A stretch of 64,000 nt of DNA from Phytophthora colocasiae (taxonomy: Eukaryota; Oomycota; Peronosporomycetes; Peronosporales; Peronosporaceae): contig JAGKQI010000051.1 of assembly GCA_018806915.1 (NCBI GenBank), positions 248,001 to 312,000 on the forward strand, in the 5' to 3' direction. Below are positions 1 to 64,000 of this stretch, in pieces. Made by a program: the position numbers and the translations under genes. How positions within the stretch are numbered: position 1 is the first letter of the stretch; the number at the start of each line of letters is the position of its first letter. Below the pieces are notes generated by a model. It was not told where the DNA came from, did not search any database, and saw only the letters and a list, made by a program, of their open reading frames with translations.

Positions 1-1237
1 ATTCCGCTTGTTCTTAGCGATAGACTCATCAGCAACTCAGGAAAGATTCTGTACTCGGATGACAACTGCAATGAAGGTGCTACCGTGTGGGTGCCTGAGT
101 CTTTTGGTTCTGTCAACCTTGTGAACGGCGTTGTTATGCCGTATCTCGAGGTCCCATCTGCTCAAGTACGCTTCCGTCTCGTGAATACTGCCAACGCTCG
201 CCATTATAACCTCACCGTGCCGTTTGCGGCGACGGATTCAGGATACGTGGGGTCCACTACAGTCTTGACTGAGGATCTTGTCGTATTCCCGTTCGAACGC
301 GTGGAATTTGTGTGTGATTTCACTGGTGTCACCGATGGCACGCGCTACGAACTCGTCGACAAGCAGACATCAACCCAGGCGACAGCGTACGACAATCGAG
401 TGATGCAGTTTCGAGTCAAGAGCAGCTTGAAGACAAACACAATGAAGGTAAAGGAGATCCCGTCGAAGCTAACCCCGTACAAGTCACTGAAGAGTTTGTA
501 CGAAGCAGGAGGGAAGGAACGCACTCTTTTCCTAGGTGAGATAGAGGAAGCAGTGCAATGTCCATCCATGAGTCTTCTACTCTACCGCTCCCAACAAGTG
601 AACACATCGGGTGTTACCGGTCATCTTCACTGTACTAAGGGCACAGTGGAGAAATGGAACTTCAAGAACCCGACGGATGACCCTCATCCGTTCCATTGGC
701 ACGTTATCAATGCACAATGTGGAGAGACCGAGGAGACCATCAACACGAACGAACTAAAGGATGTTGTGGTCATTCCGAATGCCGGAGATCGACCTGCAGA
801 CACTATTACCCAAGTGTGCTATGTAGCGTGCACGCCGGGCGATTATCTGCTCGAGGGAAGTACACGAGGCGCTAAGGAGTTCAACTTTGAAACGACTTAC
901 CCGTACGTGGCTCATTGCCATATCCTCGAGCATGAAGAGAACGCCATGATGGCTTGGTTTAATATCCAGGACGTTGACGACGGATACGCAGATGATGATG
1001 GTATTACTCCTGGCACGCAGATCACCCGCACGGTTATTGTAACAGCCATGTGTATGAGTGTGTTAGGTGGGTTGGCAACGACAGCTTCGATCCTGGTGAT
1101 TTCTGTGAAGCGACTCAACTTCCTGGCGAGTCCGACAGCTCTTGCAGTGGCCTTTGCGTTGTCTTCGGGTGTGATGTTGTTCATCGGTCTTACGGATCTC
1201 TTTGGGGAGGCATTGGCCTTCTACCGGGCTCATTACA
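1..1237 (+). pseudogene. Multicopper oxidase-ZIP fusion, left paralogue, 5' part (truncated by window edge, interrupted at 1237)
   Basis: The reading frame is open from base 1 and aligns with residue 216 onward of the intact paralogue at 7651-10413, so the first ~215 codons lie outside the window. Visible motifs are HPFHWH and HCHILEHEEN-x-MM, the T3/T1 copper ligands of multicopper oxidases, followed by the first two ZIP helices (GITPGTQ... to ...DLFGEALAFYRAHY). The frame stops inside the retroelement LTR that begins at 1238. The other half resumes at 6781, and removing the element plus one copy of TTACA rejoins the two halves in frame. Compared with the paralogue, six residues including a Cys are missing after PF near base 225, so oxidase folding may already have been altered. 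The likely original role is metal oxidation coupled to uptake at a membrane. Homology is certain; loss of function by interruption is inferred. Confidence 0.88.
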
Positions 1238-1488
1238 TGTCACGTTATACGCGATTGAGACTCAACTTGTGTTGTTGTTGGTAAAATTGAGAATGAATTA
1301 GAAAGTTATGCAATGCTGAGCTAGACGATGAAGGGCTCACGAGTCGTGAGGCTGTGAACCAGCTGTGCAGCCACCACTTGAGGCGCTACTGCTGACGAAG
1401 TCACAACTTATCAACGTCAGCAAACAGCTTGCCCACGCTGCGAGTTCTGGTCCAGCTCCACTTCAATGTGATAGAGGCTATCATGACA
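1238..1488 (-). repeat. LTR of element 1 (3' LTR in element orientation)
   Basis: A 251-bp terminal repeat that matches 6531-6780 apart from a few substitutions and short indels (for example GACGAAGTCAC here versus GACAGTCAC there). It is bounded by TG...CA and preceded by the TTACA target duplication. Confidence 0.92.
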
Positions 1489-1500
1489 CTCCACCCTTTG
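1489..1500 (-). other. Polypurine tract of element 1
   Basis: On the minus strand the sequence CAAAGGGTGGAG directly abuts the LTR start TGTCATGA. This is where plus-strand DNA synthesis is primed in LTR elements, and it shows that the element lies on the minus strand. Confidence 0.7.
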
Positions 1501-1826
1501 AAAAGCGTTTACGCCGAGTTCGACCGGATCCGAATCGGTCGGGCGAGGAGAGCCAACGCTCGATGAGATCCACCAGCTTGCCCAAGGTTTTCTTCTGGTT
1601 CCCAGAGAATCCTCAAAGCAGGCCGTACCAGCAGGCAGCGACCCTTGAACTGAGGCTGCCTTTTCTGGTGCAGTGGTCGAGAATGTCTTGCACTTGAAGT
1701 CCTCGTGGCCGTCGCGAGTGATGAGTCATGGAACGTTATTAAGACGCCGGGGATTTGGATCGAGCACGTAGGGTCTCAAATGGGGACACGTGAAACTCAT
1801 CGTGAAGACGAAGTCCTGGTGGCATG

Positions 1827-4364
1827 TCATCTTGTATGTATCGGGTGTCGTGGACGCAACGATGGATACGGGCCGATGGACCGTGGAGCGAGCTTTCGCG
1901 TGCCAGTGGTGCCGAGATGGTGAAGGTCCAAATTGGAGAAGTGTCGAGTGAAGACCTGATATCCTGCGACGAACTGATACGTTGGCCGGTTTCGATCATG
2001 AAAAAGCTTCATCGTTGCCTGAGCTTGCGCCAACATGTCCTTGCATTGCTGTAAAAGCACTTTGGCGATCCACGAAGCCTAGCTTTCCGAACGAGTCTGG
2101 CGTGACACCGAGACAGCTAGTGTCCGCGACAGAACAGGGGATATATCCAAGATCAGCAACGAATGGCGCCATGCCGATACTAGAGTGGACCCCGGTGCAT
2201 TGTAGGCGAATTCGGCGAGGCTTGAGCTATTCATTCAATCGGTGTGCCTGAGCATTGACGAAAGCACGAAGGTAATCAGCGACGAAGTGATTCGTTTTTT
2301 CGGTTTGGCCATCGGTTTCGGGACGGAATGCAGAGCTGAGCTGCAGCTGAGTTATGCTGAAGACTCATGAGCTCGGACCAAAACTTCGACGTGAATTTCG
2401 GGTCGCGGTCCGGACCACAATACTACCGTTTGGTAACCCGTGCAGTTTTTGGTAGTGATCTCGAAACAAGCGCGCCGTATTGGTGGCTGTACACGTTGTT
2501 GTTGTCGGAATAAAGTGCGCTCGTTTTTGTGAGACGGTCAACAATCACAAGTATGGCGTCGTACTCAGATCGGACGATCCGACTCAAGCCCGTGATAAAG
2601 TCCATGGAGATGTTGGACCATCGGTTCGACGGAGTCTCGAGTGGGTGCAGTAGTCCAAGCCGGACACGATGAGAAGCCTTAATTCGCTGGCACAACTACA
2701 TGAGGCGACGTAGCGACAAGTACGCAGTCCATACGCATCCAGTAGAACTTGGTCTGGACCGCCAAGAGGGTCTTCAAATATCCCGGGTGTCCGCTGGCTG
2801 CTGAGTCATGATGCTCGTAGAAAATGGCATTGCGCAGGTCGGTATCGTCAGGTACACAAATTCGGCGGGGATCGTCGACAGTAGGCTGGTAGTACAGAAC
2901 TTTTTATCTTCGATAAAGAAATGGTCGATAATTGGCGCGCAAAGTGCGAGGCACTTCAACTGGTGGGGCCGCCGTGGAAACACTCGATCGCTGCTGAAGA
3001 AAATTGTAGGAGTCCCAGAAGCCGGCATCATTCGAATATAATCGGAATGCATTGCTGTAAAATTGTCGGTCTGAGGCCATATAGTTCATGAACGCTGTAT
3101 CAGGCGCAATATCATCCTGTTGTGCAGTAAGCCTGCACCTGTAGGAGATTCGCCAGAGATACGTGTTGAGCCGATTCCCGGGTTGAAATTCCGGGTTCCG
3201 AGAAACAGCGTCAGCAACCACGTTCGACGTGCCCGGGATCCAGCGAGCCGAAATAAAGGAAACTTGTATGATCCTAGCTCGTTCAACCACCGGGTGAGCC
3301 TCTGCCGAGCAGGTCTTTTGCTCGAGTATGCTCTGTAGTGTTTTTGTGATCGGTGTTGACGAAGAATGGCTTGTCGATGAGGTACACGCGCCAAATTCGC
3401 CATGGCGTGTAGTGCTGCCCTAACAGCTCCTTCTCGCGTGTCGGATACATTTTCTCCGCCGTAGTGAGTTTGCGTCCGCCGTAGCCGATTATGCACTCCT
3501 GCCCGTGTCATCGACTTGATATGGTATCCACCTGCATAGTCGGAAGCATCCATGCGAATATGAAATGGCCGTGAACTATCGGGGTGAGCGAGAACCGGAA
3601 GGCTCCGATAGAAAGCCGCTTCAGCTCCTCGAATGACCGTATCTGCTCGGCGGAGAGTGAGATTCGTTCGTGCTTTCCGCCTCCTCGACGAAGCCTCCAT
3701 GAGCGGTGCCGATATCTCCGCAAAATTTGCAGTACTTCAGTACTGCATACAACACACGTCCCGATGAACGACTGTAGCTGCCTCTTGTTTTGTGGCAGCA
3801 GCCACTCTCGAATGACCCGAGACCTTGTCTGGGTCGCCATGCGAACTCCATCCCGACCAAAAGTAATCACCAAGACAAGGTAATCTCGCTAGCACAAAAT
3901 GTGCATTTTGCAAGTTTGACGTACAGCTGCTGCTGCTTCGCATCACGTTGTAGGACTCGATCGAGAGCTTCAAGGTGTTCATTCAACGACGTGTGCTCTT
4001 GGTGAACACGAGTGTCATCAAAATACGCGCGGCAGAATGAGTTCTGGTCACTGAAAACTCGCTGCATCATCCGGTTCCCGAAGGCTGAGGGACTGCACGC
4101 CAGGCCCATAGGAGTTACGAGATACTCAAACTGTCCGTCCGGCGTTGGAAACGCCGTATACTGAATGTCGCTTTTCGCGGAGGCGCACCTGGAAGAAACC
4201 CCACAAAGGTCCATTGCCGAGAAATAGAAGCTGCCAGCCATTGCGTCGAATATGTCCTCCTTGCGGGGAACTGGGTAGCTGGTATTCGGAGCTTGGAGTT
4301 GATACCTCTGAAGTCGTGGACTATGCGCTAGCCCCTGCCTTCTTGACACAAAAGGTTGGCGCAC
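1827..4364 (-). pseudogene. Element 1 pol remnants: RT, RNase H and integrase in several frames
   Basis: Read on the minus strand. RT pieces at 4364-3867 contain FSAMDL (motif A, frame then shifts), LVTPMGLACSPSAF and AYFDD. RNase H pieces at 3873-3086 contain RPFHIRMDASDYAGGY and a broken REGAVRAALHAM. The linker at 3290-2904 has the typical WIPGTSNVVADAVSR. Integrase pieces at 2695-2423 contain SMDFITGLSR and DAILVIVDRLTK. The integrase C-terminus at 2060-1827 has HDRNRP and KLAPRSIGPY. At least five frame changes separate these blocks, so no enzyme can be made from this copy. Some apparent indels could be sequence errors. Confidence 0.85.
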
Positions 4365-4899
4365 AATAGGGTGATTTAGAAGGTCGAATGATGCCTGCAG
4401 CCAGCATCTCTGCTGTCCACGCGCGAATGGCCTGCTTCATCTCGTCACTAAGGCGAAATTGCTTTCTAGCCACTGGGATGTCGTCCGATAAACTCTTCCG
4501 CAGCTACTACGTCAACGCCGGATCGTTTTGCGGAGCTACATTCGGAAGTTCGACCCGAAAAACTGTGTCCTTGTACTTGAGAAGCACCGATTCTTCAGGG
4601 CCGACCCGGAGTTGTTTACATCCTTGCTGAAGCTGACGATTGGCTTTTTCAGACGGTTCCTCTGCGACACTGCGAAGCAGAACTCTCGTCTTCAGCTTTC
4701 ATTCGGCGGAGTTGGCGGAGCGAGATCACTTTCGTGTTGCCAGTCGCCGAGACGTAGCTGTGCTTTGGTGTAAGAGTAATTGCTCAGTCTCGTCCTGTTC
4801 ACGCCGGGATACCCGATTCCTTCTTCGGCCTACCACCAGCAAACACACCGATATCGACCTGGGACATGAAAGCTAGCGCGAGGCCAGTAATAGTTGAAC

Positions 4900-6436
4900 C
4901 GCGAGGATGTATCACTTTTGTCGACCAGTTGATGTCGGGGTTTACCTTTCAAGCCAAAGGAAGCCCAAAGCATTAGATTACTTTTTCCCTCGGGAACATC
5001 CATCACAAAACTTCAGATTCGTACGGCGCAAACCCGTCCAGCGACAGCGTGATATGAGTACTTCGTCGTGGGATGCTCATTCGCCGGCCGCAGCCGAGTT
5101 TAATCTCGAGAGGTTTCTGTGACATTTTTGACCGGCAAGCCCAGTGCTGATGCCCACGGGGAATTCGATGGCATTAAATGACGCGCCACTATCAATGAAA
5201 ATGGAGACAGACGCGTCTGCCACTCGTCCACCAGGCTAACAAATAGCCGTAAATTTCTCCTTCTTGTCGGTTCAGCTTTGTCGCCTTGATAGTGAAGCTG
5301 TTCCTGGCCAGAGGGCTAGAACGCGTACGGCTACCACGATCTGGTTGTTTCGGCTCGGTGGGTTGCCACTCCTGAGCCTACGCATTTTTGGCCACAATGG
5401 CGAAACCTTGGCATCTGCCTTCTTCTTGAGCAGCAGGCAGCCTCGGTATGACCAGGCTTGTCACAGTAAGCGCAGGAGGTCGGTCTGTTCCAGCATTGGA
5501 CCCTCTGGTATTCTTCTGCGGCGGAGACCCAGCTGACGTTTGTTTCTGCGCCCTGCTTTTTCCGTTGCTGATGTCATTGTTCTGTTCCTTCTTCGAGTTT
5601 GAGTTGGACGATGGTGCGCGAGAATCTTCAAAGCGTTGAACGGCTCAATGACGTCCTTCAGGTCTCAGCGCGACCCCATTTTGTGACACAAAAGCGCTGG
5701 TATCGGGGCGGAAGGTTCTGTTGATAAAACCACCGCTTGGCCAGCCTCTGGCAGCTCGCAATCGAGCTGGGACATCAACTGCAGAAACTTCGTGGTGTAT
5801 GCCTGTTGGGACCCACTCCAGCGAAGGCTGTGCATCTTTGATAGTACCTTGTACTGATAGTCAGCCTCACGAAATCGCTCACGGATCCGCTGCTTGAAAA
5901 TGGCCCATGTGGCCGGCTGGTCGCCTGAAGTGAGGGTCTTGAAGTCTCGATACCAGGTTTGGGCTGCGGACCGCCGATTCGCGAAGATGGTGTTTACGAA
6001 GTCGGACGAGTGGCTGTTCATCTCTTCGCTGTAGGTCGAGGTAGTATTGCTCAGTGCTAAACAGCCACAGCTCCAGATCGTCACTAGACTGACCGTTAAA
6101 CTGTGGAGGGTTGCTCCTTCTTCTTTGCGGCTTTGAGCCGCCACATGAATATACCTGGAGCATCTGCTGCTGCAGCAAAACCTGCTGTTGGAGCATCTGA
6201 GCCATTGCTCTTGATTCTGGCGCTGCGCGGTGTTCGCCGAACTCGAACATCTGCCGCATCAGCGCAATGTTGTCTGCCGCCGACTGTTGGGCCGGGTGCG
6301 ATGCAGCATTGCCCTCGTCGCCTCGATTTCGAGCTTGATCATTGCTCTCAGAGCGAGTGGCTGCGTCTGCTGCGGTGTCTTCTTCACGTCTGCGTCGCTG
6401 CTGACGGGGGCGGTTTGGACTCTGGTTACGTGTCAT
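4900..6436 (-). pseudogene. Element 1 gag and protease remnants
   Basis: Gag starts at ATG 6436 (MTRNQSPNRPRQQRRRREED), an Arg/Glu-rich N-terminus followed by a Gln-rich stretch (QQQVLLQQQMLQ), and continues into the capsid-like block WAIFKQRIRERFREADYQY in a second frame. A CCHC zinc knuckle (CAYCDKPGHTEAAC) lies at 5433-5474. The aspartic protease signature FIDSGASFNAIE lies around 5182-5193. The pieces are in different frames. The upstream GTG at 6511 is not needed because the ATG at 6436 opens a typical gag N-terminus. Confidence 0.75.
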
Positions 6437-6530
6437 TGTCGAAGTGTCTTGACCGATCGAAAATACCGATGTGCCTTGCGTCGAAAAAGTCGAACCGTAG
6501 ATGCGTTTCACGCTTCAATAGTTTTAAAAC

Positions 6531-6780
6531 TGTCACGTTATACGCGATTGAGACTCAACTTGTGTTGTTGTTGGTAAAATTGAGAATGAATTAGAAAGTT
6601 ATGCAATGCTGAGCTAGACGATGAAGGGCTCACGAGTCGTGAGGCTGTGAACCAGCTGTGCAGCCACCACTTGAGGCGCTACTGCTGACAGTCACAACTT
6701 GAGATCAACGTCAGCAAACAGCTTGCCCACGCCAGGTTCTGGTCCAGCTCCACTTCAATGTGATAGAGGCTATCATGACA
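6531..6780 (-). repeat. LTR of element 1 (5' LTR in element orientation)
   Basis: A 250-bp copy of the left LTR that ends ...ATCATGACA and is followed by the target duplication TTACA at 6781-6785. Confidence 0.92.
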
Positions 6781-7570
6781 TTACACGCCTGGTGCTGTAG
6801 ACCCGGAGGCGTACGAGAAGGGTCAAACCTCTGGTGGTGGAGTTTGTGACAATGTCTGCAATGGCAATGCTTACTTGACCACAGTGGCGGCTTTCTTCGG
6901 TGGCGTAGTGATCATTCTGATCGTGGAGTTCGTAGTGCACGGCATTTTCGACAAGAAAAAGAAGAATTCGGACGAGAATCCAGAGGAAGATGAGAAAGAA
7001 GCAGTTGAACACAGCCTGGCAAGTGATCAACGTCGTGACCTGGAGAGTCCGAGGGCAGGAGAAATCACAGCTCCTGTAGTCACTGGAGTCAAAGCCAAGG
7101 AGGATTTCCGGCGCGCTGGAGTGATGACGGGAATTGCTGTCGCGATTCACAACTTCCCTGAAGGACTCGCTCTCTTTGTGTCTTCACTTTCAGGTCTCCG
7201 TTCGGGGATCGTGCTTTCTATTGGAATCATCATGCACAACTTCCCGGAAGGTGTCGCCATTGCTGCTCCTGTCTATTATGCTACTGGAAGCAAGCTGGAG
7301 GCGTTCAAATGGACGGCTTTAAGTGGGATTGCTCAGCCTATGGGCGCTGCGATCGGTTGGGCGGCCATCTCTGGAGGTATGAGCTTCGGTCTGCAAGCTT
7401 CGCTTTACGGTGTTGTTGCTGGAATGTTGGTGTGTATCACTGTGAAGGAGTTGATCAAGGGTGCGTACAAGTTTGATCCAAAGGGGAAAGTGTTTGTTAT
7501 AGCCTTTTTCGTTGGAGTGGCGATCATAGCGCTCAGTATTATGGCACTGAAGTACGCCGGTTCTGGCTAG
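6781..7570 (+). pseudogene. Multicopper oxidase-ZIP fusion, left paralogue, 3' part (ZIP helices 3-8)
   Basis: This continues the gene interrupted at 1237. After one copy of TTACA the frame reads TPGAVDPEAYEKG, matching TPGTTDPEAYEHG of the paralogue. It contains ZIP helix 3 (FFGGVVIILIVEFVVHGIF), a charged cytoplasmic-type loop, the two metal-site motifs HNFPEGLAL and HNFPEGVAI, and helices 6-8. It ends at the TAG at 7568-7570, 80 bp from the stop of the convergent paralogue. The internal loop is shorter than in the paralogue. Without removal of the element this half has no start of its own. Confidence 0.9.
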
Positions 7571-7650
7571 GACGTAGCTACGTAGTTGCTTAGAAATCAA
7601 TCGACGGACCTTTATGCATTGATTTTTTTTACATGTAAAGAATCTCGCGT

Positions 7651-10413
7651 CTAGCTTGATCCGGCGTAGTTAAGAGCCACCAGACTCAGCGCGATGATGG
7701 CGATACCAATGAAGAACGACGGGACAAACAGTTTTCCGCTTGGGTCGAACTTGTACGCACCAGGCAGCAGTTCCTTGGCGGTGATACACACCAGCATACC
7801 AGCCACCAAAGCGTACAGTGTGGCTTCGAGAGAGTAACTCATACCTCCCGAAACAGCCGCCCAACCAATTCCAGCTCCGAGAACTTGAGCGAAACCACTG
7901 ATGATCGTCCACTTGAACGCCTCTACCTTACTGCCCGTAGCGTAGTAAACGGGTGCAGCAACAGCCACACCCTCCGGGAAATTGTGGAGAATGATACCGA
8001 CAGACAGCACAATGCCCGTGCGAAGACCAGCAAGTGACGATACAAACAGCGCCAGTCCCTCAGGGAAGTTGTGAATGGCGATAGCAATACCTGTCAGAAC
8101 ACCGGCACGACGGTACTCCTCCTTCACCTTCTTCTCTTCAATGAGAGCTTTGGACTCCTCGCCAGCAGGACTAGCAAGTTCGTGGCGGGCAGCATCATCT
8201 GGGAGAGGGGTGCCAGGTACGGGGGAAGCAATGTGCACGACGTTAGGCTTCTCAGCGCCATCATCCGCCATCATAGCCTTCTCGGCATCGGCCTGAGCCA
8301 TCTCCAAGTCTGCCGCAGCTTGTGCAGCCTTCTTGTCCTTGCGTTCGAAGACAGAGTGAACTAGCCATTCTACGAGCAGAATGATCGCCATCCCGACGAA
8401 GAAGACACCGGTAGCCGCCAAGTAGGTGTTGCCGTTGCACGTGTCGTCACACACGCCGGTGGACGTGGTGCTTCCGCCGTGCTCGTAAGCTTCGGGGTCG
8501 GTAGTACCAGGCGTGAATGCAGCGCGGTAATACGTCAGTGCTTCGGCGTACAGATCAGCAAAAGCGATGAAGATCATAACACCAGCGGACAGTGCGAAGG
8601 CGATAGAAAGCGAACGCGGATCGGCGAGGAATTTCAAGCGCTCCACTGAGATCACAAGCACCGACAGCGTCGTTGCTACCCCACCCAACACACTCATACC
8701 CATGGCAGTGGCAATGACCGTGTTTGTGATCTCTGTGCCAGCTGTGATACCGTTGTCGTCAGCGAATCCGTCGTCCACGTCCATGATCTTAAACCAACTC
8801 ATCATATGGTTCTCTTCGTGTTCCAGAATGTGACAGTGAGCAACGTAAGGTTCCGTCGTGTCGAAGCCGTAGTCCTTGGCGCCACGGGTACTGTTAGCGA
8901 TCAGATACTCGTCGGGGGTGCAAGCAACGTAGCAGACCTGCGTGATCGTATCCGTAGCGCGGTCACCGGCGTTCGGGATCTTGGCAACGTCCTTCAGGTG
9001 GTTCGTGTCGATCGTATCTTCCGTCTCACCGCATTGAGCGTTAACCAAGTGCCAGTGGAACGGGTGCGGGTCATCGGTTGGGTTCTGGAAGTTCCACTTC
9101 TCTACTGTGCCCTTGGTGCAGTGGAGGCTTCCGGTGATACTGGTCATGTTGATCTGCTGCGACCGGTACATGATCATGTCGTACAGGGGGCACTGCAGTG
9201 CAGTGTCCATTTCTCCTAGGATCACTGTACGTTCCTTTCCGCCAGCCTCGTACAGCTCCTTGAGCGACTTGTACTTGACAAGGGTGGATGGGAGTGCACG
9301 GTACTCCATCGTGTCCGTCTTCAAGCTCTCGACGACTCGGATACGCATGATACGCTCGTCATAAGCCGTCGGTTGGTCAGCGGTCTCGTTATCCACGAGG
9401 TCGTACGACGTGCCGTTGGTGTCGTTTGTGAAGTCGCAGACGAACTCAATACGCTCGAACGGGAAGAGAACCAGGTAATCTTCAAAAGCTTCAGGCTTCT
9501 GGACGAAGCCGGAGTCTGTGGCGACAATTTGACACTTGTCCTGGAACGGAACTGAGATGTTGTAGTGGCGGGCGTTGGCGACGTTTATGAGGCGGAAGCG
9601 AACCTGAGCAGGGGGTACCTCCACGTACGGCATGATGGCTCCGTTCACCAGGTTAACGTTGCCGAAAGACTCAGGAACCCACTGTGTGGAACCAGCATTG
9701 CAGTTGTCGTCCGAGTAGAGAATTTCTCCCGTCGTGTTGATCAATCGGTCGGTTAGCACCAGCGGAATGTCCGTTTCGATGTCCATGTTGATGGACGCCT
9801 CCATTTTCGCATCAGTGATGATGTACGCACCCATGAGACCAGCCCACGTGTTGAGACGGGTGAGACCGTTCGAGTGATCGTGGTAGAGCTTAGTCGATGC
9901 CGACTGATTGTTGTAGTAGTGGAACTCCTGCGACTGGTTCTTGTAGATCGACCGGTATGGCAGACCATCGTATTCAGGAGGCGACTCCAAGCCATGGACG
10001 TGCGTGACAACGGGAACACCGCAGTATGGGTAACACGCCGACTCGACATTGTTGAGGGTGTCCTCAACGTTGTTCTGCAGCAAGTGTGGCTGGGCCAATT
10101 CGTTGTACCATGTAATGGTGATCGGCACGCCCTTCGCGACCTTGATGGTCGGTCCAGGCATGGTGGGCGTCGAGTTCTTCAGTCCATAGCCGTAGATGTC
10201 GCCCGAGAAGGAGCCGTCCGTGGTCCAGTTATGCGTGGCACGGCCTATTTGCATGTCGATGGAGCCTCCTGCAGTCAGGTCGATGACCTCCGGAATGGGA
10301 AGTTCGTTGACATAGGCTTCCCAGTCGTCCTTGAGGTTTTCCAGAGCTCCAGTGGAAGTTAAGACTGCAGCAGCAGTGGCGGCCACAACTGACAGTGCAG
10401 TGCGTGTGAGCAT
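7651..10413 (-). CDS. Multicopper oxidase-ZIP metal transporter fusion protein, intact
   Basis: 920 residues. Residues 1-22 form a hydrophobic signal peptide. Residues ~40-560 are a three-cupredoxin multicopper oxidase with all four copper signatures: H138-V-H140, H178-D-H180, HPFHWH at 450-455 and HCHILEH at 526-532 with axial Met537. Many NxS/T sites are compatible with an extracytoplasmic domain. Residues ~565-920 hold eight membrane helices of a ZIP (GufA-like) transporter, with HNFPEG motifs beginning at His781 and His810. By family knowledge the oxidase half oxidises phenols or metals such as Fe(II), Cu(I) or Mn(II), and ZIP proteins import divalent metals. Coupling of the two is inferred. 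The start is ATG 10413: the upstream in-frame codon at 10494 is TTG and an initiator motif lies between them. The gene converges on the broken left copy. Confidence 0.93.
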   Translation of the reverse strand: MLTRTALSVVAATAAAVLTSTGALENLKDDWEAYVNELPIPEVIDLTAGGSIDMQIGRATHNWTTDGSFSGDIYGYGLKNSTPTMPGPTIKVAKGVPITITWYNELAQPHLLQNNVEDTLNNVESACYPYCGVPVVTHVHGLESPPEYDGLPYRSIYKNQSQEFHYYNNQSASTKLYHDHSNGLTRLNTWAGLMGAYIITDAKMEASINMDIETDIPLVLTDRLINTTGEILYSDDNCNAGSTQWVPESFGNVNLVNGAIMPYVEVPPAQVRFRLINVANARHYNISVPFQDKCQIVATDSGFVQKPEAFEDYLVLFPFERIEFVCDFTNDTNGTSYDLVDNETADQPTAYDERIMRIRVVESLKTDTMEYRALPSTLVKYKSLKELYEAGGKERTVILGEMDTALQCPLYDMIMYRSQQINMTSITGSLHCTKGTVEKWNFQNPTDDPHPFHWHLVNAQCGETEDTIDTNHLKDVAKIPNAGDRATDTITQVCYVACTPDEYLIANSTRGAKDYGFDTTEPYVAHCHILEHEENHMMSWFKIMDVDDGFADDNGITAGTEITNTVIATAMGMSVLGGVATTLSVLVISVERLKFLADPRSLSIAFALSAGVMIFIAFADLYAEALTYYRAAFTPGTTDPEAYEHGGSTTSTGVCDDTCNGNTYLAATGVFFVGMAIILLVEWLVHSVFERKDKKAAQAAADLEMAQADAEKAMMADDGAEKPNVVHIASPVPGTPLPDDAARHELASPAGEESKALIEEKKVKEEYRRAGVLTGIAIAIHNFPEGLALFVSSLAGLRTGIVLSVGIILHNFPEGVAVAAPVYYATGSKVEAFKWTIISGFAQVLGAGIGWAAVSGGMSYSLEATLYALVAGMLVCITAKELLPGAYKFDPSGKLFVPSFFIGIAIIALSLVALNYAGSS

Positions 10414-10451
10414 GGCTGAGTCTTTGGAATAGTCGAGTGCTCGAAAGCCTG

Positions 10452-10468
10452 CAAATTGCAGAATGAGA
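10452..10468 (-). promoter_or_regulatory. Oomycete initiator (Inr) of the oxidase-ZIP gene
   Basis: On the minus strand TCTCATTCTGCAATTTG matches the oomycete initiator consensus TCATTYYNCAWTTT at every position. It lies ~40-55 bp upstream of ATG 10413 and downstream of the TTG at 10494, which settles the start codon. Confidence 0.7.
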
Positions 10469-13151
10469 CGGGAGCCCAAGCGAGTGGAGCTCAACAGCCA
10501 TCGAAGGTCTGGTCAATGCCTTGCGTACACTCAGGCAGTAGCACAACAGTGGAAACACTATTAATCCGAGATCCGTGGACGGGCTTGAGCGCGGCCACCC
10601 TTTAAGTACGTGGGGGTGTATCTGTCACGGCCACCGTTGACAACGGCGTTGTCGAGTCTGCAACCTCTGTCTGCAACCTCTGAGATCTTAGGGATGGTCA
10701 ACAGATATCACGGTGGTCTCCGCTAAAGGTGATATCACTAGCTGTTCTTTGAGACTCTTCACAACCTGCAATAACTGAATTATTTAAAGGAATAGACACG
10801 ATATGGTATCGCAGGACCAGGGCCGATCACACCCGTACAAACACCAAAACGCCGCTCCGGCTCAGCAAGTTGCGCTGTGGAGAGATCAGGCCGGAAGTCG
10901 CGTGTACCAGACCAATCACATCGCTGAATGGAGGCGAGGCAACCGCCCCGTTTGGTTCAGATGTGCAAGCCCCAGCCGGATTCCTCCGACTCGCCGCGAC
11001 TCGCTGAGATGATCCACACGCCCATGCAGCGGCAATCTTACGCGGGATGATGACATGTCCACCGGTTAGCCCACGTTCCATAGTTGGTAGATATGCGCTA
11101 GGTACAGGAATCATCATCGGTCGAGAGCTTGAGCTCTACGTTGTGCTACATGTACTAGTCTGCGGGCTTGCTTTGGCGGCAGTGATTGACCTTGCAGGCT
11201 CCCCTCGGTCTGCACTTTGCGATAAACTTAGTCGGTCAAGCTACGGCGATTTGAACAGAGCCGGAAGAAATGAGCCAGGCGCGATTAAAGTACAGCAGCG
11301 TTTGAGTTCTGACGGTGCTGCTAATTGAACGGTACAATCCTGCGCGTCGGTCAGTCTTTTGGCGATGTCGAACTTCCTCAACCGTCGAAACGCTGCTGAA
11401 ATGCGTCAAGAAGCCTCCGAAAGGATCCTAAGCTCTACATCATATCCCAGGGCCCGCACACGCAAAACTGCTATTTCATGTACGTTGCAGCCAAGAGAGG
11501 CGATGCGCGACAAGTGGAACCTCGCACATCTGGGCAACGAGCAACCTCTGCGGACACGTCGAGACTCGGCTCAAGTAGCATCGACTGGAGGAAGGCACGT
11601 GCTCAGATGCGCGCAGAACTGCCAGGAGAGTCATCGACGGCGATCGTCTCGCGTTTACTGCCAGTAAATTACTGACGAGGCTCGAACCCGATCTCCCGAT
11701 CGTGTGGTACAGATCCGCTCATGTTTCTGTCGACGTGGGAGTGAGGCGGGCTCAACTGAAATTCCGGTCGGAGGTTTTTGGCGCAGTACTGTAGTGTGCA
11801 CGACTGGAGTTGATTCTTCATGCCGGTGGTGTCGCCTCCACCTTCAGAATGCAGTAAGTATTGCTGCGACTTTCAGCTCCGCCATTGCTAACTACTTAGG
11901 AATGCGGCTCTACGTCTTTAAGCTTGGAACACATTGTTATTTGTCGGTGATTGCTTCGCTCCTCGTCTCACAAAAGCGTAACCTGGTCGGTCGCTGCACC
12001 ACAAGCGGTCTATGCATCGCCAGCCCGCCGTAGTCGTACATGTACCAGGTACAGTATTAACTCTTTTTAATAGATGCAGTCGTTAGCATTATGAGAGGCC
12101 GGTTGCCAGTATTCGGCTGGGGATGGTAAAGTTGGTGTGCCGGAGTGACCAAAGCCTCTCCGCAAGCGATCACGGGTTTCGCCTCGTAGAACGAGTATGA
12201 ACCATTAGAACAAGCTGTCGAACCTCAAAGCGAGGTCTGCACGTAGCGAAGACGACAATTTCGCTTTACTCAGTTCACACTGTCAATCTAAGAATTTATT
12301 CATTCCATCGTCCTTGGAACTGTCAGAGGCGAGCATCACTTCACACAAGAGCCATCACGATATGCTTCATGCTGCATCAGAGAATACTCTTGGTAACTCG
12401 TCTCCAGTAACAACATTTAGGTCGGGCCTAACTGCGCTTTTGCACCAGACGACAGTGACGGTAGTGTTTCTGAAGTAGAAGACGAAGACAAATGCTGTTG
12501 GTCATCCCACCTTCCAACATCTCGCCAGAATATGCGGCAGTGCTCCAGTCCCGCCGTGCAGAAAGTAAGACCAGGATACGAGAATGATGAAGGCGGAGAA
12601 GACGAAGGACGAATAGCGAGATCCAGGGTGGCAAGCTTTAGCATGAACCTGCACTCTCAAGCTGCAGAACGACCCAGTACCAGTGGAGTCACACCAAGCA
12701 AGGATCAATCGCCATTTCCATTCTTTGAATCCTGCAAAGTGTTAGCAGTTCAAGATTCACAAAACGTCTTCGAGTTGTTTGGACACAACGATTCCTGTTT
12801 AAAAACAGCGATGAGCACAAGCGGCTCAATCATGATATCAACCAACTGCTAAGTGAGCGCGAGCAGCTTCTTCAGCGCATTGCTGCGATCGAACACATCA
12901 TCCATATTCAGCAGCAGCAACAACAGAATTGCCTCACATGAAATTATACATGTTCCATATCCTAGATTTCTTTCAGAACTCATCATACCACACGTCATGC
13001 ACCCGATAATAAATATCGGATAGACCAGTCAGAATAGGACATATCCGCTTCGCACGGCATTAGTTATACAGCGATCAATTTCATATTTATCTCAAGTTTG
13101 AGCCTTCACACGATCTGCACAAGTTGGTTAGGTGCTCCTTCGGCCTGTTCC
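10469..13151. other. Gene-poor region with a few weak signals
   Basis: No convincing gene body was found over most of this 2.7-kb stretch. Items seen: an 8-bp inverted repeat GATATCAC/GTGATATC (10704-10711 and 10729-10736), ~240 bp upstream of the oxidase-ZIP initiator, which could be a regulator site; and a tRNA B-box-like GGTTCGAGCC on the minus strand at 11678-11688 without a foldable tRNA around it. A possible terminal exon at 12746-12941 is listed separately. Confidence 0.4.
12746..12941 (+). other. Possible 3' exon encoding a coiled-coil tail
   Basis: After a 3' splice-like GTGTTAG the frame reads FTKRLRVVWTQRFLF, then a charged heptad-like stretch (EHKRLNHDINQLLSEREQLL) and a short poly-Gln run, and ends at TGA 12939-12941. 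The heptad pattern looks protein-like, but no upstream exon could be assembled and no family was recognised. It may be a gene relic. Confidence 0.25.
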
Positions 13152-13773
13152 TCACTTGTCTGTATTGGCAATGCACTTGTTCACGACCGTAAGTAAGTGC
13201 GAATTCTCCAGTGCAGCTGCCACACGCTCCTTGTCATTTAGCTGCTTGTTCACCGCCGCCTCGGACGAATGTGTGCCAGGTGTGATGAGGATGTCCACCT
13301 TGAAGCGCGAAGGCAGCGAGCGCAGAAGCTTCACACGGAGGCACAAACCGATCAGCGTCGCCATACTGCCGCCAAGTACACGAAATTGTGAGCAAGTTGG
13401 ATAAAGAAATACAATTGTGATATACTAACCTGCAGTGGGGAATAGTGGGCGTGAAGTAGATTTTGATGCGGGAGTTCGCGTCGTCCACGTGGATATTCTC
13501 GAGCGACATCACTTTGAGTTGTTCCAGCGTCAGCGGGTGCTCCGGGTCGTTGACGTGTCGAAGAATTTCTGTTCAGTATTCAAACAAATAACTGGTGTCA
13601 AACAATTTCCAACTTACGATATATTTTTCTACAGACGCACCGAAGACCTCGTCCGGCTCGAACGGGTCAGCGACATCCTCGTCAAGCGCAACGTCCACGT
13701 CGAATTTCTTGGGAGCGGGTGTAGCCACCGCGTACACTGTCGGGTTGGCGTTAATCTTCTCCTGGAGGCCCAT
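13152..13773 (-). CDS. MIP18/FAM96-type cytosolic Fe-S assembly factor (CIAO2B-like), 3 exons
   Basis: Exons at 13773-13641, 13568-13430 and 13365-13152, with GT-AG introns of 72 and 64 bp, give 161 residues from [11 protein letters not shown] to KCIANTDK. Diagnostic features are the acidic [10 protein letters not shown] stretch, [14 protein letters not shown] sequence (here [17 protein letters not shown]) and [22 protein letters not shown], the hallmark of the MIP18 family around the reactive Cys. By family knowledge it works with CIAO1 and MMS19 to deliver Fe-S clusters to cytosolic and nuclear proteins. Length matches the human homologue (~160). It lies in tandem downstream of the PP2C gene. 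Confidence 0.92.
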
Positions 13774-14112
13774 GCTGGTCTTTCTTCGGTCGAATTGATG
13801 AGTGACAGCAAACAAAGACCAAATCACAAATTTAAAGGTGTCAGTCTGTCTGGACTATTTTCTAGGTGTATAGTAAGTGTATATGTATACAGTGAACTGC
13901 CGAACCTCAAAGGATTCCTAGTCAGGCTGAATCAAACTTGCATCGACTTCAAAGCATCGCGTTTACAATACGGAGTTTACATCCAAGGATGCAGCCTCTC
14001 TCGCGTTAAATAACAGAATGTGGCTGCTTTGGCGAATTCAGCTACGGTTGGAATGGACAGGATGGCGGCGGACGCAGAGATTACCACAAAACTGATGAGG
14101 CACTTGACCACT

Positions 14113-15375
14113 TCAGGATACTCTGCCGCGGACGTCCACGACCATGACTGTCACATTGTCTAGTGTGCCGAGTTTAACAGCACGATCTGCTAGCATATTG
14201 GCCATTTCCTGAAGGTTCAGCCATGGATTGTTCCTGGAAGCACAAAACTGAGTGAGTTGGGACTTAACTTCATAGCACACAATTCTCTTTTCTTACCTAA
14301 TACAAGACGCCACTTGCTCGTTAGATAGTACGTCCCATAGGCCGTCGGAGGCCATGATGATGTACTCATCTTCGCGGTGAAGTTCGTGCACTGTGACCTC
14401 TGGGTCAGCGATGACGAGTTGGCTCAGTTCAGCGTCTCCAAATGCTCTCGCAACAGCCAATCGGCCGTTCACACGCGCCACTCCTTTCACATATAGCACC
14501 ATACCTCCATTCTCTTCAATCCGTTGCTTCTCCTGTTCGTTCGAGGCCTTGTGATCTGTGGTGAGCTGCGTCACCTGCGCTATTTTGTCTCTCTTGGCTA
14601 CCATAATGGCTCGACAGTCTCCAGTGTTACTCAGCACAAATGTGTTGCCTCGGATCAGCAATGTCACTGCTGTGGCACCTCCTTCGCAATGTCCGTCCTT
14701 TTCTCTTTTCAAGATCTCCTCATTAATCGCCATACTAGCGGAACGGCACGCCCCTGCCAAATCGCTTTTATACTCTGGAGCAGCAAGAATATACACGGGG
14801 AACAGCAACGCCAGCAGTGACGAAGCTCTCGCCCCTCCGTGTCCATCATAGACGCCAAAGAACTGCGTGTCCTCATTGACTCGCAAGTGTTTCAGCAAAT
14901 TGCGGACCTTGAGCGCGGGCGCGCGTCCTTCCACCACAAAGTTCTCCAGCACTCTCTGCTTCAGCAGATCTCCGAAGAACGAGGGCACAGCACGTGGAGC
15001 CACCTCCAACAGCCCTCGACCATAGAGATCAAGGTTGTCAATAGCTCGGAAGCGGTCCTCATTGCCCAGGCGAGCGCCGTTGCGCGTACACACATCGAAC
15101 CTGTGCGACTTGTGCATGTTGAAGGAGATCACGGGGTCCACCGCGCCAATGGCCGCGATCTCTGTGCGGCCAGAAGTGCGACGCAAGGACGCGGCAGATG
15201 CCGAGCCACCCCGCGAGCTCTGCACGGGCGCGTGGCTGGGCTGTTCAGTGCCCACGGACACGGCCGAGGACCGGCGTAGTAAACGCGCCAGATGACGCCC
15301 GAAGAAGCTCGAGCGCTCGGACTTGGCGAAGTCCTCGGAACCAATGACGCTGCGACGAGGGCCTCCGAGAAGCAT
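14113..15375 (-). CDS. PP2C-family (PPM) serine/threonine protein phosphatase, 2 exons
   Basis: Exon 1 is 15375-14297 and exon 2 is 14233-14113; the intron GTAAGA...CCAG is 63 bp. The product is 399 residues. PPM motifs appear in order: GNEDRF (E106, D107), FFGVYDGHGG (D177), NTGDCRAIM, ENGGMV, RLAVARAFGD, ASDGLWD (D344) and DNVTVMVVD at the end. These Asp residues bind the catalytic Mn/Mg pair. A ~55-residue insertion between NED and DGHGG is longer than usual. The Arg/Ser-rich N-terminus (RRSVIGSEDFAKSERSS) could be a regulatory or targeting region. The start at ATG 15375 is chosen because the longer frame begins only at a TTG. The substrate is unknown. Confidence 0.92.
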
Positions 15376-15630
15376 CAATAACACAGGCGAGGAAGCGCGG
15401 CGAAGTGCTCTGCACACAGCGGTCGGGCTTGTATTATGGCCTTTGAGCTGCAACAGCAACAGGTGCAAGGGTGCGGTGCAACAAGTCGTGAGCCACAAAA
15501 AGTGCCCTAAACACTGTTCATTTTCTACACACAGTCATCCGACTATTTTTGGGGCTGACATGTAAAGCAAAATGGCTACATTTTTTTTTTTTCTGTGACG
15601 TGGGCAGCTTAACCGAAGAAGTGAACACGG

Positions 15631-16473
15631 TCACTTTGCAGCGTCTGGCTGCTGGTCTGGACGAGAGCTCACGAACGCCGGCAGCTGCTCCAATTCGCCC
15701 ACCACGCGCGAGATCGTCGGGTACTTGTCCAGGATCACGTTGCAGATGCGCGCGTTGTTTACCTGCGGGAGCAGATACACGTCCGCCAAGGTCACTTCGT
15801 CACCCACGCAGTAACGGCCGGCGCAACGCGTCAATTCTTCCTCAAAGGTTTGAAGTCCTCGCTCAATCCATAGTTTGTTCCAAGCCACAACCAACACTTG
15901 GCGCTCCTCGGGAGTGGCGGGTGACTGCAAGTCAGCGACCTATTACAAGCAAATTAGTAGGCATTTTTGTTCGTGGCTGGAAAATCTTCCAGGTGCGAGC
16001 TGATTTACACTAGATTCCTCATTTCTAGCTTCTTTTATCCTGGATATTACCTTGCCGGACAAACCCATGCTCTGAGCTGGCTGGGTGTCGCAGCCAATGA
16101 TCCCGCACAAGTTGCGCACCTGCGCCCGCTCGAGAAGGCCACTCGGCAGTAGCGGTTTCTCCGAGTAGGCCTCTTCCAAGTACTCAAGAATTGCGCCGGA
16201 CTGGGCCATCGCATACCCATCCACTAACAGTGCTGGCACACGCTGTAGTAAGGGAACGGCAGGTTAGACTATCGATGCGTGTGCTTACGATGTGGAGCGA
16301 CGTACCTGATTGGGATTTAACTTTCGAAACGCGCCTTGCCGCTGTTGACCGCCGCCCGCCGCTCGCAGATCCACTGGGTGGTAGTTGTAGTTGATGCCTT
16401 TCCACGCCAATGCGATGCGAACGCGCCAGGAGCAGCTACTCTGCCAGTAGCTGAACAGCTCGAGCTTTGGCAT
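15631..16473 (-). CDS. Zeta-class glutathione transferase / maleylacetoacetate isomerase, 3 exons
   Basis: Exons at 16473-16306, 16242-16051 and 15939-15631, with GT-AG introns of 63 and 111 bp, give 222 residues. The N-terminal thioredoxin-fold domain has the zeta signature [11 protein letters not shown], the cis-Pro segment RVPALLVDG and the GSH gamma-Glu motif [12 protein letters not shown]. The C-terminal helical domain has [18 protein letters not shown]. The family isomerises maleylacetoacetate to fumarylacetoacetate in tyrosine breakdown and can also dechlorinate small acids. Length matches the human enzyme (216). It is divergent from the gene at 16848, with an initiator motif upstream. 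Confidence 0.93.
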
Positions 16474-16510
16474 GGATATTGTGTGCGGATACCGTTGCTA
16501 TGTGCTGAAG

Positions 16511-16526
16511 AAATCAGGAAATGAGG
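16511..16526 (-). promoter_or_regulatory. Initiator-like motif upstream of the GST gene
   Basis: On the minus strand CCTCATTTCCTGATTT resembles the oomycete initiator (two mismatches). It lies ~40-55 bp upstream of the ATG at 16473, the usual distance. Confidence 0.45.
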
Positions 16527-16847
16527 CAGCAGATTGTTCCGAACGAATTGTCCAGGATTGATGCTAGCAAGCAACCCCACGTCGAGGGACCTTCACTCTA
16601 TGGTGCTTGTCGCAATCAATCGCACCGCAGGCTGTGCATGCAACTTGTACAATATCTATTGTGAAGGTTTCATAAACGGCATTCTACCAACAAAGCTCTC
16701 CTTGGACTGCATTTAATAAATTATAATGCGGCTAGTGTCGAGTGCCATCTGACCACTACTTGCACACTTCAATATGCAGTCCCGCTCCGCTAACTAACTA
16801 CTAACTACCTGGGGAAGTTCCGCCATCGCTTGATCAACCTGATCGCT

Positions 16848-19175
16848 ATGGCGACTGCCAAAATGCACCTAGCAACTTCAACATTGGACGACCATCGGAA
16901 AGACAAGAGTATGTGTGCCACACCACGACCTTTCATTAGATCCAAATCAAAAAGATACGAATCAAAAATGACACGCTGGTCCTTGTTCGTCCAAGTGCTG
17001 TTGCTCTCCCTGCAGGCTGTAGCCCTCCTTCACACTGTTACCCAGGGATGCTCACAGCTGAAAATCCCTCCTGCCAACGTGGAGTATGCACTACTGCATA
17101 TCGACTCCTTCAATGCCGTGGAGGACATGGGGAATATTGCTTGTGAGTCCTTTCGGGTGCCGAGATACAAGTGCAGCAGCGTGAAGAAGGAGATACTAGA
17201 TACAATGACAGAAATGGCTCAACTAGCCATTCGAGAAGCTGTTGTGAATGTGTCGTTGGATCGTTCGCTGGCCTACGATGTCTGGGTAGTCGACGAAGCC
17301 ACGGGGGAACCGGTCAAGGCCCCCGAGCCGATTGTGATCTACCCAGAACAACCGTTGGCTGATACAATGTTGGAGTATTGCAGACATTTCAAGCTGGATA
17401 ACCAGAGCTGCGAACGTGGTGTTGCTGGTATTAGCGATCTGTTAGCGAGGGATTGGGGCTGCAACGACCAAATAGACGAAGCGAAGGAATTCGTGGAGAT
17501 TCCAGTCATACTCGACCAACAAAAATACCAAATCAAATTGGACGTCTCGAATAACGGGGCAGTCGATGCACTGAGATTCTGCATGGAGAAGAATTTTGAT
17601 ACTGAAGCATGCGCAATTTTCATGCGCGCCGTTCGAGAACAAGTACAAGCAAAAAACGCTAAGCACGACGACAGCCACAGGGACGATAAAGCACACAAGA
17701 ATACAGGGCGACGACGTCGACTTCGAGTGAATAGCCCTAGTAATACTCGCCTATATCCGAGTGCTGATCGCATTTATGTTAAAGTGGACTGGGAGCAGGA
17801 TGTCCAAGGTCCCGACGAGGACATCGTTTCAGAGGAAATCTGTCTCCATGTGGACTATTTAACCGAGCCGGAAACTTGTTTTCAAGTTCCTCAAACTGAT
17901 CCTCTTTTTTTCAACCGGAACACACAGGAAGGTTATCATGTAATTCACTTCACGAGTAGAAATGGCGAGATTTTGGCTGCCACAACATTTCAGGTTGTGA
18001 TTCCCACGATCAAATTGGATGAGATATCCACGGCAGCGGTTGAAGCGAGCGGTAATACCAGCAGGTATTTGGTGGCAACGATCCGCACGACACACTTTAA
18101 TCTGTTTGATCCTGAATTCCGCGTTTGCGTGTTGCTCGACGATTTCTTCGACTGCTTGAACTCTGAATGGATGACTCTGGGTGAGAACGACGAAGAATCT
18201 ACAGATCAAAGCGTAGCTTTCCAAGCGCTTGTGGATCATGTCCCATTCAATGGTCCCGATGACCATAGGATAACCCTCCTGCTTCTCACACGAAATAACA
18301 AGGCAGTGTATCTATCGCACACGACGATCTTCCGAGCTCCGCCGACAATTAACCCTCCAAGCATTACGTCAAGGCTTCACGTGCTAGATCCAAGACTTCA
18401 CACCCCTCAACGGCCTAAAGTTTGTCCAAAGCAACTTCTGTCAACGGATCTGCGGTGGATCTGCGATCTTTGGCGTCACGAATGGGGAGCCTACTCGCAA
18501 AATGGAGAGGATGGAATCATTCACAGTATTTTTCATAATATTGGCACGAAGGGCAAATCTTACGTCGAATTTGGTACTGAGAATGGTCAGGAATGCAACA
18601 CACGCCTCCTCCGAGAGGTTCACCACTGGACTGGACTGCTGATGGATTCGAGGTTCGAGGACGAGAGCATCGAGTTGCACCGCGAGTTTATCACCCGCGA
18701 GAACTTCATGCCGCTGCTTACTGAAAAATACTCAAAACTCGTCCCTCGAGACCTCGATCTGTTGTCGATCGACGTGGATTTCAACGATTTCTGGCTGCTT
18801 AGCGCTGTTGATCTGACGCGCGTGTCCCCTCGTGTGGTGGTAGTGGAAGTTAACAGTCATATTCCAGCGTCAGAGGCTCGAACGGTGAAATATGATGACA
18901 GTGACGATGGCAGCGGAGGTTGGGACGGTTGGTCGTCGTACTTCGGTGGTAGTGTGGCTGCTTTCCATCGTTGGGGAGCTCTCAATGGATACTCGATGCT
19001 GTACTGTGAATCGCACGGTGTCAACTGTTTCCTCGTTCGTAATGATGTTCTTGGAGATGTGAACGTGTCGGCACTGCTTGGTCCAGAACAACTGCAAGCC
19101 CCGCCTAATTTCTTTGGTCAAGGTTGGGAATACCCAGATGCGTGGAGGCCTCACCACAAGTGGGTGTGGGTTTGA
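16848..19175 (+). CDS. Membrane-anchored protein with C-terminal FkbM-like methyltransferase domain
   Basis: 775 residues from ATG 16848; the frame extends upstream only to a TTG. Residues 44-62 form a single hydrophobic segment after a basic stretch (RSKSKRYESK), suggesting a type II signal anchor. If translation starts at Met41 it would be a cleaved signal peptide. The middle ~450 residues are Cys-rich and of unknown family. The C-terminal ~250 residues look like an FkbM-type methyltransferase: YSQNGEDGII, the SAM-loop-like YVEFGTENGQECNT, GLLMDSRFED and LLSIDVDFNDFW. Such proteins usually act on sugars or lipids in the secretory pathway. The substrate here is unknown and activity is inferred only. 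No intron was seen. Confidence 0.75.
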   Translation: MATAKMHLATSTLDDHRKDKSMCATPRPFIRSKSKRYESKMTRWSLFVQVLLLSLQAVALLHTVTQGCSQLKIPPANVEYALLHIDSFNAVEDMGNIACESFRVPRYKCSSVKKEILDTMTEMAQLAIREAVVNVSLDRSLAYDVWVVDEATGEPVKAPEPIVIYPEQPLADTMLEYCRHFKLDNQSCERGVAGISDLLARDWGCNDQIDEAKEFVEIPVILDQQKYQIKLDVSNNGAVDALRFCMEKNFDTEACAIFMRAVREQVQAKNAKHDDSHRDDKAHKNTGRRRRLRVNSPSNTRLYPSADRIYVKVDWEQDVQGPDEDIVSEEICLHVDYLTEPETCFQVPQTDPLFFNRNTQEGYHVIHFTSRNGEILAATTFQVVIPTIKLDEISTAAVEASGNTSRYLVATIRTTHFNLFDPEFRVCVLLDDFFDCLNSEWMTLGENDEESTDQSVAFQALVDHVPFNGPDDHRITLLLLTRNNKAVYLSHTTIFRAPPTINPPSITSRLHVLDPRLHTPQRPKVCPKQLLSTDLRWICDLWRHEWGAYSQNGEDGIIHSIFHNIGTKGKSYVEFGTENGQECNTRLLREVHHWTGLLMDSRFEDESIELHREFITRENFMPLLTEKYSKLVPRDLDLLSIDVDFNDFWLLSAVDLTRVSPRVVVVEVNSHIPASEARTVKYDDSDDGSGGWDGWSSYFGGSVAAFHRWGALNGYSMLYCESHGVNCFLVRNDVLGDVNVSALLGPEQLQAPPNFFGQGWEYPDAWRPHHKWVWV

Positions 19176-19231
19176 GCAGTAAGAATCGCGAACTTCATGT
19201 ACTGAATTCATTTTTCTATAGCTGTTTTTGG

Positions 19232-20785
19232 TTATCCACGGTTCACTTTGACCAGGACACTGGCACAGCAGGTACTAGTCTCGATTACCCACTTGTCCTC
19301 TTCTGTATCGCCTCCACCTGTGTAGAAGTCCACAATCCGAAGAAATACCTGACGCTGATCCGTAATAGCACGCTCTACAACTTTGACAAGAGCCCCGCAA
19401 GGAACACGCCCAACTGGTGGAGCTGCTAGCTCTGGTTCTATGCGGACTGGAGCACCCGAGTCTTGTACACAGCGGTAAGCCTCGGTTCTAGGCGTAGTTG
19501 CTGATGATACCCACGGACCTTCCACTTCGTTGAGCACAGACTCGTTATCTAGCGAGCGTTCGACGACCCACACTGCACCATCAAAGTATCGTTCGTGTAA
19601 TCTCAGGAAGACGACTCCATCGGGATCCACTGTGGACTCGACCACTTCGACCACATCTCCATACAGAACATAACCTAGCTCTGACATCTCCAGATCCGCT
19701 TGAGCACGAACCTTGCAGCCTTCTACCACACAACGAAAAAATCTGCTCGCTCGATCTCTTCCTTTGTCGCAGACGAACGGGCCATTATGCGGCTCCAGCA
19801 GAATTTCATTGCGGAGGGAGCGACAGGGAACCCACGCCTCCTTAATTTGCCTCTCAATACCTTCTTCCTCTTTACTGGACACTTTTGTTTCATCTCGTAC
19901 GACAACACTGGGAAGAAAGGGTCCCTCTAGTCTCACCATTGGGTCGCCTTGTTCATTGCAAATTGGTGCAGTGCCACGAAACACACGTCCTAAAAGGATG
20001 CAACCAAGCAAAGGGGACGCAATGTTGTGCTTTATGCGCACTGATACTCCTCCACTTTTGCCACGATGACATACGCGGTAGTATTGGTCGAAGCTCCATT
20101 TACCTGATGGAAACCAGCGTGATCCAGTTACTCAATTGGTATCAATCGTCAATAGAAACAACATCCGTCTATCAACTTACTTGCAACATGCGCTGGCGAA
20201 GCAGAAGCCGCACGCTCGAGTTCCTCCACACACTTTTTACACTTGGGGTCCAGCAATTGAGCCTGTCGCTTGGAGAAACTCGTCTTTGGCAGACTTTGGA
20301 AGCACTGGACACAGCGTTTAAGTCGTGGTTGAGCTTTTCCTTCCACCTGCGCTTTGTCCACGCATGCCTTACACTTGCTGTGGCAGCTGCATGTTAGAAT
20401 TCCGTATTAAATTCCATTGCAACATGTTAACTTACGCTTCCGGTTTCAATTGTTGATGGCGAGAAAAGGACTTGAAAGCTAGCGATCGGTTGCATTCAAT
20501 GCACACACGGCGCTCCTGCTCCGCATTAAGAGTCCGGTTTCTTGTTGGGTCTCGTGCCTTGAACTCCTCTACGCAGCGTTTGCATTTACTACAGCACACG
20601 AATGCACAAACAATGAGTGTCAAGCAACTCCGAAAGTCGATCGATTCTGTTGCGTACGGGTTCAAATTCAATTGCTGCTGACGCGAGAAACCACCCACAG
20701 GTACTAAGCACCCGCAAGAAGTGCAGAGGCAGTCGCCCATGAGCGCCTGGGCTCTTCCGCCAGCGATTCGCGTCCCATGCTCCAT
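19232..20785 (-). CDS. Protein with three tandem Stc1-like zinc modules and SH3-like C-terminus, 4 exons
   Basis: Exons at 20785-20658, 20588-20436, 20377-20181 and 20103-19232 (introns 69, 58 and 77 bp) join to 449 residues. Three repeats each have CxxC, then FSRxQQL, then P-x(0-2)-KCKxC: C21/C24...C45/C48, C72/C75...C96/C99 and C116/C119...C140/C143. This is the pattern of the Stc1 domain, which in fission yeast links RNAi to heterochromatin. The first two introns sit at the same place within a module, just before the second Cys pair, pointing to exon duplication. The C-terminal ~230 residues hold two or three SH3-like beta segments (GDVVEVVES...VFLRLHERY...WVVE). Function is unproven. It is divergent from the MTHFR gene, and its stop is 57 bp from the stop of the convergent gene at 16848. 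Confidence 0.75.
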
Positions 20786-21078
20786 GGTCCTCCAGCAGAT
20801 CCTATTGGCGATGCAAGGTCATCACACGTACAGTAGCATCGTAACCATTTCTAAAAAGACGTAATATATTTCAAACTCATTAACTACAGGTTATTATATT
20901 ATAGAGTAAATTAAATACGGGTTTTTTTATTTAACCTATTCAACTTCGTAATTTATCGATTTTCATGATGAGTGGAAGACCATTCCTGTTCATAGCCGTG
21001 AGTGACTGCCAGCCATCGACCTCAGTCTGGAATTATCTCCCCAATTGGAACTTGTACGAGTAGAGGGACCCAGGGAAG

Positions 21079-22854
21079 ATGAAGATCATCGACAAGATTA
21101 ACGCCAGTGTGGAGCGCCAGGAGGTTTTCTACTCCTTCGAGTTCTTCCCACCCAAAACACCCGCTGGTGTGGACAACTTGTACGCGCGTATGGACCGCAT
21201 GGCGGCGCTGGAGCCGCTCTTTTGCGATATGACGTGGGGCGCAGGCGGCTCCAGTGCGCAGCTCACGCTGGAGCTTAGCGCCAATGCACAGAAGCTCAGC
21301 GGCCTCGAGATGCTCATGCACATGACGTGCACCAATATGGACGAGGCGGACATCAAAAAGGCGTTAGACCAGGCCAAGGACGCTGGTATTCAGAACATCC
21401 TCGCACTGCGTGGAGACCCCGTGCGCGGCGCCACCAGCTTCGATGAGTGTGACCGGGGGTTCTCGCATGCTGTGGATCTTGTTCGTTATATCCGTAAGAA
21501 TTACGGCGATCACTTCTGCATTGGCGTGGCGGGATACCCTGAAGGCCACGTGGAGAGTAAGGACAAGAAGGCTGATATTCAGTACCTTAAGGAGAAGGTG
21601 GATGCTGGAGCTGATTTCGTCATCACACAGCTCTTTTACGACGTGAAGGTGTTTGTGGACTTTGTGAAGGAGTGCCGTGCTGCTGGTATCACAGTACCGA
21701 TCATCCCAGGCCTCATGCCCATCCAGAATTACGGTGGTTTTGAACGCATGACGTCGTTCTGCAACACCTTCGTGCCGGAGGAGGTACGCAAGGCTCTGGA
21801 ACCAATCAAGGACAATGATGAAGCGGTCAAGGACTACGGCATGCAGCTCGGCATTACTATGAGCCAGCAGTTGATCGATGCTGGTGTGCCTGGCCTGCAC
21901 TTCTACACACTCAACCTCGAGCGTTCTGTGCGTCGCATTCTGGAGGGTCTTTCATCGCTTTCCAGCCGGGTTCCGCGTCGTGAACTGCCCTGGCAGACAT
22001 CGACGCAATCGAAGCGATCAGCCGAGAGTGTCCGTCCGATCTACTGGTCGAATCGACCCAAGAGCTACGTGCACCGCACAGCCATGTGGGATGAGTACCC
22101 GAATGGCCGATGGGGCAACAGCGAGAGTCCTGCGTTTGGTGAATTGACCGAATCACACTTTGCGCCCTCCAACACGTCCACGCCCAGAGAGCGCCGTGCG
22201 ATGTGGGGTGACGCTCCTGCCTGCAAGGAAGACGTTCGCCGCACGTTCGTACAATACGTGCGTGGCGAGATCTCGAGCCTGCCGTGGTGCGATGCCGCGC
22301 TGCACGCCGAGACGTCGACTGTCCAGCAGGAGCTCGCCGCTGCCAACTCCGCCGGATTCCTGACGATCAATAGCCAGCCCCGTGTGAACGGAGCGCTGTC
22401 CGATGATCCGATGTTCGGCTGGGGTGGCCCTGGAGGCCGCGTGTACCAGAAGGCGTACGTGGAGTGCTTCGTATCGCCTGAAAACATGAAAATCATCATT
22501 GATAACGCTGCCAAGAAGCGCTCGGTGCAGTACCACGCCGTGAACCTGAATGGCCACTCGTACTCGAACGCCAGCAAGTCAGCCGTGGCTGTGACGTGGG
22601 GTGTCTTCCCGAACAAGGAGATTCTGCAGCCCACGATCGTGGACAGCAGCAGCTTTTTAGTGTGGAAGGACGAGGCGTTTGCTCTGTGGATTAAGCTGTG
22701 GGCGTCGCTCTACGAAGACGGGAGCCAGTCGGCCAAACTACTGCGTGAGATCCATGACACGTACTTCTTGGTGAGCATCGTGGACAACGATTTCGTGAAC
22801 GGCAATATCTGGGAGCTGTTCGAGGCGTCGGTCTCCCCTGCCACTTCGCCGTAA
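21079..22854 (+). CDS. Methylenetetrahydrofolate reductase
   Basis: 591 residues without introns. The N-terminal half is the FAD-binding TIM barrel, with FEFFPPKT at 20-27, TWGAGGSS from residue 52, and HMTCTNM and LALRGDPVRG further on. It reduces 5,10-methylene-THF to 5-methyl-THF for methionine synthesis. The C-terminal half (from ~310, YWSNRPKSYV onward) matches the eukaryotic regulatory domain that binds S-adenosylmethionine, ending near WELFEAS. The long Ser-rich N-terminal tail of animal enzymes is absent. The start is the first ATG and follows a short leader. GC-rich third positions contrast with the flanking AT-rich DNA. Confidence 0.95.
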   Translation: MKIIDKINASVERQEVFYSFEFFPPKTPAGVDNLYARMDRMAALEPLFCDMTWGAGGSSAQLTLELSANAQKLSGLEMLMHMTCTNMDEADIKKALDQAKDAGIQNILALRGDPVRGATSFDECDRGFSHAVDLVRYIRKNYGDHFCIGVAGYPEGHVESKDKKADIQYLKEKVDAGADFVITQLFYDVKVFVDFVKECRAAGITVPIIPGLMPIQNYGGFERMTSFCNTFVPEEVRKALEPIKDNDEAVKDYGMQLGITMSQQLIDAGVPGLHFYTLNLERSVRRILEGLSSLSSRVPRRELPWQTSTQSKRSAESVRPIYWSNRPKSYVHRTAMWDEYPNGRWGNSESPAFGELTESHFAPSNTSTPRERRAMWGDAPACKEDVRRTFVQYVRGEISSLPWCDAALHAETSTVQQELAAANSAGFLTINSQPRVNGALSDDPMFGWGGPGGRVYQKAYVECFVSPENMKIIIDNAAKKRSVQYHAVNLNGHSYSNASKSAVAVTWGVFPNKEILQPTIVDSSSFLVWKDEAFALWIKLWASLYEDGSQSAKLLREIHDTYFLVSIVDNDFVNGNIWELFEASVSPATSP

Positions 22855-23475
22855 GGATGAGGGAAGGTGGATCGAGTCGAACAAAGTCAAGGAAGAGGAA
22901 ATTGTGGCTGAAGGCTGCGTGCTTGTGGTATTTTGTTACAGATCCCGTCCTCCCAGTCGCACAAGTGTTTGATACAGAAGATCACTTGGTGTCACTGGGA
23001 CGATGGGGAACCACGCAGCTTAAGCCACTTTTTACATGTTGAGGATGTTGCACTGGACTAGAGGAGATTGCCACACAACTAAAATGGCTACAATATCAAC
23101 CACTGCAACAACACCCCCCCAAAAATATTGTAAGGTAAAAAATCAAATATGGGCCGAGATAAAAGATGCTCGAATTACTCGGCATCTACTTATGCGTTGA
23201 CAAAAAGTGAGACAGTTTCTGAAACTTCGCAAACCAGAGATTTTTTCTCGATTTTTTGTAGTAGCAGATTAATGAAATTAAGCTCATGCCCGTGGAGAAG
23301 AAAAAAATCGACTTAATCAGTTTACGGCCGAATTTAGTCTTGCTTTCAGTATTGAAAGCGCTGAGTGAGTGTCATTTTTGTGACCGTTTGAGGTTTGGGT
23401 TATTCCACCCTCACCTTTTATATTTATACTTGTGATCAAGTTTCGACGGAAATTAACTTACGGAGGACAAACAGT
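22855..23475 (+). other. Intergenic stretch; possible relic exon at its end
   Basis: This is AT-rich sequence with a poly-C run near 23113 and no recognisable gene. The last ~80 bases carry an open frame (...INLRRTNSQVA across the hAT junction). It continues in the same frame beyond the hAT element at 32030 once one target duplication is removed (see 32030-32158). Confidence 0.35.
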
Positions 23476-23483
23476 CAAGTGGC

Positions 23484-23620
23484 TAGCGTTGGGCAGAATA
23501 AATGGCTGGTTAAAACCATAAATGGTTATAACCAGGAAAAAACCAGGAAAAAACCAGCCGGATTCGTGCCGAAAACTGCCGAAAACTCAAATCGGCCTAA
23601 TTCGGAGGATAGCGATGTTT
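23484..23620 (+). repeat. Left terminal inverted repeat of the hAT-like element
   Basis: Starts TAGCGTTGGGCAG and carries internal short repeats (AACCAGGAAAAA twice, GCCGAAAACT twice). It pairs imperfectly with 31911-32029. Confidence 0.75.
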
Positions 23621-23776
23621 TATTAATTCTTTACCTCGCAGCGGCCATCTTTTAGGAGGCCTCAGCCATGGCCGACGATGGCCCATTAGGGCGAAATGAT
23701 GAGGCCCGGACTCTCACTTTCCATTTCTCAGAAGAGCACTCGTTCCAGTCCACACCATGCCTCGACCGCAAAAGTC

Positions 23777-24188
23777 TGTAACGGGGTTACACGGCGCTGC
23801 GCGCCTTGGCTACAATAGGTGTGGTATACACCATCCAGGTCACAAGTCACAGATCCGTGTACAACACATAGTGTTTCTCACACGTCACACATGTAGCCAG
23901 TTGCTGGCTGTTAGCTCAGAGCCACACATTACATTTGATTAGGATTTAGTATGTTAGATACTAAATCCGTTACATTCAGGATTAGGGCAATAAAATAAAT
24001 AAAAATCAGTTTGCATTTTACATAATTAGTGTTAGTTCCTTTATTATAGGGACACTGATTGTGAGAGTCCCGTATTTAGTGGACTACTTGGTTCTTGTAT
24101 AGAACCGAAGGCTAGTGCCTTGCAAGCAGGACTCTACGAGTCAACCCAACTTCCTCTGTGCCGTGCACACCTACGCAGCCCCGCTGCA
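23777..24188 (+). repeat. 5' LTR of element 2
   Basis: 412 bp, TG...CA. It contains palindromic blocks such as TTTAGTAT-GTTAG-ATACTAAA and an initiator-like TTGCATTTTACATAATT at 24011-24027. It matches 31235-31645 with a handful of differences near its start. Confidence 0.93.
24011..24027 (+). promoter_or_regulatory. Initiator-like motif in the element 2 LTR
   Basis: GCATTTTACATAATT fits most of the oomycete initiator consensus TCATTYYNCAWTTT and lies ~220 bp before the gag ATG. A second copy is in the 3' LTR. Confidence 0.4.
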
Positions 24189-24208
24189 TCTGGTAGCACT
24201 TGTAGTCA
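24189..24208 (+). other. Primer-binding site of element 2
   Basis: Immediately after the LTR comes TCTGGTAGCACTTGTAGTC. A TGG complementary to a tRNA CCA end begins 2 nt inside. The same site, CTGGTAGCACTTTGTAGTC, follows the LTRs of the 40-61 kb family, so both families use the same tRNA primer. The tRNA species was not identified. Confidence 0.6.
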
Positions 24209-24245
24209 ATCCAACTCCTGAGTTGAAGACTGTTTCTCTGTGAGA

Positions 24246-25216
24246 ATGGAGCCAGAAGCATACGCTCACTTGACTCCGAGTCAGCGGGACACGCTTAACA
24301 AGCTTACGTCCTTGCTGGGCCCTGAAGGTATGGCGCACCTTGCGTCTCAAGGGCCGGAGGCCGTCAACGCGCGCCTGGAGGCATTTGCCTCGTACGAGAA
24401 CGCTCTCGTTGAGCACATTCAGCGGAATGTAAAAGGAGTTAATCCCGCTCCGAGAGCTAAGCCCGTCACGCTCAGCGTGAAGACCTTTCACGGGCACGAA
24501 GGAGAGAACCTCCTATTGTGGACCCGAGAGGTCGAGATGGCCATGGGGGCCGCTATGCTCCAGTTGGAAGGCCAACGCGTGGCGTTCGCCATCTCTAAGC
24601 TCGAAGGTCGAGCACGAGAATGGGCCTTGACGTCTGGGACGTCGGTAGAAATGGCCTTCCCACTTGGGGTGAGCTTAAGGCCAAACTTACGCAAGTATTT
24701 GCTCCACCTAACCAGGCGTATCGCGTGCGGTCACGCTTCCTCGCTTGCCGACAGGGCAAGAAGGACCTGGTGGACTATGTCCAAGAGCTGCGCACGCTCA
24801 TTGCCGGCATGGCTGCCGATCCTCTACCTGAGGTGGTCACTGTGACTATCTTCATGGAAGGTCTGAGAGCTGGCGTGGCCAGGACGGAGGCATTCCGTCA
24901 GAATCCTCGCACCTTCGAGGACGCTGTTAGCGTGGCATTGAATGCTGAACACAACTTTAAGTTGTCGAGGGTCGGTGCTAATAGCACAGGGTCCGGGGGA
25001 CCCGAACCCATGGACCTCAGCTATGCTGAAGATGAAGTAGCCGAGCTACGAGCTGCGGTGCAGCGTATGAGCACTCGTCGGTGCTACACGTGTGGTAGTC
25101 CCACACACCTGAGGCCCAACTGCCCTCTGCGCAAAGAGCGCGCCGGCCAGAATGGCCGCAACCCTGTCGCGGGTCCCGCTTTGGGCTCTGCCCAGGGAAA
25201 CGACGGCTCCCAGTAG
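24246..25216 (+). pseudogene. Element 2 gag (capsid and nucleocapsid), one frameshift
   Basis: Starts MEPEAYAHLTPSQRDTLNKL at ATG 24246. A one-base loss near 24662 moves the frame before the capsid-like block ELKAKLTQVF...RFLACRQGKKDLVDYVQEL. After GGPEPMDLSYAE, typical of chromovirus gag, comes the CCHC knuckle CYTCGSPTHLRPNC, then a Gly/Asn-rich tail and TAG at 25214-25216. The stop lies inside the frameshift-stimulating stem. Gag packages element RNA in cytoplasmic particles. Confidence 0.85.
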
Positions 25217-25236
25217 ACGCGGGGCGGTCTACTGGG
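25195..25236 (+). promoter_or_regulatory. -1 ribosomal frameshift signal, element 2 gag-pol
   Basis: The slippery heptamer G GGA AAC (25195-25201) lies in the gag frame. It is followed by a 7-nt spacer (25202-25208) and a perfect 10-bp stem CCCAGTAGAC/GTCTACTGGG (25209-25218 and 25227-25236) with an 8-nt loop. The gag stop lies in the 5' arm. Slipping by -1 enters an open frame that runs into the protease. Confidence 0.8.
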
Positions 25237-25695
25237 GAAGAACTGAGTTCTGCAGTGCGTGAGAGGCACTGGGGCTCAGCCCCGAAGAGCTCCGTGCTCT
25301 TGAACACGGAACGTGTGAGCGAGCAGGGCTTGCTGGTCGTCCATGTGGACGTGAAGGGCTTCGAGAAGCCGTGGATCGTGTTGATCGATTCAGGAGCGTC
25401 TGGCAACTACGTCAGACGCTCCACCGTTGAGGGTAGTCAGCAATATGCTGAGGCGCTTCGAGCGCGAAGAGGTGACACCGTCACTGTCCGTTCAGCGACG
25501 GGCGTCCGTGTCACGGCAGCCAAGGTCCCGATGGACCTACGGCTGAAGTTCCTGGACTTCGACAGCGTGGAACGCTGCTTGGTCTTGGACCTGGATTCGA
25601 GGTACGACCTCATCCTTGGTATGGCGTGGCTGGAGCGCCACGCGCCATGGATCGACTGGAGGTCGAAGACCTTAGGTGCTACGCACTTCTCCTAG
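25201..25695 (+). pseudogene. Element 2 protease region of pol
   Basis: This -1 frame, open from the slip site, contains the aspartic protease core LIDSGASGNYV (Asp codon at 25387) and the second signature DLILGMAWLERH. It then ends at a stop caused by a one-base lesion near 25680, after which the polyprotein continues in another frame (TSPSGALASHEPTSARK). The catalytic D-S-G is intact. It would mature the Gag-Pol polyprotein. Confidence 0.8.
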
Positions 25696-28600
25696 TGGAG
25701 CTTTGGCGAGTCATGAACCCACCTCTGCTAGGAAGCAGAAGCGCTATTGGCGCGAGCATCGAGCCGAGTCGGCAATGATGCTGGAAGTCGGTGTGTCCGA
25801 GTTAGTGGACAGCACCGAGTGCGAGGATCGCAGCCCTGTTGAGCGCATAGCGCTGGTTGGCAGTGAGTCAACGTGTGGGCAAAGCTCACGTAACCCGAGT
25901 GACGCCGGTCATGGACCGTCACTGGATGCCGATGGCATCGGGCCTTACCAGGCCGTGAACTGTGGGGCGGCACGTACTCCGTCGAGTGATACTGGTCGTG
26001 GACCAAGTCGATCGCTGAGTGTCTCTGACACTGGACCTGTTACGGTCATTGATTGTGCAGCGGCACGTACTCCGCTGAGCGGCATCGGTCGTCGACCGAG
26101 TGGATCGCTGAGTGTCCCTGACACTGGGCCGAGAGAGGCCGAAACTTGTGCGACGGCACGTACTCCGTCGAGTAGACGATCTTCGGCTAGGCGAAGACGT
26201 CGTAAGGCCCTTCGGGCGAGACGCTCTGCGTCTGAGTCATCCGTGACGTCAAGTGCCGACGCACCGGAGGGCTGTGGGCAGCTATACACTCTGGTTGATG
26301 GAGTGGGCGGTAGTGCCGAAGGCAGTGTCCTGCTGGACGACTTGCCAAGTGTTGACAAGCTCCTTGAGCTAGAAGAGATGTCCTTCGCCGACTTTGGCGA
26401 TGCCTTGAAGGCTGGCGAATTCGCCGAGGTGGTCATCGTTCGACCTGAGGAGGAGTTAAACTCGTCGTCCCTCGTTGACGAGTCCGTCTTGGCCGAAGTC
26501 AAGAAGGCGTTGAACGCCAGGAGTGGATCGGAGATCCTCAAGAATCCCTCGGATCCCTTCCACTCCTTGCTGAAGGAATATGGAGACGTTGTCTCGAAGG
26601 AACCACCGAGTGGCCTGCCTCCCGACCGAGGCGTTCGTCATGAGATCGACTTAGTTCCCGGAACTAAGTACTGCGTGACCCGACAGTGGCCTCTTCCTAA
26701 AGAGCAATGCGACGTCATTGACGCCTTCTTCCGTGCGAAGCACGCGGCGGGTCTCGTGCGCGAGAGCAAGTCTCCGCATTCCGCGCCAACGTTCTGTGTC
26801 AGAAAGCCGAATGGCAAGTGGCGTATCGTTCACGCTTTTAACAAGCTCAACACTGCCACGATTCCGGCGCAGACGCCGATTCCTAGGAAGGATGTTCTTC
26901 AGAACAACATGGTGGGTTGCACCATGTACAGTGCACTCGACTTAGTCGATGGGTACTATCAGCTGCTCATGCGAGCCAGTGATATTCCGCTTACAGCGGT
27001 GAGCACCCCGAGCGGTATGCTCTGGGAGTGGCTCGTCATGCCCCAAGGGCTCTCGAACGCGCCCGCAACGTTCAATCGTCTAGTGACGCAGCTGTTCAGG
27101 CCCCTACGGGCATTCGCACAAACGTACTTTGACGACGTGTTCGTCCACAGTCAGGCCGAACACGGCAAGACTGACGTTGAGGTGCACGTGGAACACGTGA
27201 GAGCTGTGCTCGAGTGCATGCGCACGAACAAGCTGTACGCCAACGCAGACAAGTGCGTCTTTGGCGCGGAAGAAATCCTTCCTAGGGTGCTTCATTGGGA
27301 AGCATGGCCTTCGTGCTGATCCAGCAAAGGTCAAGGCCATTGTGGATTGGCCGGTTCCCTTGAACCAGAAGGACTTGCGTAAGTGGCTGGGTTTGGCCAA
27401 CTACTTGCACAAGTACAGCGAGAACTACGCTGAGTTGGCTCGGCCACTGACGGATCTCCTTAAGAAGGATGCCGAGTGGGTATGGCGTGCCGAGCACGAG
27501 AATGCGTTCACTTGTATCAAGGATAGCCTGCTTCAGGCACCGATACTGGCGCTGCCAGACCCCGCTCGTCCGTTTATTGTCGTCTGTGACGCCTCTGACT
27601 TTGCCATCGGCAGTGCTTTGCTACAAGCGGACGCCGAAGGGCGCGAACGCGTCATTGCGTTTGAGTCGCGACAGCTCAAGGCTGCTGAGAAGAACTATCC
27701 AGTTCATGACAAGGAGCTACTTGCGATGAAGTACGCTCTCGTCAAATTCAGGGTTCACCTGCTCGGCTCCAAGCCGTTTGTGATCTACACGGATCATGCG
27801 TCACTACGCACAGCGACGCAGTCGCCTCACCTCTCGCAGAGGATGGCCCGATGGCTCTCCTTCTTTGCGGAGTATAACTTCGAGGTGAAGTACAAGCCTG
27901 GCAGGCAGAACGTCCTCGCTGACGCGTTATCACGTCGCCCGGACTATGAGTTATCTCATGTCACCTCGGTGACGTCGTCCGTGACGGACATGGTTCGAGC
28001 AGCGTACGCTCAGGACGACTCTTGTGTCGCGTTGCTCCAAGCTCTGGAGAGCGATGAGTTTAAAGACTCAAAGGTGACTCTGTCACGACGCCTAAAGGCG
28101 AGACTCCAACGCTACAGCCTGGAAGGCGGTCTGCTGTACTACAGCACGGGTCAGGATGACCCACCACGAGTGGTAGTTCCTCACGATGAGGATCTGAAGT
28201 ACCGTATCCTCTATGAGGCTCACGACACACCCACAGGCGGCCACCTCGGTCGCGAGAAGACGTACGGCTCGGTGAGCTCCATGTACTGGTGGCCGAAGAT
28301 GTACAAGTGGGTCAGCACATATGTGCGCACGTGCGAGACGTGTCAGCGGGTTAAACCCTCGCCGCATGCGGCTGCGCCTTTGGCGAGCTTACCTGTACCC
28401 TCTGGGTGTTGGCAGTCCATAAGTATGGACTTTGTGTTTGGCCTGCCGAAGGACTCGGCAGGCAACACGGGCGTGGTGGTCTTTGTTGACCGTCTGAGCA
28501 AGATGGCTCATCTAGCGGCTGTGCCGGACACCGTCGATGGTGCTGGTACAGCGACGATCTTCATCGATCGGGTCTTCCGCCAGCATGGGCTGCCTGAGAC

Positions 28601-29330
28601 CATTGTCTCGGATCGAGATCCCCGTTTCACGGGTCACTTCTGGACGTCCGTCTTCAAGGTGCTGGGCACTCGACTGGACATGTCCACGGCGGACCATCCG
28701 CAGACCGACGGTCAGACCGAACGCGTGAACCGCGTTCTGGAGGACATCCTCCGCAGCGTATGCGCTGAAACGCCGAAGCGTTGGAGCGCTATGCTCCCTC
28801 TCGTTGAGTTCTCCATGAACAATGCGGTGCATGCCTCGACAGGCTTCACCCCGTTCTACGTGAACGGCCTTGCGCACCCGCGCGTTCCGCTCACTCCGCC
28901 ACGCGGTAGCCTTGGGCTTGGTGGGGGAGAGGCTGTGCCGTCGCTCGACTCCGAGCTTGCTGATATCAGCCCTTCTGCTGTGCGTAAACAAGTCGATGAC
29001 TTCCTCTCGGTGAGATTGAGCGTATTACGCCGTGTACGTGACGCGATGGCTGAAAGCCAAGACGTTCAGAAGGAACAAGCGGATACAAAAGGTAGAAGCA
29101 ATGTATGGGAATTTAAGGTCGGTGACCAGGTTTTATTAAACGCTAAGAACCTACCTACACATGCAGTGTCAAATGTCTTTAAGACGAAATTGCGTCCGCG
29201 TTTCATCGGACCATTTACGGTCGTGGCCAAGAAGGGCCTGGCATACACGCTTGACTTGCCAAAGCGGATGCGAACACACCCGGTGTTCTACGTCGGCTTG
29301 CTTAAGCCATATCGGGACCCCGCGGGGTGA
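25696..29330 (+). pseudogene. Element 2 pol: linker, reverse transcriptase, RNase H, integrase
   Basis: A repeat-rich linker (25900-26180, degenerate units around ARTPSS-x-TGRGPS) leads to RT. RT begins near VRHEIDLVPGTKYCVTRQWP and continues with IVHAFNKLN, YSALDLVDGY (motif A) and TYFDDVF (27125-27136, catalytic). A one-base lesion near 27283 splits the frame. RNase H has VCDASDFAIGSAL and VHDKELLAMKYAL. Integrase has the HHCC zinc site (HDTPTGGHLGREK...CETCQRVK) and the DDE core (SMDFVFGL, IVSDRDPRF, QTDGQTERVNRV), followed by RPRFIGPF and HPVFYVGLLKPY. All catalytic residues are present, so the copy is recently dead. Confidence 0.9.
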
Positions 29331-29920
29331 GCGCGGAGGCGCTGGCACCGACGACACGTGCCCAGGCTGCGTCATCTGCAGCAGCAACGTCACCTGACCT
29401 CGCAACTCAGCGAGCTGAAGCTCCTGCTGGTGCAGGCGAGCAGTCAGGGACTGAGGACCTTCGAGCCAAGCCATCCGGCTTTCAATCTCCTCCATGTCAT
29501 GAGCGAGACGGGCATGCGAATGCCAAACACTCTCGACGTTCCCTTGAAGGGACTGAGTCTGACTCCGGAGAGTACCGATCGAGTGATCGAGTTGGTACCA
29601 GGCGCGATGCGACAAATAGCGCTCGTCACACTCATCGAGTACGGCGTTCCGCAGCGAATCGGCCTCCTCCGCCGTTGCTCGATGAGCAGGGGACTCCCCA
29701 CTACCACGTGGAGCGCCTGATGGCGCGGCGTCGCCACCGTAGTCAAAACCAGTATCTGGTGAAGTGGCGTGGATATCCTCATTCCCAAAACTCGTGGGAG
29801 TTTGAAGGGTCCCTGAGGCAGGACTGCCCTGACGTCGTGGACGCTTTTGATCGCGAAGATCGGGGGCGCCCGAAGGGCTCGAGGTCGACCACTCGGTCGA
29901 CACCCGCTTCTCACCACTAG
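29331..29920 (+). pseudogene. Element 2 integrase tail with chromodomain
   Basis: Directly after the integrase stop, in another frame, an Ala/Ser/Arg-rich linker leads to a chromodomain at ~29693-29860: HYHVERLMARR, QYLVKWRGYP, NSWEFEGSL and DVVDAFDRE. The aromatic cage positions Y, W and W are visible. Chromodomains steer gypsy integration to marked chromatin. The same DNA is read in the opposite direction by the antisense ORF. Continuation from the integrase would need a frame change at ~29320. Confidence 0.8.
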
Positions 29921-31085
29921 TGTGAGAAGCTGACGGACTAGCAGCCGAGCTCAGGCTCTGGTCCGTGGCTGGCACAGCCAGCGAGTCTCCCTCGGAGACT
30001 GAAGGAGCATCCTGCGAAGTAGGGATAGTGGCCTGAGAGGCGGGAGCCACTGCCGTCGTGTGACGAGGAAAGCGGCCGGGCCGCACGCGTATCTTCGCGT
30101 ACTGGAAGAGTAGACCTCGGGCGAGGCGGACGTCCACCTCGGCGCAGCTCTCCATGAGCCGGTCAAACGACGCGAGCTTCCGTGAAGCCTCGGCCCAGGT
30201 GGCCACATGGACCATGTAGTCCCGGGTGGTCTCTCCGGTTTGGAGCAGGAGTGGATAAGTCCTCATCTGAGGCACAGACTCCCGTCGCCGTTGCTTATCT
30301 AAGCGTTGCCGATACTCGGCGAGTGTGCACACCTGCGGGTCAGGAAACGCTCATGGAGCCCCTGTCGCTGCTGAGTCTCAGCCACCGTACGTGGAGGATT
30401 GCCTATGGCGTAACCATGCAGGTTTGGCTGCGCCATCAACTGCTTCACCTGCTCGGCAGGGTCGCGAGGCTCGAAGCCGTAGTCGCGCCGCGACGAAGTC
30501 CCCACGATGTCCCGTTGGACCGGTCGACGTGACTCTGGAGCACCGCTCAGGGAAGCCTCCTGTGCCTCATCCAGAGGGTTGGTGATCGCGTCTTCGACTC
30601 CCTTGAGTGACTCTGGCTCATCGCGAGCAGGAAGCGGTGGTGCGTTGCGCAACGCGTTGAGCACGAGGCTCGAAGGTCCCTCCGGGAACGGATTGGCTGC
30701 CGCAGCTGCCGAGGAATTGAGTACCGACGCGGATCGCGTGGAGAGCGCAGCTCAGATCGGGTCGTCCGAGGGCTCGCAGGAGCAGGAGACGCATGGGCAT
30801 CGCCCTGTTCGACTCCTCGTAGTCCACTTCGACCTCGCCTTCCTCTGTAGGAGAGCGACGTGGGTCGCGCGTCGGCGACGCTGTCGTGTACTGAAGGGTG
30901 AGCCACCGCTACCACTTGACGTCGGGCTGGCCTTGAACATCGCTCCGTAGCGAAGGCGAAACGCCGCGAAATACTCCGAATCGGAGAGCGTGAGAGGAGC
31001 CGAGGGCTCAGACCGGAAAGCGCTGAGGCGCTGGGGCGTAGACGCCTGGTCACTGGACACCTCAGGAGCGGTTGGCTCGCTGGGG

Positions 31086-31100
31086 AGAATTGAAGAATGT
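31086..31100 (-). promoter_or_regulatory. Initiator-like motif before the element 2 antisense ORF
   Basis: On the minus strand ACATTCTTCAATTCT matches CATTYYNCAWTTT in all but one position. It lies just inside the 3' LTR, at the upstream end of the antisense ORF. Confidence 0.5.
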
Positions 31101-31221
31101 GCTCGTTGAGCCAGCGCACCCGCGCACTCTCGTTGAGAGATTTCTTTTATCGGAAAGTTGCCGGTGACAGGCCTTGACAAGGCAGTTATGTCTACAGTTG
31201 TAGATACTCCGTATCCACGGT

Positions 31222-31234
31222 TTGGTGGGGAGGG
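31222..31234 (+). other. Polypurine tract of element 2
   Basis: TTTGGTGGGGAGGG directly precedes the 3' LTR start TGTAACGGG. Confidence 0.7.
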
Positions 31235-31645
31235 TGTAACGGGTTACACGGAGCTGCGCGCCTTGGCTACAATAGGTGTGGTATACACCATCCAGGTCAC
31301 AAGTCACAGATCCGTGTACAACACATAGTGTTTCTCACACGTCACACATGTAGCCAGTTGCTGGCTGTTAGCTCAGAGCCACACATTACATTTGATTAGG
31401 ATTTAGTATGTTAGATACTAAATCCGTTACATTCAGGATTAGGGCAATAAAATAAATAAAAATCAGTTTGCATTTTACATAATTAGTGTTAGTTCCTTTA
31501 TTATAGGGACACTGATTGTGAGAGTCCCGTATTTAGTGGACTACTTGGTTCTTGTATAGAACCGAAGGCTAGTGCCTTGCAAGCAGGACTCTACGAGTCA
31601 ACCCAACTTCCTCTGTGCCGTGCACACCTACGCAGCCCCGCTGCA
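31235..31645 (+). repeat. 3' LTR of element 2
   Basis: A 411-bp copy of the 5' LTR ending ...CCCCGCTGCA, followed by the target duplication AAGTC. Confidence 0.93.
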
Positions 31646-31910
31646 AAGTCAGTATGGAGACTTTACGAGACCATCGTAGCGAACGGTCCTGGCAAGGCTT
31701 ACCTTGACGTTAGGTGCAAGAACTCCGACGTCGACATAAAGAATGGTCATAGGAAGGTAATGCACGTCCTAGTATCGCATGTAGCTGCCAGCCATATGAG
31801 TCGTGTGCCTTCGTCTTCCGGCGTGGCGCTTGCTTGCCTTCCAGACTCTTGGTCTCTCTCTGCACGAGGCTGCTCCCTGCATGTATCCAGCCCGCGCTAA
31901 TTTGCTGGGT

Positions 31911-32029
31911 GCAGCGGCCTAATTCGTTTTCGGCAGTTTTCGGCAGAAATGGTTATAACCTGCCGAAAACTTGCCATTTATGGTTTTAACCATAAATGGC
32001 AGTAATTTACAGCCATTTTGCCAACGCTA
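31911..32029 (-). repeat. Right terminal inverted repeat of the hAT-like element
   Basis: Ends ...TTTTGCCAACGCTA and is followed by the 8-bp duplication CAAGTGGC. It contains the blocks shared in inverted form with 23484-23620. Confidence 0.75.
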
Positions 32030-32158
32030 CAAGTGGCTGGCCAGCCCCTGCCGAAGAAGCCGACAAAGCGTAAACGAGTCGCAGTTGGGGTGAGGCTGTT
32101 TACCCATGAAGTGCTCAAGGAACTTGCTGAGGCTGGCAGCAAAAAACCAAGCGTCTAA
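32030..32158 (+). pseudogene. Coding tail of an unidentified gene split by the hAT-like insertion
   Basis: Joined across one copy of CAAGTGGC, the frame left of the transposon (INLRRTNSQVA) continues as GQPLPKKPTKRKRVAVGV and then RLFTHEVLKELAEAGSKKPSV before TAA at 32156-32158. The basic KKPTKRKR resembles a nuclear localisation signal. No family was recognised and no upstream exon was found. It could also be a chance frame. Confidence 0.3.
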
Positions 32159-32294
32159 GAAAGCTGTTACTAAAACTGCAGGTAAAGGTGTAGAAGAGTA
32201 CATGTAGCGCATATTAGCTGTATTCTAAACAACAAAATGTTAGTCGAGTGTCTTGCACAGTGAGGTTGAATAGATGCTTTACTTACCAAATCAG

Positions 32295-32380
32295 TGCGGA
32301 GAATTAACGGGACTTGAGCCCGCGACAACCCTGCTCCCATAACGGGCCCTCAATAAGCTCGCCGCCAACCAGGTAGGCGA
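32295..32380 (-). other. tRNA-like sequence (SINE head or tRNA relic)
   Basis: On the minus strand a B-box GGCTCAAGTCC (32310-32320) flanked by GCGGG/CCCG and an A-box-like CTACCTGGTTGG (32365-32376) have tRNA spacing. A full cloverleaf cannot be drawn because the acceptor and T-arm spacing are wrong. It is therefore a relic or SINE head rather than a tRNA gene. Confidence 0.3.
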
Positions 32381-32612
32381 CTGATCTGTCATCGCCTGGG
32401 GCCATGACACCTCGCGCCAAATTTACAAATTTAATTTTTGAAGGTATTCGTATTTAGTGTGTTTTAGCCAATAAAGTACTTGCTCTGTGAAAAACTTCAC
32501 GTGATTGGCAGTTAAAATACGGCCTTAAAATGATTGATGGCCCTAAATTGATGATTTACCTTACCCATTTCCATACCGGTACTTAAGTATTGTCGTGCAC
32601 AAATTAATTGCC

Positions 32613-34022
32613 ATGAAGAAGGAGGTGCCAAGTATCTGTGCGCGCGAGTTTCACGGCCACCGCGGGCCTGTCAACGCCGTGCGCTTCAATTGTAAGGCTT
32701 TGCTCACTTGTCTACTCACTCTTTAGTATTATGATGCCCATTGACACTCGCAATTTGATGAATTTACAGCCAAGGGCACATACGTCATGACTTGTGGCCA
32801 GGACAAGACGGTGAAGCTCTGGAATCCGCATCGTGACAGCGTAGATAAACCGAACGAGGCACTGTTGGTCAAAAGTTATGAGGGTAGACACGGCTACGAT
32901 GTACAGGACGTCGCAATGTAAGGGCTCAAGTCGAAAAGGCTGCTTTGAACGCTGTAGAATGATAATTGGTTGTGCGGTTTACTGTTATGCAGAGCTCATG
33001 ACAACGCCAAATTCGCTTCGTGTGGTCGAGACAAAGATGTTTTCATGTGGGACGTACCTACTGCTCAAGTTATCCGCAAATTCGAAGGGCACGAGCAGGT
33101 ACGATAACGAGTTGGTGAATTGGAATCGAATGAACTGACAGGTTCATCAGAGTGTCAACTGTGTACGCTTCAATGCAGACTCGTCCGTCCTGCTGAGCGC
33201 GTCGTATGACAAGACGATCCGGGCATGGGATATCAGGTGAGATTGCTGGGATTTGGAGATTTATAGGAGACCAGTAGCTTACAATACTGGATGTGATTGT
33301 GTGAATTAGAGCTCGAAATGCATATGCCCCGATCCAAGTCTTAGACGACTTCAAGGATAGCGTCACTTCGATGGTAGTAACAGACTACGAGATCATTGCA
33401 GGGTGAGTGGAGTTTTGTCGGATGTTCTTGTATAAATTTTCGCTTACAGCATTTTTGTTGTGAAGGTGCGTTGACGGAGCTGTGCGCACATACGACCTTC
33501 GAGCAGGACAGCTTTTTCGGGAGCATATCGATGGTATGGCTATATTGTGATGCCTCGTCGTTGAATAGAACTAATCACTTGATACGTTTTGGATGCTACA
33601 GAACCCGTGGTGTCCGTCGCACATTCTCCAGATGCTCGTTTTGTCCTTGCGGGATGCTTGGACGGTTCCATTCGGCTAATAGAGAAAGCTACCGGGACAC
33701 AAGTAAAGAGGTAGTGCTGTGCCCACACGATATATATTATTCAACAGTACTAACACACTTTGTGGTTATTTATCCGCTCAGCTATCGTGGACACCAAGTG
33801 CAGGACTATAAAATTGAGTCCGAGTTTTCAAGCGATGGAGCTTTCGTGGTGAGCGGATCTGAAGATGGAAAGATTTATCGGTGGGACCTCGTCGACTCGA
33901 AGCAGTTGAACTCGTTCGTTGCTCACAAGAAACCAATTAGAGCTCTCGCTTGCCATCCTGAAAGTAGAATGCTGGTTACAGGCTGCATTGATGGTTCTGC
34001 CAAAGTCTGGTCTAATATTTGA
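32613..34022 (+). CDS. WD40-repeat protein WDR83/MORG1-like, 8 exons
   Basis: Exons at 32613-32691, 32770-32917, 32993-33098, 33142-33236, 33310-33402, 33466-33533, 33602-33710 and 33782-34022 are joined by GT-AG introns and give 312 residues. Seven WD repeats are visible, from REFHGHRGPVNAVRF to SGSEDGKIYRWDL and CIDGSAKVWSNI at the end. Typical blocks are CGQDKTVKLWNP, SASYDKTIRAWDI and AGCLDGSIRLIEK. Length and repeat order match human WDR83 (315), a beta-propeller scaffold reported in MAPK signalling and associated with the spliceosome. The high intron density is unusual for this window. It is convergent with the Rtf2 gene (80 bp between stops). Confidence 0.9.
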
Positions 34023-34102
34023 GCTATGCTGATCATTGTCCAAAGAAAGCATTAAATACGGAGGTATCTACTGTATCAGCTACTCTCTCACCGTTTCGGT
34101 CT

Positions 34103-34909
34103 CTACGACAGTGTGTAGCGCATGCCGCCAATGGTCATCAGTAGGTCGTTAGCACTTGCCTTCTCTTTCTTCTCCTTGGAGAAAATGGAGGCAAACACTT
34201 GACTCTTCTCCTTGGCCTTGGAAATCGATTCGCTAGCTGTTTTGGCGATCTTGCCAAGTCTCGCATCCCCTGCCTCGCCGGTATTCTCCGCCTTTCTTTT
34301 GCTCTTCTTCTCCTTGTGCTTATGTTTCCCTTCCCTTTTCTCCTCCTTGGCCTTCTTTTTATTTTTCTTGGCTAGCTTCTCCTCGGCCTTTAACTCCAGT
34401 AGTCGTTTTTGTTTCATGTCGTACTGTTCGTCATCCATCAAGAGAATCACCACATCCTTCTCTTCATAAGGCTTGCCACACACCAAACACTCCCGGGTAT
34501 TAACCGCTTTAAGAGCCCGTTCCGACAACACGCAACCGCAAGAGAACAGCATCACGAACGGCTGCTTGCCATTAAACTCAGCCATAGTCACAGGACAGCA
34601 CCAAAGTGCGTCCTCTTGCTCCTTCTCACGCGTTACACGGCACGTCATTACATCCTTAAGCGACGTGATATGACGGAAGCGCTTGGGAATCGACTTCGCC
34701 AGCAGATGCTCTAAAAGTGTCTGCTTGTTAAATAGGTTGCCCAGACGACACGCTACCACAGGTTCGCGCAGCGGATCCGACGATAGAGCGCAGGTACGAG
34801 CCTTCTCCAGACGCAGAGCCTCCTGATCCGCCTTCTCCCCGCGTGCCTTTACGTTCGCGTGGCGCATGAACTTGCGCTTGACGGCGATCACTCCGCCATC
34901 GTTTCCCAT
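34103..34909 (-). CDS. Rtf2-domain protein (replication termination factor 2)
   Basis: 268 residues from ATG 34909 (MGNDGGVIAVKRKFMRH); the longer frame begins at a TTG. The Rtf2 core has LREPVVACRLGNLFNKQTLLEHLL, TREKEQEDALWCCPVT, FSCGCVLSERALK and CLVCGKPY, a divergent C2HC2-type RING related to U-box folds. The last ~100 residues are Lys/Glu-rich (KKNKKKAKEEKREGKHKH), probably nuclear-targeting and disordered. By family knowledge it acts at stalled replication forks and is removed by DDI proteins. No intron was seen. Confidence 0.9.
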   Translation of the reverse strand: MGNDGGVIAVKRKFMRHANVKARGEKADQEALRLEKARTCALSSDPLREPVVACRLGNLFNKQTLLEHLLAKSIPKRFRHITSLKDVMTCRVTREKEQEDALWCCPVTMAEFNGKQPFVMLFSCGCVLSERALKAVNTRECLVCGKPYEEKDVVILLMDDEQYDMKQKRLLELKAEEKLAKKNKKKAKEEKREGKHKHKEKKSKRKAENTGEAGDARLGKIAKTASESISKAKEKSQVFASIFSKEKKEKASANDLLMTIGGMRYTLS

Positions 34910-35153
34910 GCCGCTTTTTGAAATATAGTCCTGGAATGTAAACAAGAACTATAAGACCAAAATCAACCAGGACCAAAATTTGGTACTAATATTTGTACAC
35001 TTCAAGTACGTGGAACTCCAAGCGATTCATTTTTGTGTGTTTGCTTGACTACTTAGCACTACTCGGTTGCTAACTGGTGCTACCCATCGCGGTGAGGGTC
35101 CCCATGCTCCTCATATTATTAAGCAACTTCCATTTGCTGGTGAGCGATAGAAC

Positions 35154-36419
35154 TTACTTCTTGGGCTGGGGGCGGCACCGCCAGGCCTTGAGGCGCGTGG
35201 CGTTGATGCGGATGAAGCCCTGGGCGTCAGCCGGGTTGTAGTCGAAGTTATCGCCACCACCCTCCTGGTCCATGGAAGCCAGGTCAGCGCTGTACAGGGC
35301 CTCGTCCGAGTAACGTCCAATGACAGTCACGTTGCCCTTGTAAAGCTCAAGGTTGACGTATCCCGTCACGTTCTGCTGCGAGAAGTCCACGGCGTTGCGG
35401 ACGAAGTCCATCTCGGGGGCGAACCAGAAACCGTTGTAGCAGAACTCGGCAAACTTGGCCGACAGCGTGTCGCGCACCTTCATGACCTCACGGTCCATGC
35501 ACAGACCCTCCAGGTCGAGGTGGGCGTGACGAAGGATGGTGCCACCGGGGGTTTCGTAGCAGCCACGCGACTTGATGCCGACGAAACGGTTCTCGACAAT
35601 GTCAATACGGCCAATGCCGTGCTTACCAGCAAGCTTGTTAAGCTCCAGGAACAGATCCAGAGCACCAGTAAGCTCAGGGGTCTTGGCCGTGAGGTTGGTC
35701 ACACCCACGGGGATACCCTTCTCGAAGCGGACCTGGATCTGCTCAGCGGCGTCGGGGGCATCCTTCGGGTCCACCGTCATCTTGAACATCTCGACCATAG
35801 GAGCGGTCATGGGGTCCTCCAGCATACCAGCCTCGTACGAGGTGTGGTACAGGTTCTCATCCACACTGTACGGAGCCTTAGGGGTGGCGTCAATGGGGAT
35901 GTTCTGCTCCTTGGCGTACTGAATCAGATCAGCACGGCCCTTAAACTTCTCAATGAACTCAGCGTCACGCCACGGGGCGATGGTCTTGAGGTGGGCGTCA
36001 AGGGCCTGAGCGCACAGCTCGAAACGCACCTGGTCGTTACCCTTGCCGGTGGCGCCGTGGGCGACGTACTTTGCACCCTCAGCCTGGGCAATCTCCACCT
36101 GCTTCTTAGCAATGACAGGGCGAGCCAGCGACGTACCCAGCAGGTAGCGGGACTCGTAGATTGCGTTGGACTTGACAGCCTCAAAGATGTAGTCCTTGAC
36201 GAAGTCCTCACGCAGGTCCTCAATGTAGACCTTCTTGGCGCCCAAAGACAGAGCCTTGGCGCGCACCTTCTCGTAGTCCTCGCCCTGCTGGCCCACGTTG
36301 GCGCAGTAGCAGATGACCTCGAAGCCCTTGTTCGTGAGCCACTTAAGGATGATGGACGTGTCCAAGCCGCCGCTGTAGGCGAGCACGACCTTGTCACCGG
36401 CTTGGGCCTTGACGCTCAT
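35154..36419 (-). CDS. Argininosuccinate synthase
   Basis: 421 residues from ATG 36419; the 40 residues upstream have no ATG and an initiator motif lies there. The ATP-pyrophosphatase P-loop AYSGGLDTS is at 14-22. Further family blocks are [45 protein letters not shown] and ETPGGTIL. It condenses citrulline and aspartate to argininosuccinate in arginine synthesis. Length is typical (~400-420). Strong GC bias at third positions suggests high expression. No intron. Confidence 0.96.
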
Positions 36420-36468
36420 GATAGAGTTAGTAGGTAGATGAAGGAGGGGGTGGCTTGGTCTTCTTGGT

Positions 36469-36485
36469 GAATTCCAGAATGAATG
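36469..36485 (-). promoter_or_regulatory. Initiator-like motif of the argininosuccinate synthase gene
   Basis: On the minus strand ATTCATTCTGGAATTCA fits the oomycete initiator with two mismatches and lies ~50-65 bp upstream of the ATG at 36419. Confidence 0.55.
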
Positions 36486-36539
36486 GGGAGATCTTGGGCA
36501 AAGGGTCGGAGACGTTGGCAACGTACGCCCGCCGGTCAA

Positions 36540-37201
36540 TTTTGCCTCTAAACAAATGTTGATCCCAGGATCTAATCACAATGTTGAGGCTAATCACAAT
36601 GTTGAGGCTGAACGAAACGGACTATAAATTCTAGAAGAGAGATACATTTTGAGTTGTCTGGCTGTTTAACAATTTAAGATAACAAAATTAGATGTACTGA
36701 AATGATTGAATGGTTATATATGATTTAACAGTGTATATATTCTAAAGGCCGGGCGGTTGAAGCTGCCAATATTTGAGGAGATTGTTCTTGTGGGCGCCAA
36801 CCGAAGATGCGCATCAAATCGCTCGATCTCGAGCTGGGCGCCAGCCATTCCTGGAGCTTGCACACCTGATAATCGGATACTGTTCCACTTGCTTCCAGGA
36901 GAAAACGTACCAGAGAATGTTTTGCAGACAATAACTGTACATGTACCTTTCTGAGCGAACGAGTTGCCGGTACAGTACCAAACTGTTCGCACATCTGCAG
37001 AAGTGTGATTTGTATTGATCCTGTCCTGCAACAGCCACAGCAAAGAGATGATCATTTCACAAATGGGCTCAATTTTTGTCGTGTTTCCGCAGTACGAGGG
37101 CGACCTCGCACCATCGCGTTAACCTCATAAAGCGCAAAGCAGACCCGAGCTACTCGCACACCTTCTCTAACTCGGTTGTTAAACCACTACATAGACAACT
37201 C
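36540..37201. other. Intergenic region, no gene seen
   Basis: This AT-rich spacer lies between the argininosuccinate synthase promoter and the 3' end of the dehydrogenase gene. A direct duplication of TAATCACAATGTTGAGGCT at ~36576-36609 is the only structure noted. Confidence 0.5.
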
Positions 37202-39190
<1,989 letters not shown>

Positions 39191-39204
39191 TCTCCGACTA
39201 CAAA

Positions 39205-39720
39205 CGCCCAAGAACGTTAAAGAACAACGAGTCTAAACGGCCTGAAGCCGCGGTGAAGGCTTTCGAGCGCTTCCTTAGTGTTGAGAGCACTAACATGGAG
39301 CATGTCAGGGCTCTCATCACCGTGGACCCAGGTCGCGCAGGTTGCATTCTCGTGACGCTAATGGATAAGTTTGGCGTGTACTTGGCCTTCCACGCAGGAG
39401 CTAGGCGGCAACCTCTTTCGCGCCACTCCGCTGCTCAATACTTCCGCTAAGTGAAGTGCTGGCTTGTATCCTGTTCAAGGTGGGACTGTGGAACGGCAGC
39501 TGCTCAGTTTGGGGCTCACACTTGAGCAGCACTGCATCAAGCGTGAAAGTGGTGGTTTTGTCAGAAAGCAGTTGCGTGCACGAAGGAGAGTCTCAAGAAG
39601 ATGACAAGTTATCTGTATTCAAGGGCTGTGCATCGGACTGACTACCAAGTTGCCGCGCTGTTATGTCTTCTCTGGTATCTGTTTGGACGTGCATCGGATT
39701 TAACCCCCTGAAACCGAGGT
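39205..39720 (+). pseudogene. CryptonS-type tyrosine recombinase remnant
   Basis: The plus strand reads SKRPEAAVKAFERFLSVESTN, then VDPGRAGCILVTLMDKFGVYLA and PLSRHSAAQYFR. After frame changes it reads SYLYSRAVHRTDYQVAALL followed by CLLWYLFGRASDLT. The last block is a signature I associate with oomycete Crypton proteins, DNA transposons using a tyrosine recombinase. The catalytic R-H-R-Y region is missing and several stops occur, so this is a relic. Confidence 0.6.
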
Positions 39721-40147
39721 AGTACCGTCGAGGAGGGCGTCTCTCGCTAACGTGTATGGTCCGTTGTTCAACAGTGAGGAATACACGTTACAAAACATAA
39801 CATGTATTTGACGCCACAAAACCAGTACATGATTGTGATATTGGCATTGTGTCTGCGGACACAGCCGTGAACAAGAAGTGCATAACTTCGTCCCGCACAA
39901 ACATGTGCAGCCGATCAGAATGGTGCGATATTTTACTTTACTCAAACTACAAAAAATTTAAAAGCTCGCTATCAGCTGTTCAATTAGTCGCCACCGCGCT
40001 GCTTACACGGCGAGCTTTCTTTGTCGAGCGCGAATCACCCGTCGTGGAATCACCACTTACGCTCCCGCCGCTTTCGTCTCCATCTTCAGCACCGACTACA
40101 TCATGGCGCCGCGCCGGAGCCCGAGCACGGATCGATCTTTTCCCTCC
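39721..40147. other. Unassigned sequence between the Crypton relic and element A
   Basis: A minus-strand frame here (RARAPARRHDVVGAEDGDES, then SRSTKKARRVSSAVATN) has a nuclear-protein-like composition but no recognisable domain. Its start lies inside element A, so the frame is chimeric. Confidence 0.3.
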
Positions 40148-40149
40148 CT

Positions 40150-40634
40150 TATGGTGGGCTTCGTACGCCCTCACCATTTCCGGAACGTCCTCCATCAGGA
40201 CGTTCCGCGGCTCCCATGTATCTCGATGGGGAGGAAATCCTCTCCAACGAATACGAAAACGAACCCCTTAAGAGTTCGTTCTCTTATGAGCCACGATCCG
40301 CTCCACAATCCAGCGGATCGCTCCACGCGCGTCGCGCAACGGCGGCGGAGCGGGTGGGAACACTCCCTCCGCATGGTCAACGCTATGACCATGACGATCG
40401 TGCCCTGCACGATCGAGTTGCTGCGCTGGAGCAGACACAGAGCGCTGAGATAGCTGCTCTGCTCTGAAGTAGGAGGTTCGTGCCCTCCGTGCTGAGGTCT
40501 GCGAGGCAGCTCAGACTGCCTCGAACCTCTCGTCCGGCCTTGGGACGAGAGTGAACCGGTTGGCCGACCGTTTCGACGGTCTCGAGAAGGCCTTCCAGGC
40601 CTCTCGCACTCCTCAGTCGGACTACCAACCCTAG
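40150..40634 (+). pseudogene. Copy A antisense ORF, C-terminal fragment
   Basis: A plus-strand frame corresponding to the end of the copy C antisense ORF: MYLDGEEILSNEYENEPLKS, then DRALHDRVAALEQTQSAEIA. After a one-base shift it reads RALRAEVCEAAQTASNLSSG and RVNRLADRFDGLEKAFQ, ending at TAG 40632-40634. The heptad pattern predicts a coiled coil. Confidence 0.55.
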
Positions 40635-43600
40635 GTAGTCCGTCCAGCCGGTACGCGTTACCATGCCGTTCAAGTACTTTGAACGGTCCAATGAATCTTG
40701 GAGCAAGCTTGCTTGCTCCAAAGTCAGACACTGTATGTTTAGGCAGGTTTTGTGTAGCTAACAAAACTAATGAACCCACTTTGAATTCATTTATGTTGCC
40801 CCTACCAACATTATCAGCGTTCAGGATCTGTCGATCGACAGAAGCTGCGATAGCATCCTGGACAAACCGTATGACGGCTTGTCTTCGCTGGACAAAGTCT
40901 AGCGCACCCGAGCTGAACTTGTCGCCCTTGTCAGCAGCAGGCCATGCCTGCTCGCCATCATCTCTCATGTCTGTGCCCGGCACAGACATCGCGCGCTCGT
41001 TCCTGCTCGAACGAGACGTCGCACGCGTCACCGCAGCTGATAGTGTGCTGCTATCAGTTGCATTCTGCGGTTGTTCGGACGCAACCGTAGATCCTCCCCC
41101 ACTTAAGGAGGAAGCTACCCCGCCGAGCATGCTCGGCAATCGTGGATGCCTCATGGCATTCACGTAGAACGGTGTATGCCCTGTCGAGGCATGCACCGAG
41201 TTGTTGATGGCAAACTCTGCCATCGGCAAGCACTCGCTCCAGTGCGGGAACGAGTGAGCGTAGCTCTTCAGCGTGTCACCCAGTACGCGGTTGACACGTT
41301 CGGTCTGTCCGTCCGTCTGCGGATGATCCGCAGTCGACATTGATAACTGTGAACCAAGAAGTGTAAACACTTCTTGCCAGAACCGCGCTGTGAAGCGTGG
41401 ATCACGGTCCGACACAATGTCGAGCGGCATGCCATGGTGTTTGAACACCATGTCAACAAACAGTTGCGCAGTCTGCGCGGCTGTAACAGTAGCCGGGACG
41501 GCAGCAAGATGAACCATCTTGCTGAATCTGTCCACAAAGACAACGATGCCCGTCCTCCGCTTGCTGTCAGGCGGAAGACCGAAGACAAAGTCCATGGACA
41601 TGGACTGCCAACACTCCGACGGAGTCGGTAGTGATTGAAGAGGAGCCTGCGAGAACTGCGCAGGCTTCACGCGTTGACAAACCTCGCAAGCACGTACGTA
41701 CTTGCGCACCCACTTGTACTGGTGGTGCCAGTAGAAGTCACGCGTGAGAAGAGTGTATGTCTTCTCACGACCCGGATGCCCTGCCGTGGGGGCATCGTGA
41801 TACTCGAACATGATCCTCAACCGGAGGTCATGATCATTCGGAACGACAATGCGATCCGCATTGTCGTCTACTGCACTGTACAACAGTAGGCCTTCGTGTA
41901 CACGATAGCGGTGTACACGAGCTCGAAGATGAGGGGTTAGCTTCCGACGTGCCACGTCGGAAGGTGCTGCGAGGAACTCCAGCAGCCCCTTCGCGTCTGC
42001 ATCCCTTGCATACGCGTTCTTCACGTCGTCAATCAACGTTGACGACGGCACACTTGTCCTCACGACGCCAACTGCGTTGGCGTCGACAGTCTCCGCGTAG
42101 TCAGGTCGACGCGATAACGCGTAGGCCACTACATTGAGTCTTCCGGGTTTGTACTCCACCCGGAAGTTGTGCTCCGCGAAGAAGGACAACCATCTCGCCA
42201 TACGTTGCGAGATGTGCGGCGACTTAATCGCCGTACGCAATGATGCGTGGTCTGTATAGACCACGAACGGTCTACTCCCAAGTAGATACACTCGGAACTT
42301 TGCGAGTGCATACTTCATGGCAAGGAGCTCCTTGTCATGTACGGGATAGTTACGCTCAGCTGGCTTCAGCTGACGCGATTGATAGTAGACTACACGATCA
42401 CGCCCTTCGTGATCGTGTTGCATCAATGCACATCTGATTGCAAAGTCGGATGCATCGCACACTACGTGGAATGGACGATCTTGGTCCGCCACGGCCAAGA
42501 TCGGCGCTTCATTCAAGCCCTGCTTGACTGCACCGAATGCCTCCTCGCACTCGGTCGTCCAAATCCACTCAGCTTCTTTCTTAAGAAGCTGTGACAACGG
42601 GCGAATCTTGCCCGCGTAGTTGTCCACGTACTTGCACAAGTACGTGGCAAGCCCAAGGAACTGCCTCAGTTCCTTTACATTGGATGGCGTGGGCCATTCA
42701 TTGATCACTCTGACCTTCTCTGGGTCAGGGCGCACGCCGTCTTTCCCCACGAGACACCCCAGCACGGGTATCTCGCTCGCCCCGAAGATACACTTCTTCA
42801 GGTTCGCATAGAGCTTATGCTTCCTCATAAGCTCTAGCAGCTTCCGGAGATGCACCTTGTGCATCTCAATGTCCGTCTTCCCGTTCACAGCCCGGCTGTG
42901 GACGAACACGTCGTCGAAGTAACTCGGTGCGAAGTCGCGCACCGAGCTCAATAGATGCGTCACGCATCTATTGAACGTTGCAGGGGCGTTCTTAAGCCCC
43001 TGTGGCATTACGAGCCACTCCCAAAGCATACCGCTTGGAGTGCTTACCGCTGTGAGAGGGATGTCCCTCTCACGCATGATGATTTGATAGAATCCATCAC
43101 GCAGATCAAGAGCACTGAAGATAGTGCTCAAGACCATCAATCGATGATAACATCTTTTCGCGGTATCGGCCACTGCGCCGGTATCGTCGCATCGTTCAAC
43201 TTGTTGTACGCATGAACGATGCGCCAGCCGCCCTGTGGTTGCTTAACACAGAACGTTGGGGCACTGTGCAGGGACTTCGATTCCCGCACTTGACCTGCAA
43301 GACGACGACTTTCAAAGAAGTCGTCGATCGCTTGTACTTGTTCACGCGGCAGTGGCCACTGCCGTGTAACACAGTACTTCGTGCCCGGCACGAGATCAAT
43401 CTCGTGCTGTACGCCCTTGTCCTTCGGAAACTCCGAAGGAATCTCGTCCGGGAGTACATCCTTGTACTCCCGCAAAACTTCGTAGTAGGGACTCGACCTC
43501 AACGAGTCCCAACTCTGCTCCTCGAAGCGTTGCTTCTTGGTCTTCGCACTGAGGGGGTCATCGCCCTCAGTGATGCCATCGACGACGAGCTGCTTCAGCT

Positions 43601-45392
43601 CCTCGGCTTCGCGATCCACTCTCTCGATATCCGAGAGAATGCAAATTTGTTCGATGCGTCCATCGTACAAGTCCCGCGCGAAGCGCTTCCAACTCATCGT
43701 TGGAAGTGCGGTCAACGCCGACGCACACGTCGGCGGATTCTCCAACCGCATTTTCTGGTACTGTAAACCAGTACCAATACGTGTCAAGACGTTCAACGTC
43801 TCGACACTCGGTGTCTGCTCTGCAGATACACCCTCCTCAGTCACGGACTGAGACTCACACAGCTCACTGAGCTGGTGCAGCGCGCTCTGATACTGTAACG
43901 CAGTATCAAGACGTGTCAAGACGTCCAACGCCTTGACACTCGGTGTCTGCACCGCAGACACACCCTCCATAGTCACGGACTGGGACTCGCAAAGCTCCCT
44001 GAGCTTGCGCCGCGATCTGCCATGGAGCTCAGCTCCAGGCGCTCCACGTCCAAGGCGTCCCACCTTAGACGGGACTTTATCGCAATCGTCAGCGGATTCC
44101 TTCCGCTGACTCGCACATTCAAGCACTGCTAGTGTGCCGCTCATCGCGTGCAGCACCGCTGCACCTGAGCACGCAGGTTCTTCGGGTGTTGGGCGTTTGC
44201 AACCGCCAGCACCTCCTGCCGCGCAGTCGGTTCCCTGAACCGCTGCGCCTCCATCCGCTCCTACGGATGAAGCAACCGCATCGTCGACTCCCGGATTCGA
44301 CGTGCTCTCGCTAGCTTCCTGCGCTAGCGAGTGTTCGCTTGTACACATATCGTCAGCTCCCAGAGCTGACGCACGATCGCTAGTTCCCGGAACTAGCAGC
44401 GAACGTTCGCCTGTACACGCATCATCAGCCCCCGGAGCTGATGCACGATCGCTAGTTCCCAGAACTAGCAGCGACGCGCCAGTGGCGTCAGCTCCCAGAG
44501 CTGACGCACGCCTTTCGGTTCCCCGAATTTTATTTATTTCGTCAACTCCCAGAGTTGACGCGACGTCGTCGGCGCGACCCTTGGAGGCTTGAAGTACCTC
44601 CAAGGATACCGGTAATACCGGTATTTTACCTTCTCTCAGGTGAATCGCATTCACCTGACCATCACTCATGTGACAAACATCATTCGCATCAGGTGATTCA
44701 CATTCACCTGACCATCACTCATGTGACCGCGACCCTTCGGCTCAGATTTCTGAGTCGACACACATTTTCTCACAACGACTCTCGGAGGCAGCGGCGGCCG
44801 CTGCTGCCTCAACTGGGGATTCAAATGCACCGGCCGGTGCATGTGCAGCACTGACAGGGCCATCGCTCTCTGTCGCGCATGTGTTGTTGAAGCGTACGAG
44901 CGTACGCTTCTCCCAGTTGATCACCGGGTCATGCCGTGCAAGCCACGGCATGCCTAATACCAAGTCGAACTTATCGTCTAGATCCAAGACGATAAGATCT
45001 TCTACAAACGTCCTTCGTTTGTAAGAGAAGCGCACACGGACCACGCGCTTCTCACTCCTTACGGTGGCACCTGTTGCCAACCGCACCTCCAACACGCCGC
45101 GAGGCGTGTCGGTCTCTTCGAAGTCAAGCCTTCGAAGACTTCCCTGTCGAACAAAGTTGTTCGACGCGCCCGAGTCCACTAGGGCACGAAGAGAGTTCAC
45201 TCTCTTCGACATCACGTTCAGGATGACAAGGCCTGGCTTGTCATCTTGCATCTCGCAGCGAGAAACCTTCTCGTTGAGGGCAGCAGCCTTCAACGTCGCG
45301 TGTCCGAGTTCGACACGCGAGACTGCATTACCAGTAGGACGCCCTGCGCCTACTGGTCCTTGGCGTTTTTTGAACGCCCGCCCGCTGTGCAC
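40195..45392 (-). pseudogene. Copy A pol: protease, RT, RNase H, integrase
   Basis: The -1 frame from the gag slip site holds the protease (LVDSGASNNF; LVLGMPWLARHD), then a long linker with degenerate tandem units (RASALGAD, LLVPGTSD). RT runs VQHEIDLVPGTKY to IPRKDVIID, where the frame stops at TGA. A -1 frame resumes as LMVLSTIFSALDLRDGFYQI with SYFDDVF. RNase H (CDASDFAI, HDKELLAMKYAL) and integrase (CEVCQRVK, SMDFVFGL, IVSDRDPRF, QTDGQTERVN) follow. Apart from the in-RT frame break this pol is nearly intact. The C-terminal extension beyond KLAPRFIGPFKVLERHG is probably not real protein. Confidence 0.85.
45330..45371 (-). promoter_or_regulatory. -1 ribosomal frameshift signal, copy A gag-pol
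   Basis: On the minus strand the heptamer A AAA AAC (45371-45365) lies in the gag frame. A 7-nt spacer and a perfect 9-bp stem ACCAGTAGG/CCTACTGGT (45357-45349 and 45338-45330) with a 10-nt loop follow. The gag stop TAG lies in the stem. The -1 frame reads FKKRQGPVG into the protease. Confidence 0.8.
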
Positions 45393-46335
45393 TTGCGTGC
45401 ATAGTGACCGATGTTACCACACAGGTAACATCGAACCTTGCCGTATCTACGCTGCTGTTGACCAGCAGTCGTAGCACTCGAGAGGTCCATAGGTTCCGGA
45501 CCTCCCGTCTTCGCAACAGGACGCGCCGGCTTCGGCGCGTTCGCATGGAGTTTAGCTTGACGCCGGCTAAACTCCTCTTGCATCGCAAAGCAGATCGCCT
45601 CCTCGAGAGTATTCGGATACTCTCGAAAGAGATATGTTTTGATGGGACCATCTCTTAGTCCCTTCATGAACGTGACGACCTTGGTCGCCTCGTCGATCGG
45701 GTTGGCCACTATGTTCGATACCAAATATCGAGCACGCTGGGCAAAGGTGTGAACATCATCCTTGCCCTGTTGCAGATCGAGAAACTCCGCTCTCGATCTG
45801 AACTCGTTCTTCGGAGGCTCAAACGCAAGCTTGAGTTCCTCCTTGAACTCCTCGTACGTGTGAAGCACGTAGGATCCGAGAGTCGGCGCCCATAGGCCCA
45901 ACTCCTCGCACGTCCGCCAAGACATGACATGGCGAACGCGACCTTCGACATCGGATCGACGATACGTCGAGCCGCAACGGCTGTGTCGAGTTCGACAAGC
46001 CACCGAAGGAGGGTCTCGTCCTCCTTCCCCGTGTAGGTACTCACGTGGAGTTTCAACGACTCCACGCGTGGCTTCGGGGAAGCCACCGAGGCAGCAACAT
46101 CTCGTTGCTCCTTAACAATGTACCCCAGAGCAACACCGTGTTGCTCTGTCGGCGATAGCGTACGAAGCATCGTCGCTACCGCTGCCTCTCCAATGACTTG
46201 TGAAAGTCTTTGGAGAGCTTCCCACTCTGGATCTGACAGGTGGGCACAGTCCGTGCGCGTCACGGACATGTGAGGGGTCCCAGTGGATCCCTGATCCATT
46301 GGGGAGTTCTCTACCCCGCGTTCGTATGACTCCAT
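45350..46335 (-). pseudogene. Copy A gag, one frameshift
   Basis: Starts MESYERGVENSPMDQ at ATG 46335. A one-base shift near 45860 separates it from YEEFKEELKLAFEPPKNEF and the rest of the capsid-like domain. After GGPEPMDLSSAT comes the CCHC knuckle CYLCGNIGHYARKC, then KNAKDQ and TAG. It is closely similar to copy C and distantly similar to element 2 gag. Confidence 0.82.
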
Positions 46336-46361
46336 ACGAACGAACTGCAGTCGGTCGTGGG

Positions 46362-46384
46362 ACGGACTACAAAGTGCTACCAGG
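46362..46384 (-). other. Primer-binding site of copy A
   Basis: On the minus strand CCTGGTAGCACTTTGTAGTC directly follows the LTR end CCCATTACA. It is the same site as in element 2 and copy C. Confidence 0.6.
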
Positions 46385-46843
46385 TGTAATGGGTCTACCT
46401 AGACCTATTAGGTGGCGTACACGTGCGCTTACGTGTATGAGGAAGCGTGCAATTAGAATAGACTTAATTTAAGTATACTTATTTAAATAAGTATAATTAA
46501 ATCAAATATAACTAAATTAAACTGCAAAATACCGTAAAATGAGAACTGTTATTGAATTTGGCATAAGCCAATTATGGACCTCCTAAAACTGTTTGTTATC
46601 TATTTCTAAAGGGTCTGCCAACGTGTGGTTGGCAGAACTCTGCTCAGTGATTGGTAGAAATCCGTTACTTTCTACCAATAATATGCACAAATGCACACGA
46701 ACCACCCAATGATGTGATTCGCCCATGTAGCCATTGGTGTGTACAGCACACCAAGGTCTGAGGACCATTTCCAACCTCTAACAGTTATCCTAACTGTTAG
46801 AGTTACAAGTGGTACAACCGCTTGTACGTGTAACCCCGTTACA
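46385..46843 (-). repeat. LTR of copy A
   Basis: 459 bp, TGTAATGGG...CCCGTTACA on the plus strand. It is rich in perfect hairpins: TATACTTATTT/AAATAAGTATA, ATTGGTAGAA/TTTCTACCAAT and CTCTAACAGTTA-TCC-TAACTGTTAGAG. It is closer to the right LTR of copy C (60490-60948) than that LTR is to the left LTR of C. Confidence 0.9.
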
Positions 46844-49550
46844 GTACAGCACGAGATTGATCTCGTGCCGGGCACGAAGTACTGTGTTACACGGCAGTGG
46901 CCACTGCCGCGTGAACAAGTTCAAGCGATCGACGACTTCTTTGAAAGTCGTCGTCTTGCAGGTCAAGTGCGGGAATCGAAGTCCCCGCACAGTGCTCCAA
47001 CGTTCTGTGTGAAGCAACCACAGGGCGGCTGGCGCATCGTTCATGCGTATAACAAGCTGAACGATGCGACGATACCGGCGCAGTGGCCGATACCGCGAAA
47101 AGATGTTATCATCGATTGATGGTCTTGAGCACTATCTTCAGTGCTCTTGATCTGCGTGATGGATTCTATCAAATCATCATGCGTGAGAGGGACATCCCTC
47201 TCACAGCGGTAAGCACTCCAAGCGGTATGCTTTGGGAGTGGCTCGTAATGCCACAGGGGCTTAAGAACGCCCCTGCAACGTTCAATAGATGCGTGACGCA
47301 TCTATTGCGCTCGGTGCGCGACTTCGCACCGAGTTACTTCGACGACGTGTTCGTCCACAGCCGGGCTGTGAACGGGAAGACGGACATTGAGATGCACAAG
47401 GTGCATCTCCGGAAGCTGCTAGAGCTTATGAGGAAGCATAAGCTCTATGCGAACCTGAAGAAGTGTATCTTCGGGGCGAGCGAGATACCCGTGCTGGGGT
47501 GTCTCGTGGGGAAAGACGGCGTGCGCCCTGACCCAGAGAAGGTCAGAGTGATCAATGAATGGCCCACGCCATCCAATGTAAAGGAACTGAGGCAGTTCCT
47601 TGGGCTTGCCACGTACTTGTGCAAGTACGTGGACAACTACGCGGGCAAGATTCGCCCGTTGTCACAGCTTCTTAAGAAAGAAGCTGAGTGGATTTGGACG
47701 ACCGAGTGCGAGAATGCATTCGGTGCAGTCAAGCAGGGCTTGAATGAAGCGCCGATCTTGGCCGTGGCGGACCAAGATCGTCCATTCCACGTAGTGTGCG
47801 ATGCATCCGACTTTGCAATCGGATGTGCATTGATGCAACACGATCACGAAGGGCGTGATCGTGTAGTCTACTATCAATCGCGTCAGCTGAAGCCAGCTGA
47901 GCGTAATCATCTCCTGCATACTGACAAGGAGCTCCTTGCCATGAAGTATGCACTCGCAAAGTTCCGAGTGTATCTACTTGGGAGTAGACCGTTCGTGGTC
48001 TATACAGACCACGCATCATTGCGTACGGCGATTAAGTCGCCGCACATCTCGCAACGTATGGCGAGATGGTCGTCCTTCTTCGCGGAGCACAACTTCCGGG
48101 TGGAGTACAAACCCGGAAGACTCAATGTAGTGGCCTACGCGTTATCGCGTCGACCTGACTATGCGGAGACGGTCGACGCCAACGCTGTTGGCGTCGTGAG
48201 GACAAGTGTGCCGTCGTCAACGTTGATTGACGACGTGAAGAACGCGTATGCAAGGGATGCAGACGCGAAGGGGCTGCTGGAGTTCCTCGCAGCACCTTCC
48301 GACGTGGCACGTCGGAAGCTAACCCCTCATCTTCGAGCTCGTGTACACCGCTATCGTGTACACGAAGGCCTACTGTTGTACAGTGCAGTAGACGACAATG
48401 CGGATCGCATTGTCGTTCCGAATGATCATGACCTCCGGTTGAGGATCATGTTCGATGTATCACTGATGCCCCACGGCACGAACGGGTCAGAGGAAGACAT
48501 ACACGCTCTTCTCACGCGTGATTTCCACTACCGCACCACCAGTAGCAGGCGGCGCGCAAGTACGTACGTGCTTGCGAGGTTTGTCAACGCGTGAAGTCTG
48601 CGCAGCTCTCGCAGGCTCCTCTTTCAATCACTACCGACCTGTCGGAGTGTTGGCAGTCCATGTCCATGGCGGACTTTTGTCTTCGGTCTTCCGCCTGACA
48701 GCAAGCGGAGGACGGGCATCGTTGTCTTTGTGGATAGATTCAGCAAGCATGGCTCCATCTTGCCGCCGTCCCGGTTGGTTGCCAGCCGCGCAGACTGGCG
48801 ACTGTTTGCTGACATGGTGAATCAAGCACTCATGGCATGCCGCCTCGACATTGTGCTGGATCGCGATCCCACGCTTCACAGCGCGGGTTTCTGGCAAGAA
48901 GCGTTTACACTTCTGGTTCCACAGTTATCAATATCGACTGCGGATCACATCCGCAGACGGATTTTAATAGACTGGAACGCGTGTCAACCGTGTATTGGGT
49001 GACACGTTGGGGGCAAGAGCTTCGGCGCCTCACTCGTTTCCCGCATTGAGTTGAGAGTGGCATGGCACGGCAGAGCCGTTATCAACAACTCGGTGCATGC
49101 CTCGACAGGGCATATCGTTCTACAGAACGCCATGAGGTATTCACGATTGCCGAGCATGCTCGGCGGGAGTAGCTTCCTGCGGGGGAGGATCTACGGCCAG
49201 TCCGAACAACTTCGCAGAATGCAACCGATAGCAGCATAATTTATCAGCTGCAGACGCGTAGTGCGACGTCTCGTTCGAGCAGGAACGAGCGCGCGGCGTC
49301 TGTGCCGGGCACAGACAGAGATGATATAGCGAGCAGGCAGGGCCTGCTGCTGACAAGGGCGACAATGTCAGAAAGGACCAGCTCTCGGGTGCGCAGACTT
49401 TGTCCAGCGAAGACAAGCCGTCATACGGTTTGTCCAGGATGTTATCCGCAGCTTCTGTCGATCGACAGAAGCTGAACGCTGATACTGCTGGTAGAGGCAA
49501 CAGTTTAAATTCGGTGCGTTCATTAGTCTTGTTAGTCACACAAAACCTAC
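46844..49550 (+). pseudogene. Copy B pol remnant: RT, RNase H, decayed integrase
   Basis: RT and RNase H read cleanly (same TGA break after KDVIID at 47117-47119, then -1 frame through SYFDDVF, CDASDFAIG and a VHDKELL block with an LLHT insertion). From ~48450 the integrase is split by many shifts: pieces such as FCLRSSA, STADHIRRRI and AVINNSVHASTGH are recognisable against copy A. No functional protein is possible. Confidence 0.75.
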
Positions 49551-49749
49551 CGGCATGCAGTGCCTGATTCGACTTGGAGCAAAGCAGCTTGCTCCAGATA
49601 TTCGATTGGGCCGTTCAGCAATTGAACGGCATGGTATCGCGTGTACCGGCTGGACATACCGTTCAGCATGCAGGCCTCCACCTGACCTTCTACGTCCGGG
49701 CGGTTGAAGCCGTATGTGCGTACGGACTACCTAGGCTGTAGTCCGACTG

Positions 49750-51358
49750 AGGAAGTGCGTAGGCCTGGAAGGAGACCGTCGACACGGTCGATCAATTGGA
49801 TTCTACTCTCGTCCCAAGACCGGACGAGAGGTTCGAGGAACACAGTCTGAGCTGCCTCGGCAGATCCAGCAACGGAGTGACACCCGAACCTCCTGCTTCA
49901 GATAAGCAGAGCAGCCATCTCCAGCGCTCTGTGTCTGCTCCTAGCGGTAGCAACCCGATCGTGCAGAGGCACGATCGTCACTCGACGAATGGCGAAGCAA
50001 GACCATGCGGAGAGAGTGTTCTCACCCCTCCGCCGCCGTTGCAGCGACTGCGCGTGGAGCGATCCGCTGGACATTGTGGAGCGGATCAGTCATAAGAGAA
50101 CGAACTCGTTGGTTCGTTTGGGTATTCTGTTGGAGAGGTGATTTCCTCCCCATCGCGAGATACATGGGAGCCGCGGAACGTCCTGATTGAGACGTTCCGG
50201 AAATGCGTCAGTGCAGGGCAGCGCCAGTTCACCATAACCGTAGGGTTAAACCCTGCACGAGGAGTGCTGCGCGTTCAGCCACAGCACTCGGAGCTTCGCG
50301 TGGCACAATACGACCACGGAGGTTCGCCCGGTGTGATCAGGTACACTGGACGACCGTGTACTCTGTGAGATCACTTTCGGTGAGGCGATGTTGCCAGAGG
50401 GTGGAGCAACAGGACAAGGGTGTGCCAAAGGGAACGGCACATGGGATCCCTCATCCATGCGACTGAGATCATGGGAGGCGTTCCACACTTACCACGTGTA
50501 GTACAAGTGGCAGTAGCGATTCTCCCGGCGGTTACGCAGCAACGCGATCGCGATATGCTCTTCGGGTCTTTGTTGAAGTTATCAACAAGGCGTTCCTGTA
50601 CAACTGACAAAGTGCCTGCCACTCTGGCACTTTGCTCTTTGCGCGAAGTCTTCTTCGTTGCATAGTATCGGAGCTCGTGGAAGAGGCCCGATATAGGGGT
50701 CGCGTCTTTGGAGTCCTCGGACCTCAAAGACACCTTAGCGGCGACGTCGTCGTCGCCACGAATTGATGCCGTATGCAGTACAACAGTATCGGGTTCCGAG
50801 TGGTGAACTCCAAAGCACTGAACCGGTCATGGTTCTCCGCCCCAGTAGGCATCCATGGCGTGCACCTGGCGGATCAGTGCATGCGGCAGTAAGCGCCCTC
50901 GACAAGGGGGACGCTTCATCATCACTGCGCCCGGGACGCCTCGAGCTCAGAAGCGTCCGAGGCCTTCACTCGCTGAGTGGTCGCCGACACCGCACGGAGT
51001 GGCGGGTCGCGTGTCTTCAGACTTGAACCGCAGAGACAGAAACCTTGACATCAACCTCCCCCTCCTCGACATCATCCTCGTAGTCGAGGATGTTCGTAGC
51101 TCCTCTCCAAAGAGTTCTTTGAGGGACCAGCAGGATTCTTAATCTCTGCTAGAGAAGAAGACTTCTTCTTCTTCCATGCTTCGAAGAAACATGGAGAGCA
51201 TGGTACTTGGTGACAGAGAGGCTTCTCTGTCGGATCAGGAAGCGGCAGTGCCAGTGGGCACCTGCTGAGTGTCGTTGTTCCTGCCGCAAAGGCAGCAGGT
51301 GAGGCTTCGCCATCCGTCCAGTAGCGGACGGAGTACGTGGAGCGTTGGCCGAGTCCAC
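49750..51358 (-). pseudogene. Copy B antisense ORF, decayed
   Basis: The minus strand shows the N-terminal piece with SLSVTKYHALH (near 51230) and the middle block GLFHELRYYATKKTSRK with VDNFNKDPK (50680-50560), equivalent to the copy C antisense ORF. Many indels separate the pieces. Confidence 0.55.
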
Positions 51359-51458
51359 TTGGCGAGAATGAAACTCGATTTGGGAACTTGACTGTCTTGT
51401 ATCAGAGTTCTAGTTGATTGACGTATCGAGAACCTATGTCAGAATCTTGGCAGGATGG

Positions 51459-51815
51459 TGTAACGGGTTACGTACGAAGTGGTTGTAATATTTCGTGTAA
51501 CTCTAACAGCTAGATAACTGCTGAGCTGGAAATGGGGCTCAGACCTTAGGCTAAAGGCACACCATAAAGGATGCTACGAAAGCTAAACCAGCATTGTTGG
51601 ATGGTTCGTGTGCATTTAGGCATATTATTGGTAGAAACGGATTTCTATACTCAATCACTGAACAAGGAGTTTCTGCTAACCACACGTTGGCAGACCGCTT
51701 TAGAAATAGATAGTCAACAGTTTAAAGCCCGAAGGTCCATGGGTAAATTGCGCTTATGCCAAATTCAATAACAGTTCTCTATTTTACGGTATTTTGTGTT
51801 TTAATTTAATCTCGC
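51459..51815 (+). repeat. Decayed, truncated 3' LTR of copy B
   Basis: Starts TGTAACGGGTTACG after the purine tract CAGGATGG and aligns with the reverse complement of the copy A LTR. It is interrupted by small insertions and stops at TTTTAATTTAAT, where fragment D begins. Confidence 0.7.
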
Positions 51816-52650
51816 AAACGTGCATGGCGAGATGGTCGTCCTTCTTCGCGAACTGGAGGCCAAATCTCCGGGTAGAGTGCCAAACCCAGAGGAAGACTCA
51901 AATGGTGGCCTCATGCGTTATCGCGCGTCGACCTGACTGTGCGGGAAGATTTGGTCTGACGCCAACGCTGTTGGCGTCGTGAGGAAGTTGCCATAAGTGT
52001 GCCGTCGTCAACGTTGATTGACGACGTAGAAGAACTGCGCAGGCAGGGATGCAGACGCGAAGAGGCTGCTGGAGTTCCTCGCAAAGCACCTTCCGACGTG
52101 GCACGTCGGAAGCTAACCCCTTCATCGCTTCGAGCTCGTATGCACCGCTATCGTGTACACGAAGGCCTACATGTTGTGCCAGTGCAGTAGACGACAATGC
52201 GGATCGCATTGTCGTTCCGAATGATCATATTGACCTCGCTGAGGATCATGTTCGAGGTATCACGATGCCCTTACGCAGGGCATCCGGGTCGTGAGAAGAC
52301 ATACACTCTTCTCACGCGTGACTTCTACTGGCACCACCAGTACAAGTGGGTGCGCAAGTACGTACGTGCTTGCGAGGTTTGTCAACGCGTGAAGCCTGCG
52401 CAGTTCTCGCAGGCTCCTCTTCAATCACTACCGACTCCGTCGGAGTGTTGGCAGTCCATGTCCATGGACTTTGTCTTCGGTCTTCCGCCTGACAGCAAGC
52501 GGAGGACGGGCATCGTTGCCTTTGTGGACAGATTCAGCAAGATGGTTCATCTTGCTGCCGTCCCGGCTACTGTTACAGCCGCGCAGACTGCGCGACTGTT
52601 TGTTGACATGGTGTTCAAACACCATGGCATGCCGCTCGACATTGTGTCGG
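51816..52650 (+). mobile_element. Gypsy family 3, fragment D (end of RNase H to integrase core)
   Basis: The plus strand begins at MARWSSFFA and reads decayed RNase H end and linker, then clean integrase: CEVCQRVKPAQFSQAPLQSL, SMDFVFGLPPDSKRRTG and FKHHGMPLDIVS. It is cut at DIVS by the left LTR of copy C at 52651. The expected remainder (DRDPRF) is not found beyond copy C. Confidence 0.75.
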
Positions 52651-53108
52651 TGTAATGGGTCTACCTAGACCTATTAGATGGCGTACACGTGCGCTTACGT
52701 GTATGAGGAAGCGTGCAATTAGAATAGACTTAATTTAAGTATACCTTTTTAAATAAGTATAATTAAATCAAATATAACTAAATTAAACTGCAAAATACCG
52801 TAAAATGAGAACTGTTATTGAATTTGGCATAAGCCAATTATGGACCTCCTAAAACTGTTTGTTATCTATTTCTAAAGGGTCTGCCAACGTGTGGTTGGCA
52901 GAAACTCTGTTCAGTGATTGGTAGAAATCCGTTACTTTCTACCAATAATATGCACAAATGCACACGAACCATCCAATAATGTGGTTCGCTCATGTATCCT
53001 TTGGTGTGTACAGCACACCCAGGTCTGAGGTCTATTTCAACCTCTAACAGTTATCCTAACTGTTAGAGTTACAAATGGTACAACCACTTGTACGTGTAAC
53101 CCGTTACA
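52651..53108 (-). repeat. Left (3') LTR of copy C
   Basis: 458 bp. It differs from the right LTR at a dozen or so positions (for example ATTAGATGG versus ATTAGGTGG, TACCTTTTTAAA versus TACTTATTTAAA). Confidence 0.9.
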
Positions 53109-53198
53109 CCATCCCCCGTTAAGATTCGACGTATCGGTCTCGATACGTCAATCAACAGAACTTGACAAGACCGTCAAGTTCCCAAGAGAAATCCGAGT

Positions 53199-53212
53199 TC
53201 ATTTCGCAATGG
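53199..53212 (+). promoter_or_regulatory. Initiator motif at the start of the copy C antisense ORF
   Basis: TTCATTTCGCAATGG matches TCATTYYNCAWT and overlaps the ATG at 53209. It lies ~90 bp inside the 3' LTR and points in the antisense direction. If transcription starts within it, the leader would be only a few bases or the next ATG would be used. Confidence 0.5.
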
Positions 53213-54576
53213 ACTCGCCAACGCCCACGTCTCCGTCCGCTACTGCGGACGCGCAAGCCTCACCTGCTGCCTTTGCAGCAGGAACAACGACCTCAGCAGT
53301 GCCCACTAGCACTGCTGCTTCCAGCGGTCCGACAGAGAAGCTCTCTGTCACCAAGTACCATGCTCTCCATAATGAGAAGCATGAGAAGAAGAAGAAGTCT
53401 TCTTCTCTAGCAGAGATTAAGAATCCTGCTGTCCCTCTCAAAGAACTCTTTGGAGAGGACTACGAAGACATCCTCGACTACGAGGATGATGTCGAGGAGG
53501 GGGAGGTTGATGTCAAGGCTCCCGCTCCCGTGTCTTCGTCTGAAGACACGTCAGACCCACCCGTGGGATCTCGACGACCTCGTGATGAGGCCTCGGACGC
53601 TTCGAGCTCGAAGCGTCCGCGCAGTGATGATGAAGCGTCCCCCTTGTCGAGGGCGCTTACTGCACCGCGCACTGATCCGCCAGTGCGCACGCCATGGATG
53701 CCTACTGAGGCGGAGAACCATGACCGGTTCGGTGCTAGTGCACCACCGAACCCGATACTGTTGTACTCATGCAACAGTATCAACGACGACGACGTCGCCG
53801 CTAAGGTTGTCTTTGAGTCCGAGACTCAAAGACGCGACTACTATATCGGGCTCTTCCACGAGCTCCGATACTATGCAGCGAAGAAGACTTCGCGCAAGAG
53901 CAAAGTGCCAGAGTGGCAGGCACTTTGTCAGTTATGGAACGCCTTTGTTGATAACTTCAACAAAGACCCGAAGGCATATCGCGATCGCGTTGCTGCGGCT
54001 CGCGATCGCTACTACACTTACACTACACGTGGTAAGTGTGAACGCCTCCATGATCAGTCCATGGAAGCGGGGATCCCATGTGCCGTTCCCTTTGGCACAC
54101 CCTGTCCGTGTTGCCCACCCTTGGCAACACGCCTCACCGAAAGTGATCTCCTGGGGTACACGGTCGTCCGTGTACCCGATCACATCAAGGAACTCCGTGG
54201 TCGTATTGTGCCACGCGAAGCTCCGAGTGCTGTGGCTGAACGCAGCACTCCTCGTGCAGGGTTTAACCCTGCAAGTTATGGTGGGCTTCGTACGCCCTCA
54301 CCATTTCCGGAACGTCCTCCATCAGGACGTTCCGCGGCTCCCATGTATCTCGATGGGGAGGAAATCCTCTCAACGAATACGCAAAACGAACCCTTGAGAG
54401 TTCGTTCTCTTATGAGCCACGATCCGCTCCACAATCCAGCGGATCGCTCCACGCGCGTCGCGCAACGGCGGCGGAGGGTGGGAACACTCCTCCGCATGGT
54501 CAACGCTATGATTACGACGATCGTGCCCTGCACGATCGAGTTGCTGCGCTGGAGCAGACACAGAGCGCTGAGATAG
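53209..54576 (+). CDS. Antisense ORF of gypsy family 3 (455 codons open; C-terminus frameshifted)
   Basis: Runs opposite to pol from ATG 53209. Residues 1-45 are Ser/Thr/Ala-rich. A Lys-rich segment (NEKHEKKKKSSSLAE), a strongly acidic segment (EDYEDILDYEDDVEEGEVDV) and a basic KRPRSDDEAS stretch follow. Residues ~195-290 form a probable folded core (GLFHELRYYAAKKTSRKSKV, then LWNAFVDNFNKDPKAYRDR), with a Cys-rich PCPCCPP just after. A Pro-rich region follows. Near 54375 the frame slips: by comparison with copy A the intended end reads DRVAALEQTQSAEIA and a coiled coil to TAG 54755-54757. No known domain was recognised. The last part overlaps pol antiparallel. The strong charge blocks suggest a nuclear or nucleic-acid-binding protein (inference). 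Confidence 0.65.
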   Translation: MDSPTPTSPSATADAQASPAAFAAGTTTSAVPTSTAASSGPTEKLSVTKYHALHNEKHEKKKKSSSLAEIKNPAVPLKELFGEDYEDILDYEDDVEEGEVDVKAPAPVSSSEDTSDPPVGSRRPRDEASDASSSKRPRSDDEASPLSRALTAPRTDPPVRTPWMPTEAENHDRFGASAPPNPILLYSCNSINDDDVAAKVVFESETQRRDYYIGLFHELRYYAAKKTSRKSKVPEWQALCQLWNAFVDNFNKDPKAYRDRVAAARDRYYTYTTRGKCERLHDQSMEAGIPCAVPFGTPCPCCPPLATRLTESDLLGYTVVRVPDHIKELRGRIVPREAPSAVAERSTPRAGFNPASYGGLRTPSPFPERPPSGRSAAPMYLDGEEILSTNTQNEPLRVRSLMSHDPLHNPADRSTRVAQRRRRVGTLLRMVNAMITTIVPCTIELLRWSRHRALR

Positions 54577-57500
54577 CTGCTCTGCTCTGAAGCAGGAGGT
54601 TCGTGTCCTCCGTGCTGAGGTCTGCGAGGCAGCTCAGACTGCCTCGAACCTCTCGTCCGGTCTTGGGACGAGAGTGAACCAGTTGATCGACCGTGTCGAC
54701 GGTCTCGAGAAGGCCTTCCAGGCCTCTCGCACTCCTCAGTCGGACTACCAACCCTAGGTAGTCCGTGCTGCACGTACGGCTTCAACCGCCCGACGTAGAA
54801 GGTCGGGTGGAGCCTCATGCTGAACGGTATGTCCAGCCGGTACGCGTTGCCGTGCCGTTCAAGTACTTTGAACGGTCCAATGAATCTTGGAGCAAGCTTG
54901 CTTGCTCCAAAGTCAGACACTGCATGTTTAGGTAGGTTTTGTGTAGCTAACAAGACTAATGAACCCTTTTCGAATTCATTTATGTTGCCCCTACCAACAT
55001 TATCAGCGTTCAGCTTCTGTCGATCGACAGAAGCTGCGATAGCATCCTGGACAAACCGTATGACGGCTTGTCTTCGCTGGACAAAGTCTAGCGCACCCGA
55101 GCTGAATCCTTTCAGCTTGTCGCCCTTGTCAGCAGCAGGCCCTGCCTGCTCGCTATCATCTCTCATGTCTGTGCCCGGCACAGACATCGCGCGCTCGTTC
55201 CTGCTCGAACGAGACGTCGCACGCGTCACCGCAGCTGATAGTGTGCTGCTATCAGTTGCATTCTGCGGTTGTTCGGACGCAACCGTAGATCCTCCCCCAC
55301 TTAAGGAGGAAGCTACCCCGCCGAGCATGCTCGGCAATCGTGGATGCCTCATGGCGTTCACGTAGAACGGTGTATGCCCTGTCGAGGCATGCACCGAGTT
55401 GTTGATGGCAAACTCTGCCATCGGCAAGCACTCGCTCCAATGCGGGAACGAGTGAGCGTAGCTCTTCAACGTGTCACCCAATACACGGTTGACACGTTCG
55501 GTCTGTCCGTCCGTCTGCGGATGATCCGCAGTCGATATTGATAACTGTGAACCAAGAAGTGTAAACGCTTCTTGCCAGAACCGCGCTGTGAAGCGTGGAT
55601 CACGGTCCGACACAATGTCGAGCGGCATGCCATGGTGTTTGAACACCATGTCAACAAACAGTCGCGCAGTCTGCGCGGCTGTAACAGTAGCCGGGACGGC
55701 AGCAAGATGAACCATCTTGCTGAATCTGTCCACAAAGACAACGATGCCCGTCCTCCGCTTGCTGTCAGGCGGAAGACCGAAGACAAAGTCCATGGACATG
55801 GACTGCCAACACTCCGACGGAGTCGGTAGTGATTGAAGAGGAGCCTGCGAGAACTGCGCAGACTTCACGCGTTGACAAACCTCGCAAGCACGTACGTACT
55901 TGCGCACCCACTTGTACTGGTGGTGCCAGTAGAAGTCACGCGTGAGAAGAGTGTATGTCTTCTCACGACCCGGATGCCCTGCCGTGGGGGCATCGTGATA
56001 CTCGAACATGATCCTCAACCGGAGGTCATGATCATTCGGAACGACAATGCGATCCGCATTGTCGTCTACTGCACTGTACAACAGTAGGCCTTCGTGTACA
56101 CGATAGCGGTGTACACGAGCTCGAAGATGAGGGGTTAGCTTCCGACGTGCCACGTCGGAAGGTGCTGCGAGGAACTCCAGCAGCCCCTTCGCGTCTGCAT
56201 CCTCCTTGCATACGCACGCATTCTTCACGTCGTCAATCAACGTTGACGACGGCACACTTGTCCTCACGACGCCAACAGCGTTGGCGTCGACCGTCTCCGC
56301 ATAGTCAGGTCGACGCGATAACGCGTCGGCCACTACATTGAGTCTTCCGGGTTTGTACTCCACCCGGAAGTTGTACTCCGCGAAGAAGGACAACCATCTC
56401 GCCATACGTTGCGAGATGTGCGGCGACTTAATCGCCGTACGCAATGATGCGTGGTCTGTATAGACCACGAACGGTCTACTCCCAAGTAGATACACTCGGA
56501 ACTTTGCGAATGCATACTTCATGGCAAGGAGCTCCTTGTCATGTACGGGATAGTTACGCTCAGCTGGCTTCAGCTGACGCGATTGATAGTAGACTACACG
56601 ATCACGCCCTTCGTGATCGTGTTGCATCAATGCACATCCGATTGCAAAGTCGGATGCATCGCACACTACGTGGAATGGACGATCTTGGTCCGCCACGGCC
56701 AAGATCGGCGCTTCAGTCAAGCCCTGCTTGACTGCACCGAATGCATCCTCGCACTCGGTCGTCCAAATCCACTCAGCTTCTTTCTTAAGAAGCTGTGACA
56801 ACGGGCGAATCTTGCCCGCGTAGTTGTCCACGTACTTGCACAAGTACGTGGCAGAGCCCAAGCGAACTGCCTCAGTTCCTTTACATTGGATGGCGTGGGC
56901 CATTCATTGATCACTCTGACCTTCTCTGGGTCAGGGCGCACGCCGTCTTTCCCCACGAGACACCCCAGCACGGGTATCTCGCTCGCCCCGAAGATACACT
57001 TCTTCAGGTTCGCATAGAGCTTATGCTTCCTCATAAGCTCTAGCAGCTTCCGGAGATGCACCTTGTGCATCTCAATGTCCGTCTTCCCGTTCACAGCCCG
57101 GCTGTGGACGAACACGTCGTCGAAGTAACTCGGTGCGAAGTCGCGCACCGAGCGCAATAGATGCGTCACGCATCTATTGAACGTTGCAGGGGCGTTCTTA
57201 AGCCCCTGTGGCATTACGAGCCACTCCCAAAGCATACCGCTTGGAGTGCTTACCGCTGTGAGAGGGATGTCCCTCTCACGCATGAGGATTTGATAGAATC
57301 CATCACGCAGATCAAGAGCACTGAAGATAGTGCTCAAGACCATCAATCGATGATAACATCTTTTCGCGGTATCGGCGTCTGCGCCGGTATCGTCGCATCG
57401 TTCAACTTGTTGTACGCATGAACGATGCGCCAGTCGCCCTGTGGTTTCTTAACACAGAGCGTTGGAGCACTGTGCGGGGACTTTGATTCCCGCACTTGAC

Positions 57501-59498
57501 CTGCAAGACGACGACTTTCAAAGAAGTCGTCGATCGCTTGTACTTGTTCACGCGGCAGTGGCCACTGCCGTGTAACACAGTACTTCGTGCCCGGCACGAG
57601 ATCAATCTCGTGCTGTACGCCCTTGTCCTTCGGAAACTCCGAAGGAATCTCGTCCGGGAGTACATCCTTGTACTCCCGCAGAACTTCGTAGTAGGGACTC
57701 GACCTCAACGAGTCCCAACTCTGCTCCTCGAAGCGCTGCTTGGTCTTCGCACTGAGGAGTCATCGCCCTCAGTGATCCCATCGACGACGAGCTGCTTAAG
57801 CTCTTCGGCTTCGCGATCCACTCTCTCGATATCCGAGAGAATGCAAATTTGTTCGATGCGTCCATCGTTCAAGTCCCGCGCGAAGCGCTTCCAACTCATC
57901 GTTGGAAGTGCGGTCAACGCCGACGCACACGTCGGCGGATTCTCCAACCGCATTTTCTGGTACTGCAAACCAGTACCAATACGTGTCAAGACGTTCAACG
58001 TCTCGACACTCGGTGTCTGCACTGCAGATACACCCGTCTCAGTCCCGGACTGAGACTCGCGCAGCTCCCTGAGCTTGCGCCGCGAAGATCTACCATGGAG
58101 CCCGGCTCCAGGTGCTCCACGTCCAAGGCATCGCACCTTGGACGGGACGTTATCGCAGTCGTCAGCGGATTCCTTCCGCTGACTCGCACTATCAAGCCCT
58201 GCTTGAGTGCCGCTCATCGCGTGCAGCGCTGCTGCACGTGAGCACGCAGGTTGTTCGGGTGCTGGGCGTTTGCAACCGCCAGCACCTCCTGCCGCGCAGT
58301 CGGTTCCCTGAACCGCTGCGCCTCCATCCGCTCCTGGAGCGGATGAAGCAACCGCATCGTCGACTCCCGGAGTCGACGTGCTCTCGCTAGCTTCCTGCGC
58401 TAGCGAGTGATCGCTTGTACACATATCATCCGTTCCCAGAGCGGATGTACGATCGCTAGTTCCCGGAACTAGCAGCGACTGTTCGCCTATACACGTCTCA
58501 TCAGCTCCCGGAGCTGATGACCGATCGCTAGTTCCCGGAACTAGCAGCGAAGCGCCAGTGGCGTCAGCTCCCAGAGCTGACGCACGTCTTTCGGTTCCCC
58601 GAATATTATTTGCTTCGTCAACTCTCAGAGTTGACGCGACGTCGTCGGCGCGACCCTTGGGGGCTTGAAGTACCTCCAAGGATACCGGTATATTACCTTC
58701 TCTCAGGTGAATCGCATTCACCTGACCATCACTCATGTGACAAACATCATTCAGATGTTTACGCGTCAGGTGATTCACATTCACCTGACCATCACTCATG
58801 TGACCGCGACCCTTCGGCTCAGATTTCTGAGTCGACACACATTTTCTCACAACGACTCCCGGAGTCGTTGATGGTCGCCGGCGGCGATCGGAGGCAGCGG
58901 CGGCCGCTGCTGCCTCAACTGGGGATCCACATGCACCGGCCGGTGCATGTGCAGCACTGACAGGGCCATCGCTCTCTGTCGCGCATGTGTTGTTGAAGCG
59001 TACGAGCGTACGCTTCTCCCAGTTGATCACCGGGTCATGCCGTGCAAGCCACGGCATGCCTAATACCAAGTCGAACTTATCGTCTAGATCCAAGACGATA
59101 AGATCTTCTACAAACGTCCTTCGTTTGTAAGAGAAGCGCACACGGACTACGCGCTTCTCAGTCCTCACGGTGGCACCCGTTGCCAACCGCACCTCCAACA
59201 CGCTGCGAGGCGTGACGGTCTATTCGAAGTCAAGCCTTCGAAGACTTCCCTGTCGAACAAAGTTGTTCGACGCGCCCGAGTTCACTAGGGCACGAAGAGA
59301 GTTTACTCTCTTCGACATCACGTTCAGGATGACAAGGTTTGGCTTGTCATCTTGCAGCTTACAGCGAGAAACTTTCTCGCTAGGGGCAGCAGCCTTCAAC
59401 GTCGCGTGTCCGAGTTCGACACGCGAGACTGCATTACCAGTAGGACGCCCCGCGCCTACTGGTCCTTGGCGTTTTTTGAACGCCCGCCCGCTGTGCAC
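54276..59498 (-). pseudogene. Copy C pol: protease, RT, RNase H, integrase, several lesions
   Basis: The protease reads LVNSGASNNF, with Asn in place of the catalytic Asp, and has an in-frame TAG after RRLDFE (~59220). The linker with LLVPGTSD-type units runs to ~57720, where a base loss shifts the frame. RT stops at KDVIID-TGA as in copies A and B and resumes in -1. A further lesion near 56870 (RQFAWALPRT) splits RT from RNase H. RNase H and integrase from 56903 are clean (ADALSRRPDY, SMDFVFGL, IVSDRDPRF, QTDGQTERVN). The end at RLHPTFYVGRLKPY is the true polyprotein end; no chromodomain was seen. Confidence 0.85.
59436..59477 (-). promoter_or_regulatory. -1 ribosomal frameshift signal, copy C gag-pol
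   Basis: Same signal as copy A: A AAA AAC at 59477-59471, a 7-nt spacer, and the 9-bp stem ACCAGTAGG/CCTACTGGT (59463-59455 and 59444-59436) containing the gag TAG. Confidence 0.8.
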
Positions 59499-60440
59499 TT
59501 GCGTGCATAGTGACCGATGTTACCACACAGGTAACATCGAACCTTGCCGTATCTACGCTGCTGTTGACCAGCAGTCGTAGCACTCGAGAGGTCCATAGGT
59601 TCCGGACCTCCCGTCTTCACAACAGGACGCGCCGGCTTCGGCGCGTTCGCATGGAGTTTAGCTTGACGCCGGCTAAACTCCTCTTGTATTGCAAGGCTGA
59701 TCGCCTCCTCGAGAGTATTCGGATACTCTCGGAAGAGATACGTCTTGACGGGACCATCTCTTAGTCCCTTCATGAACGTGACGACCTTGGTCGCCTCGTC
59801 GATCGGGTTGGCTACTATGTTCGATACCAAGTATCGAGCACGCTGGGCAAAAGTGTGAACATCATCCTTGCCCTGCTGCAGATCGAGAAACCCCGCTCTC
59901 GATCTGAACTCGTTCTTCGGAGGCTCAAACGCAAGCTTGAGTTCCTCCTTGAACACCTCGTACGTGCTGAAGCACGTAGGATCCGAGAGTCGGCGCCCAT
60001 AGGCACAACTCCTCGCACGTCCGCCAAGACATGACATGGCGAACGCGACCTTCGACATCGGATCGACGATACGTCGAGCCGCAACGGCTGTGTCAAGTTC
60101 GACAAGCCAACGAAGGAGGTCTCGTCCTCCTTCCCGTGTAGGTACTCACGTGGAGTTTCAACGACTCCACGCGTGGCTTCGGGGAAGCCACCGAGGCAGC
60201 AACATCTCGTTGCTCCTTAACAATGTACCCCAGAGCAACACCGTGTTGCTCTGTCGGCGATAGCGTACGAAGCATCGTCGCTACCGCTGCCTCTCCAATG
60301 ACTTGTGAAAGTCTTTGGAGAGCTTCCCACTCTGGATCTGACAGGTGGGCACAGTCCGTGCGCGTCACGGACATTTGAGGGGTCCCAGCAGATCCCTCAT
60401 CCATTGGGGAGTTCTCTACCCCGCGTTCGTATGACTCCAT
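59456..60440 (-). pseudogene. Copy C gag, one frameshift
   Basis: ATG 60440 (MESYERGVENSPMDEGS). A small deletion near 60115 shifts the frame (STYTGRRTRPPS). The second part from MSKVAFAMSCLGGRARS holds the capsid-like block, GGPEPMDLSS and the knuckle CYLCGNIGHYARKC, ending KNAKDQ-TAG. Confidence 0.82.
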
Positions 60441-60465
60441 ACGAACGAACAGCAGTCGGTCGTGG

Positions 60466-60489
60466 GACGGACTACAAAGTGCTACCAGG
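60466..60489 (-). other. Primer-binding site of copy C
   Basis: On the minus strand CCTGGTAGCACTTTGTAGTC follows the LTR end, identical to copy A. Confidence 0.6.
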
Positions 60490-60948
60490 TGTAATGGGTC
60501 TACCTAGACCTATTAGGTGGCGTACACGTGCGCTTACGTGTATGAGGAAGCGTGCAATTAGAATAGACTTAATTTAAGTATACTTATTTAAATAAGTATA
60601 ATTAAATCAAATATAACTAAATTAAACTGCAAAATGCCGTAAAATGAGAACTGTTATTGAATTTGGCATAAGCCAATTATGGACCTCCTAAAACTGTTTG
60701 TTATCTATTTCTAAAGGGTCTGCCAACGTGTGGTTGGCAGAACTCTGCTCAGTGATTGGTAGAAATCCGTTACTTTCTACCAATAATATGCACAAATGCA
60801 CACGAACCACCCAATGATGTGGTCCGCTCATGTAGCCATTGGTGTGTACAGCACACCAAGGTCTGAGGACCATTTCCAACCTCTAACAGTTATCCTAACT
60901 GTTAGAGTTACAAGTGGTACAACCACTTGTACGTGTAACCCCGTTACA
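60490..60948 (-). repeat. Right (5') LTR of copy C
   Basis: 459 bp, nearly identical to the copy A LTR (a few differences, such as AAATGCCGT versus AAATACCGT). It ends CCCGTTACA and is followed by CGTCGCGG of an unrelated gypsy fragment. Confidence 0.9.
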
Positions 60949-62092
60949 CGTCGCGGTGTTGACCGAGCTTTGTGAAGAACAAGCACCCCAAGGACCCGGT
61001 TTCCTTTCTTCCGAAGCAGGAGCACGCGTTTGAGGCACTCAAACGTAAGCTGTCCTCTACTCTGACTCTCGCCCATGCGGATTTCGATAAGCCATTCCAC
61101 GTGAGCGTGGACGCCTCCGATTTTGCTGTTGGCGGATACTTATTCCAGTACGATGATAAGGGAGCGGAACGTATCATCGCGTATAGAGGTAGAAAGCTCT
61201 CACGAGCGGAGCTCATATACCCTACACGTGAAAAGGAGCTCCTAGCCGCACTGCACGCAATGCGCACCTGGAAGGTGTACCTACTGGACAAGCCGTCCTA
61301 TCTCAACACGGATCACCGCACAATTGAGTCGTTGTTGCAGCAGCAGACGTGCTCGCAACGCCTGACCCGATGGTTAAACGAGCTGGCGCTTTTCCAACCT
61401 CGCTTTAAGTGGCCGGCAGTACAAATACCATCGCCGACAGCGTCTCCAGGCGGCCGGACTGGTCCGATGGCACGAGCCGTGCAATCAGCCTCTCAGAACT
61501 TCTCCTCCAGCTTACCTCCACCGACGCGGACGCCGAGGAGGCAAGTCTGTTTGCGATACAGACGTCCCATTCGGTCGACGTCCTGGAGATGTGCAGGCAG
61601 CACTACAACAAGGACGCTGTCTTCGGTCCAATCCTGAAGGACCTCCTCGCCGACAACGACACTGGATCGCGGCGAAAGTCATACCCGCCTCCGGCTTGCT
61701 TGCTCGCAACCAGAGGCCTCACGTCGCTGCTACCGTTGCCTTCAAGGCCAACAGCAACAGTGACGATGGATTTAGTAGCAATGAACAAAGAAAAGCAAAA
61801 GAAACAGAAAAAGAAGAAAACAAAAGACACGAGGGTAGGGATACAAAAACAAGTAGATAAGAAGAAAGCCCTGTGCTTGCCTAGGAGCACATGAAGGCAT
61901 GCATTTGGAAGTAGGAATTCACTCTTAAATATACCAACTACCCCACATCGAGACCAACATCAAGCGACCTACACTCTCTACGACCAGCACTCTACAGCCC
62001 AGGCATCACATTTGGTTGCACTTCCGGGGGAGAGGGCTCGTCGCTGTACGACTTCAACATCAAGACCAGGGGAGGCCTTTGATTTGGTTACG
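60949..62092 (+). mobile_element. Fragment of another gypsy element: RNase H, linker and degraded end
   Basis: The plus strand enters just before RNase H: VSFLPKQEHAFEALKRKLSS, FHVSVDASDFAVGGYLFQYD, PTREKELLAALHAMRTWKVY and LNTDHRTIESLLQQQTCSQR. A shift near 61410 leads to AGSTNTIADSVSRRPDW (linker). After ~61690 the integrase is missing and Lys-rich low-complexity sequence follows (KEKQKKQKKKKTK). A purine-rich CCAGGGGAGGCC near 62067 could be a polypurine tract. The sequence is closer to element 1 than to element 2 or family 3. Confidence 0.7.
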
Positions 62093-62586
62093 TGTTACAT
62101 CCGTGTGATCATACCAAATCACGTGTTTGTGACTCAGTGTTGCCTAAGGGTAATCAAGTCACTTCACAAGCTGACAGTGAGCATTAGCTGGTGGGTGATC
62201 GTGGTGTGTTATTACACATCTAGCCCCGGCGAAGGCTTTCTAGCTATAAGTAGTAATCGTTCTTCAATACCGCACTTCTATTAAATTTGAGCAAGTCTCA
62301 AACCAGCCGGTATAGTCAGTATAGTTCTGGTTACCCTAGCAAGGCTAACTTACTTCGACGTGATTGGGTGGAAAAGGAGACCCAAGGCAAGAAACGTCTG
62401 CGATCGACCTCTGCAACGTCATCGACCTCTGCAACGTCATCAACCTCTTCAACGTCATCGAAGAAGGCCAAGACCTCCAAAAAGGAATAACCCCGCCAAA
62501 TTAGGAAGTAGCATAGGCTATTTTCTTTAACAGGTTTTCTCTTTATTTTCTTTTAGTCATTGCCTCTAGAAAGTAGTTTGTTCCAA
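62093..62586 (+). repeat. Possible LTR between two gypsy elements
   Basis: Begins TGTTACATCC just after a purine-rich tract and precedes a gag start at 62622, which is where an LTR is expected. No second copy is in the window, so the boundaries are guesses. Confidence 0.3.
62405..62458 (+). repeat. 18-bp minisatellite, three units
   Basis: CGACCTCTGCAACGTCAT is repeated three times in tandem (third unit CAACCTCTTCAACGTCAT). It lies in an open frame giving TSATSSTSATSSTSSTSSKK, a Ser/Thr-rich stretch before a Lys-rich end. Confidence 0.8.
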
Positions 62587-62621
62587 CCGGTATCAAGTAT
62601 CAAGAACCAAGATTATCAGAC

Positions 62622-64000
62622 ATGGCAGAATCGGCCCAGCTTATGCACAGTATGCTGGCGGCCATGGAAAAGCAAACACAACTTATTGACGAGCTGCGTA
62701 AGTCAAGGCAGCTGTCAGAACTCAAGATGGATGGGATTAAATTGCCCAGTTATGGAGGAACACTCAAGGAATCGTTCCAGTTATACCGGGAGCAAGTGGA
62801 ACAGTACATTTTAGCAAAGGGCATTAATAGGAAAGATAGTAAATTGAGAGGACGTATTTTGGCAGTGTTGGGTGGGTCGTTGAAGGATGGAGCCGCACAG
62901 TGGTACATCGTCAAGAAGGATGAGGTGCAGAGTGTTGAAGACTTCTTTGGCAAGTTGGAGGAAGAGTTTGTCCCCAGATTTGCAAGAACGTCTACGAGAT
63001 CAGATGGACGATTTGAAGGAGCGTCATTGCAAGGACTTGCCTGATTATATCAGCAAGTTCAGGCACTTGATCACTCAAGTCAAGGAAATGAGTGAGCTGG
63101 ACAAGACCATGTATTTCTTGCGTGGATTGTCGTCAAGTATCCGCGAAGAAGTCCAGTACCGTAGAAGTGCAACACTGACCGACGCTATTACAGTAGCGCT
63201 CGATTATGATCGGTCTGACGCGCATCGAGGACGTTCGGATAACGCCCGTGAGAAACCAAGGTATCGGTCGCAAACGATCGAAGAATCAGAACGATGGACC
63301 AGTGCCGATGGAGATCGACAACGTAAGGGTGTCATCGAAGGAAGAGTGCATGCGCCGAAACTTATGTTTCATGTGCGGGTGTGCAGCACATCGGGCTCGA
63401 CAATGTCCGATGCAGCTGCAACAGACGTTTGGGGCCAGAAGGAATGCGCTGCGATACAACAACGCGAATAATGGCCAACGTCGCGAAAAGCCGAGAATGA
63501 ACATGGTTCTCGAAGATGACGACCAAGTGGATACCGTCGTCATGGATCGTGTAACGATGAGCGTAGTTGACATCGAAGACGTAGCAGATGAGCTACTGGA
63601 GACCGTGAAAGACATCCGAAAGAAGGTAGAAGAACAATACAGCGCTACAGAAGAGACGTCAGAAGAGACAGGTTTGTGCGGATCATCGCCCGTAGACGTC
63701 GCAGGTGTGCATGCGATGCAACCTGAAGCAAAGGCGGAAGAGCATGCGATGCAATCCGCAGAGGAGTTGGAAACGCCGGAACTGCGACCAACCGAGGTGA
63801 CTAAGAAAGTCAACGCTGTACAGTCTGAACAGAAGAGTAATCTGTTTATTAAGAAAGGCCGTATCAACGGCAGGGATGTCCGAATCTTGCTGGACACAGG
63901 TGCAAGCACGAACATGATTAAGCCAGGGATGGCGAGTAACGTGCTAATGTCCAGAAGATTGCAGGCTCAACGCTTTGATGGTACATTGACTCCGGCCACG
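62622..64000 (+). pseudogene. Gag-protease of a further gypsy element, running off the window
   Basis: Starts MAESAQLMHSMLAAMEKQT. The capsid-like block follows (KLPSYGGTLKESFQLYREQV, then AQWYIVKKDEVQSVEDFF), then after a shift near 62985 LRDQMDDLKERHCKDLPDYI with SSIREEVQYRRSATL. After another shift near 63285 comes PVPMEIDNVRVSS and the CCHC knuckle CFMCGCAAHRARQC. A Glu-rich spacer and the protease signature ILLDTGASTNMI (~63889) are in the same frame, so gag and protease are fused here with no frameshift signal, unlike element 2 and family 3. The frame is open at base 64000. Confidence 0.75.

What the first reader, a model, noticed from the sequence alone, without database searches (positions are those of the whole stretch)
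40148..60948. Gypsy family 3 is tiled with short perfect inverted repeats whose arms co-vary between copies
Coding DNA and LTRs of copies A and C are covered by hairpins every few tens of bases. Examples in 1.3 kb of copy A: CAAGAAGTGT/ACACTTCTTG (41355-41376), ACGACAATGCG/CGCATTGTCGT (41843-41867), CTTCCGACGTG/CACGTCGGAAG (41941-41963), ACACGATCACG/CGTGATCGTGT (42392-42418), CCACGTACTTG/CAAGTACGTGG (42624-42647). Arms of 9-11 bp with 1-5 nt loops at this density are far beyond chance. Arms also co-vary: A has CGTCAGCTC-CCA-GAGCTGACG (44351-44371) where C has CATCCGTTC-CCA-GAGCGGATG (58427-58447), with two base pairs changed on both sides plus one wobble, while the encoded ASALGAD becomes TSALGTD. 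A has TGGAGCT-C-AGCTCCA (44023-44037) where C has TGGAGCC-C-GGCTCCA (58096-58110). Selection or a mutational process therefore maintains pairing even at the cost of protein sequence. Neighbouring host genes and element 1 do not show this. Possible roles, all inferred: RNA packaging, resistance of sense and antisense transcripts to pairing or Dicer, or template-switch correction of quasi-palindromes during reverse transcription.
Basis: seen in the sequence. Interest (0 to 1): 0.95.

Follow-up and report, generated by a model that had tools for sequence, protein, structure and literature searches.

The report
Retrotransposon tiled with selected short hairpins
A group of jumping genes in what appears to be a Phytophthora genome is densely written in short, perfectly self-complementary hairpins that selection seems to keep intact, with a different typical hairpin length in each family tested, and what they are for is not known.

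Summary
Family 3 (8.3-kb Ty3/Gypsy element, probably Phytophthora) holds 150 perfect inverted repeats (arm at least 7, loop at most 12) in copy C against 5.75 in dinucleotide shuffles; codon-preserving shuffles agree, host genes are at chance. Folding excess is 37% sense and 43% antisense; the highest vertebrate RNA virus value quoted in one paper is 23.4%.

In 23 aligned rows, singletons hit arms as often as other sites, but variants shared by at least 5 rows are sevenfold rarer inside arms, thirteenfold at synonymous sites. Pairing is kept in the replicating lineage, not by host DNA repair. Arm-to-arm conversion predicts up to 37 paired double changes inside arms; 1 was seen. Loop inversions suggest some template switching.

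Element 1 does show the feature, with 5-bp stems and 3-nt loops. Other Gypsy loci sampled do not.

Best reading: selected, family-specific, strand-symmetric folding of single-stranded intermediates, perhaps for packing by the element's own Gag/RT. Function is inferred.

The parts
52649..60949 (-). Family 3 copy C, complete Ty3/Gypsy element with two LTRs (about 460 bp, 52649-53109 and 60488-60949); 150 perfect inverted repeats of arm >=7, loop <=12
40149..46843 (-). Family 3 copy A; lacks the 3' part (its end at 40149 corresponds to C 54276); 114 inverted repeats
46844..51808 (+). Family 3 copy B, 5'-truncated, 96-100% identical to C in windows of its first 1.5 kb and 83-95% after that; 54 inverted repeats
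51809..52650 (+). Extra fragment of family 3 beside B (91% identical to C 55607-56417, inverted relative to C)
41355..41376 (-). Example hairpin, arm 10, loop 2
41843..41867 (-). Example hairpin, arm 11, loop 3
41941..41963 (-). Example hairpin, arm 11, loop 1
42392..42418 (-). Example hairpin, arm 11, loop 5
42624..42647 (-). Example hairpin, arm 11, loop 2
58096..58110 (-). Covarying hairpin (C state in 13 rows, A state, at 44023-44037, in 7 of 23)
58402..58550 (-).
44326..44474 (-). Same tandem repeat in copy A
53209..54576 (+). Antisense ORF (455 aa) between pol and the 3' LTR, overlapping the pol end; 469 database relatives, the 120 listed largely Phytophthora
23777..31645 (+). Element 1, related Gypsy family (68% identical in RT): 228 non-overlapping hairpins of arm >=5, loop <=9, covering 42% (shuffles 12%), with a peak at 5-bp stem + 3-nt loop

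Best explanation
A group of related Ty3/Gypsy families in this genome is under selection to write its sequence (LTRs, gag, pol and the antisense-ORF region) as strings of short, local, perfectly Watson-Crick hairpins. Shown here: the excess; its presence in three related families and absence in the other Gypsy loci sampled; for family 3, a deficit of shared but not of private variants inside arms; no clear strand preference; a sharp fall beyond about 30 nt of span; hairpin cover that overlaps between families only as often as chance; and a different typical geometry per family (element 1: 5-bp stem + 3-nt loop; family 2: mostly 7-9 bp; family 3: mostly 7-11 bp, peak 9). Most likely use, also inferred: condensing and recognising the element's own nucleic acid inside its particle.
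For: Enrichment over dinucleotide and codon shuffles. Variants shared by >=5 rows: 7 on 1893 inner-arm sites, 123 on 4751 other sites, 31 on 593 loop sites; singletons 266, 721 and 109 on the same sites (inner arm vs other: p = 2e-11 shared, 0.25 singletons). Synonymous sites, shared >=5: 1 on about 297 inside arms, 32 on about 697 outside (p = 1.5e-4). Inside arms, 100 one-sided shared changes expected if unconstrained, 18 seen plus 1 unpaired double; up to 37.5 paired doubles expected under conversion, 1 seen; in the coding frames alone 12.9 vs 1, in the 3' region 10.4 vs 0. Compensatory change in family 2: 12 of 285 pairs vs 0-4 in twelve slid controls, with one-base intermediates. Settled mismatches A-C 15, G-U 10. 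Arm >=9: 87 at loop 0-11, 3 at 12-17. Element 1, loop 3, arm exactly 5: 58 vs 4.8.
Against: Pairs at arm ends are hardly depleted (22 one-sided seen vs about 29 expected). Shared family 3 variants inside arms lean to G-U over A-C (9 vs 3). The 12 covarying pairs do not exceed a random-pair null (mean 5.9, maximum 12 of 200 draws), though arms vary less than those random pairs. Three of 7 family 2 hairpins found in 3 rows or fewer differ from the majority by four arm bases, as templated gains might. Loop inversions point to template switching. No regular spacing (CV 0.627, random placement 0.674). A few hairpins keep the same centre between families (2 of 15, 2 of 11, 2 of 5, 0 of 5; chance not computed). 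Family-specific geometry rests on three families, and for element 1 on one full copy plus 2 kb of another.
Confidence: 0.45

Rival explanations
1. Shield against RNA silencing. Hairpins on both strands keep sense and antisense transcripts, or the small RNAs cut from them, folded on themselves, so fewer duplexes and effective guides form.
For: Strand symmetry fits, and an antisense ORF suggests antisense transcription. 25-mers folding below -6 kcal/mol on both strands: 23.5% in C vs 4.9% in its shuffle; 19.9% in element 1.
Against: A host pathway common to all elements should favour one geometry and all Gypsy families; here stems are about 5 bp in one family and about 9 in another, and the other Gypsy loci tested fold slightly less than shuffles. 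About 60% of C is not covered by these hairpins.
Confidence: 0.2
2. Mutational: the element's reverse transcriptase often folds back and copies its own nascent strand, turning near-palindromes into perfect ones (quasi-palindrome template switching), with a typical arm length set by each family's RT.
For: Strand symmetry, Watson-Crick perfection, local range and family-specific geometry all fit. Among 105 variable loops of family 3, five minority loops equal the reverse complement of the majority loop (one by a single base; one is also the plain complement), none the plain reverse; of 60 loop haplotypes with >=2 changes, 8 are closer to the reverse complement and 1 to the plain reverse (p = 0.04). 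Three of 7 rare family 2 hairpins differ by four arm bases. Spacer inversion and arm homogenisation are known products (PMC8604942, abstract and discussion read).
Against: 1 paired double change inside arms vs up to 37.5 expected (the expectation is an upper one, as protein constraint was applied in three C frames only; in those frames 12.9 vs 1). Of 12 family 3 entries for hairpins found in 3 rows or fewer (one LTR hairpin entered twice), 11 differ from the majority by one arm base and the twelfth is an alignment-gap case. Some family 2 gains run through one-base steps on both arms.
Confidence: 0.17
3. Ordinary genome-scale ordered structure of the sense RNA (GORS-like), or dispersed packaging stem-loops read in the genomic RNA only.
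For: Sense folding excess 37% in 350-nt pieces; hairpin cover not shared between families beyond chance, as described for GORS (passages of PMC7642675); loops of C are purine-rich on the sense strand (300 of 502 vs 2970 of 5675, p = 0.0015; not significant in L051, L034 or element 1); segregating shared variants G-U 9, A-C 3.
Against: The antisense strand is as structured (43%); G-U is not favoured over A-C in settled stems; stems are perfect and confined to about 30 nt.
Confidence: 0.13
4. Chance, composition, codon usage or assembly artefact.
For: None found.
Against: Dinucleotide and codon shuffles; 12.4-18.7 per kb in 20 further loci on other contigs.
Confidence: 0.01

Closest known systems
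[quoted passage not shown]
   Same: Structure spread over the whole genome, coding included, agnostic about which bases pair (passages of PMC7642675).
   Different: An LTR retrotransposon; in family 3 a 37-43% folding excess vs about 15% for SARS-CoV-2 and 23.4% for the highest vertebrate virus quoted there (element 1, 10.0%, and family 2, 6.3%, lie in the viral range); equal on both strands; perfect short stems with a span limit; stem length differs by family.
Coding palindromes in mitochondrial genes of Nematomorpha
   Same: Perfect inverted repeats inside protein-coding DNA, gained and lost between relatives (PMC6649704: abstract, discussion and passages read).
   Different: Those reach 284 bp and their authors suggest a conversion mechanism; here arms in A and C reach 13 bp at most (loop <=12), LTRs and other regions are tiled too, and the copies point to selection rather than conversion.
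Dispersed packaging signals (MS2, hepatitis B virus pregenomic RNA and others)
   Same: Many short stem-loops spread through a genome and thought to act in assembly (highlights and passages of PMC6281560; search listing).
   Different: MS2 and hepatitis B signals carry a loop motif; here no common motif was seen in element 1 triloops, loops vary most, and both strands are alike. In C, 12 of 16 one-base loops are G.
Quasi-palindrome template switching between inverted repeats
   Same: Arms alike, loops sometimes inverted (PMC8604942, abstract and discussion read).
   Different: It predicts many paired double changes, which are missing in family 3.

Membership tests
Ty3/Gypsy LTR retrotransposon | gag, protease and pol in the order RT-RNase H-integrase, between two LTRs | tested here: met
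   PF03732, zf-CCHC, RVP_2, RVT_1, RT_RNaseH, Integrase_H2C2, rve over copies A and C; LTR pair of C 96% identical
GORS | Folding excess over dinucleotide shuffles along the whole sequence | tested here: met
   C sense mean 37.0%, minimum 24.4%, 23 pieces of 350 nt, 5 shuffles each
GORS | Pairing agnostic of position between relatives | tested here: met
   Overlap of hairpin cover at chance between families (shift p 0.29-0.42); a few same-centre hairpins
GORS | Link to persistence or evasion of RNA sensing | not testable with these tools
   Needs cell experiments
Sense-RNA structural element | G-U tolerated more than A-C within stems | tested here: inconclusive
   Settled mismatches A-C 15, G-U 10 and A-C 37, G-U 21 over five representatives (not background-corrected, three of them close relatives) go against it; segregating shared variants G-U 9, A-C 3 go the other way
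Dispersed packaging signals | Shared loop motif | tested here: inconclusive
   Element 1 triloops: 36 different loops among 77, the most frequent 6 times; loops are the most variable class in family 3; but 47 of 77 triloops close with C-G and 12 of 16 one-base loops of C are G
Dispersed packaging signals | Binding by the element's own capsid protein | not testable with these tools
   No binding data
Template-switch conversion of inverted repeats | Frequent paired double changes | tested here: not met
   Inside arms 1 vs up to 37.5 expected; at arm ends 3 vs about 10.7
Template-switch conversion of inverted repeats | Spacer (loop) inversion | tested here: met
   5 loop haplotypes equal to the reverse complement, one by a single base change
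Known Rfam RNA family | Match at gathering score | tested here: not met
   0 matches in 23000-61500 against 4227 families

The most novel reading that the evidence does not exclude
Each family of this retrotransposon group writes its genome in hairpins of its own characteristic stem length: a second, structural text laid over the protein code, kept by selection at least as strictly as the protein, and read on both strands by the family's own Gag or RT as an identity and packing code.
Probability: 0.3. Interest if true: 0.95.

Novelty: new variant of a known kind. Interest (0 to 1): 0.87.

Why it matters
Retrotransposons are usually read as genes plus a few cis signals. Here hairpins cover about 39% of an 8.3-kb element, and the deficit of shared variants at synonymous sites inside arms is about thirteenfold, against about threefold for non-synonymous relative to synonymous sites outside hairpins. 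The folding excess of family 3 is above the highest value that one paper quotes for a vertebrate RNA virus. Related families with different stem lengths, and other Gypsy elements without the feature, all in one genome, form a natural experiment on what genome-wide folding does for a reverse-transcribing element: packing, silencing escape or polymerase behaviour.

Tried and rejected
Chance, dinucleotide content and codon usage were rejected with shuffles. Host-level quasi-palindrome repair was rejected because singletons are spread evenly. Arm conversion as sole maintainer was rejected. A sense-only RNA fold was judged unlikely. Codon phase showed no consistent preference. Regular spacing was looked for and not found. 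Relatives in viral contigs and genome contigs: none confirmed for the one pol protein tried, so other Phytophthora were seen only as proteins. The model of the antisense ORF was poor (mean pLDDT 57.9) and no fold search was made.

Literature: ten searches of an open-licence library. No entry in the listings shown was about a retrotransposon tiled with short hairpins; listings were capped and subscription papers and preprints are not held. Forsdyke's 'fold pressure' idea is recalled; its search gave a listing only.

Limits. (1) Family 3 statistics use 23 rows: C, A, B and 20 loci chosen from the 39 other places listed, themselves the 40 scored of 279 candidates. (2) Rows are aligned to C, insertions are ignored, and a copy with one LTR may fill both LTR columns, so LTR counts can be doubled. 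(3) Minimum letters per column: 18, 15, 12. (4) Shared variants are not fully independent, because copies share ancestry. (5) Family 2 uses 16 rows over 3.5 kb, chosen by profile span; L055 (99.6% identical to L034) was not added. (6) 'Other Gypsy loci' are L032, L033, L036, L037 and L058, alike by blastn, plus L031, which matched none of them; no tree was built. (7) In one search locus L015 was read on the antisense strand, so its G-U and A-C labels are swapped; one search is not used as evidence here.
Full report
What is there. The window lies in a 92.5-Mb genome in 105 contigs. Nearest named proteins are largely from Phytophthora, so the host is inferred to be a Phytophthora. Family 3 is a Ty3/Gypsy element with gag (PF03732, zf-CCHC), protease, RT-RNase H and integrase (over copies A and C). 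Copy C (52649-60949, minus strand) is complete with two LTRs of about 460 bp; A (40149-46843, minus) lacks its 3' part; B (46844-51808, plus) is truncated.

Is it more than chance? Yes. All nine quoted hairpins are in place. Perfect inverted repeats of arm at least 7 and loop at most 12 number 114 in A (5.7 in dinucleotide shuffles), 54 in B (3.3) and 150 in C (5.75), while three host stretches give 18, 6 and 3 against 15.05, 4.9 and 1.8. Codon-preserving shuffles of three C frames give 2.9, 2.5 and 0.6 against 43, 31 and 8. LTR, gag/pro, pol and 3' region of C are all tiled: 13.0, 15.8, 11.4 and 20.6 per kb at arm at least 8. In 350-nt pieces the folding excess over dinucleotide shuffles is 37.0% sense and 43.2% antisense in C, 10.0% and 13.4% in element 1, 6.3% in one family 2 locus, and 1.0% and -2.9% in two host stretches. 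Passages of PMC7642675, which used a similar but not identical procedure, give about 15% for SARS-CoV-2 and 23.4% as the highest recorded in vertebrate RNA viruses. Only family 3 exceeds that range.

Which elements have it? Twenty further family 3 loci show 12.4-18.7 per kb. Two loci of a related family 2 (about 68% identical to family 3) show 7.4 and 5.7 per kb, and fourteen more 5.4-6.9. Element 1 (23777-31645) shows only 2.7 per kb at this threshold, but at loop 3-8 it has 216, 130 and 39 stems of 4, 5 and 6 bp against 115.5, 29.0 and 8.4. The peak is a 5-bp stem with a 3-nt loop (58 vs 4.8), and 47 of 77 triloops have a C-G closing pair. Codon-preserving shuffles confirm it: 22 vs 2.9 and 26 vs 4.9 in two frames; 2 kb of a second element 1 copy agrees. 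Six other Gypsy loci, five of them alike by blastn, show 0-1.0 per kb, and the two tested fold slightly less than shuffles (-3.6% and -5.0%). Between families 2 and 3 and element 1, hairpin cover overlaps only as often as chance (shift p 0.29-0.42), although 2 of 15, 2 of 11, 2 of 5 and 0 of 5 comparable hairpins keep the same centre.

Selection or mutation? In 23 aligned rows, singletons, probably mostly mutations after insertion, fall alike on inner-arm and other sites (266 on 1893 sites vs 721 on 4751, p = 0.25), whereas variants shared by at least 5 rows, which passed through further replication, number 7 vs 123 on the same sites (p = 2e-11), and 31 on 593 loop sites. At synonymous sites the shared count is 1 on about 297 sites inside arms and 32 on about 697 outside. 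The broadest hairpin definition, present in any row, was used. If nothing constrained the arms, about 100 one-sided shared changes (3 rows or more) were expected inside arms and 18 were seen, plus one unpaired double. If arms were kept alike by conversion, up to 37.5 paired doubles were expected and 1 seen. By region this is 12.9 vs 1 in the three coding frames, 10.4 vs 0 in the 3' region, 12.2 vs 0 in unassigned sequence and 2.1 vs 0 in LTRs. Outside the three frames no protein constraint was applied, so the total is an upper figure. Pairs at arm ends behave differently: 22 one-sided seen vs about 29 expected, and 3 doubles vs about 10.7, as if many end pairs were chance extensions. Of twelve family 3 entries for hairpins in three or fewer rows (one LTR hairpin entered twice), eleven differ from the majority by one arm base and the twelfth is an alignment-gap case; in family 2, three of seven differ by four arm bases, which could be templated. 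Five loops equal the reverse complement of the majority loop (one by a single base change), and loop haplotypes with two or more changes are closer to the reverse complement (8) than to the plain reverse (1). Some template switching or flipping is therefore likely. In family 3 it is not what keeps the arms paired.

Covariation. C's state is private to C, with one mispair, and resembles a neighbouring unit. Neighbouring units of that repeat do carry different, self-paired arms. The second example is real: 13 rows with one pair, 7 with the other. At greater distance, family 2 shows two pairs changed on both sides at alignment positions 369/389 and 372/386 and single pairs elsewhere, some with one-base intermediates. 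In all, 12 of 285 pairs changed on both sides against 0-4 in slid controls; a random-pair null gives mean 5.9 and maximum 12 of 200, so by that null the excess is modest.

Strand. If only the sense RNA folded, G-U should be favoured over A-C. Settled mismatches in family 3 are A-C 15, G-U 10; five representatives summed give A-C 37, G-U 21 (p = 0.048; not background-corrected); segregating shared variants lean the other way (G-U 9, A-C 3). Taken together there is no clear preference, so I treat both strands as alike. Stems with arm at least 9 number 87 at loop 0-11, 3 at loop 12-17, and are scarce beyond. Hairpins are not regularly spaced.

How it probably works. Geometry differs between families within one nucleus, and other Gypsy elements lack it. 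That argues for a reader encoded by the element rather than a host pathway. Symmetry argues for molecules of both polarities, which a retrotransposon makes as genomic RNA and minus-strand cDNA, or as sense and antisense RNA. My best reading is packing and recognition of the element's own nucleic acid by its Gag or RT; this step is inference. Silencing escape is the main rival: an antisense ORF of 455 aa with 469 database relatives suggests antisense transcription, and hairpin spans match small-RNA sizes reported for P. infestans (passages).

Compared with what is known. GORS is the nearest kind; two of its three features were tested and met. The excess of family 3 is larger, strand-symmetric, built of perfect stems, and stem length differs by family. 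Nematomorph coding palindromes are the nearest case of perfect repeats in coding DNA, but they are far longer and their authors suggest conversion. Dispersed packaging signals usually carry a loop motif, for which I saw no clear sign. I therefore call it a new variant of a known kind, with a more novel reading open. In the listings of ten literature searches no entry described such a retrotransposon.

Noticed in passing
window 53209-54576 (+): Antisense ORF of 455 aa between pol and the 3' LTR of family 3, where the sense frames hold 8-17 stops. Non-synonymous/synonymous ratio per site 0.37 for shared variants, but already 0.55 for singletons. 11 of 15 full rows have no in-frame stop with gaps read as N; only C itself is also free of gap columns. 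469 relatives, 120 listed, largely Phytophthora; no Pfam family; invariant basic residues at 122-125 and 135-136 look like a nuclear signal (recalled motif). Resembles the antisense additional ORFs of plant Grande, RIRE2 and Retand (passages of PMC7264820).
   Followed up: partly
window 29169-30332 (-): Element 1 also has a 387-aa antisense ORF, partly overlapping the pol end; no significant BLASTP similarity to the family 3 antisense ORF.
   Followed up: partly
L033, L036 (whole loci): Two Gypsy loci without the feature are slightly less folded than their dinucleotide shuffles, as if hairpins were avoided.
   Followed up: partly
window 46844-51808: Copy B is 96-100% identical to C for about 1.5 kb and 83-95% after that, a mosaic or unequal decay.
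   Followed up: no
window 43754-44005: 132-bp tandem repeat, 1.9 copies, in copy A.
   Followed up: no
window 1-1494 and 6531-9768: Multicopper-oxidase-like sequence duplicated in inverted orientation (69%), with a direct repeat of about 257 bp at 1238 and 6531 (96%).
   Followed up: no
window 23777 and 31645: Element 1 is flanked by what looks like a 5-bp target-site duplication, AAGTC.
   Followed up: no
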